NCBI RefSeq assembly: GCF_037975245.1
Contig: NC_092566.1
Location: forward strand, 1,426,001 to 1,490,000
DNA from: Apostichopus japonicus
Taxonomy: Eukaryota; Echinodermata; Holothuroidea; Aspidochirotida; Stichopodidae
Reading direction: 5' to 3'
Length of the DNA stretch: 64,000 nt
Shown here: piece by piece, positions 1-64,000 of the stretch
Layout of the letters: the number at the start of each line of letters is the position of its first letter
Position numbering within the stretch: position 1 is the first letter of the stretch
The notes under the pieces: generated by a model
The model's input: only the letters and a program-made list of their open reading frames with translations
Told to the model about the DNA's origin: nothing
Databases searched by the model: none
Made by a program: the position numbers and the translations under genes

Positions 1-2195
1 TTTTTTATATTTTCTACTTTTTCTGGCAGTTGACACCTCTAAACAGGTGATTTATCCCCACTTTCTTATTCCTTGTTAAAGATACTTGAAATCTTATTGA
101 AAACCGATCTTACATCTCGACTTCCAAAAGGCATAGAAAATTTACAAGCTGGAGCGCAACCACCAAGTTTGTACTGGGCTAGGGGGCCGGGGAGATAAGA
201 TGTTATGTCGCCTAAGGAAGGGAACTAAGAGGATGCACCCTCCCATTTGAAAAAGTTATGTATTATGTGCTGGCGTGCAAACTGGTGCTATATTTGAAAC
301 TTTGGGAGACTTCAACTGTTTAGGATGTACCGCACAAACATGATATGTATATATCTACTGTATGCTAGGATTTTGCTTGTAATGGTCTGGCAGTGGGGGA
401 GGGGGGCCTAATTGTTATTTGGGGGGGCAGGTAGACCACCCCCTGAAGTATACATGGTTGTGCCCCTGTAGGAGTATGTAGAAAAAAACTGTGACAATAA
501 TAACCCAAGAGGACCCTGTTTATTCCATCCAATGCACTTGACATTATAGAATTGACTCTAAAATTTCCCCAAGTTTTAATTACACTAATGAAGTTGTGGG
601 AGTATTGGATCAAGTTTTGAATTCTTCAGTACAAGAAAAGAGTAAAGGCATCAACTGAACACCTAAGTGTCAAGCTGTGCAATTAAGCTATTTAAGATTT
701 TCTTGCATTCAAATTCCTTAAAATTTTATTTTTTGTTGTGAGTTGAACTGTTAATTGATTTGCAAAAGTCTAACTCAGATTATTAACTAAAATTAATGCT
801 AAATCATTAGAACTTCCTTCTAGAGAACTAGTTCAATATGTTTTCTTTTAAGTCCGAGCATTTCCACCATGTGCAGGATTTCAAAGGGGTGGGGGAGGGC
901 AGGGGGTGGGGGCCAAATTGAAATTCCCCAACTGATCTAGGTAGGGACATGAAATTTTGTGGAAGGGACAGAGGCCAAAAAACAAAGATTTTATAAAGGA
1001 GGGGTGCTGGCCAGGGGTCAGGAAAGCTTACTCCCATTGAAGGATGGTCTGTGGTCATCCCCAGAAAATGATGCCAAATGGCGCACTCTGAGTTTTATTT
1101 AGATTATAAATTAGATTTATACAAATAACTCTATATGGAAGGTCTTGCTAATAAATAATAAGAAATTAATATTTTGCTTGACTAGAGCCCAGACCCTGTT
1201 ATGCGAGGGCTAGAGGTCAATCAAGAATGGCCGGTGCTGGCCTAGCTGGGGTCATTGAAGCTGACACCCATGTAGGGGGTGACCACTGGCAGAAATGTAA
1301 TGAAAATTTAAATGACAAATGATGCATCCTGTAATATAACTAGGCTTTAAATTAGGTCTGTATTATTAGCTCTTTACGCAAGGTTGTGCTAATGAATACT
1401 GTGTGTGAGGTTGCAGTGGGAGGGGGTGGGCTGTAAACCTGTAGTAGTGGGATTCTCTCCCAGATGAATGAAAAATCCCTCAACTTTAACCTTTTCCCCT
1501 GACCTAACAATTTTTCCACGACTGACGATAGGTGGCCTCTTTGTACAGGCCACTGGGTAGATGAATGATTATGAATAGCATTTTTGCCCACTGTAGCGCC
1601 ACCATAATGGAAAAACACTATTAATGACATTGAACCAGAAAGCTAAGAGGCTTGATTCCTTGCTGCATTTTACATTCAAAAAGTGAATATTCTTGCACTT
1701 AATAAGGTGCTTCCACATTCCACGTATGAAGTTCATTCTGGTGACCTCAAATGAACTTTGACCTCTATGAAAACCAAAACCTTTTTTGTACGCTCTACGG
1801 TGGAGTCACATACTCTGAGTTTGCAGTTCATCTATTAGCTTTGCTTTTGAAGATATAGTTTATAAGGTTGTCAGACTGACCTCCGAATCTGGTACCTCAA
1901 ATGACCTCTACAGATAACAGTCAGGTTTTTATACTTACAATTAAAGATGAATCCACACACCACATGTGGAGTTGAGTGCTCAGTAAGAAAAATATAAGAA
2001 AGTCTTTGTATAGATTCAAACCGGAGTGACAGTCTAATTTTCTTTTCCTCCATCTAATCTGAAGTTGAAATATTAACCACAATGCAAGAAATGCATTGTG
2101 GTTTCGATGACGTAACATGAGCAGTTTTCTTAATGTTAATACTTTCTTCTTCTAGAAGTTTTACTTCCACACACCAAATATGAGATCTGCCCATG
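1..2195. other. Gene-free stretch with diverged TGACCT-type repeats
   Basis: I see no supportable coding exon here. Open frames are short, cross G-runs (for example near 395-430 and 885-915) and have no recognisable protein. Fragments such as the ones around 1741-1775 and 1890-1920 contain TGACCTCAAATGACCTCTAC-like text. The same text recurs at 3.6-5.5 kb and in the 21.7-23.9 kb array, so this looks like an old dispersed repeat. The stretch lies downstream of the 3' end of the ZCCHC7-like gene. Confidence 0.5.
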
Positions 2196-2700
2196 CTTCC
2201 CTTCTTGTTCTGAGTTCAAGCCCCCAAGAGAACATTTTGATTTCTGCTCTTTTCCTCCTTCCATTCTGAGGTTGAAATATTAAAAACGAGCATTTTTTCT
2301 CAACAGTTACAGTGGCCAAGTTGGTAGTGCTCTGTAATTAAGATTATCAGACAAACTCCTTGACGTGAGTTCAAGCCCCCAAGAGAACATTTTTATTTTC
2401 TGCTCTTTTCTCCTTCCATTCTGAGGTTGAAATATTAGAAACAAGCATTATTTTTCAACAGTTGCAGTGGCCAAGTTGGTAGTGCTCTGTAATTAAGATT
2501 ATCAGACAAACTCCTTGACGTGAGTTCAAGCCCCCAAGAGAACATTTTTATTTTCTGCTCTTTTCTCCTTCCATTCTGAGGTTGAAATATTAGAAACGAG
2601 CATCATTTCTCAACAGTTGCAGTGGCCAAGTTGGTAGTGCTCTGTAACTGAGAGAGTCAGACATGCTCCATGTCTGCGGTTCAAGTCCAGCCAGAGCCTT
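2196..2700 (+). repeat. 155-bp tandem repeat containing tRNA-like (SINE-type) sequence
   Basis: The phrase CCATTCTGAGGTTGAAATAT starts at 2261, 2416 and 2571, a strict 155-bp period over about three copies. Each unit contains a tRNA-like block: an A-box-like GTGGCCAAGTTGGTAGTGC, then about 40 bases later a B-box-like GAGTTCAAGCCCC. In the last copy, near 2680, this reads GGTTCAAGTCC. The A box resembles Leu/Ser-type tRNAs. Copies 2 and 3 are nearly identical while the last tRNA-like block differs, so the array probably formed by tandem duplication of a tRNA-derived SINE. No clean acceptor stem pairs, so these are not functional tRNA genes. Confidence 0.6.
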
Positions 2701-2754
2701 TTACTTTTCTGTTCTTTGGGGCAAATGGAAGTATAAATATTAGAAACGAAGTTT

Positions 2755-2850
2755 ATTTGTTGGGAACCAAAATGGTGTAATCGGCAGTTCCGCCGACAAG
2801 CCATTCCTGATTTGCTGGGTTCAAGTCCTGGTTGAGGCAACTCCTGGGTG
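2755..2850 (+). pseudogene. tRNA-like sequence
   Basis: An A-box-like ATGGTGTAATCGGCAG is followed by a good B box, GGGTTCAAGTCCTGG, near 2818-2832. The order and spacing fit a tRNA, and the head resembles Gln-type tRNA genes. The acceptor ends do not pair convincingly and an anticodon arm cannot be assigned. It is most likely a tRNA pseudogene or the head of a SINE, following directly on the 155-bp tRNA-like array. Confidence 0.4.
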
Positions 2851-3076
2851 AGTGATCGCTGCCCATGGACTTCGCCGCCCCCCCACCCCTGACAAGGTTC
2901 CCCCGCGGACCAGGTGAGTTTGCCGGCCCCACCTCCCCCTGACAAGGTTCCCACGCGGACCAGGAGAGATGCAGGGCCTCTCCCTGACAAGGATCAGTGG
3001 AGAAAAAGTTTTATAAATTGTCTAAGTCCAAACAACTGGATCTTTAGATATTTTAAAAGCTTGCTTCATCAGTGTC

Positions 3077-3152
3077 TCCCCTAATGGTCTAGTGGTAGGT
3101 AAGAAAGTTTTGCACCACAAGGTCCCTGGTTCAATCCCAACTTCTGCCTCTT
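3077..3152 (+). pseudogene. tRNA-like sequence (Val/Glu/Gly-like head)
   Basis: CCCCTAATGGTCTAGTGGTAGG matches the start and A box of Glu/Gly/Val-type tRNAs. GGTCCCTGGTTCAATCCC supplies a TΨC arm and B box at the right distance, with CACCACAA between them where an anticodon loop could sit. The acceptor stem is poorly paired, so I regard it as a decayed tRNA or SINE head. It is the fifth or sixth tRNA-like sequence in 900 bases, all on the same strand. Confidence 0.4.
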
Positions 3153-3159
3153 TTTTTTG

Positions 3160-5825
3160 GCATCCAGTAAAACTACAGCAGCAGTTCTACAGAATCTCAA
3201 TACTTTTGCACAGTAAAAGGGGTAACCCAGTGGCTGAAATGTAATTGTTTAACAAAAATACTATAGGTGAAACCCACATTGTCATAGCACTTTGCATGAC
3301 ATTACATATTTCCAATTTAGTGCATTTAGCAACAGAATAATGAATGGTGTAGTCATGGCAGTTAAGCTCATGTTTATTTTATATTTAATGATTTGTACAC
3401 AGAAGAAATCAATATTTCTGAAGAAGCTGCATTTTGACAAATTTGTAAATATCATCAACATTCACAGCTTAGTATGTTTCAATTGTATAAATGGGCAACA
3501 GGGTTCTTATAAGTTATGACCATGAAGTCAACAAACTACGAATAAAGTTCATTTAGTAAGTTCAAAAGTAAGTTTGTTTACTTTTGAAGGTTACTTCTCT
3601 AGGTTGTTTTCATCTTTGCCCTCTTACGACCTCTCTCAAATGACCACTGATCTCCACACAAAACCACATAGTGTTGTTTTCCAAAGTAGGACCTACATGC
3701 CAATGATGCAGTTCATTCAAACTTTGCTCTTTGGAGCTCTCCTGTTAACCAGGGGTTCAGAATTTTACCCCAAATAACATTTCACCTCCACAGATAATTA
3801 CAGGGTTTTTGTTTTCAACAATCTGCAGCAACATGCCAAGTACCATAGCATGTAATTTTATTGACTTATTGACTTTATTTTATAGACTTTGACATCAGGT
3901 GACCTCAAATGACCTCAGACCTCTATCAGAGACAGTAGGCTTCAGGATGTCACATTACATGGCAAATCATTTTGTAGGTTCTTGCACAGTGATCATGGGA
4001 ACCCATTGGAACACATTCACTTTGGGATTTTTTAAACTTCGTTATTGAATCCTTGTTTTGTAAACCATGTCTTACTGAGCCTACATGTCACCTGCACCCT
4101 GCAATAATCATCTTGTCCAAGTTCTGCTACATGCAAGCTCTGTTGACCACAAATGTCCTTTGACCTCCACAAATATCAACAAGGCTATTGTACTCAACAA
4201 GAGGGATCTACATATCAAGTATGAACTTCAACCAAAATGTTCTTTTAGAGTTATCATGTTTACAAGGTTTCAGACTTTGACCTCAAATGATCTTTGATCT
4301 TCCCAGAGAACACTAGTGTTCTTGTACTCAATAAGGCAAGGTGTCACACACCAGACATCAGCACTCACGCCATCACCATCACAAAGTTTCCTTGTGCCTC
4401 TGGCGAGGAATAAAAAAGGAAGCTAGACATATTTTCGGACTGAAAAATTTTCATTTTATGTGTGATGAATAGTGCATAACCAAGCTGTTAAGTCTACAGA
4501 CTCAAAATGGCAGCAATGTGGAACACTTTGCCACACAAAGGGCTAATTGTTGGATCAAAGCTATACACACAAGAAAGGTTGTCTAGATAAACATTTGTTT
4601 CCTTGGCAACAGTTACACGTGCAGTTTGTGTTTTTCATAGTATAATTATTTGCGACGCATACGACCTGTCATACTCACTCATCTGTAATTCCGACAACCT
4701 TAAGCATACTTAGATCTCTAACAATGCCTATCTGTCTGCTCTAAGTCATACATTTATTACATCATTGCAAACCATTGCCACAGTTTACATGCTTTAGTTT
4801 GAGCACATGCAGAACAAAAAAGTACTTGAGATTTATCCTGTGACTATTCTCCACCCACTCTAACCCCCATCCTCTGAGGAGGATTACCAGGCTAACTATA
4901 AAGAATACCCTAACGCAAAAGTCACCTCCAATCACAAACTACCTGCTGAAACAGCTAGTGAACGAAAATTCCTTTCACCACCCTCTCAAATTAAATCAAA
5001 GTAGAGATGGACCTTGAAAAGATCTTGTACTGATTTAGAGGGAACCAAACACTATATAATTAAGACGTATGGTGGAATGGACAAAACGATAATTACTAAA
5101 CAATATACCAATTAAATGGACACAGATAAATTAGTAATCACCAGGAAAAGATCAAAGTTGTCACTACTTTAAACTTGTACCAAATCTAGAGAAACTTCAA
5201 CACCAGTAGAGGGACTGTACATAACCCCAGTATTAGACTAATGGACTAACTGCAGGTCGTAAAGGAAAACCAGAAAGCCAGCAGGCTTAGTGATTCCTTG
5301 CCTAATAAGTTTATACTGTATCATCGAATGATTGCTACAGCAACTGAGGAAATATGTTCTAATATCTGGTGACCATAAATGAACTCTGACCTACATGCTA
5401 TAATACCATGCATGAATGAGCTCCTTTCATGTTCTGGTTTTGGAGATACAGCACTTTTGATATTTTCAGTTGCCCTCTGCTGACCCCAAATGACCTCCAC
5501 CACAGACAATAGGGTTTGCTGAACTATTACAGGAAATCCAAATGTCCAATATACGAACTACAATTATTAAACACTACACTATGAGTGGCTCAATAATGCG
5601 ATATTTAGACTTGCTTAGGTCTTCAGTTTTGTCTTGTGTAGAATATTGAAAATAGATATCTCTTTATATTGGATTAAGATTTTACTTAGCTGTTTCGGGA
5701 AGTTGTTAATCACAAGCATCTTTCCCACACAGGCCACTGATGTCGGCTTTGCTTGCCTGCATGTTTTAACCTAATATGCACTTTAACTTCAACATTTTTA
5801 ATGATATAAATTGTACCACCATATC
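3160..5825. repeat. Gene-free region with dispersed TGACCT-rich repeat units
   Basis: No coding exon is supportable. Several diverged units share text of the form GACCTCAAATGACCT followed by a short A-rich run and TAGGGTTTTTGT or TGTACTCAACAAG. They lie near 3630-3680, 3780-3810, 3898-3935, 4140-4200, 4275-4335 and 5365-5520. They resemble the 21.7-23.9 kb array but are more decayed. The segment around 5590-5710 also resembles 31825-31950 (ATATTTAGACTTG, then GTCTT, then CTGTTTCGGGAA versus CTGTCCTGGGAA), another diverged dispersed repeat. Confidence 0.5.
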
Positions 5826-5829
5826 CTAC

Positions 5830-6800
5830 AACAGAAAGGTCTCAGGCAAGAAAAGCAAACAGTGTGACAGTATAAACTGGTACAACAGTGTCATGTGATG
5901 CAAAAACTGCCTTCTACTTTGGCTGTTTAATCTAGTACAACTATTTGCAACAGTTTCATATAATTGCAACAAAACAGATACAAAAAGGTACTGTAGTGGC
6001 TCTGTACAATTTAGTAGTATAAATATGTCCTCAGGTATAACAGTACAGGTTTTACTACAACAGCACAACAAGTTCACTTGGTATGACAGTACAAGGAGTA
6101 CAACAGTGTTGTCTGGTATAACAGTAGTGTTAAGTGCTGTCTGCTAAAACACAGTATGGTCTGATGAAAAGGTACGTAAAGTACAACAGTATCATTCGTA
6201 ACAACAGTATGCGTTACAACAGTATCATTTGATACAACAGTATCATTTGATACAGCGGTATGTTACAACAGTATCATTGTTACAATAGTATGTGTTACAA
6301 CAGTATGTGTTACAACAGTATCATTTGATAAAACAATACCATATGTGACAACAGTACATGTTACAACAGTATCATTTGAATACACCAGTATGTGTTACAA
6401 TGATCAGTATCATTTGATACAATAGAATGTGTTACAACAGTACCATTTGATGCAACAGTTTGTGTTCAGTGAAATCAAGTACAACAGAATAATTGTTTGG
6501 TATAATCACTGGAAACAGTGTCTTCTTGTAAAACAGTGCAGTCTTTAGCAGAATAGTGTTGTACTGCCAGTTAAAAGCAACAGTGTAACTTGATACAATA
6601 GTGAAGTCTAGTCTGTTTAAGTTCTTTCTAAAACAACCATCTAGTGAAAGAGTACCACTGCAGCATTTGGTTGCAACACTCATTACAGTCCAATACAACT
6701 GTTCCCTGTTGAAACAGTACAGTAGTGTGTTAAGTAGTCCAATACAACAGTGTTCCCTGGTGAAACAGTACAGTAGTGTTTTAAGTGCAGTCAAGTAAAC
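5830..6800. repeat. Degenerate CAACAGTA/ATCATTTGATA repeat
   Basis: A long run of irregular short units built on TACAACAGTATCATTTGATACAACAGTATGTG. It is densest at 6185-6450, and looser CAACAGTG-type units spread from 5880 to 6790. The open frames on both strands here are by-products of the repeat. It lies just beyond the 3' end of the ZCCHC7-like gene. Confidence 0.7.
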
Positions 6801-6811
6801 TTTTATTTGGT

Positions 6812-7070
6812 ACCTCACTTTAGTGTTTCAATTCAATCAAATTCAACAATGTCATCTCGTTTCACATATTGGAACTTCACTTCAGTGTTTCAATTCCATC
6901 AAATTCAACAATGTCATTTAGTTTTGCATATTGAAACCTCACTTCAGTGTTTCAAATTCAATCAAATTCAACAATGTCATTTAGTTTCACATACTGAAAC
7001 CTCACTTCAGTGTTTCATTTCAATCACATTCAACAATGTCATTTAGTTTCACATATTGAAACCTCACAAT
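6812..7070. repeat. 62-bp tandem repeat, four copies
   Basis: The phrase TCACTTCAGTGTTTCAATTC recurs with starts near 6815, 6877, 6939, 7002 and (partly) 7064. Units include CAAATTCAACAATGTCATTTAGTTTCACATATTGAAACC. The period is 62-63 bp. The unit frames are open by chance because 62-63 is near a multiple of three; this is not a protein gene. Confidence 0.85.
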
Positions 7071-7138
7071 TGGAAGGACTGATCTACGTTTCACAGTTTA
7101 TCACAATACTCCTTGGAAATACAGAACTTCAAAAAATA

Positions 7139-7150
7139 TTTATTTATTAT
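7139..7150 (-). promoter_or_regulatory. Candidate poly(A) signal cluster for the ZCCHC7-like gene
   Basis: The minus strand reads AATAAATAAAT across 7139-7150, about 400 bases beyond the TAA stop at 7546-7548. It is the first good AATAAA-type signal downstream of the gene that I noticed. The site is a prediction only. Confidence 0.4.
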
Positions 7151-7545
7151 TTAATATAAGCATTAGCAATTGTGAGCTTAATATTTTACTTTAATTGATC
7201 CAAAAGTGTAATTGTGTTATCTGGAAATAGTTATCTAAATTGCACATAATAACCTATACAGAAATCTGTTTTATAAGCTTTCTGCTGTCGGAATTAATGA
7301 CGATATCATATACTTAAACACTGAACGTCTCTTTAGAAAACCACAGGTAGGCAATGATACCATAATCATGACATTCTTCAAATGTGTGGTCTTATCATAC
7401 TACACCCCCTCCAACCCCCCCCCTTCCTTCCTCTCCTCTCCAGATAATCTTGGCAGAGATTCCACCCCCCTCCCCAATCCCCCTCCTCTCAAGATCAATT
7501 TTGGCAGAGAATTTGAAACAAGAGATAAATCATTTGTCAAGACAG

Positions 7546-8223
7546 TTAGTCCAAGTATACTTGTCTTTGCCCATTTGAGTTGAAATTTATCGAAATATCA
7601 TTCTTCTTTCCTTTCAAGAAATTACTACCATTCTTCTCCGCAGTCTTGTTCAGTCGTTGGAGATACTTTGAATTTCTCTTCTTGTTCTTCTTCTTTGCAT
7701 TATTTCTCAAGTTTTTATTTTTCGTATCACTTTGATTCCCTGCAACACCATTTATGGCTGACATGTTAGGAGGAAGCGAGGGGTAAAGGTCGTCGCCGTA
7801 CCAACCCATATTCCCTTCCTTTCGATAGTCATCTCCGCTCCGGATCTTACCGTACTTTTTCTTCACTTTACCTTTTTTCTTAAACCCCGCCATCAAGAGC
7901 TTGAAATGGCCGGTCGTAGTTTTCCTTTCGTTTTCCGCACTGTCGTTAAAGTATGTCTTCTTTCCCCTCTTGATCCTGCCTTTCCTTCTGTGGTTGCCAT
8001 GGCTACCAGCGACTAATAAATCAGAAATCTGGCTCTTTCCCTGACAATGTTCAACAGAGGTGTCTCCAAGTCTATGAAATACACTCATATTTTGGCCTCT
8101 TCTCAACTTTTGTGCAAAGTTTGGATTCTTGTTCTTGTTCTGATAAAATGATGGTAAGTTGAAGCTGTCCAACTGTTGATTATAGTCAAATTTTCTCTTT
8201 TTCTGTCTACCTCTGTTCAAGTC
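7546..8223 (-). CDS. ZCCHC7: ZCCHC7 exon 8: basic C-terminal tail
   Basis: This is the terminal coding exon, 225 codons plus TAA, acceptor TTTTGACAG, phase 0. It is strongly Lys/Arg/Asn-rich, with runs such as KKKNKKRNSK and KKKGKVKKKYGK, typical of nuclear or nucleolar targeting and RNA contact. It ends NGQRQVYLD. Human ZCCHC7 also ends in a Lys-rich tail, though the sequence itself is not closely conserved. Confidence 0.82.
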   Translation of the reverse strand, partial: DLNRGRQKKRKFDYNQQLDSFNLPSFYQNKNKNPNFAQKLRRGQNMSVFHRLGDTSVEHCQGKSQISDLLVAGSHGNHRRKGRIKRGKKTYFNDSAENERKTTTGHFKLLMAGFKKKGKVKKKYGKIRSGDDYRKEGNMGWYGDDLYPSLPPNMSAINGVAGNQSDTKNKNLRNNAKKKNKKRNSKYLQRLNKTAEKNGSNFLKGKKNDISINFNSNGQRQVYLD

Positions 8224-11200
8224 CTGTCAAAAAATGATAGAAAGTTAACAATGAACAAGATTTTTATCTAAGCATTATCTGGCTTCCTGACTCCTGAGTG
8301 ACCTAAGTAAAACTATCAAATGGAGGTTTACTTTCATATATAAATCTGAACCTCACAATACAGTTAAATATAAACTACTGGCAGCCTGAAGTGGACACAA
8401 AACAAAGCTCTGGTGATACTTCCATCTTCAACTTGAAGAATTAAAGAATTTTATCCCTTATTTTTGTTTGGTTCACTTCATTCCGTGTTTTGTTTTTGTA
8501 TTTTATCTTTACTCAAAGCTCACCTAAGTTTCTCATTAGTGTCCCTGAAGTAAATATTATTGCAAAATATCTATTTGTTTTAAGAAACAATTGTTGTTAT
8601 ACTAAACAAATTGGACCTGAATAAATGTCATTGACATGACTGGCTCTCACTAGGGGGGAGGGGGGGGGAGTTACTTGGGTGTTTTTTAATTGTTCTTTAG
8701 AGTATGCAAGTCTCAATTATCAGTAAGTACAACAAATAAACCATACCCAATCAATTCAAACAACTTTAGACCAATTCTCAGTTGAGTGTTTCACAGTTAA
8801 CTGAAGAAACCGAGTGAAAGCACTGGGGAGCACATTAAAAGAAATTTATTTGTGTAGTTTCAAAACAACAGCTGTATACTCAGAGAGCAGTGATGAGGGT
8901 TGAATAATAAGACTTGACCTTTGACCTACCTCCTCAGATGAAGATTCGGTTGATGACACCACATAAACTCCATCTCTTTTGAAACCTTGAAAAATAAAAT
9001 GAAAGAAAAAACATCATCAAATTGTTCAGTTTGTGAAAAATGGCCTGTATGTATAATACATATGCATGTCACTGAAAAGGGGGCCAAACCATAGAACCAT
9101 CAAATGTGACAGACTATGTCATGAATATGTGATAGAGATGTCTGTCACAAACTACTTCACCAAACAGCTAAGAAACACCTTATGCCATGTGGCCGATGTC
9201 GGAGATATCACAAATGTCATGTTTCTACATTCAAAAGACAGCTGACTTGAACAACGGGCCACAAGTGCTTCATTATTTAAGTGATAACTTAACCAAAGGC
9301 ATGTTCTTTTATCTTCATATGGACTACTTGATCTTGACAAATTGAAAAGTGCATTGTCAGAGTATCATTTGTGGCCACAAAAGTCCTGTTTCTAGTAGAC
9401 CAGCCACTTTAACTGATGGGCCTTGGCTGTTCAAAGTCATTTCTCAAAACTTAAAAGTGGTATGGAGATCTAAATTGGACTGATAACAGTGTTGCTTACA
9501 GGGTCTACAACATTTTAAATTAATTTTCTACTGGAAGTCATTCTCTTTTTTTTAACGAAACCGAACGAAATATCGTTTTTAAACTTTATAAGAATGCTTA
9601 ACTGATGAATGCATGGATATGTGCATGCAGAGATTGTCTCTCTTGGGACCATTACAAGAAGCAGAAGAAGGATATTACATTGGGGCTTTGGAAGGAGGCT
9701 GCACCTCTGCATGCACACCTGTGCATGTGCAGCAATATTCTGCAGCTTGGACCAGGCCTGTTTTCATCCTAAAGTTATAAGTTGTTGACTAGCCATGACA
9801 GATATGACTGACAAAAACAGCCTCAATTCTTATACAAAAAGATGAAAAGTAGGTTAGCATGGTTATGTGCAACAGCAATATCGTAGGTATAGAGAAAGTG
9901 TTCCAGGTTGTATTGATAAACAACAGACTCCCTAAGATAGTAAACTTTTCTGGAGACATAAAAGGCCACAAACTATTAAGATACCTCTTCAGTTGAAACT
10001 CCTTTGAGGATGAGGAGGATTATATTGCAAAATGCAAGCACCAAAGAGTTTAACCATGCAGAAATCAACAGCAAGTTGTTTACGTCTCTGGTCATTGAAA
10101 TTGTTCCAGATAAACTACGCTAATGGGTTTTCCCCAAAAAATATGACTCCCAAGGATTATATTACTCTATGGTTGACATCTAGAGTGGTGGGGCTTATAA
10201 AAGTGTGAGGAATTACAATAACTATATTAATAACAGGAAAGGAAACGAATCCTTTTCTTGTTTCTTTCTAACCACTAATGCTAACCCTCAGGGTTATTTA
10301 CTTGTTATCAACATCCACTTTCAGTATTAATTATGCAAACAGCTCATGAAACCTTCATTTACATGCAACTTATTTTTATATAATATGTGACGTCATTCCC
10401 CAGATATATTCCCACAGGGAAACAAAAATACAAAATTGGATTAAATCATGCAAAACACAGTATTCATACTGTGTGATTACTGACACAATGTACAGGTCTT
10501 CATTATAAATGGATATTATGACGCTTTTCAAGAGGACATTATTCGAGAGATGAAAATGGATTCCCAGTGGAGGCTACTGTAGTTTACTGATGTAGTAAAC
10601 ATTTGGTTTAAGATCTGTTTCTGGTGTAGCAATTAGTGAAAAAACAATTATCAGGTACAAGACCCATCATTGAACTAAAGCAATATCCTTGTTTTGCATC
10701 TGAAAGTCAAATTGACAGCAAAAATAATCTGGTTTATTGTAATATAAAATTGTTCGTCTCCATCAGGACCTATAATGAGAGTTGGTCGTCTCTATGAGGA
10801 CCTATAATGGGAGTTGGTTGTCTCCATGAGGACCTATAATGAGAGTTGATTGTCTCTATGAGGGCCTAAAATGGGAGTGGTTTTCTCTATGAGGACCTAT
10901 AATGGGAGTTGGTTGTCTCCATGAGGACCTATAATGAGAGTTGATTGTCTCTATGAGGGCCTAAAATGGGAGTAGGTCGTCTCTATGAGGGCCTAAAATG
11001 GGAGTTGGCTGTCTCTATGAGGGCCTAAAATGGGAGTTGGTTGTCTCTATGAGGGCCTAAAATGGGAGTTGGTTGTCTCCATGAGGACCTACAATGGGAG
11101 TTGGTTGTCTCCATGAGGACCTACAATGGGAGTTGGTTGTCTCCATGAGGACCTATAATGAGAGTTGATTGTCTCTATGAGGGCCTAAAATGGGACTTGG

Positions 11201-14200
11201 TTTTCTCTATGAGGACCTATAATGGGAGTTGGTTGTCTCCATGAGGACCTATAATGAGAGTTGATTGTCTCTATGAGGGCCTAAAATGGGAGTAGGTCGT
11301 CTCTATGAGGGCCTAAAATGGGAGTTGGTTGTCTATATGAGGACCTATAATGAGAGTTGATTGTCTCTATGAGGGCCTAAAATGGGAGTTGGCTGTCTCT
11401 ATGAGGGCCTAAAATGGGAGTTGGTTGTCTCTATGAGGACCTACAATGGGAGTTGGTTGTCTCCATGAGGACCTACAATGGGAGTTAGTTGTCTCCATGA
11501 GGACCTACAATGGGAGTTGGTTGTCTCTATGAGGACTTTTATATTTGGAGTTGGTTGTCTCTTTGCAGATACATACAGTGGGGTGGTCATGCCTATAAGG
11601 ACGTTTTAATGGGATTGGTTTGAGTACAAACAGCAACGAACTGGTTCATGTTACTGAATATGGGCTGATACTTTGCATGCCATCTGATCATCATATACAT
11701 TTATATTGACTAACACTGATATTTGGTTATCACAGTTGGATACAGAATTTCATACCAATATTCACTTCTTGCTACATGTTATGCTGCAATGTACATGTGT
11801 CTCAGTTGTAACTTTATTGTGTACAAACGGACCTGCATTTCAAACACAAATGGTAAACTTCAGAGCTTACTCTGATGCATGAACGATGCATTGATCTTTC
11901 TACCAATTTTTTTGCGGTTCACAGCATATGAGATATAACGGTATCTTATAATCTTTGGCAGAGATCTGCTGGAATCATTCAAGCCTGAATGAATCTAACA
12001 AGTACTAGAAAATAAAAGCCCTGTTAAAGTAACATGGAACATGTTGATTTTATATTGTGAGTGGTCAGGACATCAAATGGTTCTTAGCGTATCTGACAAA
12101 CGTCACAACACAAATCAAAGATCCCATCAAAAATCCAGATTTGATGATGTACAGTTTCAACATATGCAAACCTTCATTGTTTCAAATAATAAAAATGCTT
12201 GAAGTGTTAAAAGGGATTCTAGCATAAAGTGCATCAAAATTTGTTATGAAAAGTTCTACTGTAGCTTCCATCCATCTTAGGTCAACTGTAGCATTCTTAC
12301 ATATTTAGATTATCTAAGGTCAACTTTGGTATGATTTGGTTTACAGTCAACTGTTACTAGCTCGAGGTGTTTCCTGGTGAGGTATGGTACAGAGGGATAA
12401 GGGTAGGTAGAAGAGGGAATGGGCAGTTACTATAATCTTGATGAGAAAATTGGGGCAATTCGGGACTTTGATTTTATCAATTTATGGCTTTTTTCAGGAT
12501 CCATCCAGGAAAGTCTGTGCCATGAAAGTGTAGTGAATGAAACTTGACCAGATTTATGCATCAAAGTGTGTCAATAGTGGACATATTTGTCCTCCAGAAA
12601 TTTTTGCTCTGGTTGACTAAAAACCTACCTCCATTTTCTTGGTTGATCTTATCCCGCCTCTCTGACCCTGTTGTCCCGTCTTTCGGATACCTGAGTTTCT
12701 TGTACTGGCAAACTATTGGCATTGTACATAATGTTATCTTCTCTCCTTTTGGTAAAGGCATTCTACTTTCTTTACACATCTGTTTGGAAAAAGAGAACAG
12801 TTGTCATTTTAACAGATGATATAGTTATAACTTTCTCCCAGTTTAGATAAAGTGAAAATGCTAACTACAAAATGCCATAATGCTCTCCACATCTTCTACT
12901 ATCCCTTCCAAAGATTTCCAGGGTTGACAACCTAAAATTGCAACTACTGCTGTGCCATATGTAACTTTTACAGAACATTTCGAGTACTACTCATAAATAA
13001 TAAATACTTTGGGGCTGTCAATTCATTTTTGGCTATCTACATATTTAAGTGTATGCAGGTAATCACAAAATGACATGGAATTTATTCTTCTAGTTATGAG
13101 GAACATATTTCAAAACTGATGTGAATAAGTATTATAAGTCACATCGTAGATGGAGCTGATGATATTAATGAGTCTACAGGGTACTGTACATTACAATACA
13201 TTACAGTAGGGTTAAACCATCCAATGATTGCACTTTGGTTTTTCCAACAATTAACATCATATCGCCATCTCGGACTTCTTGTAACTTGAGACTTTGAGGA
13301 TAATCAATCTTGATTCAAACGGCTTAACGAATCAGAAGACAAACGAAACAAACTTTGCAGCCATTTTTGGAGGAAATAAACAGCTTAACTTACATGTCCT
13401 AAATGACCCTTGACCCCGCAATTGTAGCAGTACTTCTTCATCTTCGTGAGTTTTAAATCTGTTATTTCGGCCGTCACAAGTTCATCAATTTCGGTCTGCA
13501 AAATAAAAATAAAAAACGAGAAAGAAGAAGTGTAAATCTGAAACTGTAAGAAATATTACTTCATTAAAAATAGACAAATTCTGAGATCACCGTAACAACA
13601 AATTGTTCTTGGCTTTTGGACAAAGAATCCAACAATGAAGGGGTTAAAGTAATGAAGGGGGGAAGGGGGAAGGGACAACCTTCTGCAAAAAAATAAAAGC
13701 TAAACCTGAGGTTAATCTGCAACACATATTGAAAACAATTCGATAATATCAATTAAACAAGACATCACATGTAATGATGAAAGTAAGAAGGAAGGGAGCA
13801 ACTGTTTGTATCTTGTGGGTAATAGTCTAAAAAAAAAAAAAAGATACTTTCCCAAAGCTCTCACTATATTAGAACTGTAACTGGCTATGGAAAATTGAGT
13901 CTGCAGTCCTTTCTACATTTCACAGTCTGATGTAACTTAATCTGCCTGTAACTGGCTATGGAGAATTGAGTCTGCAGTCCTTTCTACATTTCACAGTCTG
14001 ATATAACTTAATTTGCTTCTTTTAAATAATTTGCACAATCTTCTCAAAAATCTCTTAATACATTATAAAGAACAACAAACTTGTTATTATGTAGTATTTT
14101 TTTATGAACAATTGAGATAAGAAATAGACCAATCAAGATACCAAAGTATCAAGCAAAAAATAAATTCCTTTCATTATAGATTCACTAGTGGGAATGAGGG

Positions 14201-17200
14201 CAGCATTGAAAAATGATAAGGCCTAAGAAACATGAGAGACCAACATATTAAAGAACAAACCCTTTGTCATACACTTTATCATACACTATATGCTTTTACT
14301 ATACACTATATACACTATACCCTTTATCATACACTATATGCTATTAACCATAGTTCCCACTATTTCAAACAAATGAAATTCCAGACACTTTTTCAAAGAC
14401 CAAAGGGGAGGTGGGTGTGGGGGAGGGGGGTGGAGTGTGTCTGCTAGCTACAGCAGATATGAATCTGCTCATGTTCCATTGGATGGGAGGGAGAGGGGGG
14501 ACCCTGGGACAGGAATGATTGTGGTGATTACATGCCTGTCTAGTAATTCTATGACCACCTATCGAAGAGAAAACACTTGGTATAAGATGGTGTTCATCCA
14601 TGACCTTCTTTTGGCTTCCTAACACTTGGGGTACACTAAAATAAATTAAACTAAGCTAATAAATATACTCCATAACCTGAGTATTTGGGGACATTGTGGA
14701 ACAGTACTTACTGTCATATGGTACTGTTGGGATACTACAATTGAGGTACACTAAACTAAATTAAACTAAGCTAATAAATATACTCCATAACCTGAATATT
14801 TGAGAACATTGGAACAGTACTTACTGTCATATGGCACTGTTGGGATACTACAATTGAGGTACACTAAACTAAATTAAACTAAGCTAATAAATATACTCCA
14901 TAACCTGAATGTTTGAGAACATTGTAACAGTACTTACTGTCATATGGTACTGTCGCCACTGATCAGGACACATCTAAGAGACAAAAGATAAAGAAAAAGT
15001 CAATTCAATACAAACACTTGGAAACACAGCAAAATGGTTCACCGTTCTTTCATCTACCTGGCTTGCGGATTACCCAAAGCAATCTACTCAAAATTCAAGC
15101 ATTCAGTTATTTTAACCAGCAATTAAATCATAAGAGAAGTGATTGTTTAACTTGTTGTCCTTTCATGATTACCATGTCGCAGTTAATCAGTGAAGAGTTG
15201 TGCCGTGTGTGCCGACTGTTTGCCATTTATTTTCACTTCAAAGTTGAATTGTCTTTATACTATCTTTACCTAGCCAGATGTCTTGAACCATCATATGGAC
15301 AGTTTCAGAGCATGTTCAAGTTAAACAACTCCAAATGTGGATGGCCAAAGGAGAATGTAAGTCTAGCTTCTGCTGTTGGAAGTTGTGCTGAGCATTATTA
15401 GTCTCCTCTTTCTACAAATACCAACTTGTTTGTCACAATCATACATGTAAAACATATATTAATGATAATGGAGTTTTGTTTCCCCTTAACTATCACACAA
15501 AGCCTTGTGAGAGTTACCTCTTGTGTAAAAGTAAGTTGGCCTGACGTTTTGATCCTAGCAGGATCATCTTCAAAGGCTAAATGACAAGTAACAGTAACAG
15601 AAGGGACAAAAACACGCACAGAATACAGACAGGTTAATGAGCATGGTGAACACAAAGAGAAAGATGTAAAGGGATTAGTAGACAAGGGATGGAGAGAAGA
15701 AAGAAAGAAACCAACAGGGGAAGAGGAGAGGTAGAAGATAAACAGTGGAGGGACAAAGAGAGGATTAAGAGTTACCTCTTGGCGATGACCAAACATTTTA
15801 CATCTCAAACACTGATGATAAGGCTTCTGAGGTGGATAGAAACAATCTCTGCTCTGATGTCCTGGTCTGTCACAGTTAAAGCAAAGCCTGTCCGGGCAAT
15901 CATAACTTATATGACCTCTGACCCCACATAAAACACACATTGCAGGTCTCTGTTAAAGAAAACAAAAGGTATTTTATGAATGTCTAGAGCAGGAATCTTT
16001 CATAATTGAATCAAACAAGTAGGAAATTAATTTCGTAGGCAAGCAAAAGTATCCCACAATGCCAGTTGAAAACCTTGACCTCGTATTTTGCTAATGCTGG
16101 TACATAATTTTAATTGAAGGTAAATGAGTCATCAGATAATCCTACAATTATCCAGGAAAGAAAACAGTTTTCAGTCTTGTTGCAAAATCATTCTTGAAAT
16201 GTTCAAAAATTGAAAACTTAGGTCTCCATGTTTAATTCTGCGTTAACTACATGCACTTTATTTTTTGTATTTGAAGGTGATCTTCTGATGTGGATAAAAA
16301 GATTGATAAGCCATTATAAAGAAAAGTGAAACATTCCTACTGTAACACCATTATAAAGATATTGCTTATTCTAGTGTTGCCAGATACATAAATGAAACTT
16401 CATAAAAACACTGAAAGTTTGTATCATTGTGCCAAATAATATGCTGTCGGAATGTGACATCCATCTAGTAATAATGAGTAATTCATTTTGCAGGAGAACA
16501 ATTCAAGGCTCTTTAAAACATAATTCTCTTCGAGTTGGAAGAAAATGTATCTTACCTCTGCTTCTGGGCACACATCCTTCACGTGACCGAAACTGAAGCA
16601 ATTAGTGCATTTTGTATCATCCGTGGCAGAGAAATATCTGTTTTTACCAAGGCTAGATTTCTTGTGACCTTTGACTGCACTGGGTTGTTGTATACTCTAC
16701 ACAGAAAACATAGAATGATAGATTGTTAACGTAGGAGGGAGCTGAGATAGCATGAAAAAGAGCCATATTAAATGGGATGTAACCAAAAAACAGTACTGAG
16801 AGTCAGTAGGGATTAACAAGAGATTACAACAGAGAGCTGCAACATTGCAGAAAAAAAAACCATTGAAATAAACAGAAAATGGATTACCACAGCTATTGAG
16901 CATTACAAATTATTCAAACAAAGGTATTTATTTAAATTATTTACATATAATTGTCATCAAAACCCAAAAGTATACTTGAGTAAAAGCACTTGCATTCCTT
17001 CAGGAGTATTTCAGTTTCACTATATGATATAAAGAAAATAATAACTTCAGGCTGGCTGGAATGGACATTGGGTCACGAGAAGACTACTGGTAAAATAGCT
17101 TCTTTTTATTTTATTTCTCTCTAGTCAGTTTGCTACTAACACGTCTTTTGTTACATTCAAAGTTTAAATAAACCCTATTACATGACTCAAGCACAACAGC

Positions 17201-18078
17201 ATTGGCGGACTGAGTGCAAAGTAAGGACCAAAGAATCAAGGAAATTTGTGCGTTATTATATTCACCTTTGCTTCTTTCGCTCTCTCTTCATTTTTGGGAT
17301 CCTCGATCCCGGGATCCTCGTTTATCATTTCCCAAATATCATCCAGACTGCTGTCTACAAGTTCACAGTACTGATCCTCATCCGTGTCAGAGCTTACAGT
17401 CCAAACTTCATCATAAACAGATCCCTCGGAACCGCACAGCTCAACACTGCTTTCATCCTCATCATCACTATGGAAACCGTTTGAACGCTTTGATGAAAAG
17501 AAACATCCTTTCATGAGCTTTCCCAGAGATGGTAGTTTCTTCTCTCTGGTTGAAGAAAACTGACTATTATGTAGCCTCCCCTTCTTACCCATCTCTGACG
17601 ATGATGAAACAAAGTCCTTAGATTTTTGGTTCTTCTTTCCATTTCTGACCACCTCTGCAGAATTCTTTGCATTACAATGTTCTTGGCTTACATTTTTGAA
17701 ATTACGTACGTCTATTCCGTTGGGACGAATTTTCGGTTTCTCCCCTCCATATAAGTCATCCTGACGGACATTACCGCTCTTAATATAATCTGAATTCCTT
17801 CCTAGCTTAAGATTTAAAGATTCACTCCCTTTCTTCTTCTGCTTTCCTCTTTGATCTTGTTGTTTGCTTTGATCCTCTTGATGTGTAGAGTTGTAAGATT
17901 TGTCTAGACTGATCTCGTTCACCTTTGTCGTTTCTTTCGTGTGTCCAGTGATACCAAGTGATGAGTGATATGTTTGATAGTAAATCTGTTGATAGAAGTT
18001 TTCTTCTGCCTCTTTTCTTTCCCCCTCTTCCTCGTCAGTATTGCCACTTTCATCCTCGTCATTTACAAATGACTCCAT
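7546..18078 (-). CDS. ZCCHC7: ZCCHC7-like zinc-knuckle protein (TRAMP/RNA surveillance), eight coding exons
   Basis: Joined exons (5' to 3', minus strand): 18078-17266, 16696-16556, 15949-15776, 14973-14938, 13495-13394, 12779-12629, 8985-8930, 8223-7546. All junctions are GT-AG and phases agree: phase 0 everywhere except phase 1 between exons 6 and 7. The product is about 716 residues against about 540 in human. The order is an acidic low-complexity N-terminus, then five CX2CX4HX4C knuckles at about residues 301-420, then a Lys/Asn-rich basic tail likely to hold nuclear localisation signals. Knuckle 4 is split across exons 3-4 and knuckle 5 across exons 5-6. The WRQYHMT segment between knuckles 4 and 5 matches the family. 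Family knowledge: ZCCHC7 is the animal counterpart of yeast Air1/2, which brings RNA to the TRAMP poly(A) polymerase-helicase complex for nuclear exosome decay. An in-frame TAA lies 12 bases before the ATG, supporting the start. Introns 3, 4 and 6 hold repeats listed separately. Confidence 0.9.
8930..8985 (-). CDS. ZCCHC7: ZCCHC7 exon 7: short serine/acidic exon
   Basis: The exon is 56 bp, phase 1 in and phase 0 out, acceptor TTTTTCAAG, donor GTAGGT. It encodes GFKRDGVYVVSSTESSSEE, with the first Gly completed from exon 6. The frame was fixed by the neighbouring exons; the two other frames do not join. The donor lies inside TTGACCTTTGACCTACC on the plus strand, a DR1-type motif, probably coincidental. 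Confidence 0.75.
10754..11570. repeat. 32-bp minisatellite, about 25 copies
   Basis: The unit is GTCTCTATGAGGGCCTAAAATGGGAGTTGGTT; consecutive starts at 11043, 11075 and 11107 give a strict 32-bp period. Two main unit types alternate, one with GGGCCTAAAATGGGAG and one with GGACCTATAATGAGAGTTGATT. Blocks of several units are themselves repeated, suggesting higher-order duplication. It lies within intron 6 of the ZCCHC7-like gene. There are no unique spacers, so it is not a CRISPR-like array. Confidence 0.95.
12629..12779 (-). CDS. ZCCHC7: ZCCHC7 exon 6: end of knuckle 5 and linker
   Basis: The exon has 50 codons plus one base, acceptor TTCCAAACAG, donor GTAGGT, phase 0 in and phase 1 out. It starts MCKESRMPLPKG, supplying the last Cys of knuckle 5. 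I found it by looking for the missing phase 0-to-1 exon between exons 5 and 7; both joins then fit exactly. It continues into a basic linker (RYPKDGTTGSERRDK) that does not match other proteins I recognise. Confidence 0.8.
13394..13495 (-). CDS. ZCCHC7: ZCCHC7 exon 5: knuckle 5, first part
   Basis: The exon has 34 codons, acceptor TTTGCAG, donor GTAAGT, phase 0 at both ends. It starts TEIDELVTAE and ends KKYCYNCGVKGHLGH. The fourth zinc ligand comes from the opening MC of exon 6, giving CYNCGVKGHLGHMC. Splitting a knuckle just before its last Cys repeats the arrangement seen at exons 3-4. Confidence 0.9.
13875..14012. repeat. 71-bp direct duplication
   Basis: CTGTAACTGGCTATGG(A/G)AAATTGAGTCTGCAGTCC and what follows occurs at 13875 and again at 13946, exactly 71 bp apart and almost identical. 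It sits in intron 4 of the ZCCHC7-like gene. A poly(A) run lies just upstream, near 13831-13843. Confidence 0.85.
14629..14967 (-). repeat. 113-bp tandem array that repeats the exon 4 splice donor
   Basis: There are three near-identical units. On the plus strand CAGTACTTACTGTCATATGG begins at 14702, 14815 and 14928, exactly 113 bp apart. The third copy is the real exon 4 end plus donor. The other two read, on the minus strand, CCCAACAG then 12 bases (TACCATATGACA or TGCCATATGACA) then GTAAGTACTG. Each therefore presents an AG, 12 in-frame bases and a donor. The rest of the unit is AT-rich (ACTAAACTAAATTAAACTAAGC). Confidence 0.9.
14938..14973 (-). CDS. ZCCHC7: ZCCHC7 exon 4: 36-bp microexon
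   Basis: The exon has twelve codons, MCPDQWRQYHMT, acceptor CTCTTAG, donor GTAAGT, phase 0 at both ends. The first Cys completes knuckle 4. WRQYHMT corresponds to the conserved WRQYH(L/M)T that follows this knuckle in vertebrate ZCCHC7. The 3' end of the exon and its donor lie at the edge of a 113-bp tandem array that repeats them twice more downstream. Confidence 0.88.
15524..15767. mobile_element. Retroelement-like insertion flanked by a 14-bp target-site duplication
   Basis: AGAGTTACCTCTTG occurs at 15510-15523 and again at 15768-15781, directly flanking 244 bases. The duplicated 14-mer spans the exon 3/intron 3 junction of ZCCHC7 (minus strand CAAGAG|GTAACTCT), so the insertion created a second copy of the donor 258 bases downstream, in phase. 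The first 80 bases (TGTAAAAGTAAGTTGGCCTGACGTTTTGATCC onward) recur at 54995-55080, showing that this is a dispersed element. A 14-bp duplication suits target-primed retrotransposition. No coding region for reverse transcriptase is present. Confidence 0.85.
15776..15949 (-). CDS. ZCCHC7: ZCCHC7 exon 3: knuckles 2, 3 and most of 4
   Basis: The exon has 58 codons, acceptor TTAACAG, donor GTAACT, phase 0 at both ends. It contains CVLCGVRGHISYDC, then CFNCDRPGHQSRDC, then CLRCKMFGHRQE. The last knuckle needs the Cys that opens exon 4 (MC). The reading frame stays open past the donor for another 86 codons, to a second identical donor at 15518. That copy was made by a retroelement insertion (see mobile element 15524-15767). 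Confidence 0.9.
16556..16696 (-). CDS. ZCCHC7: ZCCHC7 exon 2: first zinc knuckle
   Basis: The exon has 47 codons, acceptor TGTGTAG, donor GTAAGA, phase 0 at both ends. It contains the knuckle CTNCFSFGHVKDVC with correct CX2CX4HX4C spacing. The last residues, PEAE, lead directly into knuckle 2 in the next exon. The exon carries TGACCTTTGACT on the plus strand, resembling a nuclear-receptor DR1, which I take as chance coding sequence. Confidence 0.9.
17266..18078 (-). CDS. ZCCHC7: ZCCHC7 exon 1: acidic N-terminal region
   Basis: This 271-codon exon starts MESFVNDEDESG. It is rich in Ser, Asp, Glu and Lys, with acidic clusters near residues 5-22 and 206-225, and has no zinc knuckle. It ends ...ERAKEAK with donor GTGAAT, phase 0. 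AACAG just before the ATG looks like a splice acceptor, so a 5' untranslated exon may lie upstream. The region is poorly conserved in the family; assignment rests on the downstream exons that join it in phase. Confidence 0.85.
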
Positions 18079-18590
18079 CCTGTTGGTTTAAGGTAATACC
18101 TAAGTTAATCTATCACATAGAAAACAACATTTGGTTCAATCTTTATAGCCAAAAGTGGTGCTACCCTACTTACCAACTTGCAAACCCCAAGGTGTTGAGA
18201 CAGAGAACTAACATACAATCTGACAGATGAACAATATGTATAAAAATTTACTGAAACTTACAACAGGAATGAGATACTGTCAGGCCCAGTTTCACAAACT
18301 TAATTATTACCATTTTGAGCTCTTACTAAATCTTAGTAAAGTCACAATCATCTATCTGGAAAGGAATTTAAAGGTACAGACACCAATCAAAACAGATCAG
18401 TCTACAAACAATGGTACCTAAGCTATCCTTACAAACATGTTTTTGAAGCTACAACATTGCAGAGAAAAAACATTAGTATTGCAAAGAGAGAGATCTGTAC
18501 ATTAACATGCTGTAACTGGAGTTTCCTTTACTGTAAAGATTTATAAAATGACATAATTTACTTAGTTTCTTTTTTTGTTACTGTAGTACT

Positions 18591-18979
18591 GAATAACACA
18601 ACCCTTACCGAAATCCCAGATCTGGCTTTATATCTGATTTAATCTGGCCATATCAAGCCTTTATCTGGCCATATAAAGCCAGATATATGCAGTATAATAT
18701 ATATTAGTCAATCCAGATAAGGTTTTTATCTAGCCCAGATATGGATGCAATAAATTTTACCAGATTTTTACCACATTTTATATGGGCCATATTAAACTTC
18801 TAAATATCAAGTTATATCTGCCCAATTTTTTATCTGGCCAGATATAAATTCCAAATCTGGAGCAGATCTGGCCCAGATTGATATACCAGATCTGGCCAAG
18901 ATCTGGGTTCTTATATCTGGCCCAGATCTGGATTCTTATATCTTGCCCAGATCTGAGATTTGGGTAAGGGAAGTTATTC
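18591..18979. mobile_element. Small inverted-repeat element rich in AGATCTGG
   Basis: The left end reads GAATAACACAACCCTTACCG followed by AAATCCCAGATCTGG. The right end reads, as its complement, GAATAACTTCCCTTACCCAAATCTCAGATCTGG. That gives terminal inverted repeats of about 30 bases with small indels. The interior is full of ATCTGGCC/GGCCAGAT words that could fold back on themselves. No open frame is present, so it is MITE- or foldback-like. No clear target duplication could be assigned. It lies between the ZCCHC7 5' end and the AGL exon. Confidence 0.65.
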
Positions 18980-19851
18980 TCACTTGCACATATACCAATG
19001 TATTGCTGGTTATTTAATTTAAGGGAGTTTCAATTCATCCTTAATGTAGATATTATGCTTATGAACTTGTACATATAAGATAACCTTCATGTTGGCTTAG
19101 AGGCTGTTATGTTATTGAACCAAACGACATAATAGGAAAGTGGTTTTGAGCAAAGCTTGAGTTCAGGGGAGGGAGGTCGCTGTCAGCTTTGCATTTCTTA
19201 TGAAATACATGTTATTTTGTGTATGAGATGCCTTGGCTTTTGAATATGGTAACTAAAACAGTACATTTGCTTGAGCTAACAACATGGTACGTGGATCAAC
19301 TTTACTGAGTTCAAGAACCCTTTTGCTTTCTGTGGAAGTGAAAGGTCATAAGTCAACATCTGAAAATTTTGTAATCACATGTACAGGGCTCCAAAAAGTC
19401 AACAGTGGATGAACTTGATATAGTTCTCATGTGTTGATCCAGCTACTTTAGTTCTAGAACCCTATTGCCTGGATGAAATCTTTAATGAATATCACTTTAA
19501 TGTTTTTGTGGGACATAATTTTCTTCTCTTACACTAGACTGTAATTTACCTCCCAAATTAGGTGTGCAAGCAAAAAGGTGTAAACACAGTAATCAATTAT
19601 TAATTTTGATGGAAGTGTGTTTTAATTCTGTGTCAATATTAAAATGGCACGGTAAGAATGTTGTGCAAGGTGTTTACAATTTATGCTATGACCTTGATGT
19701 TGTACAACCAACTAAACAATTATCAATTTGCTTTTGACATCAGTTCCTGTTGTCCATATTTTAGAACATCAATCCTTCATAATCATTTAAATTCCCAAAT
19801 GCTTCTATAAATGTACTTAGAATGATTATATGTAATTTGTGTTCCCTCCAG

Positions 19852-20077
19852 GATGGACCCTCCAGTTTGGACTTGGCCCTTCACTTCAAGCCCATGATGT
19901 GCACATCTTTGTCAATTACCCACCCAATGAAAGCCAGAAACCTTTTGACCGGAGAGTATTTTATGAACTAGAGTGGAAATCGCCCGACGGCCAGACGTAT
20001 GACAAGACAGACCGTTTCTGTGAGGTCCTGTTGTTGCACGCTGGCAGTTTCCAGTACTACTTCACGTGTGATAACAG
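19852..20077 (+). CDS. AGL: Isolated exon of glycogen debranching enzyme (AGL), N-terminal region
   Basis: The exon is 226 bases, acceptor TTCCCTCCAG, donor GTAATT, one base needed upstream (phase 1 in) and phase 2 out, with no stop. It encodes GWTLQFGLGPSLQAHDVHIF...NYPP...FYELEWKSP...FCEVLLLHAGSFQYYF. This aligns with the AGL segment that begins GYELQFRLGP, runs through NYP and ends SGSFQYYF, including the family's splice position just after it. AGL combines transferase and alpha-1,6-glucosidase activities in cytosolic glycogen breakdown. I could find neither the preceding N-terminal exon nor any following AGL exon on the plus strand. It is either part of a gene with very large introns, a relic, or an assembly artefact. 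Confidence 0.75.
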
Positions 20078-20506
20078 GTAATTTAATGAATTGCTAGTAA
20101 GCCATGTAGTAATTAATATAACCGATCGAGAAAATTCCGAAAATTAATAGCCTTACCGTTGGGGCCCCTTGATTAGCCTGTTGTAATGTAGCTCCTTTTA
20201 TACTGCATATATTGAGACATTCATTGATTTAAAACTGGCTGCTGCCAAGGGCACTTTCCATTATTAATTTGAATTCAGACTCTGACAAGAACTTGGTTAC
20301 TTCATCAACACTTAGTATTAGTTGCTAAAAGTAAACACTCGTGAATTTATAACACGCTTGTTATTGTTGATTACTGTGTTAACTCAGTTCGGTAGGTATT
20401 GTTCAAAATTTAGTATGTACGTTGTAATCATTAAATACTAAATTAGAAGTTTTGTGAATTGTGTACATTATGAATTTGTCTTGCAAAACTGGTAGAAATA
20501 CATATT

Positions 20507-20840
20507 CAGTAGTGCAGGGCCCATTGTATGGGCAGTAGTACAGACAGGGCCATGTGTGGGCAGTAGTGCAGGGCCCATTGTATGGGCAGTAGTACAGGGT
20601 CCATTTTGTGGGCAGTAGTGTAGGGCCCATTGCATGGGCAGTAGTGCAGGGCCCAATGTGCAGGCAGTACTGTAGGGCCCATTGTGTGGGCAGTAGTACA
20701 GGGCCCATTGTATGGGCAGTAGTAGTATTAGTACAGGACCCATTGTGTGGGCAGTAGTACAGGGCCCATTGTGTCTGCAGTAGTGTAGGGCCATTGTGTG
20801 GGAAGTAGTGTCAGGCCCATTTTATTGGTAGAAGTGCAGT
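20507..20840. repeat. 26-bp minisatellite (GGGCCCATTGTRTGGGCAGTAGTR)
   Basis: There are about a dozen degenerate copies of GTAGTGCAGGGCCCATTGTATGGGCA, period 26. The unit contains the palindrome GGGCCC. Long minus-strand open frames across it (repeated GPCTTAHTM) are artefacts of the repeat. It lies just downstream of the AGL exon, immediately before the large inverted-repeat-bounded element. Confidence 0.9.
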
Positions 20841-21439
20841 AATTTTGCACAATACGAAGAACTTGTATATTTAGTGAAGGCTTGCATTCTGTGCATCCCT
20901 TGAAAAAAATTTAACCTTGGTAACAATATAGGGCAGGTCCAAGCTATTTTATCCCTAGAAGCCAAATTTCAAACTTTACTGAAACACCCTAAATGTGGTG
21001 TCATGTTAAAGCTGAATTATTGAAGTTTCAGATTTTCATAATTTCTTTGAATTTTTTTCCCTATTCAAACAATTACAGCCAGCTAATTTGCATAAATTCA
21101 AATTGCAGTGTGACGTACGGGACATTTGGAATCCTATTTCGCTGCCAGCAATATGAACTTATTGAATATAAGTTATGTGGGACATGATACACAGTTCCTT
21201 CCAATAATTTTGACATATTATGTTTGGGGGTTCATTAATTAAATATGCTAATTAGCTAGTGTCCAAATACTGATGTCCCGTACGTCACAATTTTCAGCAC
21301 TTTTTTCAAGTTTTGATATGGAGGAACAATTTTTTTTTTTGTGATATTCTGTAAAGTTCTAATTAAGAACATTGCTCAACAATATCCATCCCCAAAAAAT
21401 TGAAATAATATTCACTGCAAATCTAATTATCAAATTTAA

Positions 21440-24130
21440 CAAGAGCCCAAGGGCACTGTGGTTCCTTGCTTGGGGTATATGACAATACACATAATATTAT
21501 CAAGCAAGATTGGGCTCAAATAGTCCAAGTAATTGTGGTCCTACATGTTCCCATAAAGTAACCAACACTATAGCCAACACTTTTGTGATCACAAAATGTG
21601 ATTGGATTTTGGATCAAAAGGCACTTTTGAGATCTAAATATGGCGTCGAAAATGTAAGAAATATAAGAGACCTACAAGCGTGTCAACAGATATGATAACA
21701 TTGGTGACCTCAGATGACATGACCTTTAAGTTTCAAAATGTTCCACCACCCCGTTCACAACTTGTCCCAAAATATCAACCATGTCACACCTTGGCATTGA
21801 GATTTAATTGCATTAAATTAAAAAAAATTAACTTTGAACTTGTATACATAACTTCACACACAAAGGTCACCCGAAGGTCAACCAATTGACATTTTTGATT
21901 TTTGAAAGGTGAGACCTAAATAGAGCATAACTGTAAAAATTCAAACATTTTTTCTTGCCCATTTTCTCCCCCCAAAATACTACTTTTTTAACATTAGCTG
22001 ACCTTTGGTGACGTTGGACCACATGACCGTTAAGTTTGAAAATATTCCCCTATACCATTTGCAACTTGTCCAAAAAAATAAACCTTGTCACACCTTGGCA
22101 CTGGGAGTTATTGCATTAAATGTCTGAAAATTAACTTTGACCTCATATAACTTCGCACACGAAGGTCACATGGGGGTCAACCTATGGACATTTATGATCA
22201 GAAGGTACCTTTAACATCTGAAAATAGCATCGAAACTGTAAAAATCCACAAAACACGAAAAGGTCACCAGAGGTCAAATTGAGGTCAAGGGTCATCCAGA
22301 TGCGGGTCGACAATTGGAATACATTGAAGCAACTCCCAACCCTAACGGACAATTTGTTCTCAAGTTATCGCAAAAATACTAGTTTTTTATCATTAATTGA
22401 CCTTTGGTAACCTCGGATCACATGACCCTTAAGTTTGAAAATATTCCCCTATACCATTTGCAACTACTCCAAAAATATCAACCTTGTCACAACTTGGAAC
22501 TGGGAGTTATTGCATTAAATGTCTGAAAATTAACTTTGACCTCATATAACTTCGCACACGAAGGTCACATGGGGGTCAACCTATGGACATTTATGATCAG
22601 AAGGTACCTTTAACATCTGAAAATAGCATCGAAACTGTAAAAATCCACAAAACACGAAAAGGTCACCAGAGGTCAAATTGAGGTCAAGGGTCACCCAGAT
22701 GCGGGTCGGCAATTGGATTACATTAAAGCAACTCCCAACCCTAACGGACAATTTGTTCTCAAGTTATCGCAAAAATACTAGTTTTTTATCATTAATTGAC
22801 CTTTGGTGACCTCGGATCACATGACCCTTAAGTTTGAAAATATTCCCCTATACCATTTGCAACTTGTCTCAAAATATCAACTGTGTAACACCTTGGCACT
22901 GGGAGTTATTACACTAAATGTCTGAAAATTAACTTTGACCTCATATAACTTAACATACAAAGGTCACCTTGGGTCAACTTATTGACATTTTTGATTGATG
23001 AGACCTAAATTAGAGCATCAAACTATACAAATTCAAACATTTTTTCTTTGCCCATTTTCTGCCCCAAAAATACTAGTTTTTTAACATTAATTGACCTTTG
23101 GTGACCTCGGATCACATGACCGTTAAGTTTGAAAATATTTCCCTATACCATTTGCAACTTGTCCAAAAATATCAACCATGTCACACCTTGGAACTGGGAG
23201 TTGTTGCATTAAATGTCTGAAAATGAACTTTGACCTCGTATAACTTCGCACACGAAGGTCACACGGGTGTCAACCAATTGACATTTTTGATCGGAAGGTA
23301 CCTTTGATATCCAAATCTAGCATCAAAACCAAACATTTCCTTTTTTGCTCGTTTCCTCCCAAAATTAGCACATTTTTTCTAATGTGACCTTTGACCTTTT
23401 GACCTTGTATTCAGATGTAGTTTAATCTCCTGATTCCAAAAAACAAAACGACAAGTCTGTACAACCATCCTAACTCTGACCGAAAAACTTTGACCCCATA
23501 TAACTTCGCACATAAAGGTCACACGGGGTCAACCTATTGACATTTATGAACAGAAGGTACCTTTGACATCTGAAAATAGCATCAAAACTGTAAAAATCCA
23601 CAAAAACACGTAAAGGTCACCAGAGGTCAAATTGAGGTCAAGGGTCACCCAGATGCAGGTCGACAATTGAATAACATAGAAGCAACTCCCAACCCTAACG
23701 GACATTTCGTTCTCAAGTTATCGCAAAAATACTAGTTTTTTATCATTAATTGACCTTTGGTGACCTCGGATCACATGACCGTTAAGTTTGAAAATGCTCC
23801 CCTAACCAGTTCACAACTTGTCCCAAAATATCAATCTTGTCACACATTGGCACTGGGAGTTATTGCAGTTTTAATATTTTCGGTTTTTGGACCATAACTG
23901 ACCTTTGGTGACCTTTGTGGGCACCAGAAACAATAGGGCACACCTTCTCTATATGGCGGATCTATAGTCCAAGTTTGGCCTCAATCCAACATTCCCTTAT
24001 TGAGATAGAGCGTACCCAAGCAAGTGTCACAGACACACACACGCACATACACACATACATACATACATACATACATACACACACACGCCAACCTGACTGC
24101 ATAGGTTCCTTTTGCTAAAGCAAGGAACCA
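21440..24130. mobile_element. Nested TGACCT-repeat element with inverted GGTTCCTTGCTT ends
   Basis: Near the left end GGTTCCTTGCTT (21460-21471) is inverted at the right as AAGCAAGGAACC (24118-24129). Each end also forms a hairpin: CCCAAG...CTTGGG at about 21448-21474, and GGTTCCTT...AAGGAACC at 24104-24129. Between them is the TGACCT tandem array, then a (CA)n/(TACA)n microsatellite near 24032-24088. It is non-coding. Its right end abuts two copies of the GTGACGTACGGGAC motif. Confidence 0.55.
21695..23935. repeat. Tandem array of TGACCTTTGGTGACCTCGG units, about 400 bp
   Basis: The phrase GACCTTTGGTGACCTCGG(ATCACATGACC) starts at about 22000, 22399, 22798, 23093, 23752 and 23900, with an older copy near 21701. 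The full unit is about 399 bp (22399 to 22798); shorter and longer steps reflect internal deletions and fusions. Units 22399 and 22798 are nearly identical over hundreds of bases. The units contain many TGACCT half-sites, including TGACCTTTGACCT at about 23391. Confidence 0.9.
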
Positions 24131-24725
24131 AAAATGTGACGTACGGGACAAAATGTGACGTACGGGACATAGTGTGGTGGAAACCCTGTATTTATACATA
24201 ATAAACATGCATGGGCTCCAATGGGGACCTCTACTGGAAACCTTCCAACGCTTACAAGTTTATTTTGTTGAAAGCTGGTAGTTGCAACTTATAATCCCTG
24301 CATGCCTGAAGAGCACATCATGGCAGCAAATAAACTATTGACTGATGACCACCAACAGCCCGGGTGTTGTTTGACTATTGGGAAGTCAATTGTGCGTGGG
24401 GGGGATACAGAATCATCTACAATACTATTCAACATTGACACTGAATGAGGACGACTTCAAGAATGTTGAGTTTGCATTTCAAAATTTTGTAGGCCTGTTG
24501 TGAAGTGTGACTATGATAATGTGCAACTATGTTCTTGTTTCCAGAACTTAGATAGTAGACATTGAGATTTTTAGTTACAAGTGTAGAGTTTCGCTCGCCC
24601 AATTTTGCATAGGACAATCACTCATGAGTTTGTCCAATAACCAGTATTAGGTCTATAGAGTTTTCTTTGTTGTACTATGTAGTTTCATAGATGGACATTA
24701 CGTGGCATTACTGTGGACATTTTGG

Positions 24726-26095
24726 CATAGGCGTAGGAGCCTCATTTGATTTGGGGGGGCTGTAACGACTTGCCCGAAAAATATAACCAAAATTTTTTCG
24801 CGCGCTCCGCGCGCGTTCTACATGTTAATGTGCATATCATATAGGCATCCATCAGTTACTACACCTGCCAATAACATAAAATCATTTTTCGTGTTATTAC
24901 CCTTCTATATTGGTTATAATTATTGGGGAAGTCCTTACAATAATAATGATAATAATATCAGTTTAACCATTGAAAAACACATTGCAAATTATTCTTCATT
25001 TTTCAGTAGGTGCCAGTGGCGGAGCGAGGGGTATTGGTCAGGGGGGGGGGGAAGAGAATGGGTCTGTAGGGGTGCTTTTGACACTATCTAAGCGGAGCGC
25101 CACCACAGGTTGGCGCGGAGTGTACAGAAATTTTTGAGTAAAGATACTCCCTAGATCGCCGGAAATGACCCTTTCCGGGCCTTGCTAATTTGCAGAAAAA
25201 TGAAGGATAAATAAGTGTCATCGCCATTTGTCAGAAAATTGCACCAACAAAATGTGAAAAATGTCAATAGGTATTTGAGAGCGCAATAAAAAAGTCGATA
25301 ATCGCGAATAAGAAAAAAGTGGTAAAAAGCTGAAAAGGGCGCCAGCAGTCCATTTGAGTCCGTCAGGGGTCATCGCCCCTCTGACTGTATGGACGCTCTG
25401 CCACTGGTAGGTGCCCGAAAAATTCTCAGCATATTGCCCAAATTTTCACCAAAAAAATTGGAAAAAAATGCAAACTATTATTTTTCAGTAGGTGCCCGAA
25501 AACATTCTCAGCATATTGCCCGAATTTTAACCAAAATATTTGAAAAACACATTGCAAATTATTCTTCTTTCAATAGGTGCTCGAAAACTTCTCAGCATAG
25601 ACCTATTGCCTGAATTTTCACCAAAAAATTGAAAAACACATTGCAAATTATGATTCTTCCAGTAGGTGTCCGAAAAATTCTCAGCATATTGCCCAGATTT
25701 TCACCAAAAAAATTGAAAAAAATGCAAATTATTATTCTTTCAGTAGGTGCCCGAAAAACTTCTCAGCATATTGCCCGAATTTCCACCAAAATATTTGAAA
25801 AACACATTGCAAATTATTCTTCTTTCAGTAGGTGCTCGAAAACTTCTCAGCATAGGCCTATTGCCCAAATTTTCACCAAAAAATTGAAAAACACATTGCA
25901 AATTATGATTCTTTCAGTAGATGCCCGAATAATTCTCAGCATATTCCAGAATTTTTACAAAAAAAACCCCAGAAAAACATATTGCATATTATTATTCTTC
26001 CAGTAGGTGCCCGAAAAATTCTCAGCATATTGCCCGAATTTTCACCCAAAAAAATTGTTGGGGGGGCTGCAGCCCCCCCGCCTCCTACGCCTATG
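24726..26095. mobile_element. hAT-like non-autonomous element, 1370 bp, 8-bp target duplication CATTTTGG
   Basis: The ends are CATAGGCGTAGGAG and its complement CTCCTACGCCTATG. The 8-base CATTTTGG is present once before (24718-24725) and once after (26096-26103). The two sister copies of the 270-bp host repeat carry the same site uninterrupted (GGACATTTTGGTATACAGG), which proves the insertion boundaries. An 8-bp duplication and short CA-starting inverted ends fit the hAT superfamily. The interior is non-coding: an AT-rich tandem of about 100-110 bp units (GTAGGTGCCCGAAAAATTCTCAGCATATTGCCC) with long G/C runs just inside both ends. Confidence 0.92.
25014..25406. mobile_element. Second hAT-like element, 393 bp, nested in the first; 8-bp duplication GTAGGTGC
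   Basis: The ends are CAGTGGCGGAGCG and, inverted, CGCTCTGCCACTG. GTAGGTGC flanks it at 25006-25013 and 25407-25414. It interrupts one of the GTAGGTGCCCGAAAA units of the outer element, so uninterrupted sister units again show the empty site. CAGTGGCGGA ends and an 8-bp duplication are typical of hAT-derived MITEs in animals. There is no coding capacity. Confidence 0.92.
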
Positions 26096-27399
26096 CATTT
26101 TGGTATACAGGTATTTTGATTTTTGAATGGGATGAATCATATTTCAACTTCAGGGTCATTAGTGGGGAGTATTATACAGTGTTGTACAGTATATATAATT
26201 TTTAAACAGTTTTGCACCAAAACTTTGCACCTTGAATCATTTGTGGTCAAACAAAGCAAGAATTGATGTTCTGACTATTTGGTCTGGTAACCAGTATTAG
26301 GTCTATAGAGTTTTCTTTGTTGTACTAGTTTCATAGATGGACATTACGTGGCATTACTGTGGACATTTTGGTATACAGGTATTTTGATTTTTGAATGGGA
26401 TGGATCATATTTCAACTTCAGGGTCATTAGTGGGGAGTATGGTACAGTGTTGTACAGTATACTGTACATACCAAAACAGTTTTGCACCAAAACTTTGCAT
26501 CTTGAATCATTTGTGGTCTAACAAAGCAAGAATTGATGTTCTGACTATTTGGTCTGGTAACCAGTAGTCTATAGAGTTTTCTTTGTTGTACTAGTTTCAT
26601 AGATGGACATTACGTGGCATTACTGTGGACATTTTGGTATATTTGAATGGGATGGATCATATTTCAACTTCAGGGTCAATAGTGGGGAGTATGATACAGT
26701 GTTGTACAGTATACATACCAAAACAGTTTTGCACCAAAACTTTGCATCTTGAATCATTTGTGGTCTAAAAAAGCTAGAATTGATGTTATGAGCACTTGAT
26801 GTATGTGTAGAGTAGATTAATACTTTATGCATTCCATTTTTTATGTGGAATGATCTCACAAGTACAGTCACTGCTCTTTTCCGTATCCCAGAAAGAAGGA
26901 AATATGGCATGAAATTACCAATAGTCAATTTAATTGTATATTTAAATTGTATATGGACAAATTGTCCCGTACGTCACATGTCCCGTACGTCACAGGACAA
27001 TTTTCATTTGTGTAACCACTGTACTGGAATGGCTTCATATTTTTTTCTAATATGTTACAGCTTAGCCCTTGGAAGGTTAGGCTATTCACTAGTTATAACA
27101 GCTTGATCACTGCCCTCCTAATTTCAGAGCGGTTTCAGCTTTGCTCTTTTGTAAAAAAAACACAAAATTCTCTGGTCCCGTACGTCACACTGCACATTAA
27201 TTAAGATGGGACCTAATTAAAGCAAGTGTAGGAAATCTTCATGAGTTTGTAATAAAGTAGCAGCAATAACAAATATAAAAACCTGAAAAAGTTTCTGGAA
27301 AATAGATTTTATATAACTTTTAGACAAATTTAAGTCTCTGAAATGTCCCGTACGTCACAGTTCAAATAGCTTGGACCTGCCCTTACTTTATATTCTTCA

Positions 27400-28828
27400 T
27401 ACTACAGTCATATATTTAAAGAACATCTAGGCCTTAGTCACTATAGATGGCAACAGGCTGAATGTCATGTTGAATAAATTAAAACGCTTTGCAAAAGTAA
27501 ACATGGAAGTCTAATTCTGTGTATCAGTCATTTTCATAGCTTCCTCCAGTGAAACAGTTCACGTATTTTACTTAAATGCAGTGTTGCTCCCTTTACATCA
27601 GTTTAAGTTGAACTACCAAAATCTGTTGGAACAGTCTTAATGTTTAGAAAGACCATAGAAACTGAACAGTTAGGAAGAATGCTGATACAGTGTATCGCCA
27701 TGTGTTTAAGCAGTGAAGCTTTGAACAAAGTGAGGGCGCTTTGTGTTGTATGGCAACAAGCCAGATCATTTGTACGTCTTCATACATACATTGTGCATTC
27801 GACTTTGAAATTGAATTTTACCTGCTTTTCGAAAGAGTAGTTGTACTTAACTACTGACTTAAGAACCAATTTTGAAAATTTTCTTTCTTTGCCTCTAGTG
27901 ACTGGAGCAAGTGGAGTGTTTAATGAAATTCTTAATGTCTGTAAAATGTCATTTTTGGTATCTGAGAGGCACATGGCAAACATTTTTTTTGGCTTGTTTT
28001 ATTTTACTGCTCCTCTCAGATAGTGTCATAATTGTCCCTGGAAAATGCAACCCTCCCAAACCCCTTCCCACACACACCTTTTGTGTAATACTTCCATATT
28101 AGCCTGTGCATGCAGTTCTCAGTTTAATGTTAATGTTGCAAAGTATAGTAGTTTATGAAGGAGAAAAGATCCCACCTTATTAAGTGGGAGTGAGAAAAGT
28201 TTGATGCATGTCTACATTCAGTCAGTCATCAAAGGATGAGATGTTAGCACCCGTAGTGGCTTGAGTTTGTCGTTTTGCCTACAAAGCTTTGTCCGAACAT
28301 GGTCAGTGAATATCATTAGGCCTTAAAATCATAGTTGAGTTAATTAAGGCAAAAAGCCTATAAATTTACTGTCCAAAACATCCCTGGCAAAACTAGATTA
28401 CTAGTACGGTCTATACTGCTTATGCCCTTTTGCCAAATTAACAGTGTTGGGAAAATGTTGCAAATGGAGGTGTTTGAATATTTGTACAATTCTAGATGTT
28501 AATAGACTGAAATATTCTACGCTTACGTTAAGACCTAGGCTAACCTAAGTTACACCAAGGCTACGTACATAGGCCTAAGTTAGGCTAAGCCTATTTTCCT
28601 AGTATTGAATTGTTAGTGATAAGCCCAGGACATCATAACCGTCATCCCATGTTATTCTGGCATGTGGATCTATCATTATTTAGGGATACAGTTTTAAGTA
28701 AAATGAAGTAGTGATAATTGTTGTCATTAGGCTTTAGTCATATCGCATCCGAGGACAGCCGTAGCTGGTCTAGGAGCCTAGGTAACTATATCTAGGGTCT
28801 AGCGATTAACAATACAGCAGCTGAGCAG
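27400..28828. other. Gene-free interval
   Basis: Short plus-strand open frames near 27640-28100 show no recognisable domain, have no matching splice context and overlap each other. From about 28505 to 28610 the sequence is rich in CTAAG/TAGGCCTAA words, as it is again at 29860-29990, which looks like a degenerate simple repeat. I see no gene. Confidence 0.4.
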
Positions 28829-29528
28829 GGTTTCAGTTGTTTTCCACATACGTTACTTTCCGCTGATTACTTTCCGCTGAAAAAATTCTTCTGCGGAAAA
28901 CACCGATTTTTCACTTGCCTGTACACTATATTTTTCCGCAATTTTGAGATACCAAATTCAGGCAGGATGATTAAAATAACATGAGAAAGTATCAAAGAAG
29001 GTCGATCAAGGATGGTTAGACTGAGTTCATGTCAGAAAAGTTAAGCTGCGTATAATTTAGAGGAGGCTTGGGGTGTTTGTAATTACGAATTATTAAAGAA
29101 GCATATAATACTAGGGCAAAGGGACGCCCGCGTTATGAAGGAATGAGTATCTAATTAAGTATTAAAAATTCGGCCCGCGTAATGATGGTTTAAAAAAAAG
29201 GTGTAAAAGGCGGTATCTTTGATTTTCGCTGGAAATAAAATGGCTGTATAAGTAAGCCTTACAGCCTAAGCTACAAGTACAACCTTAGCTACTGTATCCT
29301 AAATCTAGTCTCGAAGCTACATTTTATCCTGTTACAGTCAAATCCTATCTTATCCATCTTCCTAAATCCTTCCATGTGCCTAATAATTTCAGTAAGTCAT
29401 TCTGTTCCTCCCAAAAAGAAACGGTACTTTCCGCTGAAAAAAACGTTGTTTTCCGCTGACAAATTTGTTTGCGGAAAACACCATTTTGTTTCAGCGGAAA
29501 GTAACGTGTGCGGAAAACAACGGTACCC
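28829..29528. mobile_element. 700-bp inverted-repeat element with 9-bp target duplication GCTGAGCAG
   Basis: GCTGAGCAG lies at 28820-28828 and 29529-29537. The inverted ends read GGTTTCAGTTGTTTTCC...ACGTTACTTTCCGCTGA on the left and, complemented, GGGTACCGTTGTTTTCCGCACACGTTACTTTCCGCTGA on the right. The motif TTTCCGCTGA is repeated several times near both ends in both orientations. A 9-bp duplication and longer inverted ends suggest a Mutator-type non-autonomous element. No open frame is present. Confidence 0.85.
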
Positions 29529-29539
29529 GCTGAGCAGAC

Positions 29540-32500
29540 GACACTAGGAGAGTAATTATATATTCCTATGTAATTGCTTCTACTTTTGCTACCTAAGAAT
29601 GACCTGTGAAACTAGTCCACTGCCACATTGTTGACACACGATATCACTATTTCGGGTGATTTATGTCAACTTTATCACTTTAGTTATGTCAAAGACGTAT
29701 TGTTTGTAAAACACCCCGGTACTTTCTTGCTGTACAAGCCGAGTGCCACTAGTTGGATGCGCGGCTTCAGTATATTTCGCATGCATGACATCATTCTACC
29801 TACTTCAATTTCACGAAGTTGCGAGAGGCCACACGTTAGCCTTGCCTAACAAACTAGTTTATTTGAGGTTAAACCTAAATTTTAACTAAGGTAGCCCAGG
29901 CCTAGCATGGGCCTAAGTAAGACAAGGCCTAGCCTATGTCACTGCATGCTTACGTTAGGCCACGGATAATAGGCACCGTGACTAGGGCTAGCCTAGTAGT
30001 TACTGATATCATAATTTAGCGTCCAGTGAATGGGTCTTGAAAAACGAACTTTCTTTTCAGATTTGAGAGTTTTCCTTTTCGTTTGTTTTGAAATATCTTG
30101 AAGGTGGCGGAAAAACGACCTGTTACGTAGCCCTGCAATGCGTGGGAATAAATGTATACTTTTACACAATACAAGCCACATGCTCAATGATTTTTTTTTT
30201 GGCAGCTGTCTGATATTACGCAATCCACAGTCATCGCTTATTACTTGCATGGAACGCCGATAGAACTTTAAAATTATGGTCAGGTTAAACGATGACAAGT
30301 TGTCATCTAAATGGCAGCTCCCTGGATCTACTAAAAGTAAAGTGCGTTGTACTATACGTACACATGACGTTGACATATATTCACGCGATGTTACAAAATT
30401 CAAATATGATCATGTGTTTACCCTGCATCATGATGTATAATTTAAACTCACTGCATATTAATACGTTTATTCAAACGCATACAGCAATACCAACTTTTAA
30501 TCGACGGATATATTGGTATATATATTACCTGTTGTTATGCATATGTACACGAACGTTGCAATTGCAATAGTAAGGTTAATACTGAGAAGGTCGTTACTTA
30601 GACAATGTAGCGGACGATCAACATATACATCATAATACGTTACTTCTCATTAATATAGTACGGTTACATTGTCATGTGTGTAAGTTAGTACATTATTAGG
30701 TAAAATTACATCATCATGTCTAATTAACATATATTATGCTACATTTAGTAAGGTATGTCATTATAAAAGTTTACACGATCATTATATGTAATCGTCCTTT
30801 TGGCGTTCCATTTGTCATAATATTTTACATTATGATGGTGTAGTGCTATATACATGTTCATAAGTGTTTAAAATTACTCAAATCATTATGTACCTTGTAG
30901 TATACGCATACCAGTATAAACTGCTAATGATCAAAGTAGGCCTATGTACAGTTTGCAGTATGATGCAGTCTAGGGCCTATTTAGCTTTCCACGCCACACA
31001 ATTGACTAACATAGAAAATCATGTCAATTCCGCACTCACGGTGATTCTGATAGATGTTTTCAAGAAAATGATTGCCTACTCAACCGGATATTGATCTAAC
31101 AATAATTGTGCATACACTAACACGTACCCTATATACCCACACATCCCCCACCTTCACCAATCTTTCCTAACACATAAATCAAATTTACCAAATCCACGAA
31201 AGACTCCGTTGACACTAACAGCGAATTGCAATGTATGTCGTTATTGATGTGTTGGATTCTAGAAGGGGAGGCGGAGGGGGGGGGGGTGGAATGTCAAGCT
31301 TATTCCAATTAACAATTACGAACATATAGCAGAGGAGGAGGCGAATATTATAACCCCACCCCTAACACCATTCCACCCCCTCCCCAACAAAAAGGTTCAC
31401 GTGAACTATGCTGAGGTGCCAGTCGCTTCTCTGGAACTTTGATGAGTCGTTTGAACAACTCTACTTCTAGCATCATGTTAAGCTTATAGGACGGCTATCA
31501 ACTCCTCCAAACATCGAATGAAAATCTTGCTCCCTTTTAGAGATATTCTACTTTATAAGAGTTGTTTTTGAGAGTTGTCATTTTTTTGTTTCAATTAGTG
31601 ATGTCATAGTGCCACTAGGAATTGAAATATTTTACTTTCCCAATGTTTCTCTATTAATATTTTAAGTAGAATGTGTTAACAGGGTTGACACTGCAACCAG
31701 GCAATGTTAAGATCTCCACTATATTAAAGATGCAGCATTTGGCAAAATCGATCTCCATCAACAGAAAATATACAGCGGAATAAATAAAGAAAAACATATC
31801 AAATTGAAGCACATGTGGCTCGATGACGTCATATTTAGACTTGATCAAGTCTTTGGCCTTGACTGTGAAAGAGAATTAAATCTGCGATATCTGCCAAACT
31901 ATTCCTGAGCTGTCCTGGGAAATCGTTCACGACAGTTATCTCTATATCACTTATAATTTAATAATTGCTGTTGGATTTCGTTTCTGTCTCATGTAATTAT
32001 GATATTTAGTATATTGCTGAAATATTCACTTTCGCACAGTGATAACCAATATTCGGGCTTAAAAGAGCTTAGTTCCACATTTACTAACTAGTTCACATGC
32101 TGAGGTCAGGGTCCGGTTTCAGCCCTGGGTCAATAAGGTAGTCTGGTGGAATTTGCAGGATGAAGAATAATGTATTCTCATTTTCATAACACATACAATT
32201 ATTCCCGCGGCACAACCTAAGTCTCGAAGCTCCTATACTAGTGGAAATGTCTCTTGAGAGAATGGAGCATATAGCCAATCTGATGTGGCATTGTGGCCCA
32301 TGTCATGAGTGAAGTTGGCATTGTTGAGTACCGACCGGACCCTCAGTGGCTGGCAGGGGGGGGGGGTGCAGTTTGCTGTCCAGTGTTCACATGCTGGTAC
32401 AGACAACTTTCCCTGAATTGGCATTACCCACCTTTTTACCTAATTATAGCCCTAATTTATAGTCCAAATATGTCTCAAAACGCATCATTTGACGTCTAAA

Positions 32501-35500
32501 CATTTTCTGGGGAGTACCCCTCCCCCCGGTGGGAGTCGACTTCAAAGACCCCACAGTCACACCCACTGGATCTGCCTCTATCCTCCACATATGAAACCTG
32601 TGGACGTTACTCCCGGAAAACCCCAGCATATCCACCCAAAGAAAATATCAATACCAGTAGAAAGACCTTTGCCACTGAATAAGAACGAATTATATATCAA
32701 CGATATAGTTTTATATCTCGTCAATGGAAAACAAACACAAAAGACAGAATATATATAGCAACACCAGAAATCAATTGATGTGACATATTTTTTTATTAAG
32801 TACCTCTTCCCAAATGAATACAGTTTAACAGTTTTCAAATGTTAGCCTACTGCTTACCGAAAGACCCACCCAATTATCATCTAAGTATTATTAAGATAAT
32901 GATATTATATCTGGCTATACGTGAAATTATTGTCATTGGAATAGGAATATATTCTGAAAGACCCCAATTCAAAAGTATTCAATTCTTTATTACAAAAAAA
33001 AAAAAAGGGAGAAAAATGTTAACTGTACAATTGGATTTGAAAATAATAGAAAGAACTTATTTTAGTTGCAGTACAACTGAGGTCTCAGCATAGTTACAGT
33101 ATTGACGTTAATTAATTAACGAAATAATACAAGAAGGTAGTACAAATTAATTGAAATTATCAAAAGTACAAAAAAAAAGGCTAAACAAAACAAGAACCAG
33201 ACGGAAAGGACAAAACAACGAAAGACACATTTTACAACTTACCTTGAAAGAACAGTAAACAATGTTTTTTTTCTGATTACTTATTAATTAACAAACAATA
33301 TTGGTGTTTCCTCTATATGTGTTTTTTGTCACAAACATAGTGTACCTGTAACCATGGCACGCCAACACACATTAAAGTAGCCTGAGTTTCGTAAAAAAGT
33401 GGATTAAATATATCAATATGTATATATATTTGTAATGTTAACGTCTCAAAATGTGCGTTGTCTTGTTTTGAAATAGACACCAGTATTCTAGACATCAAAT
33501 ATTCTTTTTGTTATCATAAAATCTCGTTATTTACAATGATCGATATTCTTCTCCTACATAGATTGTTGTATTGAATTATTGATTGTAATTGATTTAACGT
33601 ACACTTTGTTATTGTTAACGTCAGAGCTTTACTATGTATTACCAGAGAGCTAGACGGGCTTGATTGGGTGGGGGAGGGGAGGGAAGGGGGAGGGGTAGGT
33701 TGCTTCTATTCATCGTCTTGTAATCACTGTAACTGTGGACATCATTTCAATCATATCTTTCCAATCAAGAATATTCTAATTAGATTTAATACCTACTTTG
33801 AATGGGGGGGGGGGGGGGTGGTGGGGAGGGTATCAGACCGTTTCGTTAACCAAGGTAAAGAAGTCGAAACGGGCAGCTTGACACCGAGCTAAGCGGTATG
33901 ATCAATGTGATGGTGCTAGATAAGGTGTGTAGAGAGGAGCCTGACAGGTAAGTGAACCACATGGTTGATGACAAATCTAGCAAGGTAAAAGACTTGGGAA
34001 GGGAAATGTCACAAGATCTGGTGAAATGATAGATATTTGAGACTCTCAAAAAATATTTCTTAACTAACGGTAGTCGAGCAAAACTGAGATTAAAGAAAAT
34101 TTGATAGATTTATAATACTTTCCCATTAATAGAGAAAAGAAACTTAAGTAAATAATGTACAATACGTATGAACATTATCCAAAAATTTGATTTGAATTTA
34201 TATATAAACATTTCTGAAAATTATGAAACTTAGAGAAGATTATAATGACACTTCCAACGAAAGCAAAATGGTAAATCTACATGACTCAGAGAGAAGAAAG
34301 AATTAATTTGTTTAATCTTGTACTTCTACTCATTGAATTGAAAGACGTGAGCAATGTTGTAGTCAGTTGCATAACATTATTACAAACTGAGAATGTATAG
34401 TAAGAGAAAGTTAATTGGTAAATCTACATCACTTAGAGTGAAGGAAGAATTAATTTGTTTAATCTTGTACTTCTACTCATTGAATTGAAAGACTTGAGCA
34501 ATGTTGTAGTCAGTTGCATAACATTATTACAAACTGAGAAAGGTATAAAAAAGAAGAAAGCTCAATGGCTTGTAATTTTTCACAAACTGCATGAAAATAA
34601 TACAGATGGAATGCAAGCCGCAATTTGTACTAACCGACTATTAATCGTTATTTGTGAATCTTAGATATAATAGGTAAAAACGAACGAATTGCGAATGTGA
34701 TGAAAGACAATGGGCAATGCGAGACAATGCTTATGGTTAAAACCAAAGTATTGAACAATAGGTTAAAAAAAACAAATCAATAATAATATTAATAATAATG
34801 GGAAATAGAAAATTGATGATATAGGAATATTTTTGAACGAAAGTACACTGGTAGTTTTAGCCTAAAAAATATGAACGTAAGATATTTTTTTAACCAAGAA
34901 ATGGTACAATCATTGTTTCACTAATTGTTATGTATCGGTAATGAATTTTCTTGTCACTGTGGTCAAGAAGTTGCCTCTGATCTGATAAGTGATAACTAAT
35001 ATTTACAAATAATCACCAAACGGTTGGTCTCCCAATGTACATGACTTACTTATATTGTTGCCATTAGGCCAAAGAGAAGTATCACCCATCTTGGTGTATA
35101 AAATCCAGCAATTTAATTGGAAAGGAAGTCCTTGTACTTCCATAAGGTAAATTGCACATAAAATGAGAAAAATCTCTGTATAGACAACCAGAAAGTGGCG
35201 TTTGTGACAGTGATATTTCAAGTTGATTTTTGTCTAAATTCTGGAAATTCTGATTTTTTAAATTGCTGATGCTATTCTATTGCTGTTGTTTGTTGTTTCT
35301 CTTGACCGGTGAACTGACCCTTACGTCCACTACAAAATATGTTTTTTTTGTTCGGCCATGTAATTTCATGTTTGGATAAGATATGTCTTTTCGATTAAGA
35401 CAGAACATGATTGAATATTATTATGTGACTTTAGTGATATTGCCATCCCCTTAAAAAGTCCAGAATTTTTTTAATCTTACGACCGTTTCTTTCCCGCCAA

Positions 35501-38500
35501 AAAGGCATTCACAAATGATAGGAAAATCCGGAAAGAGCAATTTACATATATAAAGCGTGCAGCAGACTTAATCACCGAAACAAAATGCAAAAGCAAAAAT
35601 TATTGCAAAACCTTGAAATCTGTAAACAAAGGGTTTGTTGAAATTATAAGTTATAAAACCCCAAAAGACCATAAAATTTAAAAAACAAATAATTAGCATA
35701 ATTAACAAAAACAAATACTGTACTACTATTATTTTCAAGATTTAAACAATGATCGTTAAGTTCAGGGGTATATCTTCTTTTTCGCTTTAATTAAGGTAAC
35801 ATGCATACAATTTGTATCAAATTTGATAGATTATGATCATACCATATCTCACCATTGAAGGAAAGACTTGATACCCGAAAACATATAGTTACTTTATTCC
35901 ACCAAATATCAAATTGAAAAAAAAATCAATGAGGAAAAATGACGAACGGTTTTACAAATGAAATAAAACAATACAACTAATTTGTTGGACGAAACATTTT
36001 TTGTACAGGTTTAATTGAACTGTGGTTTGATAGGTAAGGCCAATAAGGAGCTGCTGTGAACATTAGCTCAACCAACGTTTTTGTACTGGGGTGAAGGGGG
36101 GGGGGGTAAGGGGAGGGGTGATTCGAGAAAGCCAAATTTCGTTAGGTATGCTCGCCAGGCTACTTAAGTTTGATTATAGTTATGTATTGCATCCAACCAA
36201 CAACGCGAAACAGCACGGTTGTGATGAAGAAGAGAGGTTGCCAAATTCGAAATAGATAATTAGTTTTCAGGGATAATTAGTTTTATAGATAATTAGTTTT
36301 CAGGGTCGCGGACCATACGTCCAGGTCGAACGAATACCCGACGATCACACTGCAGCTCTGGATGTATTACGTAGTCCTCTTTACCCGTTTTGATGTAAGA
36401 AAGTTGAAATATTCAGTTGCAGTTTATGGGCATTTGCGAAACCCTGCAAATCACCTTTAAGAAATTTTTCAGAGTTTTCGTGCCGAAGTGTATAGTAATT
36501 AACGAGTTCAAAAATCGGCTAGATGTTAACTTCATTGCAGTCCATACGGAATGGTCACATCGAGTCAATATCCTGTCACCACTCTCTTTGACATTGGTGT
36601 AGCGACCACGTGATGTCCTGCTGGAAAATAAGAAGAAATATTGACATGAATACAAGATTGGGATCCGGTATCAGGGTAATAGGCGGACGCACCGATAAAT
36701 ATCAAAATTATCCAAATTTTGCATAGCCAATAGGATAAAGCGATGTCGATAGGGTTGCATGAGGGTCATACAAGTATAACGCGGGGGCATTATTATCACT
36801 TTCAGGGATTGTTATTTGCATAAATAAAACTAATATACTTCTTCAAAATGGTTAGTAACTTACCCCATAACCGTCGAATATAGCAGAAAGATTTTTTGTT
36901 TTCTGTAAATCTACCTTTTTTTCAGAGGAATTAATGCAGATATTAAGAAAAGTATATTTGTACCTGGAACATGTGAAAACTAAGTCAATGGAGGTACTAG
37001 TATATAAGTGTGTCAAAAAGAAGGAACTAGTTTTGAGAGATAATTTAATAAGAGTCCATTTAAGAGAAATTAACCAACTGCATCAAGGACCGAACTTGGA
37101 CTTTACAAAGATTAATAAAAGTAAACAAATTAGCAAGTACAAGGAACACCCAAGAGAGAGGGTGGGGGGGGGGGGGTGGCGGATGAAGGTGAGGTCTGGG
37201 AAATGTAAGAGGTTTCAGGAGCTTATGTAAATATTTTTGTAATACAAATTTTTCAATTTGATTTGCAAACTCTTTCGTTTTTCTTCAAATGCATATGCAT
37301 TTGAAGAAAAATGCGTATGCAGTTTAGAAATGGTCCTTTATGTAACAATGAGTGGAAAACAATTCGACAGAAATTCTTGAGAATTCTATTCTATTCGAGA
37401 AAGGGTATCAGAATTGTCTAAAAATCAATTCTCTAAATATGATTCGAAAAAAGCGGCGAAGAAAATATAATACAGCCTGCAGTGATAAAGCCCTTTCATA
37501 TTTAGGATTCCCATTGGCTTTTAGCGAAATAATAATCAAGAAAAACCAGATAAGAACAGGTTGTTAGTTCTTGTTAAATTACGTAATGTATATAGAACTG
37601 GATACCTCAAGGATCAACCTAGACTCACTTTGTGGATAACAATTTATATAATATGTGAAATAAATACAAATGAAGGCTATACAAGTATAATGAAAAGGAA
37701 AACAATTATATTTATAATTATAAGAAAAATGCAAGCTTTGGTTAATAATTGCAGACAGTTTTGCGAGTAAAAGGTTTCTTTAGTTCTTTGAACTTGCTAT
37801 AGCGTGTGTTAACCTATAACTATATCTACAGGAAAAAAGAAGTTAGTAAAAAGGTACCGTATACCGACGTCTAAATATGGCTGGGAAGGAAAACGCGTGT
37901 AAATATAGGTGGCGTATATAAAATAGGTTATATAGTGTTATTAGACCAAATTGACCGTATATAGATGTAGGTATAGGAATGCTTTAGTCATGTTCCGACA
38001 CCGTTAGATCGCACCCAGTTACACTAAGTATGTCATGGGAGTAGTGATTTGAACGTCCATGCAGGAGTTGGACAGAGGGCGTTGACAAATTTACCATGTA
38101 AAAGATCGCGAATTGAGGGCGCCATCTATCGGTTTAACAAACCAAGACGTGCCATATCCTGATAGGCTTGTACCGTTGCAGGATAAGCCGTGGAGGATGG
38201 GTAAGTCAGGGAGGCACCAGCCTCATCTAGATATGAAACAATTCAATACATAATATTTAACCAACGGTAACAATGACTGTTATTGTGACAATGGCTTGTC
38301 ATAACAATGGCTTACTGTTATATAGACCATTGTAGCCTGCCACATTCTCTTGTTAACAAGCTAGAAAGCATAGTGATATAGCCAATATTTCCTGCAGGTT
38401 GGGATGGGGAGGAGAACATAACCAAACCTATCAGCTGATGAAGATTTAAAAGACATATCTTTACTTCATGAGAGAGTCCATTGATATGAAACAGGAGCTT

Positions 38501-38640
38501 GACTAATCTGTTAGTAAGCCAATCAATTAGTGACACTATTGACTTTACGTGATCCAGGCCTGTGGGCGTAGGGGAAGGGGATGGAGTAAGTGGTGGGGTG
38601 TTGGAGGTCTGGAAAAATCGAGACTAGGTACTCTGCCCCC
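29540..38640. other. Nine-kilobase gene-poor interval between the transposon cluster and the derived Pax gene
   Basis: No coding exon could be supported. Short frames (for example minus 29993-30403 and plus 32489-32758) lack domains, conserved motifs or splice partners. The interval contains CTAGGCCTA-rich text (29860-29990), G-runs (31266-31287, 32348-32358, 33665-33700, 33805-33830, 36090-36118, 37164-37178), a 147-bp duplication (34270-34540) and a 24-base GATAATTAGTTTTCAGGG repeat (36255-36305). It lies just past the 3' end of the derived Pax gene and could hold its regulatory DNA, but nothing in the sequence shows that. Confidence 0.4.
34270..34540. repeat. 147-bp direct duplication
   Basis: GGTAAATCTACAT(G/C)ACT onward to ATAACATTATTACAAACTGAGAA occurs at 34270-34392 and again at 34417-34540. 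It is nearly identical, including GAATTAATTTGTTTAATCTTG. It is a simple local duplication without coding content. Confidence 0.9.
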
Positions 38641-38644
38641 GTAG

Positions 38645-38886
38645 CTACACCTGTAGCCAATATGGTGTATACTTTGGCCACCTAATCGATGGATTTTGAG
38701 AAAACATCAAAGATGAATTTAAACCCTCAAACCTTGCATTCTTTGTGGAATTTACTTCTCTTTCCTTACACCTGTCTCCAACCAATATATGGACTCCAAT
38801 CCATCTAACTTGCAATAGTTGGTAAAAAACTTTACGCCCGCACATATCAACTTCAGGGTCAATTTTTCTTACATACTTCCTCTTCC
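38645..38886 (-). CDS. Pax2/5/8-like: Derived Pax gene exon 8 (possible terminal exon)
   Basis: The exon is 242 bp, acceptor CACACTGCAG, phase 1 in, ending TAG. It encodes [20 protein letters not shown], then [20 protein letters not shown], then a further 40 residues ending YTPYWLQV. It is basic and aromatic with no recognised domain and is unlike known Pax C-termini. Support is the phase match with exon 7, the acceptor and an 80-codon open frame. This is the weakest exon of the model. Confidence 0.4.
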
Positions 38887-41800
38887 CTGCAGTGTGATTT
38901 CCCATCTGCTGGAACTTGGTTTATTCTTAAATTTTTGATAAAGTTTTCTGAAGTCCTTATCTATATCAGAAATATAATATTTCTTTATGCGGGTGGTGTA
39001 TGGTGATGTTCTTTCCTTACATATATACAGTACTAAGGACTCTTTACATACCAGTTTTAACATGACAGTCATCGGTCTGTTTGGTTGTGGTTAAGAGAAC
39101 GCTAGCTGGTTTCAATTCTGCGAATGTGGTATCTTCCCCCTCTTTGTCTGTATAGATAAATAAATTAAAAAGCAATTAATGTTAAGACAGAACCAGAATT
39201 TTCACGCAGTAGTAACCATCCTCAACATTTCTAACTGAAAACATTTCCGCTAATTTGATAAATTCATTCGTCCTCATGTACTTTTACAGGTAAGTTCATC
39301 ATATTGAACTATTACAACACCAAGCAATCGGCGTTTACTGACCAATTCTTTATTCATCAATTTAGTAAATATAAGGTTTAATATCGACTAACCTGTGCCA
39401 TGCTTTCCACTGGAAACATGTTTATCTGCGGTAACCGATAAATCTTTTGCAATCGATTCAACCGCGGTAGGAGCAGCTGGGTTTAGTCCTGCCTCGGTCG
39501 ATGTGTACGAAATCGGTATCTGTGGGTATGATAATAAATGAATATTCATGCAGTGTTGAAAATTAGCTGATTACTTCAAGTCACGAAAAATCGGTGTCTG
39601 GTCTGGTTTTATTTTCTCTGTCTCCATTCTATCTTATGCACGGAGTGGCACTGTTAAGGAAGTGGGAGGCTCACAGGGCGGGACCTGTCCACAGTTACTG
39701 TACCAACACAATTAAAGACTAACTGTGTCACAAGTTTGTAGGTCCAAAAAGAAAGTAATAGGACAGAATTCCTTCTATTGAAACTCCTGTGGATATACTT
39801 TGGTCATGTGCATGTGTGCTCCAGACACCTATATGACATATGGACGCATATGGACAAATCAAATGTAGTTACCACCTCAAAAAAACATACCGTTCAAGGT
39901 TCTCAAGTGAGGGTCTTCCAGGAGGAACTTAAAACTTTGAAAATGCAGAATATTGTTTGATAGAGATTATACCAATTTAAGACAGTAGTAGGTTATCATG
40001 CTGGCTAACTATAGAGTCAAAAAATATATCGCCAAGGATATATTTCACTGACCTTAAATTGTTGGTCTGCGGAGCTGGCTAGAGCAAGATCCTTCACCCA
40101 ACTATCGTAATAGTTTTTCAACGTCTGGTCCTGTTCTGTCGTCTGCTCCGCAGGCTTAAGGGCTGCCTGGAGGTATTTCCAGTATTCGAGTTGCTGTTTT
40201 GTGGCGGCGTCGTTGGTAATTGCTGACGTCATTGTCGAGGAAGCCACTGCCGCGGCTACACTGTTCTGTGCGAAGGCAACACTGTGTAAGGACTTAAGAA
40301 TCTCTAAATGTTGATTGGCCATGTCAGTCCTTCCCCTTTCTTGGTAGGCGGCCATGTTTGCTAAATCGCTCGCCGTGTAGCCCGTAGCCGTCTGCGCTTC
40401 AGAGACTTCGCATTCTTCCACTTTTGTCGGCGATAACACTGAAGTAATAATGAAATAAGACAAAAGTTACATGCCAAGACGGCCGCCAAACAACAACGTG
40501 TAATCAAGCCAAATTGGATAAAAAACTTAACATAATGACTAATCGACTCACAATGTTGTACATATATAATTTTGTTAACATTTATTTTATATACTATAAT
40601 GCCTAATTACTGTACACAAAGAGTGATATAAGTGCGTCTTTTTGGAGAGCACAACTGAGTTTTAACGTTAGGAACGTTAGGTGTACACTACATTAATGGT
40701 ATTTTGGACTAAATATGAGCGGAACAATTGCTCACTCTGTTATTGCTATGATCATAGATAATATACATACATTAATGGATAATATACATGCATGAATTTA
40801 ACAAACAACAAACTTGTACTCCGCCACAGTTGCGGACATTTACATATGGGGAGGGGGTTGGGATGTGGTGGAGAGAGAGGGGGAGTAGTGGGAATGTGGT
40901 GGAGAAAGAGAGAGAGGAGGGAGGGCGGGCAAATGTCGTACGGAACAGTGACGAATTATCAGCGTAAGCTCCAAAACGGTATCTATGCAAAAGCAAACTT
41001 GGCAGTCAAAGTAAGTATACTTAATAACAGCTGTATTGCATACCTTCTGACTTAACGGATGGAGACACTTTCGGCTTTGCTACCGTCATTTGAACGAACT
41101 GCCCAGTTGTATCAAGGAGTCTCTTCAGGGACACAGCTGTCTGTGGTACAGCGGCGGTATTCCCTTGTAAGGTCGCTGTGACACCGTTGACCGGAGACGT
41201 CGTTGGGACGTGGATTGGGATAGAGGGAGCTGTTCCTTGATTAGGCGATGCGAGGCTAAAATAACTCTGGTATTGACCGGCAAGAGATGATGAGGACTGA
41301 AAATGAGAGACTGGAAGGGTGTGAATTTGGCCGCCTTGTTGAACCTGGATTTGAGTTTGGCCTTGATTCTGAGTTTGAGCTTGCGCTGCAACCGCCTGAG
41401 CGTGTGCTTGGGCTGCCTGTGCTTGGGCTTGAAGCTCGGCTTGTGCCTGAGCCTGAGCCTGTGCGGCCTGCGCGGCCTGTGCTTGCAGAACTGAAGCCTG
41501 TGCCACGGCCTCGAAGAAAGCTCTGTCTATCATATTTCGAGATGTATATGAATCATCATGCATGTCCTGTCCTGCAGTGTTCTGTTGAGTTTTATTATTC
41601 TTGACGGTAAGGGAGGCGTCATACCTCACGTAGCCGTTCACAATTTTATTCCGAAGAATTCTGGTATGAACAAAAGAGAAAATAAAACCAAATTAATAGT
41701 TGGAATTAATATGAGAACACAATAGAACAAAAGCCCGTGCCCAGCCCCTCCGTCCGGCACCACTTACAATTCATCTGGGACCTAAAGTTTCATAGTCTTT

Positions 41801-44800
41801 CTCAATGGCCACGCTGTGTTTTTAAATATCCATGTTATTAAACAATAACTGTAAAAGAATGATAGGTTAATGAACCAGCATAATGACGAACTGGAAACAA
41901 TTGTTCTTCTTACGTAGTCTTCCCTTCTCATCTGTGTGGATCAGTGCTAAGCTGTTCGGATCTTTTGACCCTTTGCCTCTCCTTTATAGACATAGGGATC
42001 ATATCCATCTTCTGAAAAGGGGTAGCACCTCCTCCAACCCATCTTGACAAGGAACCCAATTTGTTTACAACTTGCTTCCAAAAAAAACGTTCCTCTTGCA
42101 AAAATAGCCTTTGTGTCTTTCGTTTAAACTATAATAGTTACTAATAGTAACTATAATAGTAACTATAATAGTAACTATAATAGTAACTATAATAGTAACT
42201 ATAATAGTAACTATAATACTAACTATAATAGTAACTATAATAGTAACTATAATAGTAACTATAATAGTAACTATAATAGTAACTATAAAAGTAACTATAA
42301 TAGTAACTATAATAGTAACTATAAAAGTAACTATAATAGTAACTATAATAGTAACTATAATAGTAACTATAATAGTAACTATAATAGTAACTATAAAAGT
42401 AACTATAATAGTAACTATAATAGTAACTATAATACTAACTATAATAGTAACTATAATAGTTACTATAATAGTAACTATAATAGTAACTATAATACTAACT
42501 ATAATAGTAACTATAATAGTAACTATAATAGTAACTATAATAGTAACTATAATAGTAACTATAATAGTTACTATAATAGTAACTATAATAGTAACTATAA
42601 TAGTAACTATAATACTAACTATAATAGTAACTATAATAGTAACTATAATAGTAACTATAATAGTAACTATAATAGTAACTATAATAGTAACTATAATAGT
42701 AACTATAATAGTACTGTCGAGACCTACCTGTTGATAGAGCTGACACTTGGTACCGATTCTTTATCGCAGACATTTTCTTGAAGGAGTTGATCCCTAATCT
42801 CCCATGCGAAGATGGTCGGATTGTCGCGTTTGTACTCCGCTATCTTATCGACAACGTCACGTGTTGCAACTTTAGGTTTGCTGCCACCTATAACGCCTGG
42901 TTTGATGGACCCCGTCTCATAAAACCTGTAACAAGATTTGATGCAAACTTGTTTGTAATATGAGAGAAAGGAACCAATCAAAACATTTCCACTTTGTGAA
43001 TCAACACGTGTCTCTTTCTCGCACCTTTCCTTCATCAAATTCAACTATTACCAGATATATAAATTGGTTAATGACTCAGAAATTGACCTTCGAAAATGAG
43101 AAAATTTTACATAATTTTATATTAATTAGGAGTGACGTCATGTAACGTCATGCATATTCTACAAGAAAAGAAAGTACTTTTCGCACCTCTGGGGTCTGAC
43201 TGATCGGCAATAAGAGAACTTTCGTTTCGTTTTTCGAAAACACATCCAGTGGCCTTACCACCGCCAAGCTCCTATTCGTGTTCTACTCTAGATTTCTCTG
43301 ACCCGACACACGTGAGGTAGCCGGGGGTGGGGGGGGGGCAGGAGGAACGAGGAGGGGTATATATAGCCCTTAATAATATTTATATAGGAGGGAATTTTGA
43401 GAGAGCCGGTTATTTCATCGCTGTAGAACATTGTGTCTCCTGCCTATACCCCTTCTTAATGCCTATGTCGAGATCACTGTCATAAAGATTCACGTTCCAA
43501 AACAAAAAGGGATTGGGTTTGTCGGGCGAAAAAAAACAGATAAAAGGATAGTAGATAGAATTATTAGATTATTTATGTATTCTGTTGATGTCAAGTTAGG
43601 GTCATCGATTATAGCATATCAAATGAGGGTCCATTGGTTGTATAAGAAACTTGAACAGGGAATATGGGATATTGTCAATAAGTAACTTTCCACACACAAA
43701 AAAAAGAGAGAGTGTTGTTTATTCTGTCGAGAAGCAATGATGTTCCAAAATAGTATTACAAACCTGACGAGAATTTTGCTGACACATCCATGGGAGACTT
43801 TCAGCTGTCTGGAGATATCGCAAGGACGAACACCTTTCTTAGCCAATTCTACAATCTGGTGTCTCACGAAGTTTGGAAGGGGCCTACCATTGGCGAACTG
43901 GCCTCCTAGCTGATTCACTCCGTCCGATTCTGTAACGTAAAGGAGGGAAAAATATTAAAATTATACTAACATATTAAGGATATTATAAAGTACACGTACG
44001 TTTTCGTCCTTTGAATTTAAATTTGCAGAATAACAAATATGTTTGCTGCAAATTTTATGTTTTATAAAGGGACTATGGAATTTATGGGCCTCTCGGTAGA
44101 ATTGACCTAGATGATGGGTCACTCGGTAGAATTCCCAGACGAAAAAAAAAATGCATACACGCATCATAACATATCAGTAACTATTTACCACAATAGATCC
44201 GAACAATTCTAAAAGACGTGGCGTTTAAAAGCCTGAGCTATTATACAACAAAGTTTATGCACTATTTATGTTTTTCTCGAAGTTCTTGCAATGCTACACA
44301 CGCAACGTTTAGTTGCCTTTGCAAAATAACAAAGGACATCGTCAGCAAGTTGTAACTAAATGGAATTTCGAACGACGTGGTGCGCCGGGGTGCTGGTACT
44401 TACAATAGCGTACGACTTTGATCAAAAAGATCAAAGATATTTCATGGATCACTATTTCTTTAGAGAGAACAGTGACAATGCCTCGCTGATCAATAGGAGG
44501 CCCCCTTAAAGGATGATATCGTGCTCAAAAACAAAATATAATTTTATTATTCTGTACATATCTTTTTTTTTTTAATTATGGTTTCTTTATATATATATAA
44601 ATATTTCAGTTAACGGTTTCTATTTGTCCGATAGTTTGGTAAAGATCCATAAAGGACAGTATACACTTAAAATTGAGCTTATGTGAATAGTAGTCCACTT
44701 ATGCTATGTCTAGTAACGTTATGTGGCCAAGTGCGTACACATAGAGACCGAACAAGAATAGACGCCATTTTGTTTTTCCTAAAATGTGACCGTAGACTGG

Positions 44801-47800
44801 TTGATTAATGGCATAAACTAGACTGTTGTTTACAAAACTAAGAAGTTGAGCAAGATTTTTACATTTGTGGTAGGTGATGTGTTACTCAAGACTTACACTC
44901 ATACTTCAGTTTCATTATTACTCCAAATAACGCGTTTATTTTCCTCTTCCATAGAACTTTTCCTGATGTGTTGTCCTGAAGTTTAAATTACTTATACACT
45001 GTAGGCACGTGTATACTATCGGTAGATATGTATACCACAATACGCCCGTGAGAACAACACATGCAGCTACCATTCATTTTAATTGTGCAGAAATTGGACT
45101 TGTACAGATTCCCACCAAGCCGCCTCCCTCCCTCGTATAATCCTAACCTCAGATAAAAAAAACACAGTATAGTCCCGTTGGCACCAAGTTTCAATGGTAG
45201 TTCGTCACCCACCCACCCCCCCCCGACCCCACCCACCCCAGCCTATGCTTGAGCTTGTGACTCAGCTGATGCCCGTACCTCTCTTCATTCGAATAAATTG
45301 AATAATGCAGTAAATAACAAGAAATAACAACAACTAAAAGGTTTTACGACTAACTATAATATACACTCGTGATTACGGAGAGTAAAACATACACAACCTG
45401 ACAGTGGTTTCGAAGTCAAAGTAGATCTTAATTACAAGATTATTTCGCTTTCAACTTGGAGCTAAATTTGGTAAGATTTCAAATTTTAGGAAACAGTGGA
45501 ATTCAGTCCCTATAAATGAGTGAACATCCTACCTTGGGCACTCTCAGAATAGAGAAACTCACTGTTTAGAATTAAAGGGTGTAAGTCGGGAGGGGGGGGG
45601 GGGGACGGTAATTGGAAACAGACCTGTATGCCTAAAAATTCTCCTAACTCTGGATGAGCATGGAAGCTGATCCGTATTTTCCTGAGAGCAATTTAATCCG
45701 AGATTGTCCGACGTAAATTGTCCACTGTTTTCCTGTAATAGGTCCATGGCACGTATAAAACCAAACCAAACTCGAAAATGAATTGAAGTCACCTCACAAC
45801 AACCTTCAAATATCTTCCTTTTACTACAATCCATTCCACCACTCTCCTATAATCGCTTCTGCTCAACCTTCAACTCCATGTACCAATTATTTCCCCCATT
45901 TTGGGTCTTTTTGATCCGAATTTACCGGTCCTAAGCGTCTTTCATTCACACCCTTCTATAGCAATTGAAGTCTTGAGGTCATACCTTGATCCATTGTGGA
46001 ATTTTCAAGGAAATTTGCCTTTTGAAAAGGAGTCACTAGCTGGTGAAATAGTTAATACCTGTGTTAACCGGTAGTCAATGACAACTACATATAAAACTTG
46101 CCTATGAACATCCACAGAACGACACCCGGAATTAACAGATATAGACCGTTTTGTGTTAGAATTAAATCGTTTAAGAGATGTCCCCCATATTGGTTTAGAA
46201 AACAAAAGTTTTGCATGTTTTCATGTGTACCCCATCGATTATTTAAACTAAGCAAACAGTTTTATTCTACTGGAAGCCATATGACGCGGCATATTAGTCA
46301 CAAAAGTCGAAAATGGTAAAATCTGTTGCACTATTTAGTACCGTGTGCAAAACAATTTGTGTAGAGAATGTTCGAGGGTGCAACCAAAACTTATAGATAT
46401 ATCAAATCATAAGAAAAATTAAATGCTTTAATAAAAAAAAATAGCAAAGAAGAAGAGGATAGCAACTTCAGTTATTAAGCTATACGGATGACGACCAGGT
46501 CGTTAGTTACCTATGGGTGGAGTATCGAAGCCAAAGACTAAGACCTATATAACGTTCACATCGTGTGTGAAATACCTATAGGCCCTCCACGGATAGCACT
46601 TTTTGGAATGGACGGGAAGGGAACGAGGGGTTTGGAAGGAAACACTAAATACTGTATACTTTATCAACAAACGCGCTGTATGACTTCTGTATGGTAGAAC
46701 CGGTAAGAAGACGGTATTGATAATAACGGTCTTTGGGGGCGCACTGCAACAATGTTACCACTTTTGTAGGCTAGGTAGATCAAAGTGCGTATGTGTGTAG
46801 GAGGCAGGTAAGAGAGTAATGATGCTTCCGGTTTGTCAGTCGAAAATGTAAGACATGGAAGGTTTCTCATCCGGACTAGAAGTGAAGACGTTGGCAGCCT
46901 CTAGTTTTCAACTATCCACTCAATAGTGTGGATTTGGCATTCATTACTTAACAAACCGTCTTTGGTCCTGTGCAGACGGAAGTAAATCTCAGTTCCTGTA
47001 CACAAACATCACGCACCCCTTTAACCGTATACAACTCAATACGGTAATAGGACCATCATCTGAGCATTAGATTCAACTCAATTCATAACGACAGAAATGA
47101 ATTGAACAAACAGACGACGGCGGTACAGTAAGTGGGATTATCTAAGCTCACAACAAGATCCACTCGGGATCTCCTAAGCACTTTACAAGCGAACGTCCTT
47201 GAGGGACATTACAGTCAGAATAACCACTATTCTACGAAACCAGTCGAGCTAATATTCTTTCCTTTCCAAAGAAAATAATTGCTTCTTGACAGGCGAAGGA
47301 TTTTCCTTCTTATAAATGGATGACAAAGATCCCTCATCCATGGATATTAAAATTTGCATTGTTTTTTTGTGCTAGGAGCCAAGTAAACAAACGAATTATA
47401 AATATAAATAAATATAAATGAACGAAAATAATTCTTATTTTGATAGATTTCCGCGTGAACTATATAGCAACAAAAAATCATATAGAAAAAAAAAATCATA
47501 TTGAAAATAAAAAATCATATAGAATAGTGAAATATTGTGTATCAATTGAACTCCCAACAGTGTATATATCATGCATGGGTTATAATGTTCACTAGTATAA
47601 TGAAATAAATCTGTACAGTTTCTGTGAGGAGACAGGTAAGCATGGGCTTCTGTTATCCACTCTGGTTGTAAATCAGTATCACCTGATGTATTAAGTCAGA
47701 ACATGTGACATTTACTTGCACTGCAGGGGATGAAGAAATGTTTGCAGTATTTGTGAGATTACCCAGTAAACTTATAGCCTACCCTTTGCAGGTCACACAA

Positions 47801-48790
47801 TGTTGACCAATTACAACAGTTACTAACATGTCCCGTAAATTTTATTTGATTTCTCCTCAAGTAGCCTAAACGTCATACCACTATATGAGTTGGTGGGGTG
47901 TGTGGCTGGGTGGGAGAGGGGGTAGGCCACGGGTTAGTTGGATAGGATAGCTGGTAATAAGTGTTTCCTGAGTTGAAACTTCCTTAAACTTTGTAACTGT
48001 GCTTATAAGATCATATAATGCAATTTATACAGAATGTTCGACGATGCATGTCGAAACTTTAGTCGTGTAAATAACTTAAGCTAACGCCTCGGCAAACTAA
48101 TAAAACTATGCAGTATATTTGTTTTTGGTATTGTCTTTTTTATCCAGACGTAGAAATGATCAGGTTCAAGGACTATCGAAAAACAAGAATTGTTTTGCCA
48201 TTTAGTTATTTTGCATGAGGTAGCTGATTATGACCGTGACACCTGACATGCATTTTGCTTTTTTCGCCTGGTCTTGTGGAATTATTCAAATAGAAATCCC
48301 CTGAATGCCTTTTGGAATTTTTTTTTTTTCCAGTCACGCACTGACAAACATCTTACCATTATTAAATAGTTAATCTACCCGGCTGTAAACTGGGCTTAAT
48401 TTCTATTGTATCTTTTTGTCGGCTCGATGAACCGTAACTAACAATATATTACCACACCACAAACGTTTCGATACTATCGGTAGGAAACCAAAAACAAAAT
48501 TCTTCAAACCTGATAAAAAAAAAAAACTATGAAAAGAAAAGGGGAAAAAATAAGAAAAATCAGAAATGTTTTTACTAAAATCTACAGGTATAAACTACCA
48601 AAGATATCAAAAGTATTAACAAATATATATCTTAGTCATCATTTCAATGCTCAGAATATTTTAGAAAGAAGGAAACGTTTAACTGACAGAAAGACAGACA
48701 TGCTAACATGCATACATGCATATAGACCGACACATACACTTTCATGTAAACAGACACATAGACATACAACCATGGTCATGGACATATGTT

Positions 48791-48842
<52 letters not shown>

Positions 48843-48957
48843 CCTATATATATGTATATATATATATGTATGTATATGTATATATATAAATGTATGTATG
48901 TATATATATATATAAATGTATGTATGTATATATATATATATATAAATGTATGTATGT

Positions 48958-49011
<54 letters not shown>

Positions 49012-51213
49012 TATATGTATATATGTATATGTATATGTATATATTCATATTTAGCTGAAGTACAGCATGTCGTGGTACAATCGTTTTTGAACTTACAAGC
49101 ATCTTAATCTGTATAGCCATGTAGCAAATAGCAAACCCTCTTGAATTCTGTTCAATAGTTATGGCAATTCTGTATAATGAGTACACTGATTGCACAGCTG
49201 TGCTAACAAAATTAAAAAAAGGCATATTTTTTGCTCAATTTGTGTTCTACTATTAAGTCTCCAACAGTACACAGGTTCGCTCTATACGGCAGAAGGGTTC
49301 GATATGAATGTGTGCACGAGCATCGTCATAATTTGACACTATACCGGTATCAGCAGAGTACCCCCTACCCAATCCAACCCGGGGCAACACAGGACTCTCA
49401 AACATGAAGTATGTGTTACATGATACGATACATTAGGTATACGGTACATGAAAACAACATCCTTTGGTTCACAATAATGGTACCAGGAAAGATGACATTA
49501 GACTCATATTAATGTTCGCAAATGTAATAAAATAGAATCACATTGAATTGGTGTGGGTGGGTGGAGTTGAGGTGGCGGGGGAGGGGCTGTTGTTTCGGAC
49601 ACTGGGATAAGTCAGCGTTTCTGACAGCATGGTTTGATGATGAAAATTGCGTCACGAGCCGTCCGGTGTGTTTAGTGGTCAGTTCGCAAGCATTCTGTCT
49701 GTTCATTTTATTGGGGGGGGGGGGGGGGCTACTGACTTCCGTATACAGAGCACTGTTATCCCAAAACTGACTGTCTCTGATATTTTAGATTTAGGATGCT
49801 TACCTGGATCCTCTCTACAAATGCATTTTCAAGTATCTACAAATTTCAAAACATAAAATTGTAACGTTCAGTAGTACTGTTAGTTTGATGACCCCTATAA
49901 GAGGAGTTGTCTGCTGATTCAAGTATATTTGGTTCGAAAGGTAGAGTAATTGTTAGTTGTAGTAGTTGTCACGGATCACAAGAGTGCAGTACTAAAATTA
50001 AACCGACTTGTTGGACAAATTATAGAAAGAAAAGTGCATTTGTTGAGAGGAGACAGGTAGAAATACACATTGACAGAGATGAATTAAAAATTAACTCGTA
50101 ATAGGTTCCTTGAATGAGAGCCGATTTCAATCAACATGTTAGATATTGTAGCATATGTCTGATAACCGTCACTATAGAACAGATCACGCTAAACGAAGTG
50201 TGTTAGCAAAAAATATTGACAGGTCACTAAACAAGAATATATATATATATATATTAAAAGTAATCAAATAAACTAGGTAAGAATGGTCACTGAATATCCA
50301 GCAAATAAAAGCAGGGAACGCTTTATTTGTGTATACCGACAGGTAACATACACAGGTCAACAGAACCCTCTAACAGAGATTTGAAAAGCTAACAATTTAA
50401 ATATACGCGCTGCATGTAGGTAAATTATTTGATCATTTATTTCTATAGAGCTAACCTAAATGTTAATAATGGTGGTAGCTGGGTCACGTCCGGTCTTCCT
50501 TTCTTTTTGTTGGTCAAATTTATTGATATAAAAATGTAAATTAAGAAATATACCAAGATTCTCATAGTTTCTATTACATGTGTGAGAGAGTCACAAGGTA
50601 ATTATTTACAACTGGGCGTGACTAACACAATTAGTAAATATAGACAGAAGGAACAAAATCGATGTTTGCTGGACTTTTTCCATTCATAAAAAACATTATT
50701 TACAAAGTCCAGGAGGGAGAACATATAGAGAATCGGGGTGGGGTGGGGGGAGGGATGGGTGCGGGGTATACGAAGGTGACGTAGGCTTACCCGTTGACGT
50801 ATTTGAAGCACAAAAAAACTTGTAGATGTCATTGTGGTGAACATATTATCACAATTATCACTTTAGGCATACATTAGAGGTTATCAAGGTTATATGAGGT
50901 TTTCATGAACAGAAGAACGAATTTCTTTTCATTTAATCCTGCACAAACAAGAACGTTATATTATGGATATTTGCGAGAGATGCTGTGGATAATTGGGTGT
51001 GAAATGGACCCAGTTGATTATAATTATTAATATAATATATATATAATATATAATATAATATATATATATATATACATACAGACCGGTTGTACTAACAATC
51101 TTCTTACTTTTTCCAATGCTTGTGTTTCATATAATTTATACTAATCAAGTTTCAAAAATTAAGATGCAGAGAATATTATATTTATAACTTAAGATATTAA
51201 ATGAACATGAGAT

Positions 51214-51250
<37 letters not shown>

Positions 51251-54200
51251 AAACCGTTGATAAATTCTGAATAAGTTATTACACTGTGTTCCTACCTTCT
51301 TTCATTGTTCCTGTAGCCAAATTGCAATCTGTTAATGAAACGCTCTATCCAATTACGTCCATATTGCACGTTTACCAACCACTATACACTTATACACTGC
51401 GGGATGTTTCGTTCGTGGTGCCAACAGGACCCCTTCCGTCTTCCCCAAAGCTGCTACTGCATCAGACTGACCCACAGTTATCTTAGTCTAAAGAGCCTTA
51501 GCAAACACTGAGTTATAACACTGTCCACTTTTGTCGGGTTCAGTAAATAACCATAAGTAAATAGATCGCTTGAGTTTTTATCGCTCGTCAAATAATCTTG
51601 TAACAGCCAGGGAAAGTTTTAGAAAGAGACTATAGGGCAACAGTTTTATATGTCCTGTGTGTTTTTATAATATTAATATATTTGATCTTCAATTCTTTTA
51701 ACAAGGAAACTAAATTCCCACCTTCTTTCTCTCTCTATTCATGTTGGATTGAATAACCATCTCTCTCTCACGCTCTAACGCTGAAGCTTTATGCACTCTT
51801 CAATTCTTGTACGGTACTGGGAGGCGGTAAAGTAAATAGTACCACAAATTTCATGGGTGTTTTGTTTTCAAGGAAACTTTTCTCTTAAAGAAATTGTCAC
51901 TTTAGGTGCACCTTTTTTTCCTCTTTCTTTTTCATTAATAGCAGACATTTTTGTTGGTTCACCATATTAGTTTCGATTCCATTGAGTAGCGAGTTAGCAA
52001 CACGTGTATCTCTGAGCTGTAATCTAAAGGCTGTCGCGGCGGAAGAGGGTTGAACCTAGAGGGGGATTGGTAGGGGGGGGGGTTGTCAGAAACATCAAGA
52101 AGCAGTGGAACAGATGACTTTGCTTTGAAGACGAAAATTACAAAGAGCACATTTTCATTACTTTTGCGTTTTGCATTTTCAACAAAAAAGGCACATTTTT
52201 TGTTAATAACAAAAGTAGCACATGTTAGTCCAAAATGGAAAAACTCGGGGTCACGCTTTGTCTTACTGTAGAAAAATCGGATGGAGTGATTAGAAAGGGA
52301 AAATGAAAATCCAGCATACATATCCAAACCAGTTTCAATAGTTACAAAAAAATCAAAGACTGTGGAATATCTCAAATTTGCCTTATGCATCATGTAATAT
52401 ACAACAAGTGTTTGGGTCGACGATAATTAATCCGTTAAGTAATTATAAGTTTTGAGGCACATTTGGAGGGGGGGGGGGGGGTGGAAGCCCAAACACTTAT
52501 TTGAATGAATTCTCCTTAGCTTTGGTATTTAAACTCGATATTTCTCAATAACACTGTTAGGACTTTCTGTGAAGCTGCCTCGCACCTGCATACAGTATTT
52601 ACGACCAGTGACGTTTGCCGGTTTTAACCAATGCTACGGTATAAAGAAACAACTTCAGTAAATATATGAATTGCACAAAAGACAAGGCGTCTATACCAGT
52701 TAGATATGTGGGTTGGGTTATTCTTACATAAGGAAGTTATTTTTCAGTTTTTCATATCCTGCCCAAAAAATACAAAACCAAAAAACCTACACTACATTCA
52801 AACCTGAATTAGTTATTTTGCGAAATCTGCACAACTGCAAATTATTAGATCTTGGCCGATACGATAAAGCACCATTTTCATTGGAATTGCCAAACCTTGA
52901 GTATTTTCTGCTTTGAACAGCCCAATAGGAAAGTATAACATATGCCTATATGTATATATCCCAAGTCCTTAACCGTATTTACTTATCAACTATAACTGCG
53001 TCTTGTAAACTGACTCATACGGAGAACAATTTCAATTTTTTTCCCGTTATTTCACACTTTAGATTGACACCACAGATACAAACTGAACAAGGTCACACAG
53101 TTTGGTTCAATGTTGACGCAATGCCATTTCACACCTGATACCATGTGACTTGGTGACTATAGTCGCGTCCACTCGACACCTCTGTCCACACACCTTAATG
53201 GGTCACTTCCGGTGCAGTGTGCACCATTTCGTCATAAACCTCTACATCTATACATGAAGCTTCAAAGAATAACAGAACATAAAAGAACCAGATATCAACC
53301 AATGAACTACATGAATGATAACACATTCAATGGATAATAACTTTCGTAATCCAGGGAGTTGTTGAGGGTCCCTTTCAACATTTCCATCAGAATGTCATAA
53401 ATGAGCTTGGAAGATCCATGAAAATTCTCTCGTAAATTGCGTTTTGTAAGTGATTGAACGTAGATTCAGATACAGAAAGTATGGACCGATACGACTTGCA
53501 AGTTGACGGCCACGCCCCCCCCCCCCCCCACCGCCTGTACTGATATTCATGAAGCTGGGACACTCTTCTAGTTCAGATTGTATGGTCGGGGTTGATAAAC
53601 AGATCTTGATGAATATTTAGAAAACGAATTGTCAATAACAGAAGCTTAATCAAAAACAAAACAAGTACAGAACATGAATAAGCACCATTGTGTACATTCA
53701 ACAGATACAGAAGAAGGGCTAAAATATATTATCTGTCATTGAAGCGACATAGTGCCGCCTACACGATTACGTGGTGCGTGGCCGTCGATCAAGCTATGAT
53801 AATGGACGCAGCGTAACTTAGGCAAAGTTTGGATTACTTACTATAGATGACCAAACATGGTACATTTATTCTAACCTATCCATTCTTGGAATTCCTCCAT
53901 GATATTTTTATTATTATTAGAGAAACACAACCATAAATAGAACATTTATGGAAATTTATGAAGAGACTGTCAAATGTAATTGCAATATAAGGAAAGTCAC
54001 CCCTCCCCCCCCTACAGGTAACAGTCTGGGCACAAAAAAACAAACATCATGATCCACTCTTAACCCCCACCAGTCCCCTTAACATGGAGGCTATAACCAT
54101 TTGATCACTCTGAAGGTGCTACTGTCACGTAAAGAATTACGAGTTTCTTCGGGAATCGAAACTTCACATGATTTCGGTTAAAGCAGGGAGTTGTTATGGA

Positions 54201-55495
54201 AGGTTGGTTAGAGATCTACAGTGTAGGTTATACCAGGGAGTTGTAATGGAATAACAACTTCCTGGTTATACCCTGTATTTAGTGTAACTTCGCAATATGC
54301 AACATACAGAGAACCAACAGAACTGTGGAAATAGTCAACGGTTTCGTGTTGAATCTGTTACGCTGGAAAGTTCACGTCTATACTTGACAAAGTTTCCATA
54401 CTATGGCCTATAGTTTGGGATTCTTTAACCACTATATACAACAAGGGTCTTATTTTACATTGTAGGATGCACTTAGAAGTATAGCCTAAGTGTACGCATT
54501 TTGAATAAAAGATTGAATCGTTCAACATTGTTTCTATAAAAACAAGGCTATATCGGTATCCATGCGTGGTACTGTTGCACATAGCTATGTAATCATATCA
54601 CAGTATTTTTATAAATGGCCTAACCAGTAACCCAGTGTGCTTTGGAAGATCTTGTAATAAAATGCTCCTTTTTCTTGTACAGCAGTAGGAGTTTGATCTG
54701 AATGCTGATCGATACTAAAATCACATTCAAAGAACGAAATACAACTGAATGTTTTGTAAATTTTTCAAGTTTTTGTTGTTGTAAATAAATGTTAAATGTT
54801 TGACGAAAAGTTAAAACCAACAATCAAATTAATACAAGTATTTGTGCTCTTTAGCATTCATTTGATAAAACAAAACATCTGGTACAAAACATCTGGTCTT
54901 ACTGGTATAAATGAAATGTTATTTGGAAAAATACTCAAAATAAAATAAAACTGTTAGCAAACTGCTTATCCACTAGAGAGCCTGTGTAAGAGAATGTGTA
55001 AAAGTAAGTTGGCCTGACGTTTCGATCCTAGCAGGATCTCCTTCAAAGGCTAAATGACAAGTAACAGTAACAGAAGTGGAAAATACTCGTAAGAAGTTTG
55101 GTAAAATTAGGAAAACACCACTAAAAATCCTGTTGTAATTTGCAGATATTGTTTCGGTTTAATATAATAAGAGGAACCTCCTTTTCTCATGCCATCTTCA
55201 TCAAGAAAGAGAAAGAAAGGGAGAGGGGGGGGGGGTGGAGATACGGAGAGAGCAACATTTGAACTAACAGAAGGATGACATGCAATTGACCTTACTCATC
55301 ATCAACATGAAATAAAAAATATCAAAAATATCAATAACTTGAATGATACTTACCCTTTTTTGAAAGTCTATGTTGTTTGACCATTCTTCCAGCTTTCCTT
55401 TGTAGGTGATCCTGTGAAGACTGAGGTAAACCGGCCGAAGGCATTCCCGAATGAATACTTGTATCCATGGCGATCGACATTTTCTCTTCTCTCAT
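38645..55495 (-). CDS. Pax2/5/8-like: Derived Pax2/5/8-class paired-domain transcription factor, eight coding exons
   Basis: Joined exons (minus strand): 55495-55354, 43929-43764, 42925-42728, 41660-41044, 40438-40053, 39519-39393, 39147-39052, 38886-38645. All are GT-AG with matching phases (1, 2, 2, 1, 0, 1, 1). The paired domain spans about residues 49-174 and includes [50 protein letters not shown] and [14 protein letters not shown]. The second half and the 166- and 198-bp exons match, as I recall, vertebrate Pax2/5/8. There is no homeodomain and no YSINGILG-type octapeptide. After the paired domain come a Gln-Ala tract (about residues 223-285) and a long Ser/Thr/Ala/Gln-rich region. The predicted length is about 657 aa, or about 579 if it ends in exon 7. 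It should act as a sequence-specific nuclear regulator. An in-frame TAG lies upstream of the ATG. The last exon is the least certain. Sea urchin PaxA is one possible relative. Confidence 0.85.
39052..39147 (-). CDS. Pax2/5/8-like: Derived Pax gene exon 7
   Basis: The exon is 96 bp, acceptor CTATACAG, phase 1 in and out. It encodes [20 protein letters not shown], then [12 protein letters not shown]. If unspliced, the frame ends two codons later (GM, stop), but the same bases form a strong donor, G|GTATGTAAAG, that joins exon 8 in phase. The true 3' end therefore could be here or in exon 8. Confidence 0.6.
39393..39519 (-). CDS. Pax2/5/8-like: Derived Pax gene exon 6
   Basis: The exon is 127 bp, acceptor ACCCACAG, donor GTTAGT, phase 0 in and phase 1 out. 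It encodes [20 protein letters not shown], then [20 protein letters not shown]. No domain is recognised. It is accepted because the splice sites and both phases fit and the base composition is gene-like against AT-rich surroundings. Confidence 0.65.
40053..40438 (-). CDS. Pax2/5/8-like: Derived Pax gene exon 5: Ala/Gln-rich region of unknown function
   Basis: The exon has about 129 codons, acceptor ATTACTTCAG, donor GTCAGT, phase 1 in and phase 0 out. It starts [20 protein letters not shown] and includes [20 protein letters not shown] and [20 protein letters not shown], which look helical and amphipathic, then [15 protein letters not shown] do not recognise a named domain. GC content and base choice fit coding sequence better than the flanks. 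Confidence 0.8.
41044..41660 (-). CDS. Pax2/5/8-like: Derived Pax gene exon 4: end of the paired domain and Gln-Ala-rich region
   Basis: The exon has 205 codons, acceptor TTCATACCAG, donor GTATGC, phase 2 in and phase 1 out. It opens ILRNK, completing SSINRILRNK. ILRNK is closer to Pax1/9 or Pox-type endings than to the IIRTK of vertebrate Pax2/5/8. A Gln-Ala tract follows, with QA dipeptide runs interspersed with Glu and His, then [13 protein letters not shown] and a Ser/Thr/Pro-rich part. Such tracts are common in activation domains. SPVNG near the middle is only a very weak echo of the octapeptide. Confidence 0.9.
42126..42712. repeat. 12-bp microsatellite (TAACTATAATAG)n next to the paired-domain exon 3 donor
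   Basis: About 49 copies of TAACTATAATAG, period 12, with sporadic variants (AAAAG, ATACT, GTTAC). It ends at about 42712, while the donor GTAGGT of exon 3 occupies 42727-42722. The repeat therefore starts about ten bases into intron 3 in the direction of transcription. The transcript would read (CUAUUAUAGUUA)n. Confidence 0.95.
42728..42925 (-). CDS. Pax2/5/8-like: Derived Pax gene exon 3: linker and RED half of the paired domain
   Basis: The exon is 198 bp, acceptor TGTTACAG, donor GTAGGT, phase 2 in and out. It encodes [20 protein letters not shown], then [20 protein letters not shown], then [20 protein letters not shown], then [19 protein letters not shown] and [10 protein letters not shown] are Pax2/5/8-type rather than Pax1/9, Pax3/7 or Pax4/6. 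A 12-bp microsatellite begins about 10 bases inside the downstream intron. Confidence 0.95.
43764..43929 (-). CDS. Pax2/5/8-like: Derived Pax gene exon 2: PAI half of the paired domain
   Basis: The exon is 166 bp, acceptor GTTACAG, donor GTTTGT, phase 1 in and phase 2 out. It encodes [19 protein letters not shown], then [20 protein letters not shown], then [15 protein letters not shown]. The beta-hairpin and first helix-turn-helix are intact. The usual GGVFVNGRPLP reads [11 protein letters not shown] here, two substitutions in a normally invariant stretch that contacts DNA. The donor GTTTGT is weaker than the others. Confidence 0.95.
48790..49050. repeat. (TA)n/(TATG)n microsatellite
   Basis: Long TATATA runs are interrupted by blocks of AAATGTATGTATGTATATAT, repeated three times, and GGCCTATATATATG. 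The open frames on both strands through it (poly Tyr-Ile) are artefacts. It lies in intron 1 of the derived Pax gene. Confidence 0.95.
51025..51244. repeat. (TA)n tract followed by (GA)n tract
   Basis: Imperfect ATATATAAT runs span about 51025-51075. A clean (GA)n of about 13 repeats lies at 51217-51244. These are simple sequence only, within intron 1 of the derived Pax gene. Confidence 0.9.
54001..54195. repeat. Diverged duplicate of 59970-60140
   Basis: The run TCTGGGCACAAAAAAACAAAC, then CTTGATCCACTC-like text, then CCCCCACC, then ACATGATTTCGGTTAAAGC parallels 59972-60132 (TCTGGGCACAAAAAACCAAAC, CTTGATCCACTCAGC, CCCCCACC, ACATGATCTTGGTTAAAAGC) in the same order. One copy is in intron 1 of the derived Pax gene and the other in the spacer upstream of it. 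It may be a dispersed repeat or a remnant of the duplication that made the Pax pair. Confidence 0.55.
54995..55080. mobile_element. Second copy of the element found in ZCCHC7 intron 3
   Basis: From TGTGTAAAAGTAAGTTGGCCTGACGTTTCG through GACAAGTAACAGTAACAGAAG this matches 15522-15605 with only a few changes. It lies in intron 1 of the derived Pax gene. The 40 bases at 55011-55050 can fold as nested inverted repeats, GGCCT with AGGCC-type ends and GATCCT with AGGATC. Beyond 55080 the two copies diverge. Confidence 0.8.
55354..55495 (-). CDS. Pax2/5/8-like: Derived Pax gene exon 1: N-terminal leader
   Basis: The exon has 47 codons plus one base, donor G|GTAAGT, phase 1. It starts [20 protein letters not shown] and ends HRLSKK, with the final G joining AA of exon 2 to make Glu before the paired domain. 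A second in-frame Met lies at codon 6 (55480). An in-frame TAG lies in the upstream 5' region. The assignment rests on the good donor, the matching phase and the typical short leader exon of Pax genes; the leader itself is not conserved. Intron 1 is about 11.4 kb. Confidence 0.7.
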
Positions 55496-55499
55496 GGAC

Positions 55500-58400
55500 G
55501 GGCAAAGATGATAAACAAGGTGGAGCTATGTTTTCTTCGCCTCTTCTCGCGATAAAAAAAATGTCACTTTAAATCATTTGATTAGCGACAGCTTAATGCA
55601 AAACAATATACACAAGAAACCACGTAGTGTTATGATTTCATGAGGGAGTTGTAAGAGATCCTACAGAATCGTAACTTTTTTTCTTATAATTTCTCTAAAT
55701 TTTTTTCTTCAAATGTCAACAACGTAAGTCCTCTGTTAGGATATAGGGTACCCGAGGGATGGGTCGGAGGCGATTTGGTTTTAAAAAAAAAAATTAAAAA
55801 GTTTCAGAGACTGGTGAAATAAATTGCAATGTCTTATGAAAGAGTTGATATATTTCCATTGATCAGCAATTAAACATTGGGTTGTTTCTCTTGAATTCAG
55901 AGCCAAAAAACAACAAATCACACGTGGTTTGTCTTGCCTACTCGGTCGAATCAACCAGCTGTTTCTTAGTTGACTAGTTGAGAAATTCCCGTGAAACAGT
56001 TCTTAGAAGTCGCTTAGCCAAGCGTAGTACAAGCGTTTGGAATTTGTTTGCCTTTTCCGTAAGACGCTTCACGGGTTACTTCTTGAAGCGTTGCGCTGGT
56101 CACACAGTTACGCCACTCAACTGTTTAAGAATCGTCAAAATATACTTCAACGGGTTAGTCTGCAGCAGAGAGCCTTGACAGTAACGGCTGAAACTTTCCA
56201 AAACGGGTAGAAAATTGCTGCCAGGAAAATTACTATTAGCGAAAAAAAGACACAACTTCTAAGGAGACACGCCCAGCACAACCTGTTAGTAATATATACG
56301 CACCTGTTACAGTTAAGACAGTGAAGAGAACGACTTCCGCCTTAAAAAAAATTATTCGAATTGGATTTCACAAAAGTTGCCGAAGTAACCCGATTCTTTG
56401 TTTTCGGGGAGACGATTTATCTTTAACCTTCTGCTAATTCACTTCTTATTTTTATAGTACAGTCATACAATTTTACACTATTATCTGTGGCAGTTCCTTC
56501 CAATACCGTGAACTGCTAAAATGTTTCAGTACTTCTGTGTGCAATTAATAGCACCGTCACAGGGCTTATACAGTGAACACACACACCCCATCTATACACA
56601 AATCCTAGTTGAATATTCAATCAAGTTTGGAATAATAGAAGGGCGAAAAAGAAAAGCAGTCAATTCTATAGGACAATAGACAAATAGCAGAAGCCGGACA
56701 ATAGAGGGGTTCGGCTAAAAGGAACTTCCAAAGAATGTAATTACGTGTGGTGAAAAAATAAAGTTGTCGCTATTAGCTATTGTACAACTGTGTCAGCACG
56801 GAATGGCTGCATAGAGTACATATTGCGTATATATACACTGGCCGTGTAATCTCGTTGGGTATGGCTGGTTTAGGGTGATTATAAGGAAGAGATAAAACCC
56901 AAACGAGGTTATTTATGAAACGCTTAGCAGCCAACTGGATTTAAGCTTCGTGGATGAGTCTATTGAGGACCCTTAAAATCTGCTTTTTAAATCTGAAACC
57001 ACGGGGGTTGGAAGAGAATGAAAGAAGAAAGGACCCTGGGTAATCTGTGCCCCTTAAAGTATTCCAGTTTCTTAAGTTTGATTGGAATAACTCAAAAGTA
57101 ACTGCTTAATCGAGGTACTTAAGTGTCCTCGCAGAGATTGCAATCTCTTGGGGACCACAGCTTTTTAAGAGAGTTATTAACAATCCAGTGAAGTAAAAGT
57201 TTGGCTACGAATATTCTGATCGGATTATAGCTGAATGGGAATTCGAAGTGGGGCGGAATGGGGTGGGCGGGGTTCTGGGAAGGGGGTTCTAGGGACGTGT
57301 GGTTCTGAGGTGGGAGGTGATAATTTGTGTAAATATTGGGGTAGAATGTGGTTTTGAAAAAATAATGGACGTGACACAGTGTTCGAGTTGGGGAGGGAGG
57401 GGGTGAGGGGAAGGGGTTGGAAACTTGGGTTAGTGATCTAATTTATTGGTCATCTCATCAAAGTGTTAATAAAATAAGCCACTAACTAACCTGTTATTAC
57501 TATTAGCGTATAAACCCTTTGAACTTGAGTTTTATATGGGTGAGGGGGAGGGGGTATGGGAGTTGATGTTTGTATGAGGGGCTGTTGAAATGGTATTCAC
57601 AACTTCAAACGGTGAATAACAAGAAACCATCAAGACCTAACGTGGATATGGTGTATAAAAATGTTGCGGTTGTCCGCAAAATAAATGAAACAGAAATTGA
57701 AAAGTACAGGTGACTTATTCTAACAGAAAACTGAACCCTGTATTTGCACAGCCTAATTATGGCATGGCAGGCAATCACAATATAGTATAGTCATACTTGT
57801 CTCATATGTAAATAATAGCCTAACCTGTGGAACAATTCCTTTCTTTCCTTTCTTCGCCCATTTTTTTTCTGTTTTTTTTGTGTCCAGATTTTTGCTGTTT
57901 ACTCAAACCTGGATATATAGCTCAGCTATTTCTATTCACCATTCATCGGATGAGCGAACAAAAAAGTTTAAAAGTAAGAAGGTCGCGCTTTAAATTAACC
58001 AACGGGGCGTGACAGATTGGACTTCAAGGGGCTTCAAGTTCCCTTTAGAAATTTTCAGATTATCAAAGATTTAAAAAAAAAAAAAAAAAAACTTTAACAT
58101 CCGTGTGAAGTCGTAATGGCTGAAATACTCGACAGGGATTCTAAGTTTGAACGTGTCCTTCTTTTACGAGTGTTGAGGATGGCCTGGGGAGAAAAGGGGC
58201 GGGGGAGGGGGGGTAAGCATAATAAGAAACATATGATGGATGAGGTAGGTGAAGGGGGGGGGGGGCACTTAGTATAGGAAAATGTTGGCTTGAATAATAA
58301 AATAGAAAATTCAGAGATAATGAGATGAGAAATGGTGGAGAATTAAGTGTGGGAATAAATAGGGGTGGTTGGGAGGGGAGAGGAGGGTGTGTGGCCAGAG

Positions 58401-61400
58401 ATAAAGGGAATTACGGTGTCATTACCGACAAAGGTGTGTGGGGGGGGGGCATGGAAGAGGTGTGTACAACCCAAGTGGTACTACGATTGGTTATTAAGGC
58501 CGAGCAATTGGTAGCATGGAGATTCATACACATCACAATTGCATGGAAAATACTTCACCGGTGGGGAAAGGAGAGGGGGGGGGGGGAATTTTCTCATTTC
58601 CCCATCTTTGATCAGATTTTAAGCTAATTGTGCAAAATGATTTAAAAAATTATAGAGCAATTTCTGGAACCGAGATCTTGATTGAAACTAATTTGTAGTG
58701 ACATGGCTGACCATTATTTAATCGTCTAGCATATTTCTAGTAAAAAACGAATGTTCTTATATATATATGTAATAAAGATAAAATAAGTAAAAATAATAAT
58801 CGGATTAACCTTAACAATTGACAAAATAACGTTTTTTTTATCCTTTTATTTGTGACTCAAGTTTCTTGAATTCATTATCGAACGAAATTAATTCTTATTG
58901 TGATAACTTAACAATTACCGGAAGTGAAAATAATAGACACAAGTTGAAAACTAATAATATGAGCAAATAATATCTCTATACAATAGAGATACAGGTTACA
59001 CATAGCAGCCTCATTATCTGATTTTTTTTATTCTTTAAGAAATAACTGTGTTTTTTTATTTAATAATTACCATATTGAAATGATATCTTATGTCATGCAA
59101 TGACACATAAACACAAAGTTTTATAACATTAGTTTTTTTTTTGTTTTACGTCAGTTCACGTCCGACCAAGATACAAAGGTGATTGAACAATAAAAACAGT
59201 TACGAAAAAATAAAATAAAGGGAAAAAGGAAAGAAAGAAAAATATATTAATATAAGAAAAGGAAAAACGAGGAGCAAAATATAGTCAAATGTTTGTTGTG
59301 ACCATGGTGGGCTTACAATGGAGTATTGTATGAATTTAATATAATGAAGAAATACATTGACAAGGCATGCTTGGTTATTATGCAAGTATACTACAACACA
59401 TTTAAAGAACAGACCAATACGATACAAAAAAGGAAAAAACACAAATACATCGATCTTCTATATAAATCCATCTTTCCATTTTGTATTACAAAAAAGAAAA
59501 GAAAACGCCATTCTAAGAAAGAGAATTTTTTAAAAGAAATATTTATCAGATAAATATTTGTGTTGATTATATTTTAGAAATGAAAGGTGGGCTAGATTGC
59601 TTTGTAAACATTAAATTGGTGGAATTCGTTTGATTTTCTTTTCAATTCTTCAGAAAATTCGGTTTCAGTCATACATAAACATATTTAACTAATTTGAAGT
59701 GGTTTTATTCCACGTCTTAATATATTCTCTCTTATAATTAGTGCATTGTTTTTGTCTGTATGATAAGAAATATGTTTTTCTTGCCAATATATAAAAAATG
59801 AGTCAAGTAGATGGGAATTTTCCTTTAACAGGTAAATGACAATAATAACTCGTGTTTCTGTTTATTGTATGCAACGCAGGCTAGGCCTACATACATCTGA
59901 TACGTAAGTTCGGTAGGATCAAGGAAGTTCATTTTGTCAACAAATATATATATATGTGCGTTTGAAGAGTATATTCTGGGCACAAAAAACCAAACTACTT
60001 GATCCACTCAGCTCCACATCAGCCCCCACCCCCCCCCCCGCCTTAAACCGAGACTGTAACCACGTGGACATGACGGTGTTACGTCTGTTCAGGGAATAGA
60101 TGCTACACATGATCTTGGTTAAAAGCTGACAGCGATCTTACAGTTTATCTGAAAAGAACAGATACTATACACGTCATCTTATAGCATAAAGGCCGAGAAG
60201 CCGAGCAGCCGAGAAGCCGACAGTCAAATATATGTAACTTGATGGTCAATTCCATACATCTGCAGACTGGAGACACCACGATGCCAACCTGTGTAACTTT
60301 GCTTTAAGTGTTTGTTTCACTTACCACAAGTAACGAATGTTTTTTGTTTTATTTCCCGGCATGCTCTAGGTGGTGACATTGACAGCAATGCGAATGATAT
60401 AGACGCAGGGATGTTGTTTGTTTCAGTTAAGTAGAACCTATAACCAGGTTATATTTCTATCCATTATTTTGAAGGACAGTGCAAAGTATATTCGTATTTG
60501 GCATATATGGAAATACATTCAACGTTAAGAAGGTATACAATATGAGGTGTATGTATGTCTTGCTTGTGACACGTAATTGTAACGTAAATACTGTGTTCCT
60601 CGGCATACCAGGAAAATGCACGCATAAAATAACACCCTTGGAAAACGAACTCGGCGAAGTAATGAAATATGGTAAGATCATCAAAATATATATATCAGTG
60701 TTTACATTATGATTAAATCTAACAGAAAAAGTCTTGAAAATGCGTTGGTTTATGCACAAATTTGTGAGAAACAGGAATTAATGTTTGTAAAATATATACC
60801 GAACACAAAACACAAATAAACTTAAAATCAAAATAACGCCATACTTTTACCGTAACTATATATGCGTTCATAACTATGTATTTTTTATCTGTTCCCATTG
60901 GGAAACTTTTGGAAAACTTCCTTCACCTATTCGCCCCTGCTGTCCTCCCCTCCCATTCCGGTCCCCGGTTACGTTGTTTGACGATAATAGTATATGGACC
61001 AAGCTCATGTCGATTTAGTATAAAAAAAAAAGAAGAAGCGAATGAGCAATGACGAAACTGGACTGAAATTTCATGAAAAAACACATTTTGAGAAGATTAA
61101 TTAAAGTAACTTTTGGTTAAAACTGGATTCTATCCAGTGACCTCACGATAATACAAAACACTGTATTCTCCTAACTCAGTTATCCATTTCTTAGTTGGTG
61201 GCGATTCCTTTCTTTGAACAGTGAGTAAAAACATGACCATAGCCTGTGCTATAACGTGGGAAGGTATAAGACACTTTGTGACGAAAGGAGACCGTTGCGA
61301 AGTTGAATCAAGAGTATATTATTGCAAAGCTACACCACGTTCATCTCTGCATTTTCCAATCAGGCCTAACTCAGAAAAAATGTTGCAATCCTCATTTCGC

Positions 61401-63610
61401 CCCCTCCCTTCCTTCACCACACCCCCTCCCTCCCTCTCTCCCAATCTCGCGAGTGTTTTGACAAGATTTACATAATCGCCTATCGAGAGTTTGTTACAAA
61501 CTATTTGGTCTGTGAAGTTACAGTCCACATGGACTTTTTATGCATAATAAGCAGTTGATAATTCCATACTATACATGCGTTATGTGAATCGTATGTCGGC
61601 CCCATTAATTCACACACAAAAGGTTGCCTTTTATACTCAGCTTTTGTTGGTAGAACTAACACCGACCCCAAATACGACACACACACACGTATACACGATA
61701 TGGACCCTGGCAAACGGATTTATGTACTACAGTCCTTGCAAACGATGATACATGACGTCACACAAGCCGTCTTGTTGACTTGTATATACGTTTAACGGTC
61801 GGATACCCCTGAAGAGGGAATTATTGTTAAATTATGAATTATGAGTAAATTCTGCAGACTTTGCCAACGTCATCAAACTGATACATCAAAACAGACCTAA
61901 ATTTACCTTCCCCCCCCCCTCCCTCAGGCAAAAAAAAGGTTAACAAGAACTGCTGATATACAAAACATATACAATTGAATACAGTATTGTCTCCGATTCC
62001 AGGTTAGCGATGATTGGAATAAAGAAATTGATAAAAATGGGTCCTAGTCATAGACACAAATGGATATGAATATTAAAAAAAGCTGGCATGATTAAATTAT
62101 CCCTTAACCTATTTATGTACAAATGTTAAACTCAAAATAAATTTAAGAAAAAAAAACTGACCATAGAGAAAGATCTAGGACAAAATGACAAGAGAAAAAA
62201 AAAAACAGAAAACCCCTTATATTGTCAATATCCTTGTTATATATGGATTGTAATATCAAAGATAGGGAATCCAAAAAAAAAATACCTTCAAAACAAATCG
62301 GTTTTTTCGATTTCGAATATTGCACGAGATAAAAACGAAGAATGTTTCTATGACAGTGATGTAGTAAACTTAAGTTTTTGAAACAATTTTCATCTGCTGT
62401 CGAATTCACTTTGAGGTAGACCGGCGTTTTTAAAGTCCATAGGGCCATAGTATAGAAGAATAGGATATACTAGTTTACATTTAGACCTATAGGCCTTTAC
62501 CTTTTCAACTTACTTTCGTGAAGAAAAAGAAAGCTATTTCCCTGAGGAAACTTAACAGCTTAGATTTAAAAGGTCTTGTTTTTGTTGCCAACAAAGAAAT
62601 GAAATCATGAAGGGAAAGTCCACACAATTATTAAAAACCTTGGCTTAAATGTCCAAGGACACCTTGATGGTGACGTTTAATATGTTTGTATAAAATAGTG
62701 CTAGAGAAAAAACAATAATTTTAGAAAAAAAAGTGAGTACCGTTAAAGATGAAATTAATGTTGTCACTTTTAGTGAACATTTTAAGTCCAAAGAGATAGA
62801 TTGTGAATGAAAAATGTTGACGATACGTCACCATGGAAACCTGGTCCCACTCTAAGGTATATCCCACTGACCGTCCGGATTTGTGACGTGTACGATCATG
62901 TTAATTTTATACTCGATGCAGTTTCTGTTGTTCTGAAAGAATATTTTACTTAAAAAATATCTGGATTCTAATATATGGCGAGTAAGATCATGAACAGATT
63001 ATCAAGCACGTTGATCAAAACAAATGCTTTGAGATTATGATTAGACTTTGATTCCCCTACTCCACCGGTGTTTGCACTTTGAATACACTGCAGGGTGCAC
63101 GCCCATATGCAAATGAGCACATCAGTGACGTCATTTTGATAATTTACATACGGTACATCAGATTGTGTAACTTCTCCGAGCAAATTTTGTGCACAAAAAC
63201 AGTTATCTTTCTGGTGTCGTCAGGTGTCGTCCTATGTATACGGTATCTTACAGTATTTACTGTTAAAGAAATTGTGATCACCGATTCCAAAACTGCCCAA
63301 AATATCTTCCTTACACAAATTTGTGTCTCAAATATTGGAGGTTAGTACTGCGGTTTGTCACAGCCAAATGTATAACTTGTAGCAATGCGAGATAAAAAGT
63401 TGTCAGGGGAGGGACAGGGGAAAGGCCGGGGGGGTGACTGTGGAAATGATTGGTTTATTGCCTACGTTCGGTATTTCAAAAAGTAACGAAATTACTGCAG
63501 TCTTCTTCGAAGTCAGGAAAGAAGTGGCGCGAACAGTTTTTTCCGCGTTTCTTACATACTTTTCTTCGTAGTGACGTATAGTGACGTCATTGTTTCTTGG
63601 CCAATATTCA
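55500..63610. other. Spacer between the two Pax genes, no coding exon seen
   Basis: The 8.1 kb between the derived Pax start (55495) and the terminal exon of the upstream Pax gene shows only short frames without domains. It has clustered G-runs on the plus strand (57240-57420, 57540-57560, 58195-58265, 58430-58590), C-runs (60028-60040, 61910-61922), a small GCCGAGAA repeat (60191-60226) and the 59970-60140 duplicate. The promoter and 5' untranslated region of the derived Pax gene must lie here, but I could not place a TATA box or start site. Confidence 0.5.
59970..60140. repeat. Partner copy of the 54001-54195 segment
   Basis: This is the second member of the diverged pair described at 54001-54195. 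It carries a C13-like run (60027-60040) where the other copy has CCCCCACCAG. It sits in the spacer between the two Pax genes. Confidence 0.55.
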
Positions 63611-63615
63611 TTTCA

Positions 63616-63621
63616 TTTATT
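63616..63621 (-). promoter_or_regulatory. Candidate poly(A) signal AATAAA after the Pax2/5/8 terminal exon
   Basis: The minus strand reads TAGCCAAATAAATG: a perfect AATAAA begins four bases after the stop codon. If used, the 3' untranslated region would be very short. More distal signals may be used instead. Confidence 0.35.
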
Positions 63622-63624
63622 TGG

Positions 63625-63746
63625 CTACTTAGAGATCAATGATTGCGGTGAGCTAAATCGCTGCCAGTCGTTGTAACCTGTTGGTACTGCCGAGAACTGT
63701 GAATGTGGGTTATACTGCATACTGGAAAACTGGGCACCGTAATCAC
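63625..63746 (-). CDS. Pax2/5/8: Terminal coding exon of an upstream Pax2/5/8 gene (partial, runs off the right edge)
   Basis: The exon is 122 bases from acceptor TTTGTAG to TAG, phase 1 in. It encodes DYGAQFSSMQYNPHSQFSAV, then PTGYNDWQRFSSPQSLISK. The pattern (E/Q)FS...Y.PH.Q(Y/F)...YN(D/E)..RFS.P..L parallels the conserved C-terminal transactivation end of vertebrate Pax2/5/8 (HPQYTAYNEAWRFSNPALL). The usual following SPYYYSA segment is missing, so the protein ends earlier. Earlier exons would lie beyond 64000. It is on the same strand as the derived Pax gene and 8.1 kb upstream of it, so the two stand head to tail. The short length makes this a motif-based call. Confidence 0.6.
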
Positions 63747-63886
63747 CTACAAACAGACAAGAAAAGAAGAGAAATTAAATATTTATAATAAATATCCATT
63801 CAAAGTTTTATACTTTTAATCATCAACGTCTACGTACATTGATTTTACCGTATATACTAATAGACATATAGCAACCAATTCGCACA

Positions 63887-64000
63887 AGAGGAGAGGAGAG
63901 GGGAGGAGAGGGGGAGGAGAGGGGGAGGAGAGGGGGAGGAGAGGGGGAGGAGAGGGGAGGAGAGGGTAGGAGAGGGGGAGGAGAGGGGAGGAGAGAGGAA
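63887..64000. repeat. Purine-only minisatellite (GGGGGAGGAGA)n at the right edge
   Basis: GGAGGAGAGGGG units of 11-12 bases repeat to the window end with almost no pyrimidine on the plus strand. Such mirror-symmetric purine tracts can form triplex DNA, and the G-runs could form quadruplexes. It lies in the last intron of the upstream Pax2/5/8 gene if the terminal exon call is right. Confidence 0.9.

Follow-up and report, generated by a model that had tools for sequence, protein, structure and literature searches.

A canonical Pax2/5/8 gene and a probable fast-diverged tandem paralog in the sea cucumber Apostichopus japonicus

Does a paired-domain gene that lies directly behind a Pax2/5/8 gene in the sea cucumber Apostichopus japonicus descend from a tandem duplication, or does it have another origin? 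The question arises from a 64,000-nucleotide stretch of contig NC_092566.1 (the window), for which the initial annotation described a head-to-tail pair of Pax2/5/8-class genes, one canonical and cut by the window edge, the other derived; both labels proved correct. The two genes, here termed A and B, are arranged head to tail on the minus strand, with gene B inside the window and gene A mostly past its edge. We extended the sequence beyond the window to C6:1569000, yielding 143 kb without any N, and give positions past the edge as window-equivalent coordinates. The stop-bearing exon noted 8.1 kb upstream of B on the same strand is present at 63746-63625, the ATG of B lying 8,129 bp downstream of the A stop codon, and the paired-domain, octapeptide and half homeodomain exons that had been sought upstream of position 63746 were all found there. 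The exons of gene A are as follows.

118909-118867 (window-equivalent), minus strand: possible first exon, placed by splice pattern alone
93052-92887 (window-equivalent), minus strand: paired-domain exon, 166 bp
85689-85492 (window-equivalent), minus strand: paired-domain exon, 198 bp
83931-83747 (window-equivalent), minus strand: octapeptide exon, YSISGILG
68063-67888 (window-equivalent), minus strand: half homeodomain exon
67092-67005 (window-equivalent), minus strand: exon
65336-65232 (window-equivalent), minus strand: exon
63746-63625, minus strand: last exon, ending YNDWQRFSSPQSL(ISK*), that is, GYNDWQRFSSPQSLISK-stop

Gene A is a canonical Pax2/5/8 gene, with a paired domain of this class, an octapeptide and a half homeodomain, and in these three features it resembles PAX2, PAX5, PAX8 and Drosophila sv. 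Its paired domain is identical to that of human PAX5 at 119 of 127 positions (94%), and its homeodomain corresponds to positions 1-30 of the 57 in PF00046, at a score of 23.3 bits that barely passes the Pfam cut-off of 22.9. The supported exons other than the last span C6:1491232-1519052, beyond the window. The last predicted intron of A contains, just upstream of the last exon, an array of 11-bp and 21-bp GAGGAGAGGGG units (63893-63995).

The derived gene had been described as starting at 55495 and encoding a Pax2/5/8-type paired domain; the predicted start lies there on the minus strand, and the domain is present, on exons 43929-43764 and 42925-42728, in the following model.

55354..55495, minus strand: exon 1, start codon and donor G|GTAAGT in phase 1, predicted from splice site and phase
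43764..43929, minus strand: exon 2, 166 bp, N-terminal (PAI) half of the paired domain, matched by PF00292
42728..42925, minus strand: exon 3, 198 bp, linker and C-terminal (RED) half of the paired domain
41044..41660, minus strand: exon 4, predicted, RILRNK straight after SSINR, Ala/Gln-rich, octapeptide absent
40053..40438, minus strand: exon 5, predicted, contains YYDSWVK
39388..39519, minus strand: exon 6, proposed last exon with stop TAG, the weakest exon of the model

At 42127-42713 a 12-bp unit is repeated 49 times in tandem; the array starts 14 bp into B intron 3, just past the splice donor. The 3' limit of 38645 assigned to the gene earlier is unsupported; the last exon that can be joined in phase has its TAG stop at 39388. 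An open frame at 38648-38920 was considered as a B exon and rejected, having no phase or homology link to the gene. Elsewhere in the window, a 283-residue open frame of charged composition lies at 17239-18087 on the minus strand, with no Pfam match over the cut-off (best Pet20, E 0.043). In this genome, one ferritin exon agrees with PDB 7vhr and 7y74 at 49 of 49 residues, and papers on A. japonicus ferritin are listed for 7VHR.

The exons of B look coding, judging from third-position composition (GC3 of 0.475, compared with 0.465 for A and an overall GC of 0.357 in the region) and from their open frames; upon base shuffling, the in-frame openness of exon 4 was reached in 3 of 20000 trials and that of exon 5 in 44 of 20000. 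For reading B as a decaying gene or a product of misassembly, one could cite its status as a predicted model, its long branches in the two trees described below (0.26 and 0.32) and the 12-bp array 14 bp from its splice donor. We consider this reading highly improbable: the model runs through 546 codons to TAG with no stop or frameshift and with 5/5 introns GT-AG and in phase, though it was built by picking open, in-phase pieces; the 143 kb contain no N; and A and B differ too much to be alleles.

To place the two genes among their relatives, the genome was searched for paired domains with the Pfam model and with PAX9-type, PAX7-type and B queries. Every query returned the same six loci, with nine exon matches in all, and one extra match had an E value of 0.2 and two internal stops; the searches scored the best candidates, and a very diverged gene could escape them. 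The B paired-domain query gave only these nine exon matches at the six loci and thus no further copies of B. Besides the Pax2/5/8 gene A, we assign the C7 locus to Pax6, C20 to Poxn (or a Poxn-like gene) and C12 to eyegone (or an eyegone-like gene). No Pax3/7 gene was found among the best-scored candidates, and Pax3/7 is described as lost or absent in echinoderms (PMC12126913, PMC6010424, as far as their accessible parts state). The C3 locus (L032, C3:3116793-3116194, minus strand) encodes a divergent Pax protein; a single open frame holds its whole paired domain together with an eh1-like motif, SFAVEDLL. It is the top match of the PAX9 query (73%), its paired domain is identical to A and PAX2 at 96/127 positions versus 90/127 for PAX1/9, and it was left unplaced in the tree. 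The single-exon layout and eh1-like motif resemble those of PAX9, and C3 is perhaps, with little certainty, Pax1/9. A search for linkage of C3 with slc25a21 gave seven weak matches, none of them clear. Pax1/9 is listed for A. japonicus in the accessible part of PMC5638244.

The introns separate A and B from the remaining loci. Both genes have paired-domain exons of 166 and 198 bp and the same end phases, 1,2,2,1,0, of which the fourth and fifth depend on predicted exons. Two introns of A and B interrupt an Arg codon in phase 2: that of SKILxR is present in 0/4 of the other loci (C3, C7, C12 and C20), and that of SSINR in 0/3 of the others visible there (C3, C12 and C20; the next exon of C7 was not found, and this locus was left out of the count). 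The phase-1 intron before the paired domain occurs in C3 and C20 as well and is therefore not discriminating. In C3 a single exon carries the whole paired domain, and in C7 the frame stays open as far as residue 118 or so. The split in C20 follows GGSKPK; C12 has two, one at a distance of 4 bases from the SKILxR site of A and B, in phase 1, and another at NEG/VCN. The two exon lengths and the phases of A and B also apply to human PAX5. The position of the intron within the paired domain is described as totally conserved in chordate Pax2/5/8 genes (PMC2532684, in the part available).

Chance as the source of the paired domains in A and B is excluded by their matches to PF00292 (E 1.6e-74 and 4.7e-67, respectively), and the domain of B is complete. 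Across 127 alignment columns and comparison sequences that are mostly provisional, the B domain is closest to that of A (101/127, 80%), followed by PAX2 and PAX5 (100/127 each), sv (96), PAX8 (95), Poxn (91/127) and C20 (90/127), with all others at or below 89. Against four PDB sequences, the rank order was PAX5, PAX8, PAX6 and Prd. In a tree of 18 rows, built from the same largely provisional sequences, B grouped with Pax2/5/8 at a support of 83/86; PAX4 had been dropped from this tree as a long branch, and in a 19-row tree that included it, B fell outside a weak Pax2/5/8 group (70/69). The C12 row, a partial and misaligned domain, was absent from both trees, and its identity values in the comparison carry no meaning. 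Diagnostic columns in B matched Pax2/5/8 at 2/7, Pax3/7 at 2/15 and Poxn at 1/5. Placing B as sister to A alone was 2.5 log units worse (AU p 0.113). The 18-row tree agrees with B belonging to Pax2/5/8, yet it rules out no rival; 127 columns are too few to settle the tree.

These AU tests are also what speaks for B being a member of another class, Poxn, Pax6, Pax1/9 or Pax3/7, that came to lie beside Pax2/5/8 through rearrangement: placement with Poxn (p 0.17), Pax6 (0.105), Pax1/9 (0.094), C3 (0.092) or Pax3/7 (0.090) was in no case rejected. Such an origin nevertheless seems to us the most improbable of those weighed here, given the lower identity of B to these classes (91/127 for Poxn, 90/127 for C20 and 89 or fewer for the rest), a genome that already holds the Poxn-like C20 and the Pax6 gene C7, and the introns of C20 and C7, which differ as far as they are seen.

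Behind its paired domain, B departs from A. This part of the protein is 16% Ala and 12% Gln, and Pfam places no domain in it above cut-off; apart from the paired domain, B has four Pfam matches, all under their cut-offs (best Recombinase, E 0.0019). The octapeptide is absent, the best match in B being equalled by 1057/2000 shuffles; for the half homeodomain there was no Pfam homeodomain match, and the best motif match was equalled by 1976/2000 shuffles. Exons 4-6 were compared with A and PAX5 in 27 comparisons, none of them convincing (the best reached by 8/500 shuffles, the next by 18/500 and 21/500). The stretch YYDSWVK, set against YNDSWRF, was reached by 23/2000 shuffles and, being the best of three motifs, has a corrected value of about 0.035, so that its reading as a vestige of the C-terminus is only suggestive. 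Exon 5 found solely itself in a genome search, and when folded alone it gave helices at a mean pLDDT of 59, too uncertain for use. The half homeodomain is described as missing from lophotrochozoan Pax2/5/8 too (PMC5333810, in its accessible part). Because B is devoid of the octapeptide as well as the half homeodomain, we class it as a derived paralog and not as a standard Pax2/5/8 member.

Taken together, we favor, at a probability of roughly 80%, a reading of B as a tandem paralog of Pax2/5/8 that is intact and has diverged fast. A tandem duplication had been proposed in the initial annotation, and it is supported by the adjacency of the genes, their common strand, the equal lengths of their paired-domain exons, their shared introns and the paired domain of A being the nearest to that of B. 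In this model, a tandem duplication of A, or of the ancestor common to both genes, would have produced B. The exons of the paired domain and their intron positions would have been kept in B; octapeptide and half homeodomain would have disappeared, and the Ala/Gln-rich C-terminal part would have been gained or remodelled. The age of the duplication is unreadable from distance, since B stands at nearly the same distance from A as from human PAX2/5. A 72-bp non-coding match between the genes (93231-93165 versus 54107-54036, window-equivalent) was considered as a scar of the duplication and rejected; it has a GGGGTTAAGAGTGGATCA core, and the copy at A has at least 20 genome matches, itself included, which marks it as a dispersed repeat. 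The copy at B was not among the 20 matches listed for that of A.

The initial annotation also suggested that the derived gene may be of PaxA type, a divergent class known from sea urchins. The near-equal distances (101/127 to A and 100/127 to human PAX2/5) would also be expected if B were of PaxA/Pax-alpha type, in which case the duplication would be hundreds of millions of years old and no echinoderm event. The Pax-alpha/beta genes are divergent paired-domain genes, possibly near Pax2/5/8 and also reported from echinoderms (PMC5356317, PMC5333810): in the portions available, they are said to take in echinoderm and hemichordate sequences (PMC5356317), and a position of Pax-beta near Pax2/5/8 is suggested, though weakly supported in that paper's tree (PMC5333810). 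In addition, B and C3 are the two loci of the paired-domain inventory with no firm assignment to a family. We nonetheless hold a PaxA/Pax-alpha identity to be unlikely, for a fast young copy would give equal distances too, C3 could fill the role equally well, and B differs from Pax-alpha/beta in having 0/3 of the lophotrochozoan Pax-beta motifs in its model, though deuterostome Pax-alpha may differ in this respect. C3 remains the other candidate because it is nearer to Pax2/5/8 (96/127) than to Pax1/9 (90/127), and if A. japonicus has a PaxA/Pax-alpha gene, it should be B or C3, except if its divergence is too great for the searches or its locus falls outside the searched sequence. Slightly less probable again is the fuller proposal that B is the echinoderm Pax-alpha/PaxA and that its site behind Pax2/5/8 would be the scar of the duplication that founded this bilaterian subfamily. 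Among the literature matches listed, none concerned an echinoderm PaxA by its title, and the PaxA of PMC5333810 and PMC4901127 is, in the accessible text, cnidarian.

As a tandem paralog of Pax2/5/8, B may have kept the DNA recognition of its class. B retains without change the helix SHGCVSKIL and, in the RED half, VPSVSSINR; these, in the first and second half of the domain respectively, are the DNA-reading stretches of known paired-domain structures. At paired-domain positions 42, 44 and 47, which distinguish PAX5-type from PAX6-type recognition, A has Q-R-H and B has Q-K-H. From these stretches and residues, binding to Pax2/5/8-type sites is expected of B. The gene is presumably expressed. 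The octapeptide works in repression; without it, B might serve as an activator-type partner of A on targets common to both, or compete with A there, possibly under diverged regulation.

Comparison with described systems places the pair among several partial likenesses. B resembles Pax2/5/8 genes in its paired domain and in the introns and exon lengths of that domain, and differs from them in its missing octapeptide and half homeodomain and in a C-terminal part that has no recognisable relatives. Amphioxus Pax3/7a and Pax3/7b are, like A and B, a tandem pair in the same orientation, about 10 kb apart, with similar exon and domain structure and a discussion of unequal divergence in the accessible part of the source; they differ in belonging to another Pax class and in the similar domain structure of the two copies (PMC6010424). 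Urochordates have duplicated Pax2/5/8a and Pax2/5/8b genes, the b copies lacking an octapeptide at the expected position, comparable to B, but through an independent chordate event (PMC2532684, in the part available, which does not mention tandem linkage). Four genes are annotated as PAX2/5/8 in Holothuria leucospilota, hence more than one in a sea cucumber, although some may belong to other Pax classes and the comparison is by annotation only (PMC13403383, as accessible). The earlier statement that most invertebrate deuterostomes have a single Pax2/5/8 gene has exceptions, namely the urochordates with two and H. leucospilota with four reported. The literature matches listed, a set with subscription papers mostly outside its scope, included no description of an echinoderm in which two Pax2/5/8 genes are linked. 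The A/B pair is a new example; tandem Pax paralogs and Pax2/5/8 duplicates lacking the octapeptide at its usual place were already known.

For A. japonicus, S. purpuratus and A. planci, pax2 has been stated to be absent (PMC5638244, in the accessible part). Gene A bears on that statement: in this assembly it represents Pax2/5/8 with all three features, the paired domain, the octapeptide and the half homeodomain. After amphioxus Pax3/7, A and B would be another tandem pair of developmental regulators diverging unequally, with A 94% identical to human in its paired domain and B stripped of the octapeptide. If B-type genes adjoin Pax2/5/8 in other echinoderms or in hemichordates, the origin of PaxA/Pax-alpha would become a simple question of synteny.
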